In this document: piece by piece, positions 1 through 64,000 of the stretch | Numbering within the stretch: position 1 is the stretch's first letter | Layout: every line of letters begins with the position of its first letter | Assembly (NCBI RefSeq): GCF_032854445.1 | Contig: NC_088301.1 | Location: forward strand, 25,652,402 to 25,716,401 | Direction: 5' to 3' | DNA: 64,000 nt | Origin: Liolophura sinensis | Taxonomy: Eukaryota > Mollusca > Polyplacophora > Chitonida > Chitonidae | The notes under the pieces: generated by a model | What the model was told of the DNA's origin: nothing | What the model saw: the letters and a program-made list of their open reading frames with translations, nothing else | Databases searched by the model: none | Program-made: the position numbers and the translations under genes

Positions 1-239
1 AGTGGGTTTCACCAGCCCTCTACATAGGGAAGCAAACCTGTCACATGGAACACCACCAGTCATTTCAAGGGCAATGCAAGTTGTCATGAACAATCACAGG
101 TCGTTTCTTTACTTTGGTTCAAAGACAGAGGGCACTGCTGTTCTATCAGCTATAAGATTTACTTCCCTTTGTGGCGGGAAAGTCATCTGTCATATCTCAT
201 TTTGAAGCGTCAATCAACGAAACTACTATGGAGTCTACA

Positions 240-320
240 GACTCATGAGTTTGTTGATTTATCTATTTATTTGATTGGTGTTTTACACCATACTCAAGAA
301 TATTTCACTTGTACGACAGG
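240..320 (-). mobile_element. RUDI-like SINE 3' fragment
   Basis: The plus strand reads the reverse complement of the common SINE tail of this window: an ATTT-rich run, then TTGGTGTTTTACACCATACT, then CAAGAATATTTCACTTGTACGAC. Only the tail and its start remain. Confidence 0.7.
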
Positions 321-597
321 AAGTCCAAGGTAGACACTCCTCGGCTACTGTTGCTATCTTCCAACTACTCCACTATGAAGCAGGACATGCGCGTATGTGC
401 TCAACATGGCCGCAGTGGCCGAGGAGCATATGGCTATAATAAATCTATTCTAAATCAAGCCAATGACTGCTCCAAAACGTCGTCAGAGCATGCTCCTGTT
501 ATAAAAATGATGCTGTTACCTGTCCTTTTCAAATATGTCAAGGTTGTCAGTATAGCGAGTTGATCTGAGAATCACCTTGGAGCCTTGGGCCCACAAT

Positions 598-780
598 TTG
601 ATTTATTTATTTATTTACTTGATTAGTGTTTTACACTGTAGTCAAGAATATTTCACTTATATGACGGCAGCCAGCATTATGGTGGGGGGAGACCGGGCAG
701 GGCCCGGCGGAAACCCACAACCATCCGCAGGTTGCTGGCAGACCTTCCCACTTACGGCCGGAGAGGAAGCCAGGATGATC
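598..780 (-). mobile_element. RUDI-like SINE, 5' truncated
   Basis: Reverse-oriented copy with the (ATTT)n end, the TGTTTTACACTGTAGTCAAG block, the CAGCATTATGGTGGG core and the ACCATCCGCAGGTTGCTGGC block. The tRNA-derived head is absent. It is similar to the full-length copy at 24007-24279. Confidence 0.85.
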
Positions 781-2239
781 GGGCCCACAAAGCCTCAAAA
801 ATAACCGCTTTATGATAAATTGACAGACAAGAAAGTTTTGTCTCAATCAGCGCGAAATACTACCACGGTACTTGCATCAGGTTTTCAAATATTGGTTTGG
901 GTTCATTCTTGGCCAATCAAAAATTTTGCCAAACTTAACAATTATACTTCCAGACTTTCGATATTGCTCCATGCCACAAAATATCACTGACTCATAACAC
1001 ACGGATATCGATTCCGAATGCCTGTGGTTCACATCAATCGTGCCCACAGCTCTACTGAGATACGGTGCTCTGTGATCAGTTGACGTCTCACGATATGAAT
1101 AGAATAAAAAAGACGTCATAATATTCTGATGCAATATTTTGTCACAAGACTTGTAGGAAAATGTAGAAAGCACTATCTTTATCCTTTTTTTTCTTTCTTT
1201 CAATAAAAATGCTACTGTCGTTGAATTAGATTCACTCTCGACCAGCGAACTAAACGCTGAGTTGGCAATTGTTAGCATGTTGTTGTTGTTCTCCATTTGA
1301 TGTGAAAAGTATTTAGCAACTGATAAACAAATCTTCCGAGACATCTGCAGCCTGACACAACTAACGGTTTCTGTGTACACCATACTAAAGATATTTCACT
1401 GAATCTTGATCCTGCTTTCGTGAAAGGCAGCATGTACAAAGCTACAGTTTCCACTTACATGTAAACCTCGAACACATGCTTCTCCCTCTTGCGCATGAAC
1501 CTGAGTGAACGTCTATTTTTCGCGGCAAACGGTCCAGTCCAAATAGCCGGAGGGGTGAATGATAACTGAACTTCGGTGTTGAGTGAAACAATTAAACGGG
1601 AAAAACTTGTGTAATCTGACAGGAAGCCAGAAAAGTACAATTATACTGAAGGAAATGGTGGTTGCGAAATGGACTTATGCTAAAATATCCTTAGAAAATC
1701 TCTGTTCTTAGCACGGTAGAATCCATTTCGCAGTAGTGTCCCCCATGGATACGGGTAAATAACTCTGCATGTACCTTCGATGGCGTTAAGGACGAAGAAA
1801 ACTTGATGTCCGTGCTGTATTCAAGTTTCTAAAATCAGAGTTCACTTATTTCAAGAATAACAGGCTTGCGCCTGTGATTGTGATTTTCAGAATGTAAGCA
1901 TGCCAAGAAGGAAATCAGAAAGATGTTGTCCGAGTATTTAGGCATATTATGTTATGTACTACAATACCAGTAATAATAATAATATATTGATGTAACTTGG
2001 TGAAGACAGCTATCCCGCTTGAAGTCTAATCACACTGACTTGGTGACACTTAAAACCTGGTCTGGGTAGTAGTTACCAAATGACATAGCTTGCAGCCTTA
2101 CACATCATGCCAGTTAGGTTGTTCCTGCCGAGGCTATAAATTTAATGTATAATGAACACACAGTTTTTAGACATGATTCACCCTTTGAATTTCTCTGACG
2201 TAAATTCACTCATTTGCTTCTTGAATGCTGGACTGATCG

Positions 2240-2535
2240 TTGTTTTACATCATACTCCGTAATTTTCCACTTGCATGATCTTCAGTTCTGGGGTAAACCG
2301 CTGTCCTTTGATAAGTTACTGACAAAATTTTCCACTTAGAGGTACATGTAAATTGGTATAAGACAAATGAATTTAATGAACGCGAACAGCCCATTGAGCA
2401 CTGTGGACCACTCATTGTCACCATGACCACTAAAAGATATCCTCTTTCCCTGTCTAAGGCTGGGATTGAACTTGCGCCTTTGGTGTCTTAGGGTCAGCAG
2501 TCGTGCACCTTAATAACTGAGCCGTGGCTTCCAAC
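2240..2535 (-). mobile_element. Second tRNA-headed SINE family, old copy
   Basis: On the minus strand this starts with a tRNA-like head near 2535: CGGCTCAGTTATTAAGGTGC resembles a Pol III A box and GTTCAATCCC a B box. A body follows that shares CAGTAACTTATCAAAGGAC-like and TTTACCCCAGAACTG-like blocks with the element at 35640-35937. It differs from the RUDI-like family in its body. The family name is not known to me. Confidence 0.55.
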
Positions 2536-2554
2536 TTGCAGCTGGTGGTTTACC

Positions 2555-2655
2555 CCAGGCTCTGTCTAGTTTTCTCCCACCATATTGGTGCTCATCATCG
2601 TGTAAGTGAAATATTCTTTAGTACCGGCAGGGTGTAAAACACCAAGGAAGTAATT
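2555..2655 (+). mobile_element. RUDI-like SINE 3' fragment
   Basis: Forward copy of the SINE 3' half: CTCTGTCTAGTTTTCTCCCA, then TAAGTGAAATATTCTTTAGT and GTGTAAAACACCAAGGAAGT. Diverged and lacking the tRNA head. Confidence 0.65.
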
Positions 2656-3183
2656 AAATGCTCACTCAGCTAAATCCTGCTGTCGGAAGCCTTTGAGCTG
2701 CAGAGGGGCGAACCTGAAAATCAAATGATTTGTGCAAATTTTTAACAACTGCAAGCCTGTCCACTGTGACAAGATGCAGGCCAGCACCTACTGGGTATAA
2801 CTGGTAACTGCTTGAAATATGACGTCGGAAAAGCAATTAAATATGTTAATTCTTTTATTGCACGTATGTATATACATCAGTATCTGAACACAGGACGGAA
2901 TTTTAACAACAGCTATAAGAAATGTGCTTAGCTTACATGAGATGAAAATTATAATCAAATAATAGTGATTTGCTATAGAGACAAATGTTGTTCTGTACAT
3001 GAAATCATAGTACAATTGCTTTTTCTACCAGTGTTAATTCATGCTGTAAATGAATACAAATTTTTGCATCAAGCACCTTTTGATTACACTTCTGAAAAAC
3101 TCTTCTAATTACACATGGTAGCAGCTTTCAACGTCTATCCGAAATTTTTTTTTAAAAATAATTTATTCATTTTTTTGCATGAA

Positions 3184-3405
3184 TGGTGTTACTCAAATAT
3201 GATGTTACATCATACTCATAAAAACACATGTATTCTATTTATACGATAGCAGCCTGCAGAGCCCAGGTGGAAACCCATGAATGTTCATAGGTTTGTGCCA
3301 AACCTTTCCACATACAACCTAAGCCTGACTTAAACTCACAGTGACCACACTGGTGACTGGCTCTTAAGTATTTCTGCTGAGCTAGCTTTGTGCTAACTAA
3401 GCGGC
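3184..3405 (-). mobile_element. Old RUDI-like SINE copy
   Basis: A weakly preserved reverse copy. The CATACTCATAAAAAC, CAGAGCCCAGGTGGAAACCC and CTTTCCACATACAAC blocks align with the SINE consensus, and a degraded tRNA-like head ends near 3405. Divergence is high, so this is among the older copies. Confidence 0.55.
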
Positions 3406-4111
3406 CAAAATTTATTAAATAATTATGCAATTTCCAGCTGTTAAATATCTCTCAAGGTCTTCATGCCTTGTCTGAGCTTATCACTTCAGGAACATATAAA
3501 GTACCGACAGACATGTAAAGATTACTATCACTTTGAGACAGATCTCCAAAACTATCAAGCAAAGACTTTATACAAAATCAGTCAAGATCGCAAAAAAAAA
3601 AAAAGGTTTAAAAAATTATTACTTATGGCATCCAATGACGATCTCTGAAACAGGTATTTTGTACAAAAGAAAGTGGTGAAATGATAAAAACATGACAATG
3701 TTTTTTCCTGCTTGTTTCAAGCCTGTAAATGAATATCTTATGCATGAATGTATACGAATAGAAAAGATGGGGAAAAAATAACTAAAAATGTTTAAAATCA
3801 CAAGTACTTGAAATGTATGCCCTTTTATGTTGATAGATATGTACAGCTGCAGGCTCACACCTTTATGTGTGAGGATGTCTCTATTGATGACCTATATACA
3901 AACATGCATGTGTTACTTGCTCGCAGGAGATTTCTTTACAAAACAACAGATGAATGACACATCCATACATCATACCTTGTTTGGAAACATCTGAAGTCTA
4001 AACTGTTCTTAGATGAATATTGCAACATGAATTATACTGTCACTAAAATCAGTCATTCAGTAAGAAATGAGCAATGGGAAGAATGATTCCAAGACATTTA
4101 AAATATTAAAA

Positions 4112-4316
4112 CTATGATTATTTATTTGTTGATTTGGAAGGAGGAAACTGGGCAGAGCCTAGGGGGAAACCCACAACTATTTACAGGTTGATGGCAGACC
4201 TTCCCACATAGGACCGGATCGAGAGCCAGCATGAGCTGGAATGAACTCACAGCAGCTGCACTGTTCAGAATCTCCTGGGTCACTGTGTTGCACTAGCATG
4301 CTAACCACCAGGACAA
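4112..4316 (-). mobile_element. RUDI-like SINE with head, 3' part deleted
   Basis: Reverse copy with AGGAGGAAACTGGGCAGAGC, the AACCCACAACTATTTACAGG block and, toward 4316, the tRNA-like head region (CTCCTGGGTCACTGTGTTGC, GCTAACCACCAGGAC). The TGTTTTAC...ATTTCACTT block next to the tail is missing, so the copy is internally deleted. Confidence 0.7.
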
Positions 4317-4455
4317 GGAAGCTGCTAAAATTGTGTTATTCTTATTTTCAAAACAGATGATCTAAAGGCCACATGAGTAATGAATAGTGGATATAAACAT
4401 CCACAGACATGTTAAAACATATTATAAAAAAATAATAAAGCAAGTTTTAAAAAAT

Positions 4456-7400
4456 TCATAACTTTTTGTATAAGTAATTTTGTGGTTCTTTAAGCTCAAT
4501 GGCTGGAGAGATTTTTCCCTGAAGTTTCTTCCTCCTGACATATGTCACAGCTTCACCAAATGCAATCATCTGTACAGCTGCTAGCACTGTAAAAATAAAG
4601 AAAAAAGCACACATAGAATATTTCATCTGACAAAAATAATATGCATTCATTCACTTTGGTGGGATTTCATGCTCATTTCTGGCCCGTATACCTTGCTTTG
4701 ATAAGGCCGGGTAGAGGTTGGGTTACTTTGGTGGCCATCTTGGAGAGGCTTTTCACAAGCTCTTAGTTAGTTGGAACTTCCAAGCCCACAAACTTATGAA
4801 AGTAGAAATCATTTGATCTGTAGGGCCTTAAATTGATCAGAATTATAGAATGGTGTATGGAGAGAGAACTCAGTGCTCTGCTTAGAAAACAAATCGAGCA
4901 TTCATTCATTTCTCCCAGGCTTTATGACAGAATTTGAAAACAGGCCATGCAGGGTGTCCAAATTTACAATTACAGCCAATAATGGCCATGGTCCAGGGGC
5001 CTCTACATCAAGTTCTGACCTATCGGTTTATCTGATTGGAGTTTAACACTGTACTCAAGAATATTTTAGTGTGGTCACCAGCATTATCGTGGGAGGAAAC
5101 CTTACAGGGCCTGGGGGAAACCCACAACCATCCACAGGTTGCTCTCAGACCTTCCCATGTGTAACTGACCAATCAAAAGAGGGAATGTGCAAAACTTCTC
5201 ACAAAATTCACATAGTTAATCAAGTGAACTAGAACATAGAACAAGTGAACAAATAGGTGCCTTTTGGGGATTTGCTCGTGGAGCTGATATCTCATGCATG
5301 AGAAAAAGGGCATCCTGACTCAAAGTGGACCAAATGATTATGGATATCTGCTTTCAGTGATTTACTTGTTAAAGAGACTATACCAGAGACCCGAGGCAAT
5401 AAATTCACTATTTGCTGATAAAAGTATATTTTCTACATTTTGCAAGGAAAATTCAAATTACTGCCCTTCAGTAAATGTCTGGCTTGTACTATTTATGGTG
5501 TTAAAATGATTCCAAGATTTGAAACAGTTATGATGAGACCCGTTTATAAATTTTAGGAATTTTATTACCAATTTTGAACATTAACATGTGAACAGCTGAG
5601 GATGAAAAGTCATTGTTTCGGCTATTCTTAAAAAAAATAACAAAAAATGTCACTGGATTTGCGCTGATCGATTTTTTGGTCAAGCATCTCCAGTATAGAC
5701 TCTTTTATGCACCGTCCTCAATAATATATAGAATGGCAGTCAGTTACATGGATGGAGGAAACTTAAGTTGGTGCACACAATGCATTTTGTCCATAAAATC
5801 AATTTGTGGTATGAAGGCAGTAAATCCAAACAACATGTATGAAAAATGTTCTTGAAAGGCTTACCTAAACAAACCCACCATGACCAACTGAGTGGAAATG
5901 ACAGCATCACTACAAGAAAAGGATCAGTTGCAAAGTCATAACAAATACAGCTAAAGACTGTATTTTGTGAATATAATGTCCACATACAGGAATTCAAATG
6001 TTATAGTTCATGATTTTACTACATACACTCATGTAAACATCTTTTTGTCTTTGACAAATGGGCCTTATCCTGCGACTTACAGAGACTAAAAGTTGTTCAG
6101 AATATATGTTGGTCAGTTGCCTTTGCCACTGTCACATTTACACATTTATTTATTTATTTCACTTGTGTTCTATGCCGTACTCCAAAAAAATTTTCCTTGT
6201 ACGACATCAGCCAGCAATATGGTGGGAAGAAAGCGGGTACTCTTTGCACATGGATCATTCACTTGGTAACAAGGGGCCACAGGGAAAGGCATGGATGCTT
6301 GCCACGATGTCGCAAGTATACTAATACTTGGCTTATTTTACACTGAGAAACCTAATAAATGGGACAGATTTCTAGGAAATGACATATTCATAATGTATGA
6401 ATCAAAAGATAGGGTTAGGTTTATTGGATTTGATGAGGTAACTAACAAATATCCTGACATAAGGTTATGACATGTTTCACAGCAAAATCCCATCAAACAA
6501 ATTTACGCTGCTTATTTGACATGCATGATACAACTACATCTGGTTTAAAAATACTTAGGATTAAAATGAAAATGTCATGGATGTTAATATAATACTTTGC
6601 ACAATATCTATAAATTTCATGAGATAAAGAATGTCTTTATTCTGGAGGATGAAAATCTAATTAACAAACATCCTCCGTCAATGATGCTGGGTCTTACCTA
6701 AACAGGATAGCGCAATGTGCAGCACTGAAACTGTTATGGCGTAGTCCCACAACCGGTGTGCAGTTAAAGCTCCAAACAGTAAGCCACTAACTACAAACGT
6801 AATCTCCATGGACAGAGTATTGACTGGAATACGATAATAATGAACAAAAAAATAAATAAAATAATGAAAAACACACAAGAAAAAAAATTAAACAAGTGCA
6901 GCATATTACCTTTAGGATCTAAACATCTGATACAGATCACACTTTGAATTACTTTCTTAATGTCAGGATTAACAGCGTAGATTAATACTTAGAAATAAAT
7001 AGGCACTTTAAACTAGCTATAGATGAATTAAATATTTACACTAAAGATTATATTTGTGCAAGTTCAGTGTACTCTGCATAGACCAGGTAAGTTCCCTGGA
7101 TTAAGGGAGCTTGATTAGGTCATATTTTATTTCTCATGCAGTCCCTCAGTGATGAAATGGATATTTGGATTACAGGAACTTACCAATTTCAATACTTGTT
7201 AAATTTCCGCAGCAGCCACCCAGGTCAATCCAATTGTGGAAATCAAAAGGAATTTTACCATCAAATTTTTGCAACCTAAAACCCAATAAAACACAAACAC
7301 CTTCAGGAATTAATCAGAGAGAATAAGCATCTAGTCTTAAGAATTCTTATTTATACATAACGCATGTACCTCAATTCAAATGTTAAGCAGAAATGATTAC

Positions 7401-8686
7401 TATTATAGAATAAAAATCAAGATCATTAAACATATCAACAAATGTCAAACATTTTGGTTTCAAACCTGACAATTTTTCTTTACCAAATACATGTACGAGT
7501 TTAAAGTAAAAGGTCTAAAATTGTTTTGCTCATTTTCCCTGATTCTGACAATTACATTGATCTTATAAAGGTTTCTTGAAGTTTGCTAGGAAGCTGAGGT
7601 TGCGTTACATGTACTAAATAGATGTACATTTTCCTTTAGTACCAAAAGTAATGTTTTAGGATATTTGTGAGATTGAGATCAGGTGTTTGCAATTTTACTC
7701 ATGCCAACATACCTGACTCATGTTGACACTGTGGTGAAATATTGTCTAAATAACATCGCTGTCAACTTAATACAAAACTCTGCTTCATGCTCCCGTAGTC
7801 CAAAACCAGATTTTGATTATGTCCACAATTTATATGTGGTGTGCAGGCTGTTTTGTTGTCTAACATCCTATAATTACTGTTATTATCATAGTTATGGTTT
7901 TCAAAATATTATTTAAAGTTGCTCATTTCTCCATACCTTCACCCATTATATATCCCCTTGCCATCTGCTTGCGCGGTCTAGAATATATAGGTACATCAAA
8001 GGAAGCGCTTTTGTGGCGAAATTTTAGGTCATTCAGCATTCTCAAAATTCATTCAGACAGTTTATGAAAAACTAAGATTTGAGTGCACTGAATGACAAAC
8101 TTGAAGTGGTCTCATTATAGTCATATGTAAATAAACTTACTAACATGCCTTTTTATTGATTCAAACTGTGTTTATCCTGTTTACCAAGCCAAAGAACATT
8201 CAAATTTAAAATGTGTGATTATAACCTGGGACCAATACAACATAGTACCAGTTATAACTCAATGCATTTTTAATTTTTTTTTTTAATTTCGATTCATTTT
8301 TCGTTTCACATACGATGTACAAAATAGACCTCATTAAAAATGGTAACATAAACAACGCAGCAACTTTTACCCTTCACATAACATTACATGTCAATGATTA
8401 TCGCACTGGTTAACCTCAATGTCCTACGTTCTAACTTATCTAACTACAAATTGTACAATGGATATAATCATATATACGCCAACGATTACCTGAAGGAAGC
8501 AAAACAAATGCTGCCCACGACATAGTAGGACGAGTAAAACACAACAAGGCACTTCAAAATTGTCAGGGTAACCGCCTAAAAACAAAGAGAAATCAGAGTT
8601 AGTGAGCTGCAACTAGTGTCAAAGCTCGATATTTGACAGATATCGAAGAGGTAACATCTGCTCACCCCCGACGATGTTGTTCCCAT
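4456..8686 (-). CDS. TMEM244: TMEM244-like four-helix membrane protein (6 exons)
   Basis: Rebuilt on the minus strand from six exons: 8666-8686, 8490-8575, 7184-7275, 6698-6823, 5865-5909 and 4456-4586. All junctions are GT-AG with matching phases, giving 166 residues and a TGA stop. The start MGTTSSG is the only ATG that fits the phase of exon 2. Four hydrophobic segments lie near residues 8-32, 70-90, 95-115 and 118-140. The blocks EITFVVSGLLFG, WDYAITVSVLHIALS and VMLSFPLSWSWWVCLG match what I recall of vertebrate TMEM244 (WDYAI..T.LHVA, VMLEFPLTSHWWAALG). The C-terminal tail after the fourth segment is basic, then polar. The molecular role of the family is not known to me. The gene is head to head with the ATAD2-like gene. 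Introns hold SINE pieces. Confidence 0.88.
5020..5172 (-). mobile_element. RUDI-like SINE, 5' truncated, in TMEM244 intron
   Basis: Reverse copy with TTTAACACTGTACTCAAGAA, CACCAGCATTATCGTGGGAG and AACCCACAACCATCCACAGG blocks. It ends without the tRNA head. It sits in the last intron of the TMEM244-like gene, in antisense orientation to the SINE consensus but in the same direction as that gene's transcription. Confidence 0.8.
6143..6245 (-). mobile_element. RUDI-like SINE 3' fragment
   Basis: Reverse copy: (ATTT)n, then CTATGCCGTACTCCAAAAAA, ATTTTCCTTGTACGACATCA and CAGCAATATGGTGGGAAG. Truncated at the core, inside an intron of the TMEM244-like gene. Confidence 0.75.
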
Positions 8687-9203
8687 GACCCAGATTCAAC
8701 AACTCGGGCATGCGTGCTATGTTCCTTCCGCAATCAGGAACAAAGAAATAACTGTATTTAACCTTGTCTTCGGCGCAAAAGGGTGTAATTTGTGTGAAAT
8801 ATATTACAGGGGTGTCCCAGATGATTGTACATCATTTTTGGAAGCTCTTCTACATGGTCTCACAGTGTTCCCCAAAATTTTCACGTCGCATACGTTCGAA
8901 CGTATTTCCCGCGATTTCCGCTCCCATTTTGGGAACCTGTCACTTTTATATCAGTCCGCATGTACTTTTGCAATAGGTACCTTGTTACGTTGCAAAAAGC
9001 TGAAATGCAGAATTTTTGTCTCTTAGCGACTTGTGCATTGCATTTTAGAAATTGTGCATTAAAATTATAAAAGGCCCGATGATTTGCTTTGTTGTATTGT
9101 TGGATTATTTCTTCATGCGCTAGTAGGATTGGGGTGTTGTTTGGTGTCTGGGATGGAGGAATGTCCGCGCGCTAGCGGAATACCCGATTGAACGTTTGAA
9201 AAG
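8687..9203. promoter_or_regulatory. Divergent promoter interval, TMEM244-like / ATAD2-like
   Basis: About 517 bases separate the two divergent start codons, so both promoters and both 5' UTRs must lie here unless there are further upstream untranslated exons. I see no clear TATA box. Open frames crossing it (for example 8685-9026, plus) show no family resemblance and are treated as chance. Assigning a shared promoter is inference from geometry. Confidence 0.6.
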
Positions 9204-12200
9204 ATGGTAAAAACACGGCACAGCGCTGAAACGGAAGATTCGCCAGCTCATTTTGTAAGCCTGCAACGTATTGCCACGAGACGGTCTCGAAACTATGAAC
9301 ATGGGGTATGTAAAACACTGATAATCGTTATTTTACAAGGTCGTTTCATCAGCAAGTAGCTCACAGATAAACTAAAAATACACCCTATGGGAATAGTTTG
9401 TGCCACAAACTTTTAGTTTTAATTCATGCATACAAGCAAATTAGTGATTGATCACTATCAAAATGTACTTAAGCAGGAACTGGAATCAGCCTTACAAGTA
9501 GTTTACTGATGCCGTTTGGGGGAAATTTATAATACTATCATACATGCAGTCGTATGGTACTTTGTCAAACCAGTCGACAGAGCAAATCAGAATCATCCCA
9601 TATTTGAGGTTATCTCCCCTTGATTGTGTCCAGTCCAGTGAACTGACGTGACATTTATCAGTATTGCTGTTGCTGGCTCTGAAAGCATTGATTATGTGGA
9701 GTGATTGAATGAATTAATTGAATATGAATTAACACGAATACATGAAACGATATCCAATAAAAATAAATCAGTCGGAGATTGCTCTAGCCATAAGTACATG
9801 GCCAAATTTTGTTAGGCCAAAGATGACCCCAAACCAAAATCGGTGGGCACACCATTTAAAAACGTGATGCAGTTGCCATGACAGTTCGTCACAGCGTTTG
9901 AGACAAAAATTCCCCATTAAATACGTCTCCACGGCCCGCATTTTGCAGGTACTTATGTTCCATCTCTTATGGTGTATCGATTTATTGCAAACACATCATT
10001 GATATTTCCTTGGTCCCCTTGGGCCTGAGATCCCTTGGTGATGCTCAAGGTGACCCACTGTACTGACAGCCTCAATATATTTCACATTTCACATTTTTGA
10101 AGTGTGCTGTAACGTTGGTTTAGGGCTGAACAAAATTTTTGCCAAACCACAGGCCTCCAATCCAGTCTGTAAAGCCTATATGTGCCATATACTAGCCTCT
10201 TACATATATATATGCAAGAAGCAAAAGTATGAAACGACTTTTGACCGGAACCACACAGCGTCACCAAAATTCAAGAAATAAAGTCTTCAACCTTCAGCTT
10301 TTCCACTTGTTTCCCTACCTGGAGTTGTTATCTGCTTGAATCCATCGTAAGTATTTCCACATTAATTGTATTTTGTTCCAGTGGCACTTACATGTGCTTT
10401 CTGAGTCCACTGGACATCGCGCCATCTTTTTTGAGATACAGGGATGGACCATAAATGTGAAAATTTTAAAATAGTCGTCATTATGAAAGGCAGATTCTTC
10501 AATTACTTGATGTCACTTTTAGCATGTGATAACCTCAACTCTACAATTCCCAAGGATTGTTGTCAGACAAAAGAAGAAAGTTTAATGAATTGAGACATTT
10601 AAGTGTGACTCTCAACTGATATGGAAAATCCCCCCCCCCCCTTCACCCACCCCATCACTGCTAAACTTTACCTGTCCCACCACTTCACTTATAACTCAAT
10701 GTGAAATCGAAAGTCTTCAGGGCATTACCTGTGACTGAATACAGTACAGGTGCTCTCCTCTTGGTATACTGATGAACAGTGCCTCAGAACGAAAGTAGGG
10801 CTGGTAACTTAGCAGTTCTTCCATCAGTTGTTAGTTGAACACAAAAGAGAAAAAAGTGAGTTACCTTCATGTAAGCTACTATTTTTTCTGTTCCACGCAT
10901 AGTGTCTCATTTATAACCAAGTGACAATAAACCATTTGAAATTACCTACTGCATAACTTGACTTTCACAAGCTTTATGCTGCATTGAATTAAACGTTTTA
11001 TGATATACAAAGCCTACATCCTATACATTAATTTAAATTTATTTCATATTTGTAGGGGCTTAGTAGTGGGGAGAGTGATGGCGATTACATAAAAGGAATG
11101 ACCACACGAAGGAGAAGCTGTCGCACTCTGAGGAATGTTTCCCATAGTGATCCAAATAAAAGGCTGGTTGAGTTATGTTACCTCTGCATTGAAATAAATC
11201 AAAATCAGGGCTTTTTGTGTAGAAGGTTGTACCCTGAAAAAAGCAGTCACCCACCTGACCGAGAATTAAATGAGGTGAAATAAAAGCTTTAATAAAAGTA
11301 GGCAGGTAGCAGCACAAATTTTTACAAATAGTAGCAGGCTTCAGGCAGTTTGTACCTGCTGACTAATGAACCCCCTGAAAATGCATTTGAAAAATTAATA
11401 CCTATAGCATATGTCTTCAAGTTGCAATAATTGGGTTTCATAAGGGATTATTGTGAGACCATGCACATCTGTATAGGACACATACCTCCAACTGTGAAAC
11501 AAATGGTAAAGAAAATTAATCATTGATCTCTAAATGCGTTAAACAAGATTAGATGAAAACTTGTATTGTAATACTTTTTGAGGAATTTTCTAGTGTTGTT
11601 GACCAATCCTTCATTTTTTTTTTTTTTAGGAGGAGGGTGGCATGTATTGAAGACAGTGCAGATGAAGGTGTGTTATAATTCTGCCAGTTCATTGTATTTC
11701 AGATGTCTAGAATTATACTTGGTCCTGGGTAAACAAGCTCATTTATGTTAACAGTATATTCAGATTTATTTGATTTCACACATTAAACTTGATCTCATAA
11801 CTCATTGTATTTAATAACAAAAAGATTTGATTTTGATACGACTCCCTTCAGATACACCAGAGCGTCAAATGGTGCAGGGATCGAGTCGTCAGCTTAGCGC
11901 TGTCAACGGGGATTCCTTTGGCATGATACGACGCAGTACTCGTCAAAAGAAACCACTGTATGATACCTTAAATCAGAGCTTGATTATTGATAATGCAGCT
12001 CTCGGGTTGGTTGATGTTAAAGGAGAATTGCCCGTTGAACCTGTACAGACGCAACGCCGTGGACGTCAGTCTGCAAGAGATGTTGAAGCTGATTATGAAG
12101 GGGTCAGTGATTTAATAAATTTTCATATGTTAATTGTTAAAATTAAGCAGTTTTCAACTGTTACTGAAACTTATGACGAAGTTATGTTTTGATATTATTA

Positions 12201-15200
12201 AAACAACCTTATTATACCATTGTATTTGTATAACTTACAAGCTCTAATTCCCTCCCATAATGGCATTATTCCAGTTTAACTACTGCTCCTTTCATTTTAT
12301 TCAACCATATTTGCACTTGGTCACACTGTCAACCATAACATGTTGAAGTATTACTTGCTCTCAGAAACAGTAATCTATTCTTATAAATAAGAAAATTGTA
12401 ACATTCAAACTTGTCTTAAACATTTTGTTTTTTCTATTTCTCTGTCCACTGCATGATGTGGATATTTTAGAAAGATATTCATAATGGGTAAAACTGCTTT
12501 TTCTATGGGGTACAGGACAATTATTCGGATATGTACAGTCGTGTTAAAAGAGCAAGGCGACGATTTAAACAGGACATGTATGGTATTCCTATACCAGACC
12601 AAGGGGAGGAAACTGAAGCTTCCGAGTCAGATGCCGAGGGTAGGTTTTCTTACACGAGAGCATAACTTACTACTCTGTAGCATATATTATACTACTGCTT
12701 CATCTTGTACTGGTAACAGTGTAAGAACAATTTTGGTCTTGGTAACATTTAATGTGTTATCGTTTTAATTTAGCTGTCTCAGTTTTCATTTTAAAATGTT
12801 TTGCAGAACGAAAATGACAGGGAGTGTAATATTTCTCATCCGACAAGTTTGTGATATTTTTTGATGTAGCTGAAAACACACAGGAGGATGAGGAGGAGGT
12901 AAATAATAAAGAAGATGAAGAGGATGATGAAGATGATGTATTGCCTCCACGACGATCTTATTATCTACGAGAACATAAACCTAGGACACAAATTTACGAA
13001 GCACCACCTATAGGTAAAGTTCTGTACTTTTTCGTCCATTTTGTGTAATTCTAAGAGTTCAGTAAGAAAGGTGTTTTGAGTTTTGTTTAGAACGTTACTA
13101 TCAAGCATGTGGTTTTCGTCACCAAAAATAGTATTTTATGATGTTTGAGTATTTTGTCTGTGCAAATTCAATATGTTCTACTTTGACTGGCATTATCTTT
13201 TTATATTGTTTTTTTGTTGTGATAAATTGTAAGATTTTCGACAAAACAATACATTTGTTGGCTATATTGTATAAGGGGATGTGGGGGGGGGGGGGATCTC
13301 TTTGTCATTACACCGTCATATCTTAATGAATACTTTTCATAATTTTATATTGCTTTAGAACCTCAACTGCGTAGATCTTGTAAAACCCCAGCCATCTATC
13401 CTGTGTCACCTTCTCGGAAGCGAAAAGTTCCGGATCATCATGTGTATAGATCTCCAGCTCGTAGAAACAGTATCAGGTGTGTTGGCATTCTCAAACTAAT
13501 ACGTCAAACCTTCACAGACTGCAAGGAGGTGCAAGTCCAAGGGAAACTTGCCTCTTACACATGAATGAAATAGCCACGTGCATTTCAGATAACCGTCATT
13601 TGTTTAGTCAAAATGTCAAGGGATCTCAGAGTACACGGGAGCCAGGTGCTAATACTCACTCTCTTTTTTAGCCTTAGAAAGCAACTTCAGCATCAAACTT
13701 CAAAGGCTACTCTCTTCAACTACCCCAAATGGACTTGCCTATTTTTCCTGATTCTGAGAGTTCTATTGATTTTAGAGGTTTGCTTGTATTGAGGTTTGCG
13801 TGGAACATTCTGTTGGAAAATTGTAAGTTTCAGCACCAAAAATAATATTTTGTGACATTTATTTGCCTCTAAAAATGCACTTTCATGGCTAAATTGTAAG
13901 TCATTTAGGGTAGGTGGTAATCTGACCGCCACGTGTAGCATGCCTCAGCCTGAAATGCAAATATGGGGTGCTGCTTATTGTAATATTACAAGGTGATATT
14001 CATATCTGCAATTGTCTCCGCTTACAATCAAATTTTTCTGTCCATATATAGTTTATTGGGTACAAGCGCCTGTTTCCACCACCCCAAAACCCGTCCCATG
14101 TCATATAGGTGAAAATAAATGTTCCGAAGTAAATCTGATTAAGTACGTAAATTCACATTTATCTTTCTGGCATAAAATTAGTGTTCCTCTGTTACCTTTA
14201 TTACAGACGCAAAGCTGCATTCCATGGTAGTTCATCAACTTCCAGTGACTCCTCATCAAGTGATGATGAAAATCGATTTGAAAGACGGAAGGCTAAAAGC
14301 ATGGCCAAAGCCAGGAACCGGTGAGGTTTTCATCATTACTGTTATTGTACTGGAATGGAATGCCTTTAAAATCTTATTTTCTGACATGATGGTCAGATTT
14401 GATAAATGTCCATACGGCAGAAAAACATACTTGATATTTATGTCAGATACGTATGTGTGAAGGTCTGTCAGCAACCTGTGCACGATCAGGGGTTGCCTGC
14501 CCAGTTTCCTCCCACCATGATGCTGGTCGTTGTTGTATTATCGAAATATTCTTGAAACACTAATCAAATAAATAAATTATGTCAGATATATGCTGTTTTT
14601 GCTGTCCAGCGTCCGTTATTAGCTTATCCGCGCAAAGTTTCCTAGGCTAAAGGCAAATCTTCACAGTGTCAAGATTTATCTTTAACCTCGATGACACTGA
14701 TCTCCAGAACTGATCAACATTTGCGATATATCGGCCTACTTGTTTGCCTCTCAGTATATTTACACTGTAGCTGGCAATAACCTCATCGGTGCCATAATTT
14801 CAGACTTGCTGTTCCAAATGTAATGAAAGTTGGGTTTAAAGTTTAATGAAAAGGACATTAAAAACTGATGATCTTCTGGAGAACAGGGGTTTGTCCGTTG
14901 GCTTACTTGGTCATCTCTAGAAATCTTTAGTGGCATAAATCAGAACGGCTGAACTGAATGGACCCTCCAAGCCCGATGCTACTGTATTTGTGGCAAATTT
15001 GACATTAAAATGAGATTGGTACGCTTACATATTTTTTGGTCCCAAAACCTTTGTGCAAAATTTTTGGGTTTGTGTTTTCTTCAGCTGTTTGCCTATGAAC
15101 CTTGATGCTGATGATATCATCGGTATAAGGAAGGAACGGAACAGGATTGGCTCTAGCCTTGCTGATGTTGACCCCATGACAGTAGATAGATCTGTGAGTA

Positions 15201-18200
15201 GCCATTTGCCTTGCATAATTTGGTAACGAGCGGAGAGTCGTGTGTTTCCTCCGGGCCCGGCCTGGTTCCCTCCCTTGGTAATGCTGGCTGCCATCGTATA
15301 AGTGAAATATTCTTGAGTACAGAGTAAAACACCAATCAAATAAATATAAATTATTTGCTACCAAGGCTTGTACAGAGGTGTTTTAAAGACCAAATGTTCC
15401 TGGAGTAATTTTTTTATTGGTCCCCAGATATGATTAGTCTCTAATTTACTTCAGACTTATAGAAAATAGTTTTGTCTGCTGTAAATAAAAGTGTTCGGTC
15501 GTTTAGATTTGTAGCATGTACATAAACAATGTGTTTAGCAGTCATACACTAGATGCCTGAGAAAGGTAATGTGAGGTTTGCTTGAAAGATGCTGTCTTAC
15601 AGGAAAAATTTCAGTAATATTTTATAATATTTATTGGCCTCTATAAATGCATTTTTTTGACAAAAAGTTTAAGTCATTTAACATATTTGTCAGCTATTTT
15701 TGACCTATTTCAAAGATTGGATGTATGGTCCTAAAAATGATCACTTTCATCTGGTACAAATGTTGCAGACACTTTGAAGTCTTACTTATACCATCTGACA
15801 TCTGTTTTTGCTGTATTATAGGTAAACTTTGACTCGGTAGGTGGCTTAGGGAAGCATGTCAGAGCTTTGAAAGAAATGGTTGTTTTCCCACTGCTGTATC
15901 CTGAGGTGTTCGAGAAGTTTAAAATTAGTCCACCGAGAGGAGTACTCTTCTACGGTCCTCCAGGTGAGAGTTTTGTTCACTGCACTGAAAGGAGAACATT
16001 AAAGTTAGTGTTAATTTTCACAGGGTTGCCACGGTCATAATCATGCCTAAACAGACAAGAATTGTCCTTAAAAAAGATGTATAACATTATGAAACTTTTG
16101 GAAATTGTCATGAATTTTTACTGCATAAAAGGTCATCAGTTTTTTTTTTTGTATCTTTATTATTCTGAAGTAATTGTGACTCTTCAGACCATTGTTGTTT
16201 AATGGTCTTCAATTGGTGTCATTTAGCATGGTTAAAGCCATGAAATATTGTCAGATTTGATCGTGATGTCATGAAATATTGTCAGATTTGATCTTGTGTG
16301 AATTTTTGTTATGTAATAAATGTGGCAACCCTGCCTAAGTTTCAATACTGATAAAAAGTTAAAAATAAAAATTAATTAAGCTCATAAGTCTCAGCCGAAA
16401 ATGACTACTGCAATGATGATTAAAGTGGATTTCAAATTTTTTGGAATCATCAGTTCCAATAACCTGATTGTACCATGATCCTATAGTTTTTGATTTAACA
16501 TAGAGATTTAATTTCTGCTGGCAGGAACTGGAAAGACCTTGGTTGCCCGAGCATTAGCCAATGAGTGTAGTCATGATGATAAGAGAGTGGCTTTCTTCAT
16601 GAGGAAAGGCGCTGATTGTCTAAGTAAATGGGTCGGGGAGTCAGAACGTCAACTCCGAATGCTCTTTGACCAGGTAAATGTTCAGGTGCAATTCATTGGA
16701 AAAATAGATTGGGTTATTGATGAGGCCACTGTTTGTAGAGATTGTGTGCATATGTGTTTGTATGGCTACACTCCCAATACAAGTTACATACAAATAGGAA
16801 TAATAAGAAAAGCATTGAAGAAATTTGTGTCTCTTGCCTCTTCAAAAATTTCCCTCACTGTCAAACTCTGATAATTTTTATTTTTGTATCCAACATTTCA
16901 CCAGCTCTAATGTCATTCCTATTTCCCTTTTATGAAGGCGTACCAGATGCGACCATCTATTATTTTCTTTGACGAGATTGATGGCCTAGCTCCTGTGCGC
17001 TCCAGCCGTCAGGACCAGATCCACAGCTCTATAGTATCCACTCTGTTGGCCCTGATGGACGGGCTGGACAGCAGGGGAGAGATCGTGGTGATAGGGGCCA
17101 CTAACAGGATAGACTCCATAGACCCTGCTCTGAGAAGGCCTGGGCGCTTTGATAGAGAGTTCCTCTTTCCATTACCCTCAGTAGAGGTGAGTCTGTTAAG
17201 GTGGTGAATGATGCAGCTATTTTGTTAATAATTTTATCATTAACCAAGTTATTTTGTCTTATTCTGAGGGTTTTATTGATTTTAGGAAAGAGTTTTGAAG
17301 TGAGTGTGTAATGTAGCATGATGTCCTAATAGAAAAATGCAACTGCACATTTTATGACTGCAACGTTCTTGAATGTGCCGAACACAAATCAAGAAATCGG
17401 CGACAACTAGTAAATCATTCTACCTTCATGTAAAAATGAAAAATAATAGTGAAATCTTGACTGACTACACAGCTCAGTAAATTTTTATATACTCAAAAAT
17501 ATTGAGTATGGCTTGAAACACCAGTCAAATAAATAAATATATAAATTTATATTTTAGATGCCAATATAAACCTGTTGTATTACATGGGTTTTTTCAGGCA
17601 AGGCAACAGATTCTGAAGATCCATACAAAAGCCTGGACCCCAAAGGTGGCAGATCCCTTTTTGGGGGAGCTGGCAGAACGCTGTGTTGGTGAGTACTCTA
17701 TGTTATCTGGAGTAAAAGTTGTCAGTTAGGTTGCTTCAAGCCAGTGGTTTGCCTGCCGACTGTGAAGGGTTCTTAAATAAAAGAGCCTGATTTGAATCCC
17801 CACCAAAATTTGACGAAATGGTCCTCAGCCAAAGAGCATGTGCAGAAAATTTTTTTCATATCTATGCGTAATATTTCTTGTAGAGTTGCTAACTTTTAGT
17901 GGTAGAGATACAGATACTTCCTATATAATACATGAAATTGAAATTGGCCTGTTAAAAACAGACCCCATGGTGGTAGGTCTGAATTTGTGTTGAATATAAC
18001 ATTAAACCTCCGAGCTTATAGCATCTGCCTCGTAAACAGTAGATCCAGGTTTCAATCAAGTCATAACATTGGTCATCTTGGACACCTCTCTTGATGCTCA
18101 GAATAAGAGGAATAGGTCAAGAATCAGTATAATATGATCTATATTTGGTGATATGAACATGGTGATTCAGTGAAGCAGCACTATACATGTGTTGGCAATG

Positions 18201-21200
18201 GGTGCAGCCAGCTACGGTGAGACGCCGCCATGATATAACCAGAATAATGCTGAAAGCGATGTCAAACCCCAATCAAACAATCAAGCCAAAAAGTTAGCAT
18301 ATCCTTCTTTATTTATAGGTTACTGTGGTGCTGATCTGAAGGCGCTCTGTACTGAGGCAGCCCTTCTGGCTCTGCGGCGGCGCTACCCCCAGATCTACAC
18401 CTCCTCTGAAAAGCTGCAACTAGACGTCTCTTCCATCAACGTGTCAGCCAAAGATTTCTGTAGCGCCATGCAGGTGATCGTGCCTACCTCGCAGAGATCC
18501 GTCACCTCACCGGCACGCGCCTTATCCAAGACTGTGGCTCCGTTACTCAGGGTGGTCTTACAAGAGGTCTTGAAACTTCTGCATACCATATTCCCTAGTC
18601 ATATAGCAAACACAGCAGGTGTGGATGTTCCAAGTAAGTATTTCTGAAATTCTATTAGGACCTAAGATTTAGGATGTTGCAGAGTTAATTAAGAGATATC
18701 TTAAATTAGAATGTTTATCTGATGGACCAATGTTCTCAAACTGTAATTTTTGATGTCATGCTACAACATGTTAGAAGATTCGTCTTTAAATGTCGCTTTT
18801 AATGTTACCCTAAATTGCTAATGACATTCAATATATAAGCCTTAATTTACATGCTGGTATTTGAATGGAAAAGTTCATTCATATAGACGAATTAGATGTT
18901 GGACATTTTGGCACCATTGCACAGACTTCACTGTCTGTCTTCCAGTGAAATAAAATTAAATAGTGTGTTAAATTTTTAAATAACCATTAACTGGATATAC
19001 ATAATAACTAAAATTTATAGCAAACTTAATTTGGTCCTGTAACCTCTCAGCACTAACACCAGTGAAAAAAATACCTTCAAGTGTGACAGCAGTTGTCTGT
19101 CTGTCTGTCTGTGAATAGGTGCAAAGTCTGGCTGTAAAACAGATGGTTCCCCGGCTATCAAGCTTGATGAGTTCTGCAGTGATGATGAGGAGGATGCTCC
19201 AAGTATTTTCGAACATTCTCCTGGGCGACAGAACAAGAGAAACTCAGATACAGAAAGCTTCTTCTCCTTTGGATTGTAAGTTTTGTGGTTTGTCAGTTGT
19301 TTCTTGAATGTTTTTTAAGGTTTTGCATTATGAATTGTTAATTTGCTATTCATGAGAAGAGTTTGTTGTGTTAGAAAATAATGTTTTCTACAGCAGCATT
19401 GATCTGTGGCCTCCATTATTGAAGGGCACAAATGTAATCAAAGGCTTGTCTGAAATCCAATATTAAAACCAAAAACAGATCATCCACCTTCTCAGCAGCA
19501 GTACATGGGAAGATCTGCAAGCAACCTGCTGATGGTCGTGGGTTTCCTTCAGGCTCTGCCGGGATTCTTTCCAACATAATGCTGGCCGCTGCCATATAAG
19601 AGAAATATTCTTGTGTACAACATAAAACACCAGTCAAATAAATATATAAATAGATTGTATCTGTGTGATATTTTTGTGATTAAGTGATATGTACATGTTG
19701 TTCTGAATCATTGCTATATAACTGCAAGTCTGCTATGTATTAACATGTTGTTTATTAGTCGTAGTCATTATTTAAGTCTTATCACCTCTTAGTTACAATG
19801 TCAGACTTGAGTCTAGGTTTATTTCTCCTATTCTGTGAGGGTTTAGTAACTTTCCCCAACCTTTGAACTAGACTGCTGTTGTATTAGTGAAATCTGCTTG
19901 AGATGGTTTGATACAGGGTTGGTGAAATAAACCAGAAGCTAAGGCTGCAAAAGCTTATAGTCTTATGAAATATGTTTGTGTGCATTATATATGCAGTAAA
20001 GAATCATTAAGTGTCCACGGAGAAATATTTCACCAGCCTTAAACGAATATCACAGAGAAAAGTTCTGATTATTTTGCTGTTATAGTTCGGCCAGTAAGAG
20101 CCCCATCACTCACCGGCCACGGCTGATGCTGTCAGGGACAGCTGGTCAGGGACAGACCTCTCACCTGGCCCCAGCTGTTCTTCATCACATGGAGAGGTTA
20201 CCTGTCCACATTCTCGACCTGCCAGCTATGTTTGCCTGCAGTGCCAAGTCACCAGAGGAATCCTGTGCTCAGGTAATGGCCATGCTCTTCAGCAGCATGT
20301 GAACTGCAGGGATCACAGTGACAAAATGAAAATTTCACCTGAACTGTGAAAATGTGATAAATAAGAAACTTGAATACGACCATTTTAATTTGAATACCTA
20401 CAATGTAATTAACTAAATGGTGATACATGTATTGGGTCATCCTCATGCTGTGAAAAATCGAAGGTATTGTTATAAAATGTGACAAAAACATGAAACGGTT
20501 TTCTGTGTAAAGGACAAATATGTCACAATTTCCCTGCAATTGTGCCAGTTGTGCTGACTTAATTTTATAATTAGTGATGTGGTAATTTTGAAAGTATTAT
20601 TGTGGTAGAAGATTACTTCAGCAATATTCTTCCAATTAATTAAAAATTTACAAATAAATGGAATGTTAATTGTGTAAAATATATACATCTCTTCAGATAT
20701 ATGGGATTGTTGAGTTTTTCCTAATGGATCACATGTCATTTTAATATATTACCTGTTGGGTGTTACAGGTGTTTCGCGAGGCTAAGCGCACTGCCCCCAG
20801 CATTCTGTACATGCCTCACATTGACCGGTGGTGGTCTGTGCTGAGTGACACCCTCCAGGCCACTTTCCTCACCCTGGTTCATGACATGGACCCCTCAGCA
20901 CCAGTGCTACTGCTGGCCACGAGTGACAGTTCCTATGTGATACTGGAATCTACAGTAAGTACCCGTAAGACAGTGGCATGGAATCCGTCCATATTTAAAT
21001 ACAATCTTTTTAACACATTATTGTTCTTAAACTCAGGAGTTAATTTATTGTGTAGCCAAAACAAATCAATAAATAGTACTGTAAATAAATAAATTTCACA
21101 CATAAGTTAAAGCCAGGGAGGAAAAAAAGAGCAGAATGGAATTGACATCAGAATAGTTTTGACACAAAAGCATACTGTGCCGAACATGATTTTTGGGTGA

Positions 21201-24200
21201 CATTACATGGCAGGCAAAATTAAGCATTGTATCCAGACAGCTTATCCAAAAACCTATGTAGCTGTCTGTTGAGTTTTCATAAAGCTGTTTGAAGTTCACT
21301 TTTTCCGAAATGAATCTGTAAGTTTAGTTAGTTTATTCATTTTTGAGGACCGGCCCGGATAGCACAGTTGGTAGAGCGTCCGCTTCGGGACCGGTAGATC
21401 CAGGATCAATCCTTGGTCGAGTCACACGTAAGACTTTAAAAGAGGAAGTTGTAACTTCCTCGCTTGGCGTTGAGCATGAAGGGGATAGTGCAACGACTGG
21501 TTGACCCGTATCAGTATAATGGCTCGGGCGGGGCGGCTTACTTGCCTTTGGTAAGTTGTCTCAGTGATGCAGCACTAAATAAAAGAGCGGTGGAAATCCG
21601 TCCTGCAACAAGGAGGCACATTACACGTGCATGCACCCTAATGATTCCTTCGTCGTCATATGACTGAAAAATTGTTGAGTACGACGTTAAACCCCAAGCG
21701 CTCACTCACTCACTCACTCATTTTTGAGGATTTATATCTTATCTCTTCTTCAGACAAATTTATTTGTCATGGGGTTATGATCTGTAACAGGGACCCACTT
21801 TACTGATTGACCAGTAAGAGCTATTGATATAACACAGGCTTATCTTCTCTCTTGCTGTTGCAGCTGAGGACGTTGTTTGACAACAGGTACGGTGAGGTGA
21901 TGACGATGAAAAACCCGAATGGAGAGGAGAGGCGGGAATATTTCGCTGACCTGCTAAAGAGACAAGCCACAAAACCTCCTACAAGGAGAAAACAAGCAGG
22001 TTCGTGTTCAATAAGTTAATGTTGCTCCTAATTTTTGGGGCACCTCATGTTAAGTTTTTTGAAGAAAAAAAGTACGTAGGATTTACTAGGGTCAAATTGA
22101 ACAAAGTGAAAGAAAGGCCTTGAAAATATAAACTAGTGCTTGTTTACAGAACAATGATTTTATCTGTCTCTTAACAGTGCAGTAAGTCTATAAATATGAG
22201 ACCATTTTAGGTGTTCTGTTATTATTGATACTGTTAAGCATTATACAATTTTACAATTTTTCCATGTTGTAAGAGAAAAAGGCTGTGTATAGGTATCACC
22301 CAATGCTTTTGATTGGTTAATGAACATCAAACTAATGCAACAATTTTGTATTCACAAAAATAAAGAATTTCTCGCAAATTTTTGACTGCAACACAACTAC
22401 TATACCTGGATAACTAACTCAAACATGTGTTATTAGTTGTCTGCTAATTTATGATGCAAAACAAGAAACACAGTACTTGGCTCGTGAATGATCCTTCTAG
22501 TTGACTCACTTTCATCTGCCATTTTGTCATTTCATCTTTCAAACTAGTCTGCCAAGTTTACCTTGGACGTAGGTCGGTCATGGATTCGTTTTTCGCAGTA
22601 CTGGTCACATATAGCTATAGTCTACCGCATTTGTTGACCTTCACCATCTTTACATATTGTGATCCTTTTTTTTAATTTGCAACATTAAAGAAGATCAACA
22701 TTAACACACAGTATAACAGCAATTTTTTAACAACCATAAAATCACCTGATCATGATCATTGGGTGAAAACTTTAATGTTCGAGTATTTTGCCTTATTTGT
22801 GTAATATGTGCTCTGTTGATGAGATATGTTCATCTCTGTGTCCCAGACCCCTTTCCACGAATTCATGAGATATTTATAATTTTGTCTCTTCCACGACTAC
22901 ATATATCTGTTACATTGAAACATGGCCATAGTAATTGGATTTTGGAAGCGTAGAACTCTAGATATATACAGTAACACTGCAAGAACATAACTAACTGTTG
23001 CTGTCCAGGACTGATTGAAGTAGCAAAATGCTATTTTATGCTGTCTTCAAAATGTTGAATGTCATTTTGCAGATTTTTTTCAGAAATGCAATGCTGTGTT
23101 CTTGGGTATGTATCCTCAAATTATTTATTTGAGCTTACATATAAAGATGTCTGAGTGTTAAAGTTTACCAGTATCATTTACACTACAGTCATGTTACTTG
23201 GTGGAAATGAATGTTAACAATCTGACTTTTTATTCCTCTCCATGCAGCATTAAGGGCCCTGGAGGTGTTGCCTAAAGCTCCACCACCAAAACCAAGGGAG
23301 CTTACTCAAGAAGAAAAGAAAAAAATGGAACAGCAAGAAGAGGCCACAAATAGAGAACTGAGATTGTTTCTACGTGACGCACTGAACAAGATTGCCAGAG
23401 ACAGAAAATTTAATATTTTTGCCAAACCTGTAGATGTTGAAGAGGTATTCATATTTTATCTTCTAGTTATAATCGATAGTACACATGATTGATATCATGT
23501 AGAGAAAATTAGTTGAAATTTATGTTGCTTTTTGAAAGCGACACAGGCTTTATAAAAAGTACGGTCCTTCATGTATATGAGGTTTCGATAACATACGTTA
23601 AAATTTGACAATTGCAGTTGCATTCAAAACAATGACTGATCACAAAATCACAATATGCATTTTGTAGCATGTGTTGCGGGCCTGTGTGAGGAGTTATTTC
23701 CTTCATGTAAGCTGACATGAGTAAGCCATGTGCAAAATTTGAACCATGCTGCCAGTGAATATTATGCTATCTCTATCTGAATAGTTCTGAAGCTTTTTTT
23801 GCATTGCATTTAATGCTTCTTCATTGTCAGGTTCCGGATTACTATGAAATAGTAAAGCACCCGATGGACCTGTCCACCATGATGTCCAAGATAGATCTGC
23901 ACCTGTACCAGTCTGTGAAGGAGTTTCTGGCTGACATTGGGCTTATATGTAGTAATGCTCTAGAATACAACCCAGACAAAGATCCAGCAGGTAAGCCTAT
24001 ATCTTACCAGGGGCCTCCGGGGCTCAGTTGGTTAGCGCGCTAGCGCAGCGTAATGACCCAGGAGTCTCTCACTGATGCGGTCGCTGTGAGTTCAAGTCCA
24101 GCTCATGCTGGCTTCCTCTCCGGCCATACGTGGGAACGTCTGCCAGCAGCCTGAGGATGGTCATGGGTTTCCCCCGGGCCATGTCCGGTTTCCTCCCACC

Positions 24201-27200
24201 ATAATGCTGGCCGCTGTCTTATAAGTGAAATATTCTTGATTATGGCGTAAAACACCAATCAAATAAATAAATAAATAAATATATCTTAGCATAATGTATT
24301 TCACCCAAAGTGATGGCACTTTCAGAAGCACATAATGACCTTAAAATGATACTATTGATGCTAACACAAAACCTCTTACATGGCCGTATGAGGTAAATGA
24401 ATCAATCAGAATCAAAGTGTGTCAGTTACATAATGCTGAACTTCAGGTAAATACAGTATTATATGTTATCATGTTTTATTTCTACACCTTAGTATTAGAT
24501 TATGATTGATGAACATGCTGTAATACCCAAGTAAATTAATACCCAGATACTTCATACCATAACACCTGATAGATCGGCTGTGTATATGTACCATAATATT
24601 TTAACTAATCGATCTTTTACATGTACGCACCATATATGTGAATTGATGGATATGTTTATGCATGAAATAATAGATACCTGAGCACTTCACTGAAGACTTT
24701 CTGATATTGTGAAGATTATTACAGCTTTGGGTATTAAAGGGGTTTGATCAGAAAGAAGTTATGATGATGTATTTCCGTAACAGGTCGAGCAATTCGCCAT
24801 AGAGCGTGTGCTTTGAGAGACACTGCTCACTCCATAGTGGAGAATGAACTGGATCCTGAGTTCGAGAAGCTGTGCAATGAGATGGTGGAGTCCAGGCAAA
24901 GGAGAGGTACATTTTATGTGGAAATGATCAGTTTGTCGTACCTGTATATAAACCAATATCAATATGTTATCAAAATGAATGAATGAATACTTGAGAGTTA
25001 ATTTCGCACTGTGCAATTTTTCTGTCATATGACAACGAAGAGTCATCAGGTGCCTATATATATACTGTGTCTTCATGTGGCAGGACAAGTCCATGCCGCC
25101 AAAGTGCTGCCACCACTAAAGTATCATGCTGGAGACACCAGACATGACACCTCACCCTGTCACATTATACTGACACATACTGCCAACCAGTTGTTTCCTT
25201 GCTCTAACCCCTCATTGATTGGACACTAAGCAAGGCAGCAAGAAGTACCGATTTTAAAGTCAGCTTTATGAGATACATGTACGACTAAGTGAGGAAAGCT
25301 CATCAAGCTCTTTATGCCTCAGCATGTTGACAAAATTGCAGTAAAACGATCTGAATTCCACATGGTGATATTGAAGCTTGTAATGTGTAAGTTTTTCTGA
25401 AGTTTAAATAAACCTGAAGAATAAGCAAAACATCCTCTTGTGCCTGACATCTGCAAGCCAAGACAAATTTCTTGTGTGTGACGATATATGATATTATCTT
25501 AAGGAAATAATTTTGATAAATCTGGAAGAAAAAATTGTAATACACATTGTGTACTTTAGGCTGATAGCTTTGCTTCCATGTTTGATTGATTTGGGTAGTC
25601 ATACACCTGAGTGAAATTATACAGTATATGATATAATTGGTAGGTAACCAGGTAACCGAAGAATCAGTTCAGCCAATGCTGCAATTGTAGTTTATTTTTT
25701 GCTTATTTCATTGATGTTTTATTACCTCCCCTTTGCCAGGTGCCGAGCCTCGCAGAGCTATACCAGATTTCTATTTCACAAAACCTATACACAAACATGA
25801 TGAGGTTAACCAACCCTACCCATGCAGATTTAGTAAGAGGACACGAGGCATGGAAGCTGAGGACTGGTCAGTTGAATTAGTCAAGAAACCCAGAGAGACC
25901 AAGAAATCTGTTGTTATAGTGACTGAGGAAAAATCCAGCAATGAAATTCCATCTAAAGCCAGTGAAATATGTGAAACTCCAGCTAAAGACAGTGAAACCT
26001 GTGAAACTCCAGCTAAAGACAGTGAAACTCCAAACACTGACAGTGTCAAACAGAGCATTAGTGATAAGACTCTGAGCTCATCCAAGAAACCTTACAAGAA
26101 ACGCAAATGCGTTTGGAACTACAAATCGCGTCGGCGGCGAAAGAACCAGCCTTTAAATGTATTTCGTTCCCAGACACAATCTGCTTCACATACTCAGGAA
26201 AAAGAAAAAGAGGTCATGGATGGGGATAGCAGTGCTGCATCTGACGAGGAGGAAGATGAGATTTCCTTTGGAAAATCCCCAAAATCAACAAAACAAACTG
26301 TCCCTGCTGAGTCAGCAGAATCCGACGACTCTGATAATACCGTTCTGAATGGAATAGAGGAGTCAACAAAGGAGAAGACAAGCACTCTGACGACCACAGA
26401 ATCACCAGACAAATCCTCATCAGAACATTTCACAACTGTATTACAACAAACTTCCACCAGTTATCACGACAAAACTTCACCAGGTTCCAGAGGAGAGGTG
26501 GATTTCTCAGATCTGAAATTGCTCAATGCCGAGTCTACCTCGTCTGCTGTGATTGACAGCGGTATAGGGAGCTCTATGGAGAGTAACTGTGAATCCATGG
26601 ATAGTGTCGATCAGCTCAAGCAACAGGTAAATCGCTGTGCTTAGAACCTTTGTAATCAAAATGCTATACCTGGGTGTTTTAACCTAGGCATGTCTGACAG
26701 TTAAGAAAATGCTGTCTTTTGGGTCTTTAGGATGTGCAGTTAGTTTGCTAATACAGGCCAACAGCAGGCCTCCTTCCCCCTCCCAACAGGTAGACATTCA
26801 GAGATCAAGTTAAGGTTATAAACTGATAAATTGTATTAAACATGAAACAAAACAAATATTGAACGGAGACTTCTGGAAATTGTACATACATGTGACTACT
26901 TGTCTCCTTTTTTTTTTTTGATTTCAAATCCATGTAGGGTTGTATGGACTATATTCAAAGCTTAAAGCTAGTGATGTGAGACAGATACTTCAACTGTTAG
27001 TTCCACCTTGAGTGAAATTTTTGTGCAATGTTACCCTAAATTATATAGTGAACATTATGAGTGTCCGAAATCTTATCAGAACTTCTAAATTTTCAGACGG
27101 GAGATTCCACAGGGGGAGTAACTCCAGTAGAGACAATCCAGTCAACAGAGCACGTAATAGAAGACACACCAAGGAAACCTGGGGAAGGTATTAACGTTAA

Positions 27201-28571
27201 CAGTAGTTCAAGAGTCGTATTACCTCATGCTCTCCAGATTAGATTGATTGGTCATGTTTGGGCATTGTGCATATCATACGTTTACATGTACAGAGTGAAT
27301 CTCAGTTTATAGTGATATGCATGTGTTATGGATCACATGATTTTTGGCATTTGGGTCTCCTTTAAATCCCCCAAGGACTCTTACTGGTTGTTGCCGGACA
27401 TAATGGTTAATCATGAATTAGAAGCTTAATGTGACACTAAAACGTTTTTTGAAATACCCGAAGAGCATTTGATGATGAAAATTATCGAAAACTAGCTGAA
27501 TGCCTCGAAAAGGGGCTCCTTGTAATGAGTTTATTTCATTCGCAAAATTTCACCACTTTCTGAGAACAACTTGCTTTGTGGTAGGTCTATAAGCTTATAC
27601 ACCCTTCACAAGGTGTATTATCAGACTGAAAACAATTTAAGAGCTGAATCATGACTATTAAGTAAGGGTGTTAAGTTTGTCATTGTATTTTAAGCTTGAA
27701 TGACAAACGCCAGTATAAGTCTTTTACGCGTGGTCATCTCTTTGATGTACCCCATATGTAAAACTGCATTTTTAAATACCTTCACCATGCTTGATTAGCA
27801 GGTACACCTGCCTCGTTCCGGTTGACCCGATCTCGATCCAGCAACAAGGACGCGCTGCAGGCTCTACAGATCCTTGAAGAGCCAGAGCCCCCCCTGGTGG
27901 TGGACCATGGGCGACTGGATGGACTTCTCCGCCTGCTAGTGGAGAGAACGCACAACTACACAGTGGAGAGTCTCGGAAAACTGTACAGCGTCTTGTCCAG
28001 ATGTGTGTTCCATCACAGGAAAAACTACGACAAAACACAGTTAGTGCAGGTTAGTTATAAGCTCAAATCTAGTACCGGTCAGGATACAGGAGACAGTTTT
28101 ACAGCACAGTTTTTGTTAAAAAAAAAAAAAAATACTAAACTATATCCTGGATAACTTTTAGCTATGATATTTTAAATGCTTATCTCCCTTTCCACGTCTG
28201 GCCGATCTTGCATTGTGTAAAATTCCCTCTAGCGTTTGACTTCAATTTTGTTTTTTGAGACGTTGAAAGTGTTTGAAAAAAAGTTTATTTACTTATACGT
28301 TCATGAAAATGCTTCATTTTTAGTTTTAAGTGTCATATTGCATTGGAAATGATAAATAAGTAACCAGTATAGCATATGTAAGTTTGCAAAGTGTGCTAGT
28401 TATTTGCTCAGACTTCTTATTACAATTACTAGCAAAATTTTATCTTTGATAATAAGAGAAACCCTCTACTTCTTGCCCTCACAGGATCTGGAAAGTGTTG
28501 TAGACAGGTACACTGGTGTGTCATCCAACCATAACCCCATCCTTCCATCAACCAGCACACATAATCATTGA
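9204..28571 (+). CDS. ATAD2B: ATAD2/ATAD2B-type bromodomain AAA+ ATPase (about 25 exons)
   Basis: Exons: 9204-9305, 11056 to about 11170-11225 (end unresolved), 11630-11667, 11852-12102, 12516-12639, 12870-13013, 13359-13476, 14207-14320, 15085-15193, 15822-15963, 16525-16673, 16938-17186, 17598-17688, 18319-18633, 19119-19275, 20086-20272, 20769-20954, 21864-21999, 23248-23444, 23831-23990, 24784-24906, 25740-26626, 27097-27187, 27802-28049, 28485-28571. Phases agree at every junction except exon 2/3. The protein is about 1500 residues (human ATAD2 about 1390, ATAD2B about 1458). Order: basic/acidic N-terminus, AAA1 with Walker A GPPGTGKT and Walker B IIFFDEID, degenerate AAA2, bromodomain, long polar insert, conserved C-terminal helix region. 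In this family the protein is a nuclear hexamer that binds acetylated histone H4 and remodels chromatin. MVKTRHSA, MYSRVKRARRR, RRKAKSMAKARNRCLPMN and NIF look more like ATAD2B. The vertebrate split probably postdates this lineage, so the symbol is only a nearest match. Confidence 0.95.
11056..12639 (+). CDS. ATAD2-like N-terminal region exons 2-5
   Basis: Exon 2 opens after TTTGTAG and gives a Ser/Asp-rich stretch, then TTRRRSCRTLRN, like the RRSCR-type basic motifs of ATAD2. Its donor is unclear. It must end in phase 2 to join the 38-base exon at 11630. Candidate sites are near 11171 (TTGA/GTTATG) and 11225 (AGAAG/GTTGTA). The strongest-looking GAG/GTGAAA site at 11274 gives the wrong phase unless a microexon exists. 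Exons 4 and 5 encode MIRRSTRQKKPLYDTLNQSL and DMYSRVKRARRRFKQDMYGI, which align with VRKSCRSRK.RFESVNQSLLFD and MDMYSRVKRRRKSLRRNSYGI of ATAD2B. Confidence 0.75.
14461..14579 (+). mobile_element. RUDI-like SINE 3' fragment in ATAD2 intron
   Basis: Forward copy: GTCTGTCAGCAACCTGTGCA, AGTTTCCTCCCACCATGATG, then CGAAATATTCTTGAAACACT and AATCAAATAAATAAAT. Head missing; several small deletions. Confidence 0.75.
15203..15352 (+). mobile_element. RUDI-like SINE directly behind a splice donor
   Basis: Forward 5'-truncated copy that begins only about 10 bases after the donor of the ATAD2 exon ending at 15193. Recognisable blocks are TTTCCTCCGGGCCCGGCCTG, GGTAATGCTGGCTGCCATCG, TATAAGTGAAATATTCTTGA and GTAAAACACCAATCAAATAA. 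The preceding TCT/GTGAGT donor is intact. Confidence 0.8.
15822..18633 (+). CDS. AAA1 ATPase module of ATAD2-like protein (5 exons)
   Basis: Five exons encode the first AAA+ domain. Visible motifs in order are VNFDSVGGLGKHVRALKEMV, Walker A GPPGTGKT split between exons 10 and 11, KGADCLSKWVGESERQLR (pore-loop region), Walker B IIFFDEIDGLAPVR, sensor 1 GATNRIDSIDPALRRPGRFD with the arginine finger region, and VGYCGADLKALCTEAALLAL (sensor 2/lid). The module is nearly identical to what I recall of human ATAD2 and looks catalytically intact. Exon 14 has two possible donors, 18618 and 18633, in the same phase. I chose 18633 because CCAA/GTAAGT is the stronger site. Confidence 0.93.
17488..17546 (+). 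mobile_element. RUDI-like SINE tail fragment
   Basis: Short forward remnant: ATATTGAGTATGGCTTGAAA, then CACCAGTCAAATAAATAAAT. Only the 3' end of the SINE is present. Confidence 0.6.
18005..18290 (+). mobile_element. Old tRNA-headed SINE (Meta-like end)
   Basis: A head with tRNA-like boxes (AGCTTATAGCATCTGCCTCG and CAGGTTTCAATCAAG) is followed by a body ending in AATGCTGAAAGCGATGTCAA, ACCCCAATCAAACAATC. The end resembles the GTACGACGTTAAACCCCA end of the fresh element at 21350-21717, so this looks like an older member of a related family. Strongly diverged. Confidence 0.5.
19490..19651 (+). mobile_element. RUDI-like SINE, 5' truncated, in ATAD2 intron
   Basis: Forward copy: GCAACCTGCTGATGGTCGTG, GGGTTTCCTTCAGGCTCTGC, ATAATGCTGGCCGCTGCCAT, then TAAAACACCAGTCAAATAAA. 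The tRNA head is missing. Confidence 0.8.
20086..21999 (+). CDS. Degenerate AAA2 module of ATAD2-like protein
   Basis: Three exons encode RPRLMLSGTAGQGQTSHLAP, then the HILDLPAMFACSAKSPEESC block, VFREAKRTAPSILYMPHIDR and APVLLLATSD. The Walker A position reads GTAGQGQT, so the lysine that contacts ATP phosphate is replaced, as in ATAD2/ATAD2B where this ring half is inactive. It ends at KRQATKPPTRRKQA before the bromodomain linker. The acceptor frame at 20086 was fixed by phase: the other frame hits a stop. Confidence 0.9.
21350..21717 (+). mobile_element. Full-length tRNA-headed SINE with 13-bp target duplication
   Basis: A complete-looking element in an ATAD2 intron. The head CCCGGATAGCACAGTTGGTA and GGATCAATCCTTGGTCGAG resembles tRNA A and B boxes. 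The body ends in AAAAATTGTTGAGTACGACG, TTAAACCCC and a (CTCA)n tail. The 13 bases TCATTTTTGAGGA occur identically at 21337-21349 and 21718-21730, a perfect target-site duplication, so insertion is recent. The body is unlike the RUDI-like family. It resembles molluscan MetaSINE-type ends from memory, which is inference. Confidence 0.85.
23248..24906 (+). CDS. Bromodomain of ATAD2-like protein (3 exons)
   Basis: The three exons encode ELRLFLRDALNKIARDRKFN, the NIF shelf followed by AKPVDVEEVPDYYEIVKHPM, DLSTMMSKIDLHLYQSVKEF and ICSNALEYNPDKDPAGRAIR. The Asn of SNALEYN corresponds to the acetyl-lysine-binding Asn of ATAD2. The shelf residues read NIF, as I recall for ATAD2B, rather than the RVF of vertebrate ATAD2. 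The Ile that follows (RAIRHRA) is the gatekeeper position. A full-length SINE lies in the intron directly after the second of these exons. Confidence 0.93.
24007..24279 (+). mobile_element. Full-length RUDI-like V-SINE, target duplication visible
   Basis: Reference copy for the family in this window. The tRNA-like head has GGGCTCAGTTGGTTAGCGCG (A box) and GTGAGTTCAAGTCCAGCTC (B box). The core has GGTTTCCTCCCACCATAATG, which resembles the V domain of V-SINEs. The 3' end TAAAACACCAATCAAATAAA runs into an (AATA)n tail. TATATCTTA flanks it at 23998-24006 and 24280-24288. It lies 16 bases past the donor of a bromodomain exon. Confidence 0.9.
25740..26626 (+). CDS. Large low-complexity exon of ATAD2-like protein
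   Basis: A single 887-base exon encodes a Ser/Thr/Glu/Lys-rich linker between bromodomain and C-terminal region. It opens with AEPRRAIPDFYF, has a short tandem repeat (CETPAKDSETCETPAKDSET), a basic cluster KKPYKKRKCVWNYKSRRRRK that looks like a nuclear localisation signal, an acidic SDEEEDE patch and a Ser-rich end (VIDSGIGSSMES). Human ATAD2 has a comparable KRKIRKKSNWYLG segment. The rest is poorly conserved and probably disordered. Confidence 0.88.
27802..28571 (+). CDS. C-terminal exons of ATAD2-like protein
   Basis: Exon 27802-28049 encodes TPASFRLTRSRSSNKDALQA, then PPLVVDHGRLDGLLRLLVER, NYTVESLGKLYSVLSRCVFH and HRKNYDKTQLVQ. These align with RMTRARRSQ, PSLVVDHERLKNLLKTVV, YNIFQLENLYAVISQCIY and HRKDHDKTSLIQ of human ATAD2. 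The last exon, 28485-28571, adds about 28 residues (DLESVVDRYTGVSSN onward) and the TGA stop. The human protein ends with a similarly short variable tail. Confidence 0.93.
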
Positions 28572-29754
28572 ACCACTTCAACGGGCAGCTCTTTTTACAA
28601 GTACTATGGTACAATCACTGGTAGCAGTGACCTGATCAGGGACGTACTTCATGCTAGGCCCACTGCCACACCCCTCCTGTCACAGGAACGTGGCTGTGCT
28701 TCATGTCACACCATTACAGTAGTTACAGGAGTTTCCATGCGGTCTGGCATGAAGTACATAGCAGTATCTCTTATAGCCTTTGTACAATTTCATAGCATTC
28801 CAGTGCTCCAGTGTTATCCCGGGACAAAGTCCTGAAGATGTCACCCGTGTGGTCAGTGGTTTTTAATATTATCATTCTATTACCTGGTAATGGCCAACAC
28901 ATGCAATGTTATTTTGTAAGAATTTATTCATCGTGTCTTTTTAACTTTGGTGATACATTTCATGATTTAATTGTGAAGGAACATTCTGAAACATGATATT
29001 ATAATTATTATTATTAATATTAATAAATAATTTGTATTTATCTATTTGAAAAAATGTTTCTGGAGAAGGGAATTTTTGTATACAGCTTTTACACAAAGCT
29101 ACAAAACACTGCCATTTTCCCCATGGAGAGCTGATATTATACCTCAATGACAACAGAACTCTTGATACTTTAACACTCTTTAGTTTATGAATAGCGATGT
29201 GACGTTTAAGTTATTGCAGAGTGTGTAAGGCACAATTTGATGCAACTGTGAAGAGTTTGTATATGTTCAGTGGGAAGTTATTGAGTGTCAGTGATTCACA
29301 AACAAAACAATATTGTTCAGAAGAGCAATATTGTAGGTAACATTATTATTCTTGTTTTACAGTGAACTGTTGACATGGTCATAGCATAGTTTTTGGGGTT
29401 TTTTTTTTTTTTTTTTTTTATTATTAATTTAAAGCTAGATGTACATTAAGTGCAAACAGTGTTAAAATATTTCCAAATTACATCACCGCGAATGAATGTC
29501 ACCCACTGAGTGAGTATTGATCAGTGTAATTGGTCTTGTCAGGTTTTGATAATCATGCTATTTTAGACAATATAGATGTATATATGTCTTAGAAAGGCAT
29601 TAGTGATGTGAAAAAGCATAAGACCTGGGTATTCATTTAGTGTACATCAGGAGTGGGTTCCCACGTGTTGGCATGGATTTGCTGAGCAACAGAAAATTTG
29701 CTGAACAGAACTAGTATATTGTGGTACACATCAAAAATATATTTGATGGACAAC

Positions 29755-29760
29755 AATAAA
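29755..29760 (+). promoter_or_regulatory. Possible polyadenylation signal of ATAD2-like gene
   Basis: AATAAA in an AT-rich stretch about 1.2 kb after the ATAD2-like stop. Another AATAAA lies at 29022-29027. Either could end the transcript; the choice is not decidable from sequence alone. Confidence 0.3.
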
Positions 29761-31756
29761 AATTATTAGATTTACATGAATAACAACATCGTATAGTGGT
29801 TAGCTTTGGTTGGCAGATGTCCGTTTTTAGGCTTTTGAGTCACCAAACTAATATAAAACGGATATTTATGTGGAATTTGAGTCATCTCTTTATGAAACAT
29901 TCGCTCTGAACCTGCTGCCACTTCTTGCTATATCAAGTTTGATTGGAATTTCCTCTGCTGACCTTTATAGTATTTTCAAAATATAGTTGTGATTTTACGA
30001 ATGATTATGCAAACCTGTGTTGCTGTATGCGTGAACAATACAAGATTGTTGGTCTACCTCTGAAACATGGTAATTGAGAAACTTGCCATGGAATGTTTGT
30101 CTGATATTAGTTTATTAGTGAAAACTGAACAAAACACTGTTGTACATAGGACAGATCTGTTGCCATCTTGATAATAGATATAGAATTTGCAGTTGTTACC
30201 GGGACGAAAAAATTTACAAAATTGTCACGTGACATATGGTTGGTGTGATGTACTAGAAAGTTGTGTTGTAGAAGATACTCACTCAAGTCAGTGGTATAAA
30301 TGGTTTGCAACAGCAGCCATCTTTGAGGTAAGCTTGTCTATATTGCCTATTGTATGCCCTTACTAGCCAAGGCCTCCGCCTAGTTTATGATACCCCCAAC
30401 AATAGACACCCAGTGGACAATACTCAGTATTACATCAAAAATGGCTGTCGTACCAAACCACCTTTAAGCCAGGTGGTTGTTAATTCCATGAACCAGGGTT
30501 GCCTGGAGGCGGGATAAGCAAACCCTCATTGGCAAACAAAGAAAGGAGTGTCACACTAAATAGTCGCAGACAATTCTGCATATTTCATGTAATCTTGTTT
30601 TTCAGGGTGTAGGTGGGTTTCTGTAGATTGAAGTAAAAAATACACATACAAATGGGGATGAATCTTGGGCTATCGCTGAAGATTGCAATGTTGTGACATG
30701 GGCATAAATTGACGTGTGCTTTTCTTTGTCTACTACATGACCTATTTTGCACGTGTATACTGATACCTAGCCAGTGAGGTGGTGTGTTGGAACACTGGCG
30801 CATGTTTCATAGAACGTACTTTGTGTTTAGTAGCCCTGGGCTAAATGCACTTCGTATCTCTACAATATCGGTTGTCGTAGAGGAACTAGGCAAATGCGCA
30901 CCAGAAAACCAAGATCAGTTCCATTTCCTCCACAAATATGTAAATGACATAACATTTCATCCATTCAAACGGAGTTAATCCGTTTACCTGATCCTGACAG
31001 TTTTATTGATACGGTATTAGAAAGGTGTTATTAGCTTTAGTGTAAGATGAGATCCTACTGATGTAAGACTCAAGAGCAATGTTTTATGACATCTATTTAC
31101 CTCTTAAAATGCATTTTTCGTTTGCCAAATTTACCCTAAACCTGACAGCCTACAAAGGAGCGGACTATTTTACAGTATACGTTAAACATACCAATCGGAT
31201 TGTTATACTAAATAATACATATACTAAGTAATACGATTTAAACTGTTGGTTATTTTTGGTTCGATGAAAAGTAGCGATATTGCACATCTTGCATGCTTAA
31301 TGATACAAAGATTTGTGGAATACGTCTCAAACAACGAAATGTAACTTCTGTTGTCATTGTCGTTCAGAGGCGGGTTGTGATTTTGTCCTTTAAATTACCC
31401 CCATGATCATTTCTTGTGTCTCTCCCACTATTCTACCATGGTTAACAATGATTGCCTTTCCAAGCCTTACATCCGAGCTCCAGGCATGGGCAAACAGAAG
31501 ACCGATTTCCCTCGCTGGCATCCGGCAAAAAACTTTAATTTCGATTTATGTCTTGCTTTGCTTTGCTTTGCTTTGTTTTATACTACTGGTCATATTAGGA
31601 CTGTCTGTTAAAAACTAGATTCTATTCTCAAGTTTCTTACTGATCTTTATATAGCCCAAAGGTTACCTAAGTTTTCAAGTAACTTAACGTTTGACGTATG
31701 CTCATGGCCAGGCTAACAAAATAACAGTGGATGTATCCACAAATATATCACAGAAT

Positions 31757-31890
31757 TTGTTAATTTATGTCATTGATGTTTTACCCCGTCCTCAAGAATA
31801 TTTTGCTTACACGACGGCGGACGGGCAGAGCCCGGGAAACCCACGACCACCCGCAGGTTGCTCACAGGCCTTCCCACGTACTGCCGATGT
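31757..31890 (-). mobile_element. RUDI-like SINE, 5' truncated
   Basis: Reverse copy: TTGATGTTTTACCCCGTCCT, CAAGAATATTTTGCTTACAC, then AGAGCCCGGGAAACCCACGA and CCCGCAGGTTGCTCACAGG. An internal deletion removes the CAGCATTATGGTGGG block. Confidence 0.75.
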
Positions 31891-33769
31891 CACAGAATTC
31901 AGTGTGGAGTATAGAATGACTTTGTAGAATAAACATTGCAGTAGCCTACCAGTACACCTGGATTTATTTCAGTTGTGGAACAGATACACAAAACTTACAG
32001 CTAGAGTCTTTGCCTTCGTTATGTTCACGTCGTACAGGCATGGGAAGTTTCCTCCATTTTTCTGATTTCAGACTTTTCTTTTTATTTAAAATGTGGAGAG
32101 TGAAAACAAAGGATTTCACCAGAATAGGTGATTGTTAATGTAATCTAAGGGTACGGTAAGATACTGCCAGGCTTTCTTCGAAAACTGCAGACTTTACCTG
32201 ACCATCAATTCCCATGTCTGAGGGTATTAGGCATGTGTTCTTAGGTATTACAGGTGTTTTTTTTTTTTTTAAATTAGGATTCATTTTATTAAAATACTTG
32301 TAGCAAAGACTTGTACATAAACGGTTGTGTGAGGAGTTGTAGTTCTCCAAGTGTTGGATAGTGTGTATATATTTCCACTGGGGTGTCGTTCTGTGCTGTT
32401 GCCTAATGACATTGGATTTATTAGTGTTGTAAAACTGAAACTTCATATACGTTAATTTAAAATCAGTGTTACCGTAGACTGCTGTAAACTTAGTTTTTGG
32501 TTATAATATATTTAAGAGTTAATACAGCATAGTTCGAATATTTTCCAGAACCTTGTACATTCTACATCCTTTAACTCCTGACCTGTCATGATGGATCTCT
32601 AACAAACGAATACCATGGTTTCTCCTGGAGTTAACCTTTAACTTTGTTAACTGGGCTATTGAAATTCTTTCAGTTCGAGATCCAGCATGGCGGTGAGTGT
32701 AAGCCCTCTATAATGAGGTTTGCATTGCACGTAGGACAAAATAGATGCGGCCATTGCTGAGAACTACCTCTTAGACTCTTTAGTCTTATTTAACTTAAAT
32801 AACAACCTTTTTAATTTATGTATATATCTATATGTGTATGTATATATATATATATATATATTATGGTCTAAGATAGTTTCGCACATTTTGGGTTACTTTA
32901 TGCTAGTATTGTCGTTATTGTTCTTGACACACTTTCATAATAATCATAATACAAGTCGCATAGTTATACTTTGATTCGAACTGGAATCTGCTGCATATTA
33001 CAATCACGTGACCACACCTCTTACATTCGGAGTATACACTTATTAGTATTCATAAATGTAGAATCTATTGAATGCACTGGGTATTGAGAAGTCATTCTTT
33101 TCAATGATCTTATTGTTGTTGTTGTTTTTTTTGTTTTTTGTTTTTTTTTTGGGGGGGGGGGGGGTCAGTACTATTTAGTTACCTACCAAGTGTTTTAAAC
33201 AGATAGGATTTATACATCGTTATGCAGGACCTGAGTGGAATGACATTATGTCGCGCATGTAAACCTATTTCCGCTTTTTTTTTTCCTACGTGTTAACACA
33301 TCCGCTTATAGCCGGGAATTTTTTTGATCATATACATGTGCAAACCTTAGTTTCATATCGCAATTCTTGTAGATCTATTTATCATGATTTGTTTAGACCT
33401 GGATGTGCTGAATTGCAGCTTTCCTTTGATTTTAGTTCAGCATGTGCAATATGTTTATGACCGTGCATGTGTATAGGGCTGTACAGGGAATAAATTCATT
33501 TCTCTGAAACGCAAGATTCGTCGGGCTTTTGTGTTTTCTGTTAGTGCCATAGAATTGCAGATATAAAGTCAGTCATTATTTGTTATGGTGATTTACGCCA
33601 CGTTCAAGAGGATATCTTTGGTAATATGCGTCCTCTATAGTGGTGGGTTGAAGGGCGGAGGTCTTTTGTCTGTACACGTCGTCGGTTGCGGTAAACGTTT
33701 CAGTGAGACGGGGTTTAGATATTAGTCTACACATGGACTGGTTGTATAATGAGGCGTGACATGAGCAAA

Positions 33770-35410
33770 CTAACGATAGAAGTAAACAATTGCCGAAATA
33801 ATGCTTGATGCAGCCTTGTACTTGAATAGGATGTTTCCCCTCCGGCCGTACGTGGGAAGGTCTGCAGCAACCTGCTGAGGGTCGTGGGTTTTATAAATAA
33901 ATATATTGAAGCGGATGGTAAAGGAAATCTTATACCCGAAGCAATGACCGAAATAACGTTAGCAGTAACCATACATCTGAAGCATTGGTCGAAATAACGT
34001 CTTTAGCAAGCTTGTATCTGAAGCATTGGCAGAAATAATGTTAGAAACAACCTTGTATCTGAAGCATTGACAGGAATAATGGTAGAGACAACCTTGTACC
34101 CGAATCCGTGACCGAAATAACATGAAAAGAAACCTTATACATGAAAGAATGGCCGGAATAGCGATAGAAGTAACCTTGTACCTGAAACAGTGGCCGAAAT
34201 AACGTTAGAAATAACCTTTTACCTAAAGCAGTGGCCGAAATATTGTTCGAAATATAATCTTGCACCTGTAGCAGTAGCTTAAATAACGTTAAAAGTAACG
34301 TTGTATGTGAAGCAGTGGCGGAAATAACGTTAGAAGAAACCTTGTACCTGAAACAATGGCGGTAAATAACGTAAGAAGAAACCTTGTACTTGAAACATTG
34401 GCCGAAATAACGTTAAAAGTAACCTTGCATCTGAAGCAGTGGCCGAAAGAAGTGAAGAAGTAACCTTGTATCTGTAGCAGTGGCTGAAATAACTTTAGAA
34501 GTATCATTGTATCTGAAGCAGTGGCCGAAATAACGTTAGAGGTAACCTTGCACCTGAAGCAGTAGCCGAAATAACGTTCGAAGTATCATTGTATCTGTAG
34601 CAGTGGCTAAAATAACGTTAGAAATAACCTTGTATCTGTAGCAGTATCCGAAATAACGTAAGAAGTATCATTGTATCTGAAGCAGTGGCCGAAATAACAT
34701 TAAAAGTAACCCTGTATCTGTAGCGGTGGCTGAAATAACGTTAAAAGTAATCTTGTATCTGTAGCAATCGCCGCAATAATGTTAAAAGTAACCTTGCATC
34801 TGTATCAGTGGCCGAAATAACGTCAGAAGTATCATTGTATCTGAAGCAGTGGCCGAAAGAAGTGAAGAGGTAACCTTGTATCTGTAGCAGTGGTTGAAAT
34901 AACGCTAGAAGTAACCTTGTATCTGAAGCAGTGGCCGAAATAACATTAGAGGTAGCCTTGCACCTGAAGCACTAGCCGAAATAACGTTCGAAGTATCATT
35001 GTATCTATAGCAGTGGCTAAAATAACGTTAGAAGTAACCTTGCACCTGAAGCAGTGGCCGAAATAACGTTAAAAGTAACCTGAAGAAAAAGCACTGAAGC
35101 AATCACTGAAATAACGTTAAAAGTAACCTTGTTCTTGAAACATGATGGAAATAACATTAGAAGTATGTTTGTTCCTGAAGCAATGATAGAGATGATGTGA
35201 ATGAATGATTATGGCGTAACGCCATATCGGCAATATTTTCAGCCATATAATAAATTTATCTCTCACGAAATAATGTGAGAAGCAACCTTGTGCCTCCATC
35301 GATGACCAAAATAACATTAGAAGTAACACGGTGCCTCAAGCGATGACCGGAATAACACCAGAAGTAGCCCTGTACCCGAGGCAATTGTGGAAATAATGTG
35401 AATGAATGAT
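33770..35410. repeat. 41-bp minisatellite, about 1.6 kb
   Basis: Tandem, diverged copies of a 41-base unit. CTGAAGCAGTGGCCGAAATA then ACGTTAGAAGTAACCTTGTAT is typical. Central copies are regular (for example 34512-34880), while edges are degenerate. A SINE fragment interrupts it at 33834-33905, and a stretch near 35200-35265 is unlike the unit. Long open frames read through it on the minus strand only because 41-base units lack frequent stops; they are not genes. Confidence 0.9.
33834..33905 (+). mobile_element. RUDI-like SINE fragment inside the 41-bp array
   Basis: Forward middle piece of the SINE, CCTCCGGCCGTACGTGGGAA, GGTCTGCAGCAACCTGCTGA, GGGTCGTGGGTTTTATAAAT, joined straight to an AATA tail. 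The 3' half core is deleted. It lies within the left end of the minisatellite. Confidence 0.75.
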
Positions 35411-35639
35411 AATGTCTGAACCACCAAGGTATCATGCAATGGCCATATAGTTGATTAAGCATTTATGGAACAATTTTTAGAAAGGCTCATGAGGTATTTA
35501 AGCTAACAACTCAGAAATGAATTTAGAATTTCTCATTACGTCTTGACACTTTTTTCGGCTGCAGCTTTAGTCAAGAGGTTTTTTCTGGTCAAGGTGATTG
35601 GTTTTCTCATTCCTCTAAACGTTGCTCTCGCCACATAAG

Positions 35640-35937
35640 ATTTATTTATTTATTTATTTATGTATTTGATTGTTGCTTAGCGTCATACGATGGTGGTCAG
35701 TTTTTGGATAAACCACCGAGAGTTGGTCAGTTACTGACGAATTTTCCCTCCTGTAAAGCTGAGTGGACAACGAATGTAAAATAACAAATGCAAAAAACGG
35801 CCGTTAACTATCAACAGTCTAACTGCGGAACAATGTACAAATTTCCTGCCTACGACCGGGACTGAACCTGCAACTGGAGCATCTTGTGGTTAAGAGCCGC
35901 ACATATTGTTCATTGAGCTATAAATCCCGCTCTCCAG
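35640..35937 (-). mobile_element. Second tRNA-headed SINE family, near full length
   Basis: Reverse-oriented: an (ATTT)n tail at 35641-35665, then TTGATTGTTGCTTAGCGTCA, TGGTCAGTTTTTGGATAAAC, GTTACTGACGAATTTTCC, and at the right end a tRNA-like head which on the minus strand reads TTTATAGCTCAATGAACAAT and GCAGGTTCAGTCCCGGTC. It shares body blocks with 2240-2535. It is distinct from the RUDI-like SINE, although both have an AATA tail. Confidence 0.75.
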
Positions 35938-36944
35938 TCGTGGATTGAAAGGTAACGTCCGTGTGAATACATTACGATAAAGTCGATGGCAATGCTTATA
36001 TAGGAAAGAGATGAATTGAAAGCAACACCCATGACCGTTTCATACCATATTTTAATGATCGAATAATGGAATATATACAGCATAGGCGTAAAACGGTAAC
36101 ATAATGCCTTCGATATAAAAATGTTTATATATACGCGTTATATTAAAAGTTGATATGAGTATAAAATATGATTAGTTCAACACCTCTTCTTTCATTATAT
36201 AATATAATGTATTTAAATTACAATTTACAACAATATATTTCTCTTTCTTATAACAACGAAAACTCATATTATTCCACCAAGTAACCCCAGTATCAAATGC
36301 ACTGCTAAACAGTAAACGTTTATCTCCACGGGCTTATTACATTATAAATAATTAAATAGTAATTAAACACGTAATAAATTGACCAGAATATTTAGAGTTA
36401 ATATCACAAGAAAATGTGCTTTGAAAACATAGACCTGCTTACAAAGAGAATGTTAATTGATAAACCCTCCATGTATTTGTAACAAACTATACATATGTAA
36501 AGAAAACAGAAGCACCAAACTTTCCCAGTTAACGAAATCGGGTCCAAGCTCAGCAAGCTGTTGTTCAGTCGTGGCGGACATTTTTGACGTTTAATATGCC
36601 ATTATGCCACAGTTAACACGTGTTTGGCGAGAGAACAAAATGTAAATGCTTCGCGTTACCACCAAACTATTGTTGCAAGATAGGGGAAATCTGATTTGAA
36701 AGGTTTTGTGTTTTTGCTGTCATTTTTCAGACAGAAAATCTACTAAAAACGTCAAAGTTTAAGGCTTATAATTCATAAGCAGGTGAATTTACTTAACTGT
36801 TGGACAAGTCATGGAATGTTGTCGAAGAATTTGTTTTTCAAGACACGAGGCTTGCCAGCCTGGATTCCCTAGGATCCGCCGAAATGATGGCATATCATAA
36901 CTACGTTGACTTAGATATTTGGATGGAAAAAAAATCGACAATAG

Positions 36945-36950
36945 TTTATT
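36945..36950 (-). promoter_or_regulatory. Possible polyadenylation signal, minus-strand transporter-YrdC gene
   Basis: TTTATT on the plus strand gives AATAAA on the minus strand, about 60 bases after the stop codon at 37009-37011. The spacing would give a short 3' UTR. No competing signal lies closer. Confidence 0.5.
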
Positions 36951-37008
36951 TCATCTGTCGAAACAATCACACTGTTCTGAATATTTTGTTGTGCTTTTTT
37001 ATAATCAT

Positions 37009-40000
37009 TCAGTACAAAATGAAGTTTTCACGTCCATCTAAATCAACTGAAGCACTTTTGTTCTTCATTTCCGCTTTGGCAGCTTCGAAATGTGCTTCCA
37101 CAATTTCTTTGGGAGTGCACCCGATTCTGAAGAAGGAGATCTCACCTGAAATGGAAAGAAAATATAGGTTTTAAACAAATCTTTTTAATTTTTTCCCACG
37201 CCTTGTAAACATAGTATCATTTGTATGATTTAGGCAATTTTGATCAACTTTTACCGTGTCTTTACCTGGCATTGTAGAAGAAGACTATTGCTATTCACTA
37301 TATGACCTTGACTAAGTTTTAAACTATATTAAACTATATTTTATGATCAATGGGCATTTTGTGCATTGCATAGCATTCTTATTTAATTGAAGTAGCCTAT
37401 TCCTTATGATTGGTGTTTTATGCCGTACTCAAGAACATTTCACTTATACGACGACGGCAAGCATTATGGTGGACAAAGCCCTGGGTATACCCACGACCCC
37501 ATCTGCAGGTTGCTGCGGACCCTCCCACGTACAACTGGAGAGCCCAATTCTTATGCACCATGCTCAAGAATATTTCACTTGTATAACGGCGTTATAACGG
37601 TGGAGGAAACCTAGAAGAGCCCTGGGGAAACCATTCCACCTCGCCACGTGGATCACAAACATCCTTACTAAAAGCCATAGTAAAACCACAGGTTTTCCCC
37701 CGGGCTCTGCCCGATGTCCTCCCACCATAATGCTGGCTGCCGTCGTATAAGTGAAATATTCGTGAGTACGGCGTAAAACACCAATGAAATAAAATAAATA
37801 AACTATTTAAAGGAAAAAAAAAACACTAAGGTGAAATATAAACTCGATGAAAGACCATTTAACACTGTCCATAAAACCAGACCGACTTCTATTTTATTAA
37901 TTTTTTTTTACCCTAATAAAATGTATTTGAAACTTTGGATCATATATGGTGGCCTTTTCCGTCCATACTGGGACCAATGACCTTTTTCCCACTTAACACA
38001 CACAGACGGCTAGATTTCACCATTTCAAAATGCCAAAATTTCAATACATGCCTTGAAACAAACTATATCCAGCTAACAACAGAGATAAGACGTCCCTCTT
38101 ACTACCCTCTGGGTCAATACAGACCACCGTAGAACCTGATGTTTTAAGACCATTTCACTCAATTGGAAAAATTTTAAAATAAAGAGTTTAATGATCTTTA
38201 ATGTTACATATTCCTCATTATAGTGCCTTTCTGAGGTCGTCTGGAAGAGTACCGATCAAGGACATTTGTTTTTTTTTTTTTTTTAACATTAGATACCCAC
38301 CTTGGTCTATCTTCATACAGTTTACCACAGTGGAGGCGACTAGCTCGTTCGATTCCCCATCACATAACATCCCGTCTATTTTATGACCTGTCAAAGGAAA
38401 AACACTTTCCATAAAGAAGCATAAAGACAGTTAACTAAGTTAGTGTTATCCCTATATTGTGTGTACAATGTCAGGCGAGACATACAAAAACGCGCGAGGT
38501 GTACAACAGCTACATACAATTCTACGGAACTGACATGTAGCCCTACCGATCTGGAGATCTAACATGTATGTTTCTGTAGAACTGACATGTAGCCCTACTG
38601 GTCTGGAGATCTAACAGGTATGTTTCTGCACAACTGAAATGTAGCCCCTACCGATCTGGAGATCTAACATGTATGTTTCTGTAGAACTGACATGTAGCCC
38701 TACTGGTCTGGAGATCTAACAGGTATGTTTCTGCAGAAATGACGTGCAGCCCTACTGGTCTGGAGATCTAACATGAATGTTTCTGCAGAACTGACATGTA
38801 GCCCTACTGGTCTGGGGATCTAACATGTATGTTTCTGCAGAACTGACATGTAGCCCTACTGGTCTGGAGATCTAACATGTATGTTTCTGCAGAAATGACG
38901 TGCAGCCCTACCGATCTGGAGATTTAACAGGTACGTTTCTGCAGAACAGGAATGCAGCCCTATCGATCTGGAGATCTAACATGTATGTTTCTGCAGAACT
39001 GAAATGTAGCCCTACCGATCTGGAGATCTAACAGGTATGTTTCTGCAGAACTGGAATGCAGCCCTATCGATCTGGAGATTTAACATGTATGTTTCTGCAG
39101 AACTGAAATGCAGCCCTACTGATCTGGAGATCTAACATGTATGTTTCTGCAGAACTGAAATGCAGCCCTATCGATCTGGAGATCTAACATGTATGTTTCT
39201 GCAGAACTGAAATGTAGCCCTACCGATCTGGAGATCTAACAGGTATGTTTCTGCAGAACTGAAATGCAGCCCTATCGATCTGGAGATCTAACATGTATGT
39301 TTCTGCAGAACTGAAATGTAGCCCTACCGATCTGGAGATCAACAGGTATGTTTCTGCAGAACTGACGTGCACCTTTTTTGGGGAAATATAATGTTTTAGA
39401 GAACTCAAAAATACACAGCTCTACAAAGAAATCTCACCCATAGAGAATAATACATTTTTCCCACAGCAACTTGTTTGCAATCTGACTGCAATCTGCCTGC
39501 AATCTGACTTTGTATTGCCAATCTGGCTTTGTACTGGCCATCTGGTTTTGTATTTGGCAACCTGGCTTTGTATTGGCAATCTGACTTTGTACTGGCAATC
39601 TGACTTTGTATTGGTAATCTGGCTTTGTATTGGCAATCTGGTTTTGTGTTTGGCAATCTGGCTGTGTATTGCCAATCTGGCTTTGTGTTTGCCAATCTGG
39701 CTTTGTGTTTGGCAATCTGACTTTGTCTTGACACTCTGGCTTTGTATTGGCAATCTCGCTTTGCATTGGCAATCCGGATTTGTGTTGGCAATCTGACTTT
39801 GTCTTGGCACTCTGGCTGTGTATTGGCAATCTCGCTTTGCATTGGCAATCCGGATTTGTGTTGGCAATCTGACTTTGTCTTGGCAATCTGGCTGTGTTTG
39901 GCAATCTGGCTTTGTCTTAAACAATCTGGATGTGTGTTGGCAATCTGGATTTGTGTAAGTAATCTGGCTTTGTGCTGGTAATTTCATTTGGCACAACCAA

Positions 40001-43000
40001 ACGGCAACACCACGAATTTCTACAGTTCAGCAAAGCCCAACAAGACAACACTAAAGCTTACCCAAAGATTCCAGCACCATATCATGGTGAGTGCTGTCCG
40101 CCCCACCGCTAGGGTTCGCCGACGTGATGGCCACAGGTCCAGTCATTCCCACCAAATGGGACAGAACCGTACTGTCTGGGACTCGTATACACACGCTCTC
40201 CTTGGTCCCAATGTACTCTACAGCGTCGTTCAGTCCCATGTTCCTAAGCCACTGGCCTTTGGGCACCACACAGCTGATTCCTCCTGGATAACACCGTCTC
40301 ATGAAGGCCCAGAGCAATGGACTGAAGTCAGGGTTTGCGTCGGCGAGCTGGTCCAGCTTGGATAGGCACACGCAGATGGGCTTCTCCGGAGGGCGCCCTT
40401 TGATGTTGTAGATGTTCCTGATGGAGGTTGGATGTTTGCAAGACGCGGCCAGAGCGTAGACTGTATCAGTGGGCACTCCACACACCCCACCGTTGTCCAG
40501 GATCTTAGCGATAGCCTTGAGACTGGTGGTACGCCGTGATGGGAACGCAGGACACACCGTCTTACCATTGTTCAGCTCTTCTAAATCCTTATCTCTCTCC
40601 TGAAAATCACAACAGAAACATACATGTTTTCAGAAATATTTGAACATTAAAGAAATTCTCAGAAAAAGATAAGGTGATGTCAATTTTAGTAAACATCAGG
40701 GCCAATCAGGGCCAAGTTCTTCGAAAGTGTATTAGTTAATACTGGCATTAAGTCATATTTTATATTAACAAATTTTGCCAAACTCAGCAGCCAATGCAGT
40801 TGTCCAGTGTCAAAGCATAACAGCAGCAGTTTTATAGTTCATGTTTAAAATACTGTGACGCAAATTTTTGCAGGCTAAGTACATAATTGAAGACTTGGCT
40901 TAAAACTTGGTATTAAGTTTGAACAACTGGGCCCAGCAAAATAGCCAGAGCAGGTCATGGCTCAGTAGCTTAGACGCGCATGTCTTACAATAGCTAGAAC
41001 ACAGTGTGGTGTTTAATCAACAGTCAAATAAAGAAATCAAATCAGCAAAATAGTAACGCGTGAAGCCTCACAGTTCTCTGTGGTGTGTCTGATCGTTGAT
41101 AATCCTTTTGTTTTTGTTTTGTTTTTTTTTTTGTTTTGTTTTTTTTTTCCATTTGAATGTACCTAAATGTCCTTTCATTTGAATGTAACTAAATGTCCTT
41201 TAATTTGAATGTACCTAAATATCCTTTCATTTTAATGTACCTGAATGAATGGCTCTCCCATTGGAATAATATGGCTTCCAAGCACCCCGTTCACCATGCC
41301 GGCGAAAACTCCGTAAAAACACACGAGACCTACAGAAGATAAATATTGACAGAAAACTGGTGAAAAGAATAGTCCTTTTGTTTAACTTGGGAAAATATGA
41401 TTGACTTGAAGATATATAATATTGCCATTGTTTTAACTCTAGATGATAACTATATACAACGTATCATACCTAGGAGCAGCATGGACACCAGCAACATGTA
41501 GCGTGGAAGAGCATCGAAACACTGAAGGACCAAACAAATGGCGTTCAGCTCAAACAGGATGGAGACCGGCAACCAGACCTTGTTCAGCACGAGGGTAACC
41601 AGCATGACGATCGTGTGGAGACTAAGGACTGCTACAGACCCCGCCCTTAGCGAAGCCGATAGGTTCTCTGAAAATACAATCTCATTGTCTTAAAATTGCT
41701 TAGTGGGTATTGTTATTCTATGATCATTTCTTTGAATTTAGACAATTGTATACCAGCCGTCACCAAAAATGGACGTTCCAGGTCAATAATCCCAGTACCG
41801 ATCCCACACTCCCCAGTATTACAATGGCAGTGACATACACTACGGTGTGGCCGCCTTACCAGTTTTTATTATAAGGGCACACATTCCCCTGTAGTACTTG
41901 ACAGTGACATAAGCTACGATGCGACCGCTTTACCATTGACGAGTATAACAGTCCACATTCCCCAGTAGGGCTTGACAGTGACATAAGCTACGATGCGACG
42001 GCTCTACCACTGACGGGTATAACAGTCCACATTCCCCAGTAGTGCTTGACAGTGAAATAAGGCAAGGTGTGATCACCCAGCCATTGATGAGTATAAGGGC
42101 CCACATTCCCCAGGAGTGCATGGAAGTAACAGGAGGGATCGCCTTACCATTGATGAGTATAAGGGCCCACATTCCCCAGGAGTGCATGGAAGTAACAGGC
42201 GGGATCGCCTTACCATTGATGAGTATAAGGGCCCACATTCCCCAGGAGTGCATGGAAGTAACAGGAGGGATCGCCTTACCATTGATGAGTATAAGGGCCC
42301 ACATTCCCCAGTAGGCCGCCAGCACCACCGTGACGTAGGTCTTCGCCAGGCTGCCCGAGGCGTACGCCAGTCTGCCAGCGTACAGCTGTATCAAAGCTCC
42401 TGCCACCAGCACCCACGGCAGGGCTTCGGTCCCGTTCGTCGCCTCGAACGTTGACATGCAAATGGCGGCCACCGTGTTGCCAAGGAACGAGATGGTATCC
42501 ACGATGTAGCTATCCATTTCCGGTCCTTCTTCGATCTCTTTGATTTCTGGAAACTTTTGACTCCTGCACAAAACAAAAAAAAATTATTTATTTTAGGAGA
42601 CTATGTGCGCTATCTTAAATTTGTGTCTTTAGTCTTTCATTCAATGCCTAAAATACGAAACTCTTACAAAGATTTTCCATTTTATTGGTAGAATGATGTG
42701 ATTTTTGCATATTGCGTGTAAAGCAATTGTCAAAACGGAATATGACGACATGTACTCCTAAAGGTTGGGGCATTATAATGTATGAAGTATATGTTTCCAA
42801 ATTCAGACGACATTCTACACATTTTCTGGGACCGATTCAACAAAGCCATTTCTGACTAAAGTCAAATTTTTAACCCTTATCACAGTGTTTAGTTGTTGGT
42901 AATAGACATCTAGTTTTTGGTAACATTTAACATAATTGATAACATTTATAAAGTGGTCAAAAGTTTTATTTCTATGGCCCAAAATTACTTTGATTTAAAT

Positions 43001-46000
43001 TTTGACTGAAGTCAGAAATGGCTTTGTGGGATCGTCCCCTGGCCTCCAGATCACGCCGCTGTCATAGTCAATCTTTGTCTTAACCTCAAAACAGTCTACA
43101 GCGCAAAAACTTCCCTTGGGAAGTTTTACTTAAATATTTAATCTTCATGCCTCAGGTTTTGATGTCCAAATGTATATCTTCAATATCATAAGTTAAAACT
43201 ACGTTTAACATAAGTCAAAGACGCCTTTATGATCCTGAGGCCTTGACATTATAAAAGTCTGAAGCATAAATACCTGCAACATGCCGTGAGCCTCTCAAAA
43301 TATGACCTCAAGCTGACCTGGGTCACGACCTCTGACCCCGTATACATGACTGCCTTCTCGGCTATGGAGTTGACCAAAGTGCCGAGAGCGATGTACAAGG
43401 ACACGATGGCGATAATGGCGCAGGGGATGCCGAATGTAAAGTTATAGACGTTAATAGGGATGTGTGCTACAGAGAGAAGAAGCATGACTAGGAAGAGGAG
43501 ATTGTATAGGAACACGACTTTCCCCTGGCACATAGACCCTACCAGGAGAGCGGAGTAGACCAGAAATAAACCCCACTGGCCATAGAAGTTAATCCGAGCT
43601 TCTATTATGCCGTGAAACTCCAAGGATATCAAGGTCTGGGTTATACCTTTAGACAGCCATAGCATTAGATAACAGATAAACTGGACGGAGTGGAAGAAAT
43701 CGTGGCGGAGGAAAGCGTAGAAACTGGCCAGCATGTGGCAGAGAAGGCTAAAAAGCAACATGGAGGCGGCAGGCCGGAAGTCGGTGAAGTAACCCAAATG
43801 ATGGAACGCGAGCACGGTGGCCGGCACGACGTTGCCAATGTAACCCAACGCCATCGGCTCAGCGTACTTCGTGTTTTTCTTTTTCTCTTTCTTTTTGTTG
43901 TCTTGGGCTTTGGCCCGGATCAACAGAACGTTGTACGGAGCATTTCCAAAGCCTGGTAAAACGTATCTCTGGCTGACGCCCTTAAGCGTCATCACCACGA
44001 CAGCGTATAACCCCGTTAAGACTATGAAAAGCTCGAAAGCCGCAGCCACCCGCTTACCCCAGAAATAAAACAGCCCCACCCCTTCAAAGACCAGAGTAAG
44101 GAACAGTGCTAACAGGACAGGGGGTAGAATATAATTAACAGTTAAGGCGCAGAGACAGAGAACGATGGCTATGGCGCAGAAAGCTATCATTCCCGGCAAG
44201 AGGCCCCTCTGCATCACCTCGGGCCCCAGGACAGGCTGTAAAAGGTGGCCTATCCCGTAGATGGACCAGATGGCCGAAAAGACGACGAAGGCGGTGGCCG
44301 TCAGGTGGTCATTTCGTCGGAACGACATGAAGGCGGCCATCACTTGGAGAATACCTCCAATGACGATCAGATGCACTCCTGGAATTAATAATAGAACACA
44401 TCAGTCATCAATGCAGTCATTTATTGATTTATTACTGATTGATTGATGTATCATGGGTCACAATCAAGAATATTCATATGTATATGACGACGTGAGGTTT
44501 ATGGGTGGAGAAAGGCGTCTCTTCGACAAGTGTTTGGCGAACCCCATACAAGACGTAAAGCCGCCGAGCGGATTTGAACTGGCAACCTCTTCGGTCAAGG
44601 GTTAGTACCCTGAAAATAGTCATGGAATAAATCTAACGATCTGATGCATACCATGGCTTTCAAGTCTTCCTAAAGGCTATACGATCCAACTTTATGCTAT
44701 ACCAGATTTAATAGCTAGTCATGTATATTTTCAAGATATTTGGACTTGCTAATCAATGCTAGTTTTTGGACTTTGTCAATGCCAGTACAGTAGATTTTTG
44801 GACTTTGTCAATGCTAGTATAGTAGATTTTTGGACTTTGTCAATGCCAGTACAGTAGATTTTTGGACTTTGTCAATGCCAGTACAGTAGATTTTTGGACT
44901 TTGTCAATGCTAATACAGTAGATTTTTGGACTTTGTCAATGCTTGTACAGTAGATTTTTGGACTTTGCCAATGCTTGTACAGAAGATTTTTGGACTTTGT
45001 CATTGCTAGTATAGTAGATTTTTGGACTTTGTCAATGCTAGTACAGTAGATTTTTGGACTTTGTCAATGCCAGTACAGTAGTTTTTTGGACTTTGTCAAT
45101 GCTAGTATAAGATGTTCTAAAACTGCATGCTTCATATATATGAATAAGTGGCCTCAATGTTACAATGAAATCTGACCAAGAGAAACCTGCGGCAATGGTT
45201 TCCAGTCAAGTCGGACTCACCAATCCGTTATCCTAAAGTTAAAAGACATTGTACTGTTAATTCCAGGGAAAGAATGAGCCATCATTATATTTATTAACAA
45301 AGCAAGTGTATTCAAAAAAAGCTTTTGTCAAATTTCAGCACGTTAATATTCATTATAATCTGCATAAATAACGGTATCGCAACAGATTAATAAAGCACCG
45401 TTTGACTGTAAAGAGGTTAACATCGCACGCATGCGGCGTATGTAGGCCTGTATGTATACCGGTACCGGTAATTCTGTAGGTAACAGGCTAGGCTTAACGA
45501 CATAGCCTAGTACACATCTGGAAAAAATGTTGACATTTAAAACGTATTCAGACAAAGAGCATGAATTACGATTGAAGTGTTTTTCTTTTTAATTATTGCA
45601 TCATTCACTGTTTTCTGACACAATCAAGAAGACGAGGAAGGACGGATTGCTGCTTTTCCGCCTCTTTTCCTCAATTCATGTCTTACCATATCGTAATATC
45701 TGTCATATGACGTCATTAAGTATCATCAGCAGTACGTCGAGCGCGCTGTACCGTTACACGTGTCTTTTATTTAATGCTTACACATAAACCGAAAACTCCA
45801 GTTTATCAAAGCAAAGCTTAAATATAATACCAACTCGTCAAAATACAAAAAAGTTTATGCAATGAACAGATTCCTGTATTACCCGACCACTTCTTCGTTA
45901 ATGTGTTAAGGCTGGTAAAACACTGCGAAGTGTCTGATCTAGGTATTGTTGACCAAAGCCGGACGAGATGGAGGCAATAAGATGGTGGGGGGGGGGGGGG

Positions 46001-49000
46001 GTATGGCCATCTAGACTTGGATCTGGTACCATACGGCGTTAGGTACGGTGGGCAGAGAGGGGAGGGGGGGAGGTGTACACGGGGGCTGACATGCCGCCAC
46101 AATCCCCCCATACACACATGAGTATATCAGGGGCACGTAGACTTAAGGATCTTACAACTACCGGACAATTACTCTCTGGCTTGTGTGAATTCTGTCAGAG
46201 CTTTTGTTTTATTATCTGATGCGCATAGTTTCCGTCTCCATGCTTGTTAATTCTGATCTGCAAATTAGACCGCTGTATTCTTCTGTGTATAGTGTATACA
46301 ATATACTCAGGCATGAAAAATCCTCTACACAAAATTCATTTGTTTTAAACTATTTAGCACCACATCTCGATTAACGCAACAGGATGTAAGATTTTAACCT
46401 CTCTGATAGTGAAAGTGAACGAGATAAAACCGATGACGTATTAAAGTGGTCGAATAAAGGATGGGGAAAACCTGCAAATGTGTCCGAACTTTGTAAGAGT
46501 TCAAATTTCCATTATTTATTTTTTGAAAAAAGGACAAAATCATGCAAAATTTCTGCATCTGCTATACTCTGTTTTAACATGAATTGTCCTTCTTTGGTAA
46601 AGTGGTTAACTTCATCCACCATATATTTTTACTCTGTGAATGTATTACTGCTATATGATCAAAATAGGTGTAATTTTCTGTGCGTGCAACATGGCTTTTC
46701 CAATGTGTAATGTAATCTTGACACATTTCTGCTTATGCAACGCAGCAGTTGTATATGTAACGTAATCCTGCAATATTTCTGTGTATATAAACGTTGGTTT
46801 GTCTGTACGTATCACTGCATAATAATATTATATGTCTGTGTATGTAGCGCTTCTTTCTCAGTATGTGAATGTAATCCTGTCATATTTTTCATTTATTTAT
46901 TTATTTTATTGGTGTTTTACGCCGTACTCAAGAATGCCATATTTTTGAAACTGTTCTATCAATGCCTGTGTGTACAGGCGTATAAATGTGTCAGTCCCCC
47001 TATCCTGTGTCTATTATTGTATCTTCACTCTATTAGTTTTTAGTTCATTAATATCCAGAATGTCATCATCCCATTTGTCTGTAAGTGTATCATCCAGCTC
47101 ATGCTGGCTTCCTCTCCGGTCGTACGTGAGAAGGTCTGCCAGCAACCTGCGGATGGTCGTGGGTTTCCCACCGGGCTCTGCCCGGTTTCCACCCACTATA
47201 ATGCTGGCCGCCGCCGTATAAGTGAAATATTCTTGAGTACAGCGTAAAACACCAATCAAAAAAAAAAAAAAAAAAAAAAAAATGTAAGTGTATCATCACC
47301 ATTTTTCAGTAAGTGTATCATCCCCCCATTTGTCTGTAAATGTATTATTACCCCATTTGTCTGTAAGTGTATCTTCACTCCATTTGTCAGTAAGTGTATC
47401 ATCACTTCATTTGTCTGTAAATGTATCATTACCCTATTTGTTTGTAAGTGTAGCATATATGCCTGCAGATACATCAGTGCGAGAATCCATTGAGCTGACG
47501 TTGCCTTTGCAGAGTATCTAAGCAAACCGCTGTATAGGTATGAAGTGTCATTGAACATTTATTCAAAGTGACCTTACGACTTGTACGCATTGCCTTGAAT
47601 ATCCAGGTTAAACCCTATACCTGAGCGGGTTACAATTTCTGTGCATTCGCTTTGCAGGGGTATACACCACTGCCGGAAGAAGCACTTTAATAATGACCCT
47701 CAAAATGGTAGGAAGACAGTGTGATTAGTATGAACTTCCAGGAGTTTGTGACATGAACTAGCTCTGCTACCGCTGTGGCTATGGTACTTGGCTGTGTGTA
47801 TCTGTGCTTTCATTATGTACACAGGTCACCGACACTGATAATATCTACCGCATTTGTACTACTTATTAAAGTAGCTTAAACAGACCCCTGATTGCTTCGC
47901 ACATTGAGATATAGTTTTTTAATGATACTAATTTCACCACAAATTCTAATTCAGACACCCTATAGCAGCAGTCTTTGTGCTAAGAGACACGTTCTATTCA
48001 CTTAATATAATGACGTCAGGCAACATTTCCTCTTTTTGAAGTGGATGTTTTTCATTAATATCAGCCCTGTGTCTTTGTTCTCGTCAAAAAAAAAACACTG
48101 AGACAGTTTATTTCATCCCAAAATACTGTACATTCAATGGATAACGAACGTATGTATTTTAAATATACGACGTTTCTGCGTAGATACAAGCGTTATTACT
48201 CGACGTTTCGGTGTACATACAAGCGTAAATACTATTGACAACGGATTCATGTCTACAACGACACGTCGCTCGTTTGTACAGGCCAAATGAAGTTGTTATC
48301 CATACAATTTACAATTGTTCATTGTGTTCTTCCACTCAGTTTCCAATTGCTATTCGAACAAGCAAATTTATGTTAGTTGTCAAACACCTGCGCTCAAAAT
48401 TAAACCATATCTACGCCTGCGCTTATAAGTTCTCGTTCGTAGTATTTTACTTCGCGCAGCAAATCACACTATTTATACAAGTCTATTTAAATATATGGGT
48501 GTCAACGAACTAATTATGTATTTACATACTAAAAACAATACGGTATATTGTCCAAGGCGACTTTTCGCCACAATTGAATTAATCAAGCCTTCACAACCGG
48601 GACGTGATGGGGAGAAAACTTTTCTGGTCTTCGGACTATACAGACCAATAGCCATGGTACGCCCAACAACGTAGTCCAGAGCAATTATCTAAGGGGTGGT
48701 TCGCACTATGGTTAGAAGTGTTCTTTGTTACTCCCCCAGCATTGTCTGGGGACAGGTATATTACTGCTCGACCTGGTGCAATTTTTCACCTAACTGTCCG
48801 ACCGTGTGCCGGAAACAAAACGTGTTCCCCAAGCTGACATGGAGAACAACGTGGAAATATGCTTTTGATAACATGTTCAGTCGTGAGGTCTCTGTGTGAC
48901 TGACACAATTGGAATAAAGGAACTGGTTAAATAAATCGCTTTAGCTGCATTTATACCCCCACAAACTGACATAAAAAATAAACATGTAAGACATGGGAGA

Positions 49001-50546
49001 TTAAATGGAAAATATAAAACCGACAAACAAATATAGACTACGGTGGTTTTCTATTTTTCAACACACGCATGTGTGTACCGAAGATGCATGGCCTGTAGAC
49101 CTACATGTACGTCTGTTATTAATCGTCTACAGGGTTTAACATTTTTCATGCAACAAAAATGAAATGAATATGGACGACGCATTTCATACTCAGTGAACAT
49201 TAGTTTTTTTTTTTTTCAATTTTGAGTAAACAGCTCCTAGTTGATGCTCAATGAACATTAACTTGTATTTGATGCTCAGTAAAGTATAAGCTTGCATCTG
49301 GTACTCAGTGAACAACCATGTTTGTTGTTACTTGGAGCAATACGTGTCGTCTAGAAAAGCCTGAGGGTTCAGGTTGTTTTTACCTGTTTATTTTATCTGT
49401 TTATCTTTACTGCGTCATCTTATTCATAAAATACGACAATCGAGATTTTATATTTAATCTCAAACGTCATATTTTGGGCTATTCTTTTTCAAATTTAGAC
49501 ACTTTTGGGGATGGAGAGAGAAAGGTCTCTAAATTGGGATCTATAATTCTGTCCACTGATGAACATCTGTACTGACAACCAAAAGCATGAGTGAGCATTT
49601 GATATATATTTATATTAGTTTGTCTGCCACTTGGCACCCAGCTCTGGAAAACTTTCAATTTGACCACTTAAACGTCTTACCCTCGATTCACAAATCTGTT
49701 AATAATTGCATAATGGATGCAACATTTTCCAGTTGCGTAACACATGCGATCTATATATTAAATAGATATGCTTGCAATATGTGTATCTGAAAGATTTATA
49801 CACATTGTTGATGTCCATGTAAATAGTATATAATAGCCAGGTTCAGAACTCAGATGTGTTATGTCAAGGCAGGGTATATTATTACATTCCTAAACGTGTA
49901 GCCACAACCACATCTGACACGAACGCGTTAAGATAAGGTCATAACATTAATTTGGTTAAGTCATATCAGATAATGAAATGTTAAATCCTTTCCTACTCCA
50001 GTTTTTTTTCTGTTTCGCCTGCGGCTTGTATATTTCTTCACATCCTCACGTACCTCGTCTGGAAATCACTTTGATGAAGTTTTTGCTATGCCAACCGTTC
50101 CAGGTGCGTGGTCGACAGGTATTCTGGTATGGATAGTTTTTCCTTTCATAATCACATCAGGGCTGCACATAATCGTAATTAATTTGATTTTATAAAATAT
50201 CTTTTTAAATAGCCTGCAAATAATCATTATTATCAACAGCAACTGCATGCAGTTCCGTATGTCCTGGATACGACACCTTCTCAAGGCAGATCTCTCCGGA
50301 TTTGTCACCCTAAACAAAAGCCATGCATTTGGACAACCAGTTTATTTGGTGTAAAACAAAGTTAAATTGGTTAGGACGTGTCACGTTTATCAACACGTTT
50401 AAATACTTTTTTTCTCTGAAGTTTAATATGGATTTTACATGCACATCCGCGTGGGGAGCTATCCCCCTGCGAATGCTTGCATGAGTATAAGGAAGAGTTA
50501 GAATAAGGTGTTCCCTGTCAGAAATTAATATAAATAAACAACTTGG

Positions 50547-50597
<51 letters not shown>

Positions 50598-50598
50598 G

Positions 50599-50630
<32 letters not shown>

Positions 50631-53600
50631 CGTTTAATGCGGTGATCAAGAAATACTTCATTAACACGGTGTTCAGTGTCATGGGTTGAGGACACTTCAG
50701 AGCCCGGAATAAATCCACGCTCTGGCTGGCTGGTAAAAGACGACCTTTCTCACATGTATAGTAATATGTAAAGTAATATAACAGAATACCTGACTTTTGA
50801 CTAAAACACATCCCACTGCACAATTAAATACTCTAAAGAAATAAAATATCAGAATTATGAGCAAGGCAAGAAATTCGATGGAAACCTTTCAGGAAACCTG
50901 ACAATCTCAAAGAATTCACCGCGGTCAAGGAAACCAGTAAAGTATATATCCGATGACCTGATAATCAACACCGCCATCATGTTTATCAAGCGAGTCACTG
51001 TCATTTAACGAGTGTCTATTGTGACCAGGAAATCTAATGGACTATTTGAACTGTACTATAAAATATTCGACCAGAACACCGGCGTTTTACCTGCCAAGTT
51101 TCTGGTCATGTTACAGAAATGGCGGAGGGAGCTGTGTCAATCCCCAGGATATTGATTTTGAGCAAAAATATTTACGCAAACAATTGTTCTTAAGACAAGG
51201 CTTAGCTATATGTATCATCTATACATACTAAACCACCGGAAATGATACTGGACTTTAATCGGCTATGTCCGCATACCAGTTTTTAATATCATTTATATTT
51301 TAATATATGGCCTCTTTGACTATATATCGAAAGGTTTCAGGTTGTGAAATATCTACTTAAGTTTGTGAAATATCAACTCTGAAAATACCCCACCAAAATA
51401 CAGAGCTTATATTAGTCACTCACATAATTAATAATTTATATGATATATGACAGGCTATACATTTATAGGACATAAGCAAGACAGTAAATGATATTCAGAG
51501 TAATAAGGAATTTACTATTTGTACCACGAAATATATAATATACCATGTAATATACGATACATACTTTGTATACCAAATGCGATATGATATGTATACAGTA
51601 CAATGTAGTATACTGCCGTATTTCTAGAATCACGTTTTCCTATACATTGCAGTATGCTTCTACAAATGCATGCTAGTAATAAACGAAAGAGAATTTAAAT
51701 GAGAATTCCAAGAAAAACTGTTCAGTGGAATATTAACAACATTAAGATCTTGAACCTTGAGCTGACCAGTATAAAACTTTTCTTTATTTACCCCACGTAC
51801 ACTCTCCGTATAGCGTTCTGAAATCAGATATTGATATCAGACGTTGGGGAAACCCTTTTTTCTTTCCAATGGTATTATACTATAGATGTAAATCTTTCGA
51901 ATCATTTTGTTGACCGAGATAAGCTTAAGCTTTCAAAGTGCAAATAACGGTTTGACACCGAACACGCCTTTAATACACTGTACCCAGACTCAGTGTACTG
52001 GAGGCTTAATTTAACCCGGAACCGTGTGAACTGTTAGAAGAAGCTAGTAACTGGTACGATACTGGTATACCCGCCATTCTTCGTGTCACATATTACACAC
52101 AACTACTAACCGTGGACAACAAAAACAAACGTTTATCCTGTAGATAGGCAAATTAGTCTCTAGAACTATAACAAAAGTTCATGAGTATAAGACGTACTTA
52201 GAGGTTTACTATACGGTCAAACAGGAAACGCAACGGGTTAATGACACCTTTGGTCATCCGTTTTAATCAGTGTTAATTGCATGTATTTATAAATATAATT
52301 TTAGCAAATTGATGCATAGTATTGTTTAAGAAAAAGCTGAATTTTTGAGAGGCAAAGTATTGATCATTAGATACACTATAATGATATTCTCAATGAATTT
52401 ATTTTAATGGAGCCAATCGCGGTATCGTAGTCACAACCCATGCTACCATGACAGCCCAGGCTTTAGAAGTCTCCAAGGCTTGCTTGTCATAGTCACTGCT
52501 TCAATGATAAACTCTTTTCCTGAAAAACTGATTTTCAAGAAAACCTGTAATTGGATGGGCAAGAGAAAAAAAAGGTTTTTTTTTGTTATACTTATAACAA
52601 ATGAAGGTGTTAGCTTTATGGAAGTTTCAAATGCATGAAACTTGAATTGGACAGTGATATACAAATTATAATAGATGCATTATGAAACTTGTGTTACACA
52701 ACAAATATATGTGTGGACTTTGCCTAAAGTGCTTTCATAGAAAGCCCGTATACATAGTGAATGGTTTCAAATTTCACACGTGTGGAATTCTCAGATTGAG
52801 CTTGGAGTATTCATTTCATAATATATGTAAGCCTTTAGTCTGTTTCAAGCTCAGTGCGTAAGGGATTTGCAAAATGACTCATAGATCTTGAGGCATTTGA
52901 TTCGTAGCACAATACCCGCAAATTGAAGTTTGTTTCTAACTCCACAACAGTTACTTTTATCAGGTGTAACAATGAATTGTTTCAACCCAGTTCAGTGATA
53001 AGTTCACAAAACGATCTAGCAGCACTAAAGAAATATTTGAAATCTAACATGACTTTTTTAAGGGGAAACATGCGTCTTTAGAACATCATGAAACAGGAAT
53101 GAGGAGAACAGTCCTCTGACGTATGCAGATATGAAGAATTCGCCTTGGATTTAAAATACGATATACCTTCTTTAACAAAAGCCCTATTGGTGAGATACCA
53201 GATACCTTCTTTAACAAAAACTCTATTGGTGTAAAAAGTAGTACATAGCTGCACGAAGCCGCGCATGTTACAGTAAGCACGACCACAACAACGAATGGTC
53301 GTCAGTCCACACAGGCGGAAATGGATCCATGACAAGCAGATTCCTGATAGATACTTTAACGAACATTTTTATATACATTCTCAAACAATTGTATTGTTAC
53401 CATGAAACGTTATTGATATTTTCATGATTCCATTTCCCCCTCCGAGAAAATAATGCAACGGGATTCAGCATGAACATTGCGGGAAAAGCGATTTCCCTTT
53501 CATGGACGCCATTGTTATCCTAGTGGGGTCTGAGCACGTAGCAGTATGTTTCATCAGAGCAACGACAACTAAGGTATTTTCGTATTTATAAGAAGAGGAA

Positions 53601-56335
53601 TTCTTGTGGGCACATCCTTACAATTTGTGTTCAGCGGTAAAAACCATGTCAAAGGAAACAGCACTATAGATCACCAACTGATAGAGAACAGCAAAGACAA
53701 TGAAAAGCCTCTTTACAAAGGCATTGTGGGATTTAAATGATGTTTTATACGGATTAATTATCACAGTATTGTTACTGACCTGATGTTGGTCCTATTCAAA
53801 ATATATCATATGCAGACAAGAGTTTAAGTTGTTTTATTATTATGTGTTATTAACCGCGCACTCACCAAACTATGCTTTTGCTTTTAAGGTCCAGAATGTC
53901 ATTTTAGTGCGGTTACCAGTAATCACGCCTAATGTGGAGTAGACATTATCAGCATTCACGGCAAATATGTATGCCATAGACACTGAAAGTATAATCAGAC
54001 ACAGTCATTGTGGCATAGACATTGTCTGTACCGTCGTCAGTGTGGCGTAAACATTGTCTGTACCGTCGTCCATCTAGTGTGGGCATCGTGTGTACTGTCG
54101 TCAATTTGGTGTAGGCATTGTCTGTAATTATACGGTCAATGTGGCATACACGTTATGTATAACTAATGTGGCACAAACATTGCCAGTAATCATGGTCAGA
54201 ATTGTTTCGTGTAACTACGATCAATGTGATTTATGCATTGCCTGTAGTCAAGGTCAATGTGGCACGGACGCTGTGTATAACTAATGTGGCACAAACATTG
54301 CCAGTAATCACGGTCAGAATTGTTTTGTATAATTACGGCCGTGAGTTCAAGTCCAACTCTCTGGCTTCCTCTCCGGCCGTACGTGGGAAGGTCTGACAGC
54401 AACCTGCGGATGGTCGTGGGTTTCCCCCCGGGCTCTGCCCGGTTTCCTCCCACCATAATGCTGGCCGCCGTCGTATAAGTGAAATATTCTTGAGTACGGC
54501 GTAAAACACCAATCAAATAAATAAATAAATAAATATAACTACGATCAAAGTGGCTTATGCATTGTCAGTAGTCATGGTCAATGTGGCACAGACGCTGTGT
54601 GTAACTAATGTGGCACAAACATTGCAAGTAATCACGATCAGTAGGGCTGCGTTCACAGAACCCATGTTCCGCCACTCCTTCACATGATTATATTGCCACG
54701 CATTTCACTTTCGATTAAAGCTGTTCTTACCTCATGCGGTCTAAGAAATACTAAACAAGCTTAGTTACTGCATGCGGCATCCGGGTTCATTTATTGGTAA
54801 CATTAAATTGTTTGGTTGGTCACACGACTGTTTGTGAATGACAGGCCGAAAAGGTCAATAGCTGTATGAACATGATGCCTAGCACAGATTTAGCCTGAAG
54901 ATCAGTCCTTTTATTTTCAGTCTTCAAAACTTACGTTGAAGCAACGGACAAGAAACGAAACCACAAGCATTCAATTATCCTTTAAAGGCAAGCACCTTAA
55001 CCACTTGGTCAAGATCCGTACCAATTTGTTGTACTGTTTCACGTGCACGTGATGGTGTAGTTACGTGTGTTGTTAAATTAGGCCCTACTGACCGTGTATA
55101 TAAAATAGGGAACTATCACTATGATACGTTATATCGTACAAGTGGAAAACCCCATTAAAAAGATCATCGACAGCCAATGCCTCTGTCATAACGTTTCATA
55201 TCCCATGAAAACCTTGACAAACACTTGTGTATGACAATAAAATATGTGTCAAAAATTGTATGTGTATATGGAGGCCGGTTAAGGCCATCATCGTGCCATC
55301 GCCTCGCATCATCGTGCTATCGCTTCGTGCCATCCCTTCGCATCATCGTGTCAAGGCATGATGGCCTCTCGTTTCGATATGATGTTCTTACCCGGCTTCC
55401 TAAATAGCACGATATATGTTTATCAGTTTCAAAATGTATATTTTTCGAGAATTTGTCCACGTGGTGGCGACTAATGCCTCTTTCAGTAATCGACTCCTAC
55501 TTATCTTTACTGAACGGTTAGTTCACAGTCGACTGCGCCATACTACGTAAAATGTGGGGGGAAAAGTTTGGCATTTTTGAAGATACATTTCCAGTCAAAC
55601 CATTGCATAAGTTTGTTGGGCGCCCGTCGATGTCGTGTGCAAGATCTAATCAAGAGGGTCAAAGTGTCGAATCCATGAGAGGTATCCACTTTTATATTTT
55701 TCCCCACAAGAATCAATGTCTTCTCTCTTTCAATACAGGTTCTTCATTCTAACATTACTACAACCATACAAAATCTTTAAAAAAAAATAACGTTCAAAAT
55801 AATTTTTCAGTGTTATCCCCATGCCAGAGGGTGTATAAATTGCTACTATTTAGGCATTTACATGAATAAAACTCTGAATGAGGTGAACTGACAAGAAGTC
55901 GTATCTCACGGGTTACGTGCGACCATTTGCCAGCTATCACACTGACGACACTGGTCTGGTTTTACTCTCTATGTTGTACGTCTTTAATTATATTGTAAGA
56001 GGTATACATCAGTACGAAATTCATGTATCACCAGAACGGAACAGTTCTCTGTCCCTATTTCTGGAAGAGCACAAACGGACTTCTCTGGTGACAAAAATAC
56101 TTGTTCCGCAAGAATGGAACAGGTTTGAGCCCCTTTTCCCACAAGTCAGAAGATAAAGTCAAGTTAACTTACCTGCCAGCGAAAGTGCCACAGTTGTCGG
56201 GGCCCCAGTCAGCATATTCTCTATCGCCACAACCAGAGCTGACATGATATTGGCGATCACCCCGAGGGCCCCGGGCTCGGCATACAGTATCGCCGCGAAA
56301 GAGTCCCCTCTCCCATTCTCTTTGCTTGCCCCCAT
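37009..56335 (-). CDS. SatP-like multi-pass membrane protein fused to a YrdC domain (8 exons, complete)
   Basis: Minus-strand exons: 56173-56335, 43274-44378, 42280-42563, 41470-41667, 41241-41329, 40062-40599, 38301-38387, 37009-37145. All are GT-AG, phases agree throughout, total 866 residues. The start MGASKENGRG is the first ATG in frame. Residues 1 to about 610 are hydrophobic, with repeats of the form AEPxALG...GGILQVMAAFMSFRR...TATAFVVFSAIW, like the NPAPLG...GG.AQ..AG..E...GNTFG.TAF...FW pattern of the SatP/GPR1/FUN34/YaaH acetate-transporter family. Repeat starts lie near residues 18, 235 and 440. Residues about 635-850 form a YrdC/Sua5 domain with PTDTVY, KGRPPEKP, YPGGIS, IRVPD and TSANPSG. 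In known enzymes that domain makes threonylcarbamoyl-AMP from threonine, bicarbonate and ATP for tRNA t6A. Transport substrate and enzyme activity here are inference. A divergent paralog lies upstream. Confidence 0.88.
37395..37625 (-). mobile_element. Two abutting RUDI-like SINE fragments, reverse
   Basis: The first copy reads TGATTGGTGTTTTATGCCGT, ACTCAAGAACATTTCACTTA, CATCTGCAGGTTGCTGCGG. It is followed at about 37555 by a second start of the same block (CATGCTCAAGAATATTTCAC) and GGAGGAAACCTAGAAGAGCC. This looks like one SINE inserted beside or into another. The pair lies 3 kb before the YrdC exon 40062-40599, inside the last intron (37146-38300). Confidence 0.75.
37680..37805 (+). mobile_element. 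RUDI-like SINE 3' half
   Basis: Forward copy: TTTTCCCCCGGGCTCTGCCC, CACCATAATGCTGGCTGCCG, TCGTATAAGTGAAATATTCG and GTAAAACACCAATGAAATAA. It is inverted relative to the copies at 37395-37625, making a loose inverted pair within the same intron. Confidence 0.85.
38519..39368. repeat. 52-bp minisatellite in a YrdC-domain intron, about 16 copies
   Basis: Unit of 52 bases around TTTCTGCAGAACTGACATGT, AGCCCTACCGATCTGGAGAT, CTAACATGTATG. I count about 16 copies with few substitutions (CCGAT or CTGGT before CTGGAGATCT; AACATG or AACAGG). It starts 130 bases from exon 38301-38387 on the intron side and nearly reaches the 19-bp array. Confidence 0.95.
39468..39985. repeat. 19-20 bp minisatellite next to the 52-bp array
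   Basis: About 26 copies of a unit like TTGGCAATCTGGCTTTGTA, with A or G, GTATT or GTGTTT variants that shift length between 19 and 20 bases. Because the unit has no stops in several frames, it produces long overlapping open frames on both strands (for example 39421-39996 minus). These are repeat translations and not genes. It ends about 75 bases from the YrdC exon at 40062. Confidence 0.95.
40062..40599 (-). CDS. Main YrdC-domain exon of the complete fusion gene
   Basis: One exon encodes residues 614-792. Motifs by residue: GGVCGVPTDTVYALAASC (651-667), YNIKGRPPEKPICVCL (677-692), FMRRCYPGGISCVVPKG (712-728), VCIRVPD (749-755), GPVAITSANPSGG (767-779) and STHHDM (782-787). The Lys/Arg pair of KGRP and the Ser of TSANPSG correspond to nucleotide- and substrate-binding residues of YrdC/Sua5. 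The following exons 38301-38387 and 37009-37145 give LCDGESNELVASTVVNC and ISFFRIGCTPKEIVEAHFE, matching the family's C-terminal IASTVVD...ILR.G pattern. Confidence 0.9.
40940..41045 (+). mobile_element. SINE remnant (head joined to tail)
   Basis: CATGGCTCAGTAGCTTAGAC, GCGCATGTCTTACAATAGC resembles a tRNA A-box head. It is followed at once by GTGTTTAATCAACAGTCAAA and TAAAGAAATCAAAT, like a SINE tail. The body is deleted. Weak support. Confidence 0.35.
41859..42312 (-). repeat. Tandem copies of an exon end plus its 5' splice site (7 copies)
   Basis: On the minus strand the last 30 or so bases of exon 3 (GGAATGTGGGCCCTTATACT, CATCAATG) with donor GTAAGG and the first intron bases are repeated in tandem. 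Unit starts on the plus strand are 41859, 41933, 42007 and 42081 (74-base steps), then 42147, 42213 and 42279 (66-base steps). The three right-hand copies are nearly identical and keep GTAAGG. The left-hand copies are diverged but keep a GT at the same place in three of four (41859, 41933 and 42007; the copy at 42081 has GC). Reading on from exon 3, the frame stays open through three units, each adding 22 residues. Confidence 0.93.
43274..44378 (-). CDS. Large membrane-module exon of the complete fusion gene
   Basis: This 1105-base exon encodes residues 56-422, about ten hydrophobic segments. It finishes the first SatP-like unit (HLIVIGGILQVMAAFMSFRR, LTATAFVVFSAIWSIYGIGH), has a Lys-rich cytosolic-looking linker (AKAQDNKKKEKKKNTKYAEP) and holds the second unit starting AEPMALGYIGN. 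The linker lies between two hydrophobic blocks, consistent with a tandem two- or three-unit transporter-like fold. I cannot tell from sequence whether a transport pore is formed. Confidence 0.88.
44420..44605 (-). mobile_element. Diverged tRNA-headed SINE
   Basis: Reverse copy. (ATTG/ATTT)-rich end, GTCACAATCAAGAATATTCA, ATGACGACGTGAGGTTTATG, and near 44600 a B-box-like GTTCAAATCCGCTCGGCGG on the minus strand. The tail region resembles the RUDI-like family; the body is different. Confidence 0.55.
44763..45112. repeat. 32-bp minisatellite, about 11 copies
   Basis: Unit of 32 bases: TTTTTGGACTTTGTCAATGC then TAGTACAGTAGA, with C/T and A/C variants. Copies are almost identical, so the array is young or homogenised. 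It lies about 400 bases into the large first intron of the minus-strand fusion gene. Confidence 0.93.
46886..46940 (-). mobile_element. RUDI-like SINE tail fragment
   Basis: (ATTT)n then ATTGGTGTTTTACGCCGTAC and TCAAGAATGCC. Only the 3' end is present. Confidence 0.75.
47065..47475. repeat. 27-bp minisatellite interrupted by a SINE
   Basis: Unit of 27 bases, GTAAGTGTATCATCACCCCA then TTTGTCT. About seven copies lie at 47282-47460 and one or two more at 47060-47091, to the left of the inserted SINE. As 27 is a multiple of three, open frames run through it without being genes. Confidence 0.9.
47092..47281 (+). mobile_element. RUDI-like SINE inserted into the 27-bp array
   Basis: Forward, 5' truncated: CAGCTCATGCTGGCTTCCTC, CTGCCAGCAACCTGCGGATG, CCCACTATAATGCTGGCCGC, GTAAAACACCAATC, then a long A run in place of the usual (AATA)n tail. 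TGTAAGTGTATCATC stands on both sides; this is either the target duplication or simply two array units. Little diverged from the family pattern. Confidence 0.9.
50544..50632. repeat. (GATT)n microsatellite
   Basis: About 22 tetranucleotide repeats TTGATTGATTGATTGA with two GGTT variants in the middle. Confidence 0.97.
53990..54660. repeat. Diverged compound array interrupted by a SINE
   Basis: Left part: copies of ACATTGTCTGTACCGTCGTC with variable spacers. Right part: longer units with TAATGTGGCACAAACATTGC, CAGTAATCACGGTCAGAATT and ACGATCAATGTGGCTTATGC blocks. The right-hand units continue beyond the SINE at 54333-54535 (AAAGTGGCTTATGCATTGTC, AATGTGGCACAAACATTGCA). Confidence 0.8.
54333..54535 (+). 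mobile_element. RUDI-like SINE inserted into the compound array
   Basis: Forward copy with part of the head (GCCGTGAGTTCAAGTCCAAC), CTCTCCGGCCGTACGTGGGA, GGGTTTCCCCCCGGGCTCTG, GTAAAACACCAATCAAATAA and an (AATA)n tail. TATAATTAC on the left and TATAACTAC on the right look like a nine-base target duplication with one later change. It is close to the family consensus. Confidence 0.9.
55269..55406. mobile_element. Possible short inverted-repeat element (MITE-like)
   Basis: GGAGGCCGGTTAAGGCCATC opens the stretch. Its right end, read on the opposite strand, begins GGAAGCCGGGTAAGAACATC and also contains GAGAGGCCATCATGCC. Between them are near-repeats of CATCGTGCCATCGCCTCG. The imperfect terminal inversion suggests a small non-autonomous DNA element. 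No transposase, and no clear target duplication. Confidence 0.4.
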
Positions 56336-56507
56336 GGTCGTCCCTCAAAAGGGAAACGTCTTTTTGGACAGCAATGATAGTGGCGTTGATCTTGGCCAAC
56401 CACCAGTGAAACCTCTGTTTTAGATGGATGGGCAACAAGTGTTCACGCTATGGTCGTTAGCTGGTGGATGGTATCTATACCGATTGCCTTTGATAAGTCA
56501 GTTTTGC

Positions 56508-56515
56508 TTTTTATA
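56508..56515 (-). promoter_or_regulatory. Candidate TATA box, minus-strand gene
   Basis: On the minus strand the sequence reads CTTATAAAAAGC, a good TATA-box match, about 175 bases upstream of the start codon. It would place transcription start near 56480 and give a 5' UTR of about 145 bases. Confidence 0.4.
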
Positions 56516-57356
56516 AGTAGCAATTTATCGTCATGGGAAAAGATAAAAAACGACATCGCGTCAGCATTCTCTTGAAGTCACGACTCTGATGTGAGTCAAA
56601 GGTACTAACAGCCAATCAAATCGTTCGGTTCCGACACCAACGCATGACTCGATCCTCCCTCGATGGCTTCATAGAAATTAAATTATCACAAGGACACTTC
56701 CGCAATCGTTTGACGTATATCCAGATCAGTTTTGATTGTCATTATTTGCATCTTAGTCTTACTAAAAAAAAAGCATAACAACAAAATTTCAATACATATT
56801 TACGGCTATTCTTGTCCGACCGCAAATCCTATCTAGAGTCGGTTTGATTCGTTTCAAACTCAGCGGGGGGTAAAAATGCTCAGCAGCAGGAAATTTCAGA
56901 ATCCTGGTGATCCGCAGCGAGAGAGTCAGTAAGTCCGGGTTTGGACCCCCTCCGGCGACAATGTCACCAGTTGTGACTGAACAGGAATTCCCGCGCACGT
57001 GACGGTAAAGGCTGACTGGACTCACCCTCGAGGGCGGGATATCACGTGCCAATCAGCCTCCTAACGGCAGGGGCCCGGCGCTCCACAGACGGGACACTTT
57101 TTTTTAGCTGGCCACACCGTGAAAAAGCAAATCACAAAAGAAGCATGTGCGTGTTGAAGAAACTCAACGTGTCTCTATTCACACGGACAAGGAAACTGGA
57201 TTATTACAGGTAACAAACGTCATGCTCGGAGGAAAACTCTCATCGCAGGTTTTCGTCATCCTCCAACATATCTGACCAAATAAGAACTAGGTTAGCCCAT
57301 GATGAAACTGATTTTTGTGAACCTCCGCTCACTTCCTTGTTTGGGGGGAGACCGGC

Positions 57357-57362
57357 TATAAG
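57357..57362 (+). promoter_or_regulatory. Candidate TATA-like box, plus-strand gene
   Basis: CGGCTATAAGCTCC, a moderate match, about 630 bases before the ATG at 57993. It implies a long 5' UTR. The match alone is weak evidence. Confidence 0.3.
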
Positions 57363-57992
57363 CTCCGCCTTTTTACTTATACTCGAATGATAGCTCTGCC
57401 CACAGCCAGTTCGTTGAGAAATGTATGCAGCGTAGTTCGAGTGAGCTGTACGGCCATTCGGTGCAACCTTATTGTGTTCGGAAAATGACCATCGTGATTA
57501 TAATAACCTACATGCGGTATTGACAGGCTAGCGGCGAGTTCACGCGAGATCCGAGAGACTTTTAGAGATAATAAGCTGGTTAAGGCCTTCCTCTTGGACA
57601 GTGGGTACGTACTGGTGTCACACCAGCCTCCCTAAGCATTGTCACACTCGGCCGGCGGAGAGATTAGGGTTTTGATCAGATTAGCGTGCTCTTCGCCAGT
57701 TCACGGCGATCAGTGGAACTCAAGCCCACGAGAGACTTGCTTTCTCCAGGCCAAGTTATAGGCTTCTGCCTGCCCTCATCCGTTCAGCCAGCTAGCGGCC
57801 GCGGTAACATTTTACAGTTGTTACAGTTTTACAAACTATTGGAACGCAGACTTTTGCATTTAGCACTTTCCACACAGCAGAGAACGAAACCGAAACTAAC
57901 AAGAGTCCAGGTTTGATGTTACAAAACTGACAAGAGTTTTCTCCCGTTACTTTCCGATCTCACGCGTGTAAGCCTTGGACATCGGCGACAAC

Positions 57993-59572
57993 ATGGGCGA
58001 AATCCATAGGTTATCGGCAACCATTGCCACGATTTACACGAATTTCTGGGCGTTTGTTGTGATGAGCGTCTACACGTTCTCCGAGGGATGGAGAAGCTCC
58101 TGGGAGAAACCTGATCGCCCCAAAGACAGCCTGAACTACGGCGTGGCTCTTCTTACCTTATCCCTGGCATCCTTAGTCACAGGTATGATCAATTTCTTTC
58201 CCCGCTGTCCTCAGATGTTTTGAGTTACAGGTGAGAAAAATTTACCGTTATGTACCGGTATCTTGAGATCTGACCGAAACATCTTCATAAAGCACCTGTA
58301 TCTGCTATATATACTCATCTGTACTATAGTATGAAATACCGGATAAACAATTCCTCGGCAGTTGATGTATATACAACAAATTCTAATCGTGTAAAATAAA
58401 CATCCTCCAACCACTTAATCCCATTGTACGCATATATCCTGGGATTAGTTATAAAAATTTTCAAAATAATCCTATCACATTCATTTAAATAACTTCAGTC
58501 GAATGTATCATTTTTATTGCTCACTCAGTAATAGTAACAGATCAGTTTATTCACTTCTATAGTATATATTCAGTCACAGGTTATTTTCCTGGTGGTTACA
58601 TTTCAACATGTTATTCACTGTTATAGTATTTATTCAGTCACAATTTAGTTTTCTTTTTGTTACACTTCACCATGTTATTCACTGTTATAGTATTTATTCA
58701 GTCACAGGCTAGTTTTCTTTTTGTTACACTTCACCATGTTATTCATTGGTATAGTATTTATTCAGTCACAGGTTAGTTTTCTGTTGGTTACACTTCACCA
58801 TTCATTGTTACAGTATTTATTCAGTCAGAGGTTAGGTTTCCGTTGATTACACTTCACATTCTTATTCAAATTTGTGGTATTTATTCAAATTTGCTTAACA
58901 AGCTCCATCCATAAAGTTAGCTGACGTGGTAGAAGTGACACCAGTCAGATAAATAAATAAATAAGATCACCTTTAACATTCCTGCTTTGGCTCGAATCCA
59001 GCTCATCGGTTCGAATCCAGCTCTGGCTTTTTCGTCTGCAGCTTTAAATCAGGGTTTTTTTCACAAACCTGGCGACGACTGGTAGTCTGCAGTAGTTTTC
59101 TCTCCTGCACTCCGGTTTCCAACATACCCATAAACCTGAACACTATCATTTGGCCAAGTGTACACTCGGGAAATATCCTTGAGTACAGCGCTAAACACCA
59201 ATCATATAAATAAATAAATAAATAAATAAATAACCATTACTGATTTTGAGACTTAAAGATTAACAAGACACAACTCCAGATTAATTAATTTCATAGTGCA
59301 ACCTTTGATACATGGCTAAGCATTATGCAATTGTTCATACTCCAAGGGCAATTCTGCACGGTGCAGGGCTCCAATGTTGCCTTGCAGAGCGCACTTTTCC
59401 GGCTAAGCTTTACATCTAAGTTCATGTACAGTAATCGACAGTGTATAGCACAGCCTTTACCCCAGCAAGATTTCAGCTCAGGGCAGTACGCTATGGGGCA
59501 TTCAGCGTTGTAGGCTTGCACAGCATACATTGTTGTACCCTGAATAGTTATGTAAAGGAGTTGTGTAATATG

Positions 59573-59603
<31 letters not shown>

Positions 59604-62600
59604 GAGGCGGTGGAGGGGTTGCAATATGATTGTTTGTTTATGGTGTTTGAGTGATGGGTAAAAGATTTTAAGAATCACACTGACTGCGGTCAACACCCAC
59701 GATAATCCGGATAATCCACCTTAATCTCATTAACCCAGTCCTCCAGACACTCGAGTGAAATTAAGATAGGCACGAGCCGTTATTTCAAAAGCAGCTAGGC
59801 GAAATTAGAATGTCAGAGAAATGAAGTCAATTATGACAGTCATTTGTGTGTCGGCTTCCCGCGGACACGGGCTGCGTTTGTTAACATTCCGTCCTCTGTC
59901 GCCCCTGTCCATGAATGTCACCCCAAACTCTGACATTATGTTTATCTGTCTCAGCTCCACTCCCTCAAGTGTAGAATCATGTGAAACACACAGGCCTTCA
60001 GCTTTGACACCGCCATGTTGCCAGACCCCATCATAAAGGCACCATTCATCATTCGACCTCTTCACCCACCTTTACAACATAGAGCAATGAATTTGTCTGT
60101 ATTCATTTATTCTCTCGTGCAACTGGTATATGCTTTTAATTTCGAAGTCATTTTCGTAAGCGGTAGGTCCTGGGTTCAAACCCGAGCCTTGTTAACATTT
60201 TAAAACTGGCAATTATGATACAAATGTCGTTCTTAACATTTAGCGCTGTAAATTGGTGAGTTTTATTTTTATCATTTTTATTCATTCAATTCAGATTTAA
60301 TATGGTGATGGGAACAGCGTCTCTTTAAAGTTCAAACCATTAACACCTTGTACAAAGTGGTAAACGTCCAAGTATTCCTGTATTTATTTGTTTTAAACAT
60401 AACCGTAGATTTTATACATTTTAAAGCAATGATGATGTATGTAGTCACACAATTCAAAAAGTAATATAACAGTCAGTAATGTATTAACAGGCACTGAATT
60501 CGATCTCTCAACATCTCTTTTCTTAACCTTCCTCGATACAACCCTTCATGGCAAACTCTATCAAATGAACTCCGACAAATAAAACATTTCTGCCACAATA
60601 AGTGTTGAGAGTTATCATAATGGCTGACAGCTGTTTGCATTGTCTGGATATGGTGGGCGGACATTTGTTCCACATATTTTATTGGTTAGTGAGTTTGTGG
60701 AAGCAAGAGCAAGGAGTTTCAGCTATTTACACTTACACTGACAGCGTAGCTTTTTATAGCGTAGAAATAGAGGGCAGACCACACCATATTTTAAAAAACT
60801 TAACAACTGTACATCACAAAACTGTGAGTGATCTTTGTCTTTTTAGGTCTGACATCCGGGGATGCTGACGAGCCTTTGTTTCGAGCCGTTTTTCTCTGCC
60901 TCACCGCTGTGTGGGCATCACGTGGCCTGTACCACGTGGTCGACGCTAACTCCACTGTTCCTGTTGTGACAACGAGCGAGGGCTTGTTTCCAGGTTACGG
61001 CGCGTTTCTTTGCATTTTTGTGGTTTTCACTGGTCTTGCTTTAGTTCAGCGTTCTAAACACATAGCTATCTTGTCCTTCTGTTTGGCCTTAGCCTGCCTT
61101 TTTGAGATCGTTTCCTTTTGGCGACCCTTATCCAACGCCACCGGCGCTTATTACGTTCTGCTGGGCGCCATTTTGATCCAGAGCTTGTTTCGTTACATGA
61201 TCAAGCGCCGATCGGCATCTGACTCCGAAATTCCAGAGAGACTCCGCGACAATCAGGCGCTGTCCATAGACTACGTTGTTGTTGGTAATGCGATGAACGT
61301 CGTCTGTTCGGCGGTCTTTGCCAGTCATGTGACAGGCATCACTTCGTTTCCTAGTGACAGTTTCGCTTGGGTGTTGGTGCCGGGTCTCCTACAAACCATC
61401 TGTGGGGTCGTGTCTGTCAGACGTTCCGATGTCTATCACGGGTGTCACTTTTGTCTATATGGGGTCTTCTGGGCCGGCGTAGGGGTCACTTTGGCCATGG
61501 AGTTTTTCCGCGACACACGGACATCACCACTCATTGCCGTCTATATTTTCTTCATTGTCGTCTACCTTTGTGCTGGAATATTCTCAGCTACTAAAGAGCT
61601 GTTTGTTTCTTTCCAAAACATAGTGTTTTGTTTATTTTGCTTGGCTCTCTGTACTGATGGTTTATCTGGAAGGTTTCTTGGCGCGATGGGTTGGATCAAC
61701 TTCTTGTTGTCTCTGTACGGCTTAGCCGCTCAATTAACAAGGGTACTGAAATGTTCGGTCAAACTGCCTCTCGGCAGGCATTTATTCGAATCCAACAGAA
61801 TTCAACAAAACATGGTCGACAAAGTGAGGTGCTGCGCTTCTTGCATCTATGGAAAGTTGCAGGATCAATCCAAGCAGCCCGCGAACAAGATGTCGGGAGA
61901 CGTTATGTTAGGTTATTCAAAGTACGCTGATTTGGACATGATCGGTTTTTTCTGCAATGCGGTGGCAGGTTTAGCCATTCTCTGGCCGCCATCAGGAGGT
62001 AGTATATTTATTCTCCCCTGGGTTTTTGGTATTGGCGGATTTCTTCAACTCCTCGTCGGCTGCGTGTCATTCTCGCGGGGAAAAACTTTCGAAAGTTGCG
62101 CCTTCATTGTATTCAGTTGTCTTTGGTTAATCTGGGGGACAGCCAGGGGATTAGATTTCTACGAAGGAGAACAGTGTGTAGCTGTGTCAGTTGGGTGTAT
62201 CACCTTCCTTGTAGTCGGCATTTTACTTCTCTTGCTCTCAGCGGTTGTCAGTAAGGCCTGGTTCGTCACGACTCTCCTCTTTAACATGGTCTGTATCGCT
62301 TTCCTCGTGGACAGCCTTCAGGTGGAAGCCACCCACTCTTATGAAGTGGTTGTCATGATCATGTTTGCTGTGGTTTCGTTCTACTGTTTCACGGCATGCG
62401 CACTGAGATCTGTTACTGGTCGGCCATTACTTCCGCTGGGCTCACCAATCATCAACGTGAGCTATCTCCACGCTCATGGTGGCACCGCAATCTGGGCGAA
62501 CGCCAAGAGGGACACGGGCGTATCAAAAATTGCAGGTAAGCTGTTAGAGACAAAAAATGCTTTGTCTAGAGAAAGCAAAAATAGTTTAATAACATACTGA

Positions 62601-63954
62601 ATTGTGTGTTAATGAGAATGAGAATCTCTGACACTCAGATTGAATGCGAACTGGCAGTCTAGATCCAGTTGTACGAATGTCCTGCTTCGACGTCAGGGTT
62701 AAGGGAAAGTGATCAGTTCATCGCCAATTTGTAAATTCAAATATAACAGCAAACTGAAGTGCAAACATCTTTATTTTCAAGTGTCACCTAGTCGTCTAGA
62801 ACCACATACATGCTGTCATATAAATAAAACTAGAAAAGCAATGTCATCAAGTTATAAATCTTATTTATTTATTTATTTGATTGGTGTTTTACGCCATACT
62901 CAAGAATATTTCACTTATACGACGACGGCCAGCATTATGGTGGGTGGAAACCGGGCACAGCCCTGATGAAACCCAAGACCATCCGCAGGTTGCCGGAAAA
63001 CCTACCCAGATACGGTCGGAGAGACTAAATCTTAGATTGGCATATAATAGAAAAATGGCTGTGGGCTAGTCGTCTATAAAACAACTGAAGAGAAATAAAC
63101 GTAGAGCTGAAATGATGGACTTAACCACTTCGCGGCAGATTCTTATCCATCTTTCAATATCCTATCAATTTAATCTTCAATATAGCATTATCAAATGTTT
63201 CAAATGTGGGACTGCGGGGTACCTTGTTAACAGTGCTCTTCCTTGTTTCGTACAGACATCCTAAACCGCGGAGGGATATGTGGGATACCCTCAGACGTTG
63301 TCTACATCCTCGTGGCTGCCTGTAAACACCCAGAGGCTGTTGAGGTAAAACCAGACTTTAAAATTTAGGTTGGGTGGGGTTAGCCCTTGTATGTTTTCGG
63401 TTACCACAAACTGTCTGCGGTTCATGTCCAGACTTGTTTGGGGAAATCCATGTTAATTTGGAGTTTTAGACAAAGGTGTAAAAACACCATTAACTTGGTT
63501 GATTTTGTGGCATAATCTCAAAAGCACTCCAGATGACATACCTCTCAAAATGAGAAATAAACCCTAGTATCCAGTGATGTTTCCAGAGGAGAATCACTGA
63601 AAAGTAAACAGGAAAGATGTATTTTTCTTTGAAATTTTACAATCAGAATTGGTTCAGTGACGATATGTAATTACTCAGAATTTTGACTTTAAATACACTT
63701 GGCCAGAATGCCCTCTAAAAATGAAAACGGATACGACACTATAATTCCACCGAACGTTTCAAACATCCTATCAGTGTGCACTGTTTCTTTACAGAGAGCG
63801 TATAACACAAAGAAACAAGCGGAAGAGCGTCCTATGTCCATGTGGATCTCGAACCTGAAACAGATTGAGGCTGGTAGGGAGTTGTTCGGAGAGCTGACCT
63901 GGGCATTCATGAAGGAGGTCTGGCCATCCACCATTAGTCTGGTCGTCAACAAAG
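57993..63954 (+). CDS. Paralogous SatP-like protein with degraded YrdC domain (3' end beyond window)
   Basis: Exons: 57993-58182, 60847-62535, 63256-63344, 63795-63954, all GT-AG with matching phases; at least 710 residues, continuing past the window. The start MGEIHRLSA has a good context (ACAACATGG). The 1689-base exon encodes most of the membrane part with no intron, unlike the minus-strand paralog. The third unit, KYADLDMIGFFCNAVAG...GGFLQLLVGCVSFSRGKTFE...CAFIVFSCLWLIWG, is the clearest SatP-like repeat of the window (compare GGIAQIFAGLLEYKKGNTFG of SatP). First intron position and phase match the paralog. The YrdC part reads GGICGIPSDVVYILVAACKH, then NTKKQAEERPM and WPSTISLVV, so PTDTVY, KGRP and PGGIS are all altered. 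It is probably not an active threonylcarbamoyl-AMP synthase; this is inference. The last donor is at 63955. Confidence 0.85.
58540..58895. repeat. About 63-bp tandem repeat in first intron of the plus-strand gene
   Basis: Five to six copies of a unit around GTTATTCACTGTTATAGTAT, TTATTCAGTCACAGGTTAGT, TTTCTTTTTGTTACACTTCA. Outer copies are more diverged than the inner ones. Confidence 0.88.
58960..59232 (+). mobile_element. Diverged RUDI-like SINE
   Basis: Forward copy: two adjacent B-box-like pieces (GCTCGAATCCAGCTC and GGTTCGAATCCAGCTC), an altered core (CTCCGGTTTCCAACATACCC), then GGGAAATATCCTTGAGTACA, GCGCTAAACACCAATCATAT and an (AATA)n tail. The core differs from other copies, so it may be a subfamily. 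Confidence 0.65.
62858..63030 (-). mobile_element. RUDI-like SINE in intron of the plus-strand gene
   Basis: Reverse copy: (ATTT)n, TTGATTGGTGTTTTACGCCA, TACTCAAGAATATTTCACTT, GGCCAGCATTATGGTGGGTG, CCATCCGCAGGTTGCCGG, TACGGTCGGAGAGAC. Head missing. It lies in the intron before the exon at 63256. Confidence 0.88.
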
Positions 63955-64000
63955 GTAAAAGATCAATTAGTAACTAACTGTAGTGGAAGAAATGTGTGAT

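Follow-up and report, generated by a model that had tools for sequence, protein, structure and literature searches.

The window, the 64,000-nucleotide stretch of chiton DNA that was analysed as a whole, holds two divergent mollusc genes that belong with the metazoan ATO-YrdC fusions. The sequence of each predicts an 18-helix membrane protein, in which three six-helix units related to SatP and the AceTr family precede a C-terminal YrdC domain. The earlier note on this DNA stated no known role for such a fusion; any idea that the fusion itself is unknown has been overtaken, as the architecture is already published: Ghasemi et al. 2026 (iScience, June 2026; PMC13316224), in the accessible text of that paper, describe vertebrate ATOs of ~900 aa in which three Gpr1/Fun34/YaaH units are followed, at the C-terminus, by a Sua5/YrdC domain. 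This was the only description of a transporter-YrdC fusion found in a literature search; a search for such a fusion in oyster returned none, and work on threonylcarbamoyl-AMP synthase and transmembrane proteins, judged by titles and the opening lines of abstracts, held no such fusion. The published cases are chiefly vertebrate, and the mollusc pair is an informative invertebrate example. At the level of sequence it adds an occurrence in protostomes, a split of the YrdC catalytic motif between paralogs, a uniform replacement of Phe17 by Asn, and a separate YRDC gene in the same genome.

Gene models and continuity of the fusion

The two genes are arranged head to head, with starts ~1.7 kb apart. 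Gene 1 runs on the minus strand in eight coding exons from 56335 down to 37009 and has a product of 866 aa. Gene 2, on the plus strand, begins at 57993 and has four coding exons within the window, the last ending at 63954; its remainder was located in the same genome, 0.5–1.8 kb past the window end, and the full protein has 1007 aa. The 866 residues of gene 1, its end at 37009, its exons at 41241–41329 and 40062–40599, and the gene 2 end all reproduce what the earlier note gave. The coding features are as follows.

56173..56335, minus strand: gene 1 exon 1, start Met and first helix of unit 1 (ORF and GT donor)
43274..44378, minus strand: gene 1 exon 2, remainder of unit 1 and complete unit 2 (AG/GT borders, phase 1)
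42280..42563, minus strand: gene 1 exon 3, first half of unit 3; donor within a 66-bp tandem repeat
41470..41667, minus strand: gene 1 exon 4, unit 3 continued
41241..41329, minus strand: gene 1 exon 5, end of unit 3, HIIPMGEP (compare SatP TVLPIGES)
40062..40599, minus strand: gene 1 exon 6, linker and most of YrdC (PTDT, KGRP, SANPSG)
38301..38387, minus strand: gene 1 exon 7, YrdC continued (STVV); matches gene 2 ASTVVDC.KIE.G
38106..38135, minus strand: candidate optional 30-nt microexon, GSTVV repeated, intronic in gene 1 (AG/GT borders, phase-neutral)
37009..37145, minus strand: gene 1 exon 8, last part of YrdC (FFRIG) with the stop codon
57993..58182, plus strand: gene 2 exon 1, start Met and beginning of unit 1
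60847..62535, plus strand: gene 2 exon 2, a single open exon with what remains of unit 1, then units 2 and 3, then the linker as far as the YrdC border
63256..63344, plus strand: gene 2 exon 3, start of YrdC (PSDVVY)
63795..63954, plus strand: gene 2 exon 4, YrdC continued (KKQAEERP)
64501..64706 and 65067..65756, plus strand: gene 2 exons 5 and 6, past the window end, positions counted on

All seven gene 1 introns are GT-AG with phases consistent across the junctions, and an AATAAA begins ~60 bases downstream of the stop. The microexon was tried in the main gene 1 model and rejected: gene 2 has a single STVV segment, in the same frame, which favours the 866-aa form lacking the microexon, and optional use of the microexon is possible. 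The 66-bp tandem repeat (window 42081–42311; 3.5 copies, 98% matches) holds the 3’ end of exon 3 and its GT donor three times over. Since each repeat step equals 22 codons and keeps the frame, the length of the gene 1 protein may vary. The intron between exons 6 and 7 contains a 52-bp array of 16 copies (window 38520–39365) and a 19-bp array of 25 copies (window 39499–39973). Gene 2 ends in a Ser-rich, charged tail of 167 aa (~1653–2153 of locus L087, just past the window) that is absent from gene 1 and is probably disordered.

Elsewhere in the window, exons of an AAA ATPase, which we take to resemble ATAD2, lie on the plus strand at 16512–21092 (PF00004 1.2e-10, PF17862 2.5e-10). A dispersed SINE-like repeat with ATATTTCACTTATACGACGGC occurs, for example, at approximately 47100–47260 and 62880–62970; allowing up to two mismatches, ATATTTCACTTATACGACGGC has eight copies in the window, three and five on the two strands. 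Elsewhere in the genome, on contig C8, PF14830 (haemocyanin beta-sandwich) gives eight tandem matches within ~11.4 kb; eight haemocyanin units in one gene is the classic molluscan haemocyanin, so the genome reads as that of a mollusc and hence of a lophotrochozoan.

That the membrane part and YrdC are truly fused is confirmed by the reading frames and does not rest on joins made by eye alone. First, the uninterrupted gene 2 exon 2 contains two complete membrane units and a linker reaching the YrdC border. The residues at its end align where TIGR00057 starts in gene 1, and the PF01300 match itself starts 1–2 residues further on. Second, gene 1 has no Met between residues 607 (the end of unit 3) and 713, a span that includes PTDT (656) and KGR (680). 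Third, BLASTP of gene 1 against gene 2 gives 159 bits (E 1e-44, 24% over 682 columns) in an alignment that crosses the fusion junction. The claims of consistent exon phases, of an in-frame fusion encoded in the DNA and of divergent paralogs are borne out. It is highly improbable that two separate genes were merged by the gene model alone, through readthrough or mis-joined exons: the several short exons and the repeat-rich donor of gene 1 would fit such an error, but a single open exon of gene 2 covers two membrane units and continues as far as the YrdC border, gene 1 has no Met to start a stand-alone YrdC, and the domain order is the same in both paralogs and in the published vertebrate proteins. 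This explanation was therefore rejected.

Differences between the paralogs at the first, second and third codon positions number 42, 34 and 65 across 94 aligned YrdC codons, and 331, 232 and 368 across 520 membrane codons, the third position being highest in both parts. Coding GC is 0.52 in gene 1 and 0.50 in gene 2, against 0.41 regionally.

Membrane units compared with SatP

Three SatP-like six-helix units were aligned in each gene, with a likeness above chance, and the SatP six-helix fold was found in a model of one unit only. The relationship to SatP/YaaH claimed by the earlier note stands. Gene 1 exon 2 matches the SatP structure 5zug in the PDB at 6.4e-05. The long gene 2 exon had no PDB match up to E 10, and AF2 on this exon alone gave a pLDDT of 44.8. 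The landmarks GG..Q..G, W and LP.G are present in the units with varying completeness. The pattern GG.LQ...GC.SF.RGKTFE, which had been ascribed to both genes, is literal in unit 3 of gene 2 and degenerate in the other units.

A profile built from 80 enteric SatPs matched four of the six units. Unit 2 of gene 1 and unit 3 of gene 2 each scored above all 500 shuffles, unit 1 of gene 1 and unit 2 of gene 2 were each reached by one shuffle in 500, and unit 3 of gene 1 and unit 1 of gene 2 had no match to this profile; the last is a weak match on its own. PF01184, with a curated cut-off of 25 bits, reached 18.1 bits at best and 11.4 and 10.1 bits on the whole proteins, so the SatP-family profile search proposed for the 866-residue protein (11.4 bits) fell short. 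Matches of gene 2 exon 2 to the NCBIfam acetate uptake transporter models were also under cut-off. The UreI urea channel of H. pylori is a weaker match than SatP, at 12–13% identity, and was not among the matches listed in sequence searches. A tblastn search of phage sequences with the gene 1 membrane exon gave no match; scans of viral contigs returned 26 pattern stretches for the YrdC exon and 13 for the membrane exon, and no relative.

The chiton units have the six-helix fold and landmarks in common with SatP (E. coli, Citrobacter koseri), fungal Ato1/Ady2 and the AceTr family, but differ from SatP/Ato1/Ady2 in being carried three to a chain with a fused YrdC, and in their signature residues. 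NPAPLGL is intact in none of the six units, the maximum being three of seven residues in units 1 and 2 of gene 1. The FLY constriction, which we take to be Phe17, Leu131 and Tyr72 in SatP numbering, is likewise not preserved in the six units. The Phe17 column is Asn in all six, and again in the three units that cover it in a second alignment to SatPs; the Tyr72 column holds Tyr, Phe and Leu in two units each; and the Leu131 column, where the alignment is poor, shows L, L, V, K, Q and a gap. By comparison, NPAPLGL and Phe17 are invariant in 80 of 80 SatPs, all at least 81% identical to the E. coli protein. In yeast Ato1, mutating NPAPLGL or FLY residues leads to impaired or altered activity and specificity, according to passages of PMC13316224. 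Because NPAPLGL and Phe17 are altered here and such mutations have these effects, acetate transport is not to be assumed. Together with the PF01184 scores, these changes do not sustain the proposal that the membrane part is an acetate/succinate carrier.

YrdC domains and proposed roles

PF01300 matches gene 1 at 4.4e-33 (114.7 bits) and completed gene 2 at 92.9 bits, both above the 25-bit cut-off, and the YrdC assignment made for the 866-residue protein is upheld. Only the first half of the gene 2 domain lies inside the window, where it scores 43 bits. The ORF at 40051–40629, which spans gene 1 exon 6, gives 8.7e-28, and TIGR00057, compared with only the principal YrdC exon in gene 1, gives 3.6e-26 (91.6 bits; equivalog cut-off 123.2). 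The closest solved structures to the YrdC part are threonylcarbamoyl-AMP synthases and MTH1692. Like the YRDC/Sua5/TsaC synthases, the fused domains belong to the PF01300 family, and gene 1 retains the active-site motifs PTDT, K-G-R (KxR), SAN, STVV and FR. Gene 2 retains SAN, STVV and FR and reads PSDV and K-K-Q in place of PTDT and KxR; thus the Arg (E. coli position 52) is lost. The Lys and Arg of KxR are catalytic residues. Both proteins differ from these synthases in their fusion to a membrane part, and gene 2 differs also in this missing Arg.

Across the 609-Mb genome, PF01300 has at least four matches: gene 1, the gene 2 remainder and two exons of one gene on contig C1. This last is an ordinary YRDC with K-R-R, to which gene 1 is 23% and gene 2 21% identical. 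Another name for human YRDC is IRIP, which is said to regulate transporter activity. The gene 1 membrane exon matches at least two loci in the whole genome, those listed being itself and gene 2 (E 0.011). A recent copying of the fused YrdC from the host YRDC was considered and rejected, as the domain scores 35.1 bits against host YRDC versus 65.3 against archaeal MTH1692. Horizontal transfer of the fused YrdC is not claimed, because the best match of host YRDC is also MTH1692 (84 bits).

We give roughly an even chance to a channel-like protein with YrdC in the cytosol, where this domain would sense or use ATP and a small substrate; such a protein would be neither a plain acetate transporter nor the main tRNA enzyme. 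Its N- and C-terminal ends would both be cytosolic, and YrdC would serve on that side of the membrane as a regulatory or coupled part. SatP forms hexamers (PMC8471396, in the portion available), and the accessible text of PMC13316224 proposes that two vertebrate ATO chains form a similar six-unit ring; on the same hypothesis, two chiton chains may pair. Since the signature and gate residues are changed, the units would conduct a small non-acetate solute, or some may be purely structural. The gene 1 YrdC has probably kept its binding of ATP and of a substrate resembling threonine or a carboxylate, and it may form an acyl-adenylate; that of gene 2 probably binds ligand without normal catalysis. 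As an ordinary YRDC gene is present, the fused YrdC is probably not the main t6A enzyme of the genome. The two guesses of the earlier note, acyl-adenylate coupling and YrdC as a ligand sensor, are both possible; the missing KxR Arg leans towards a sensor in gene 2.

Two other explanations bear on the same motifs. The membrane part may import a small carboxylate or bicarbonate that YrdC at once adenylates or uses. The intact gene 1 motifs and the retention of both parts in one chain by two diverged paralogs accord with such coupling of import to assimilation, which is also raised in the discussion of PMC13316224, as far as its text is accessible. It is nevertheless rather unlikely, since gene 2 is still fused with PSDV and no KxR Arg, and the NPAPLGL and Phe17 changes affect every unit. 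Alternatively, gene 1 could be a membrane-anchored second threonylcarbamoyl-AMP synthase for t6A, with the membrane part as an anchor or non-conducting scaffold. Its motifs and the TIGR00057 match would suit this role, but 18 helices greatly exceed what an anchor requires, an ordinary YRDC gene exists and gene 2 would encode an inactive enzyme; we consider it improbable.

Phylogenetic reach of the family

By their published description, the vertebrate ATO-YrdC proteins (PMC13316224, in part) have the same three units and C-terminal YrdC as the chiton proteins of 866 and 1007 aa, which differ in coming from a mollusc and, in gene 2, in the additional tail. The accessible text reports a protostome clade without YrdC and a few protostome sequences inside the vertebrate clade, on whose YrdC it is silent; molluscan proteins of the present type may be among the latter. 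The sequence set of that study, as described there, comprises entries annotated with PF01184, and a relaxed rule (PF01184 above 0 bits, PF01300 above 25 bits) was used to mark domains. Both chiton genes would satisfy the relaxed rule described in this text. However, their PF01184 scores, 10–18 bits where reported, lie below the cut-off, so both would probably escape a collection based on PF01184 annotation.

We infer that two diverged mollusc copies suit an old bilaterian family no worse than transfer. A more speculative and rather doubtful extension is that the ATO-YrdC proteins form a channel family of ancient bilaterian origin and did not arise in vertebrates. In this family YrdC would be a cytosolic sensor of ATP and an amino acid or bicarbonate, gating a polar, Asn-lined six-unit ring. 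Gene 2 would then be a catalytically dead sensor subunit that may join gene 1 in a mixed ring, and protostome members would have been missed by PF01184 surveys because they score below cut-off. If this is true, horizontal transfer would not be needed to explain protostomes inside the vertebrate clade.

The chiton pair places the fusion in a protostome, where YrdC is reported absent in the accessible text of PMC13316224, and warns that the PF01184 cut-off can conceal animal members. Neighbouring paralogs with and without the YrdC catalytic motif, alongside an ordinary YRDC, provide a natural comparison, and the split of the motif within the pair makes the role of the fused YrdC, in adenylate synthesis or in ligand sensing, directly testable.
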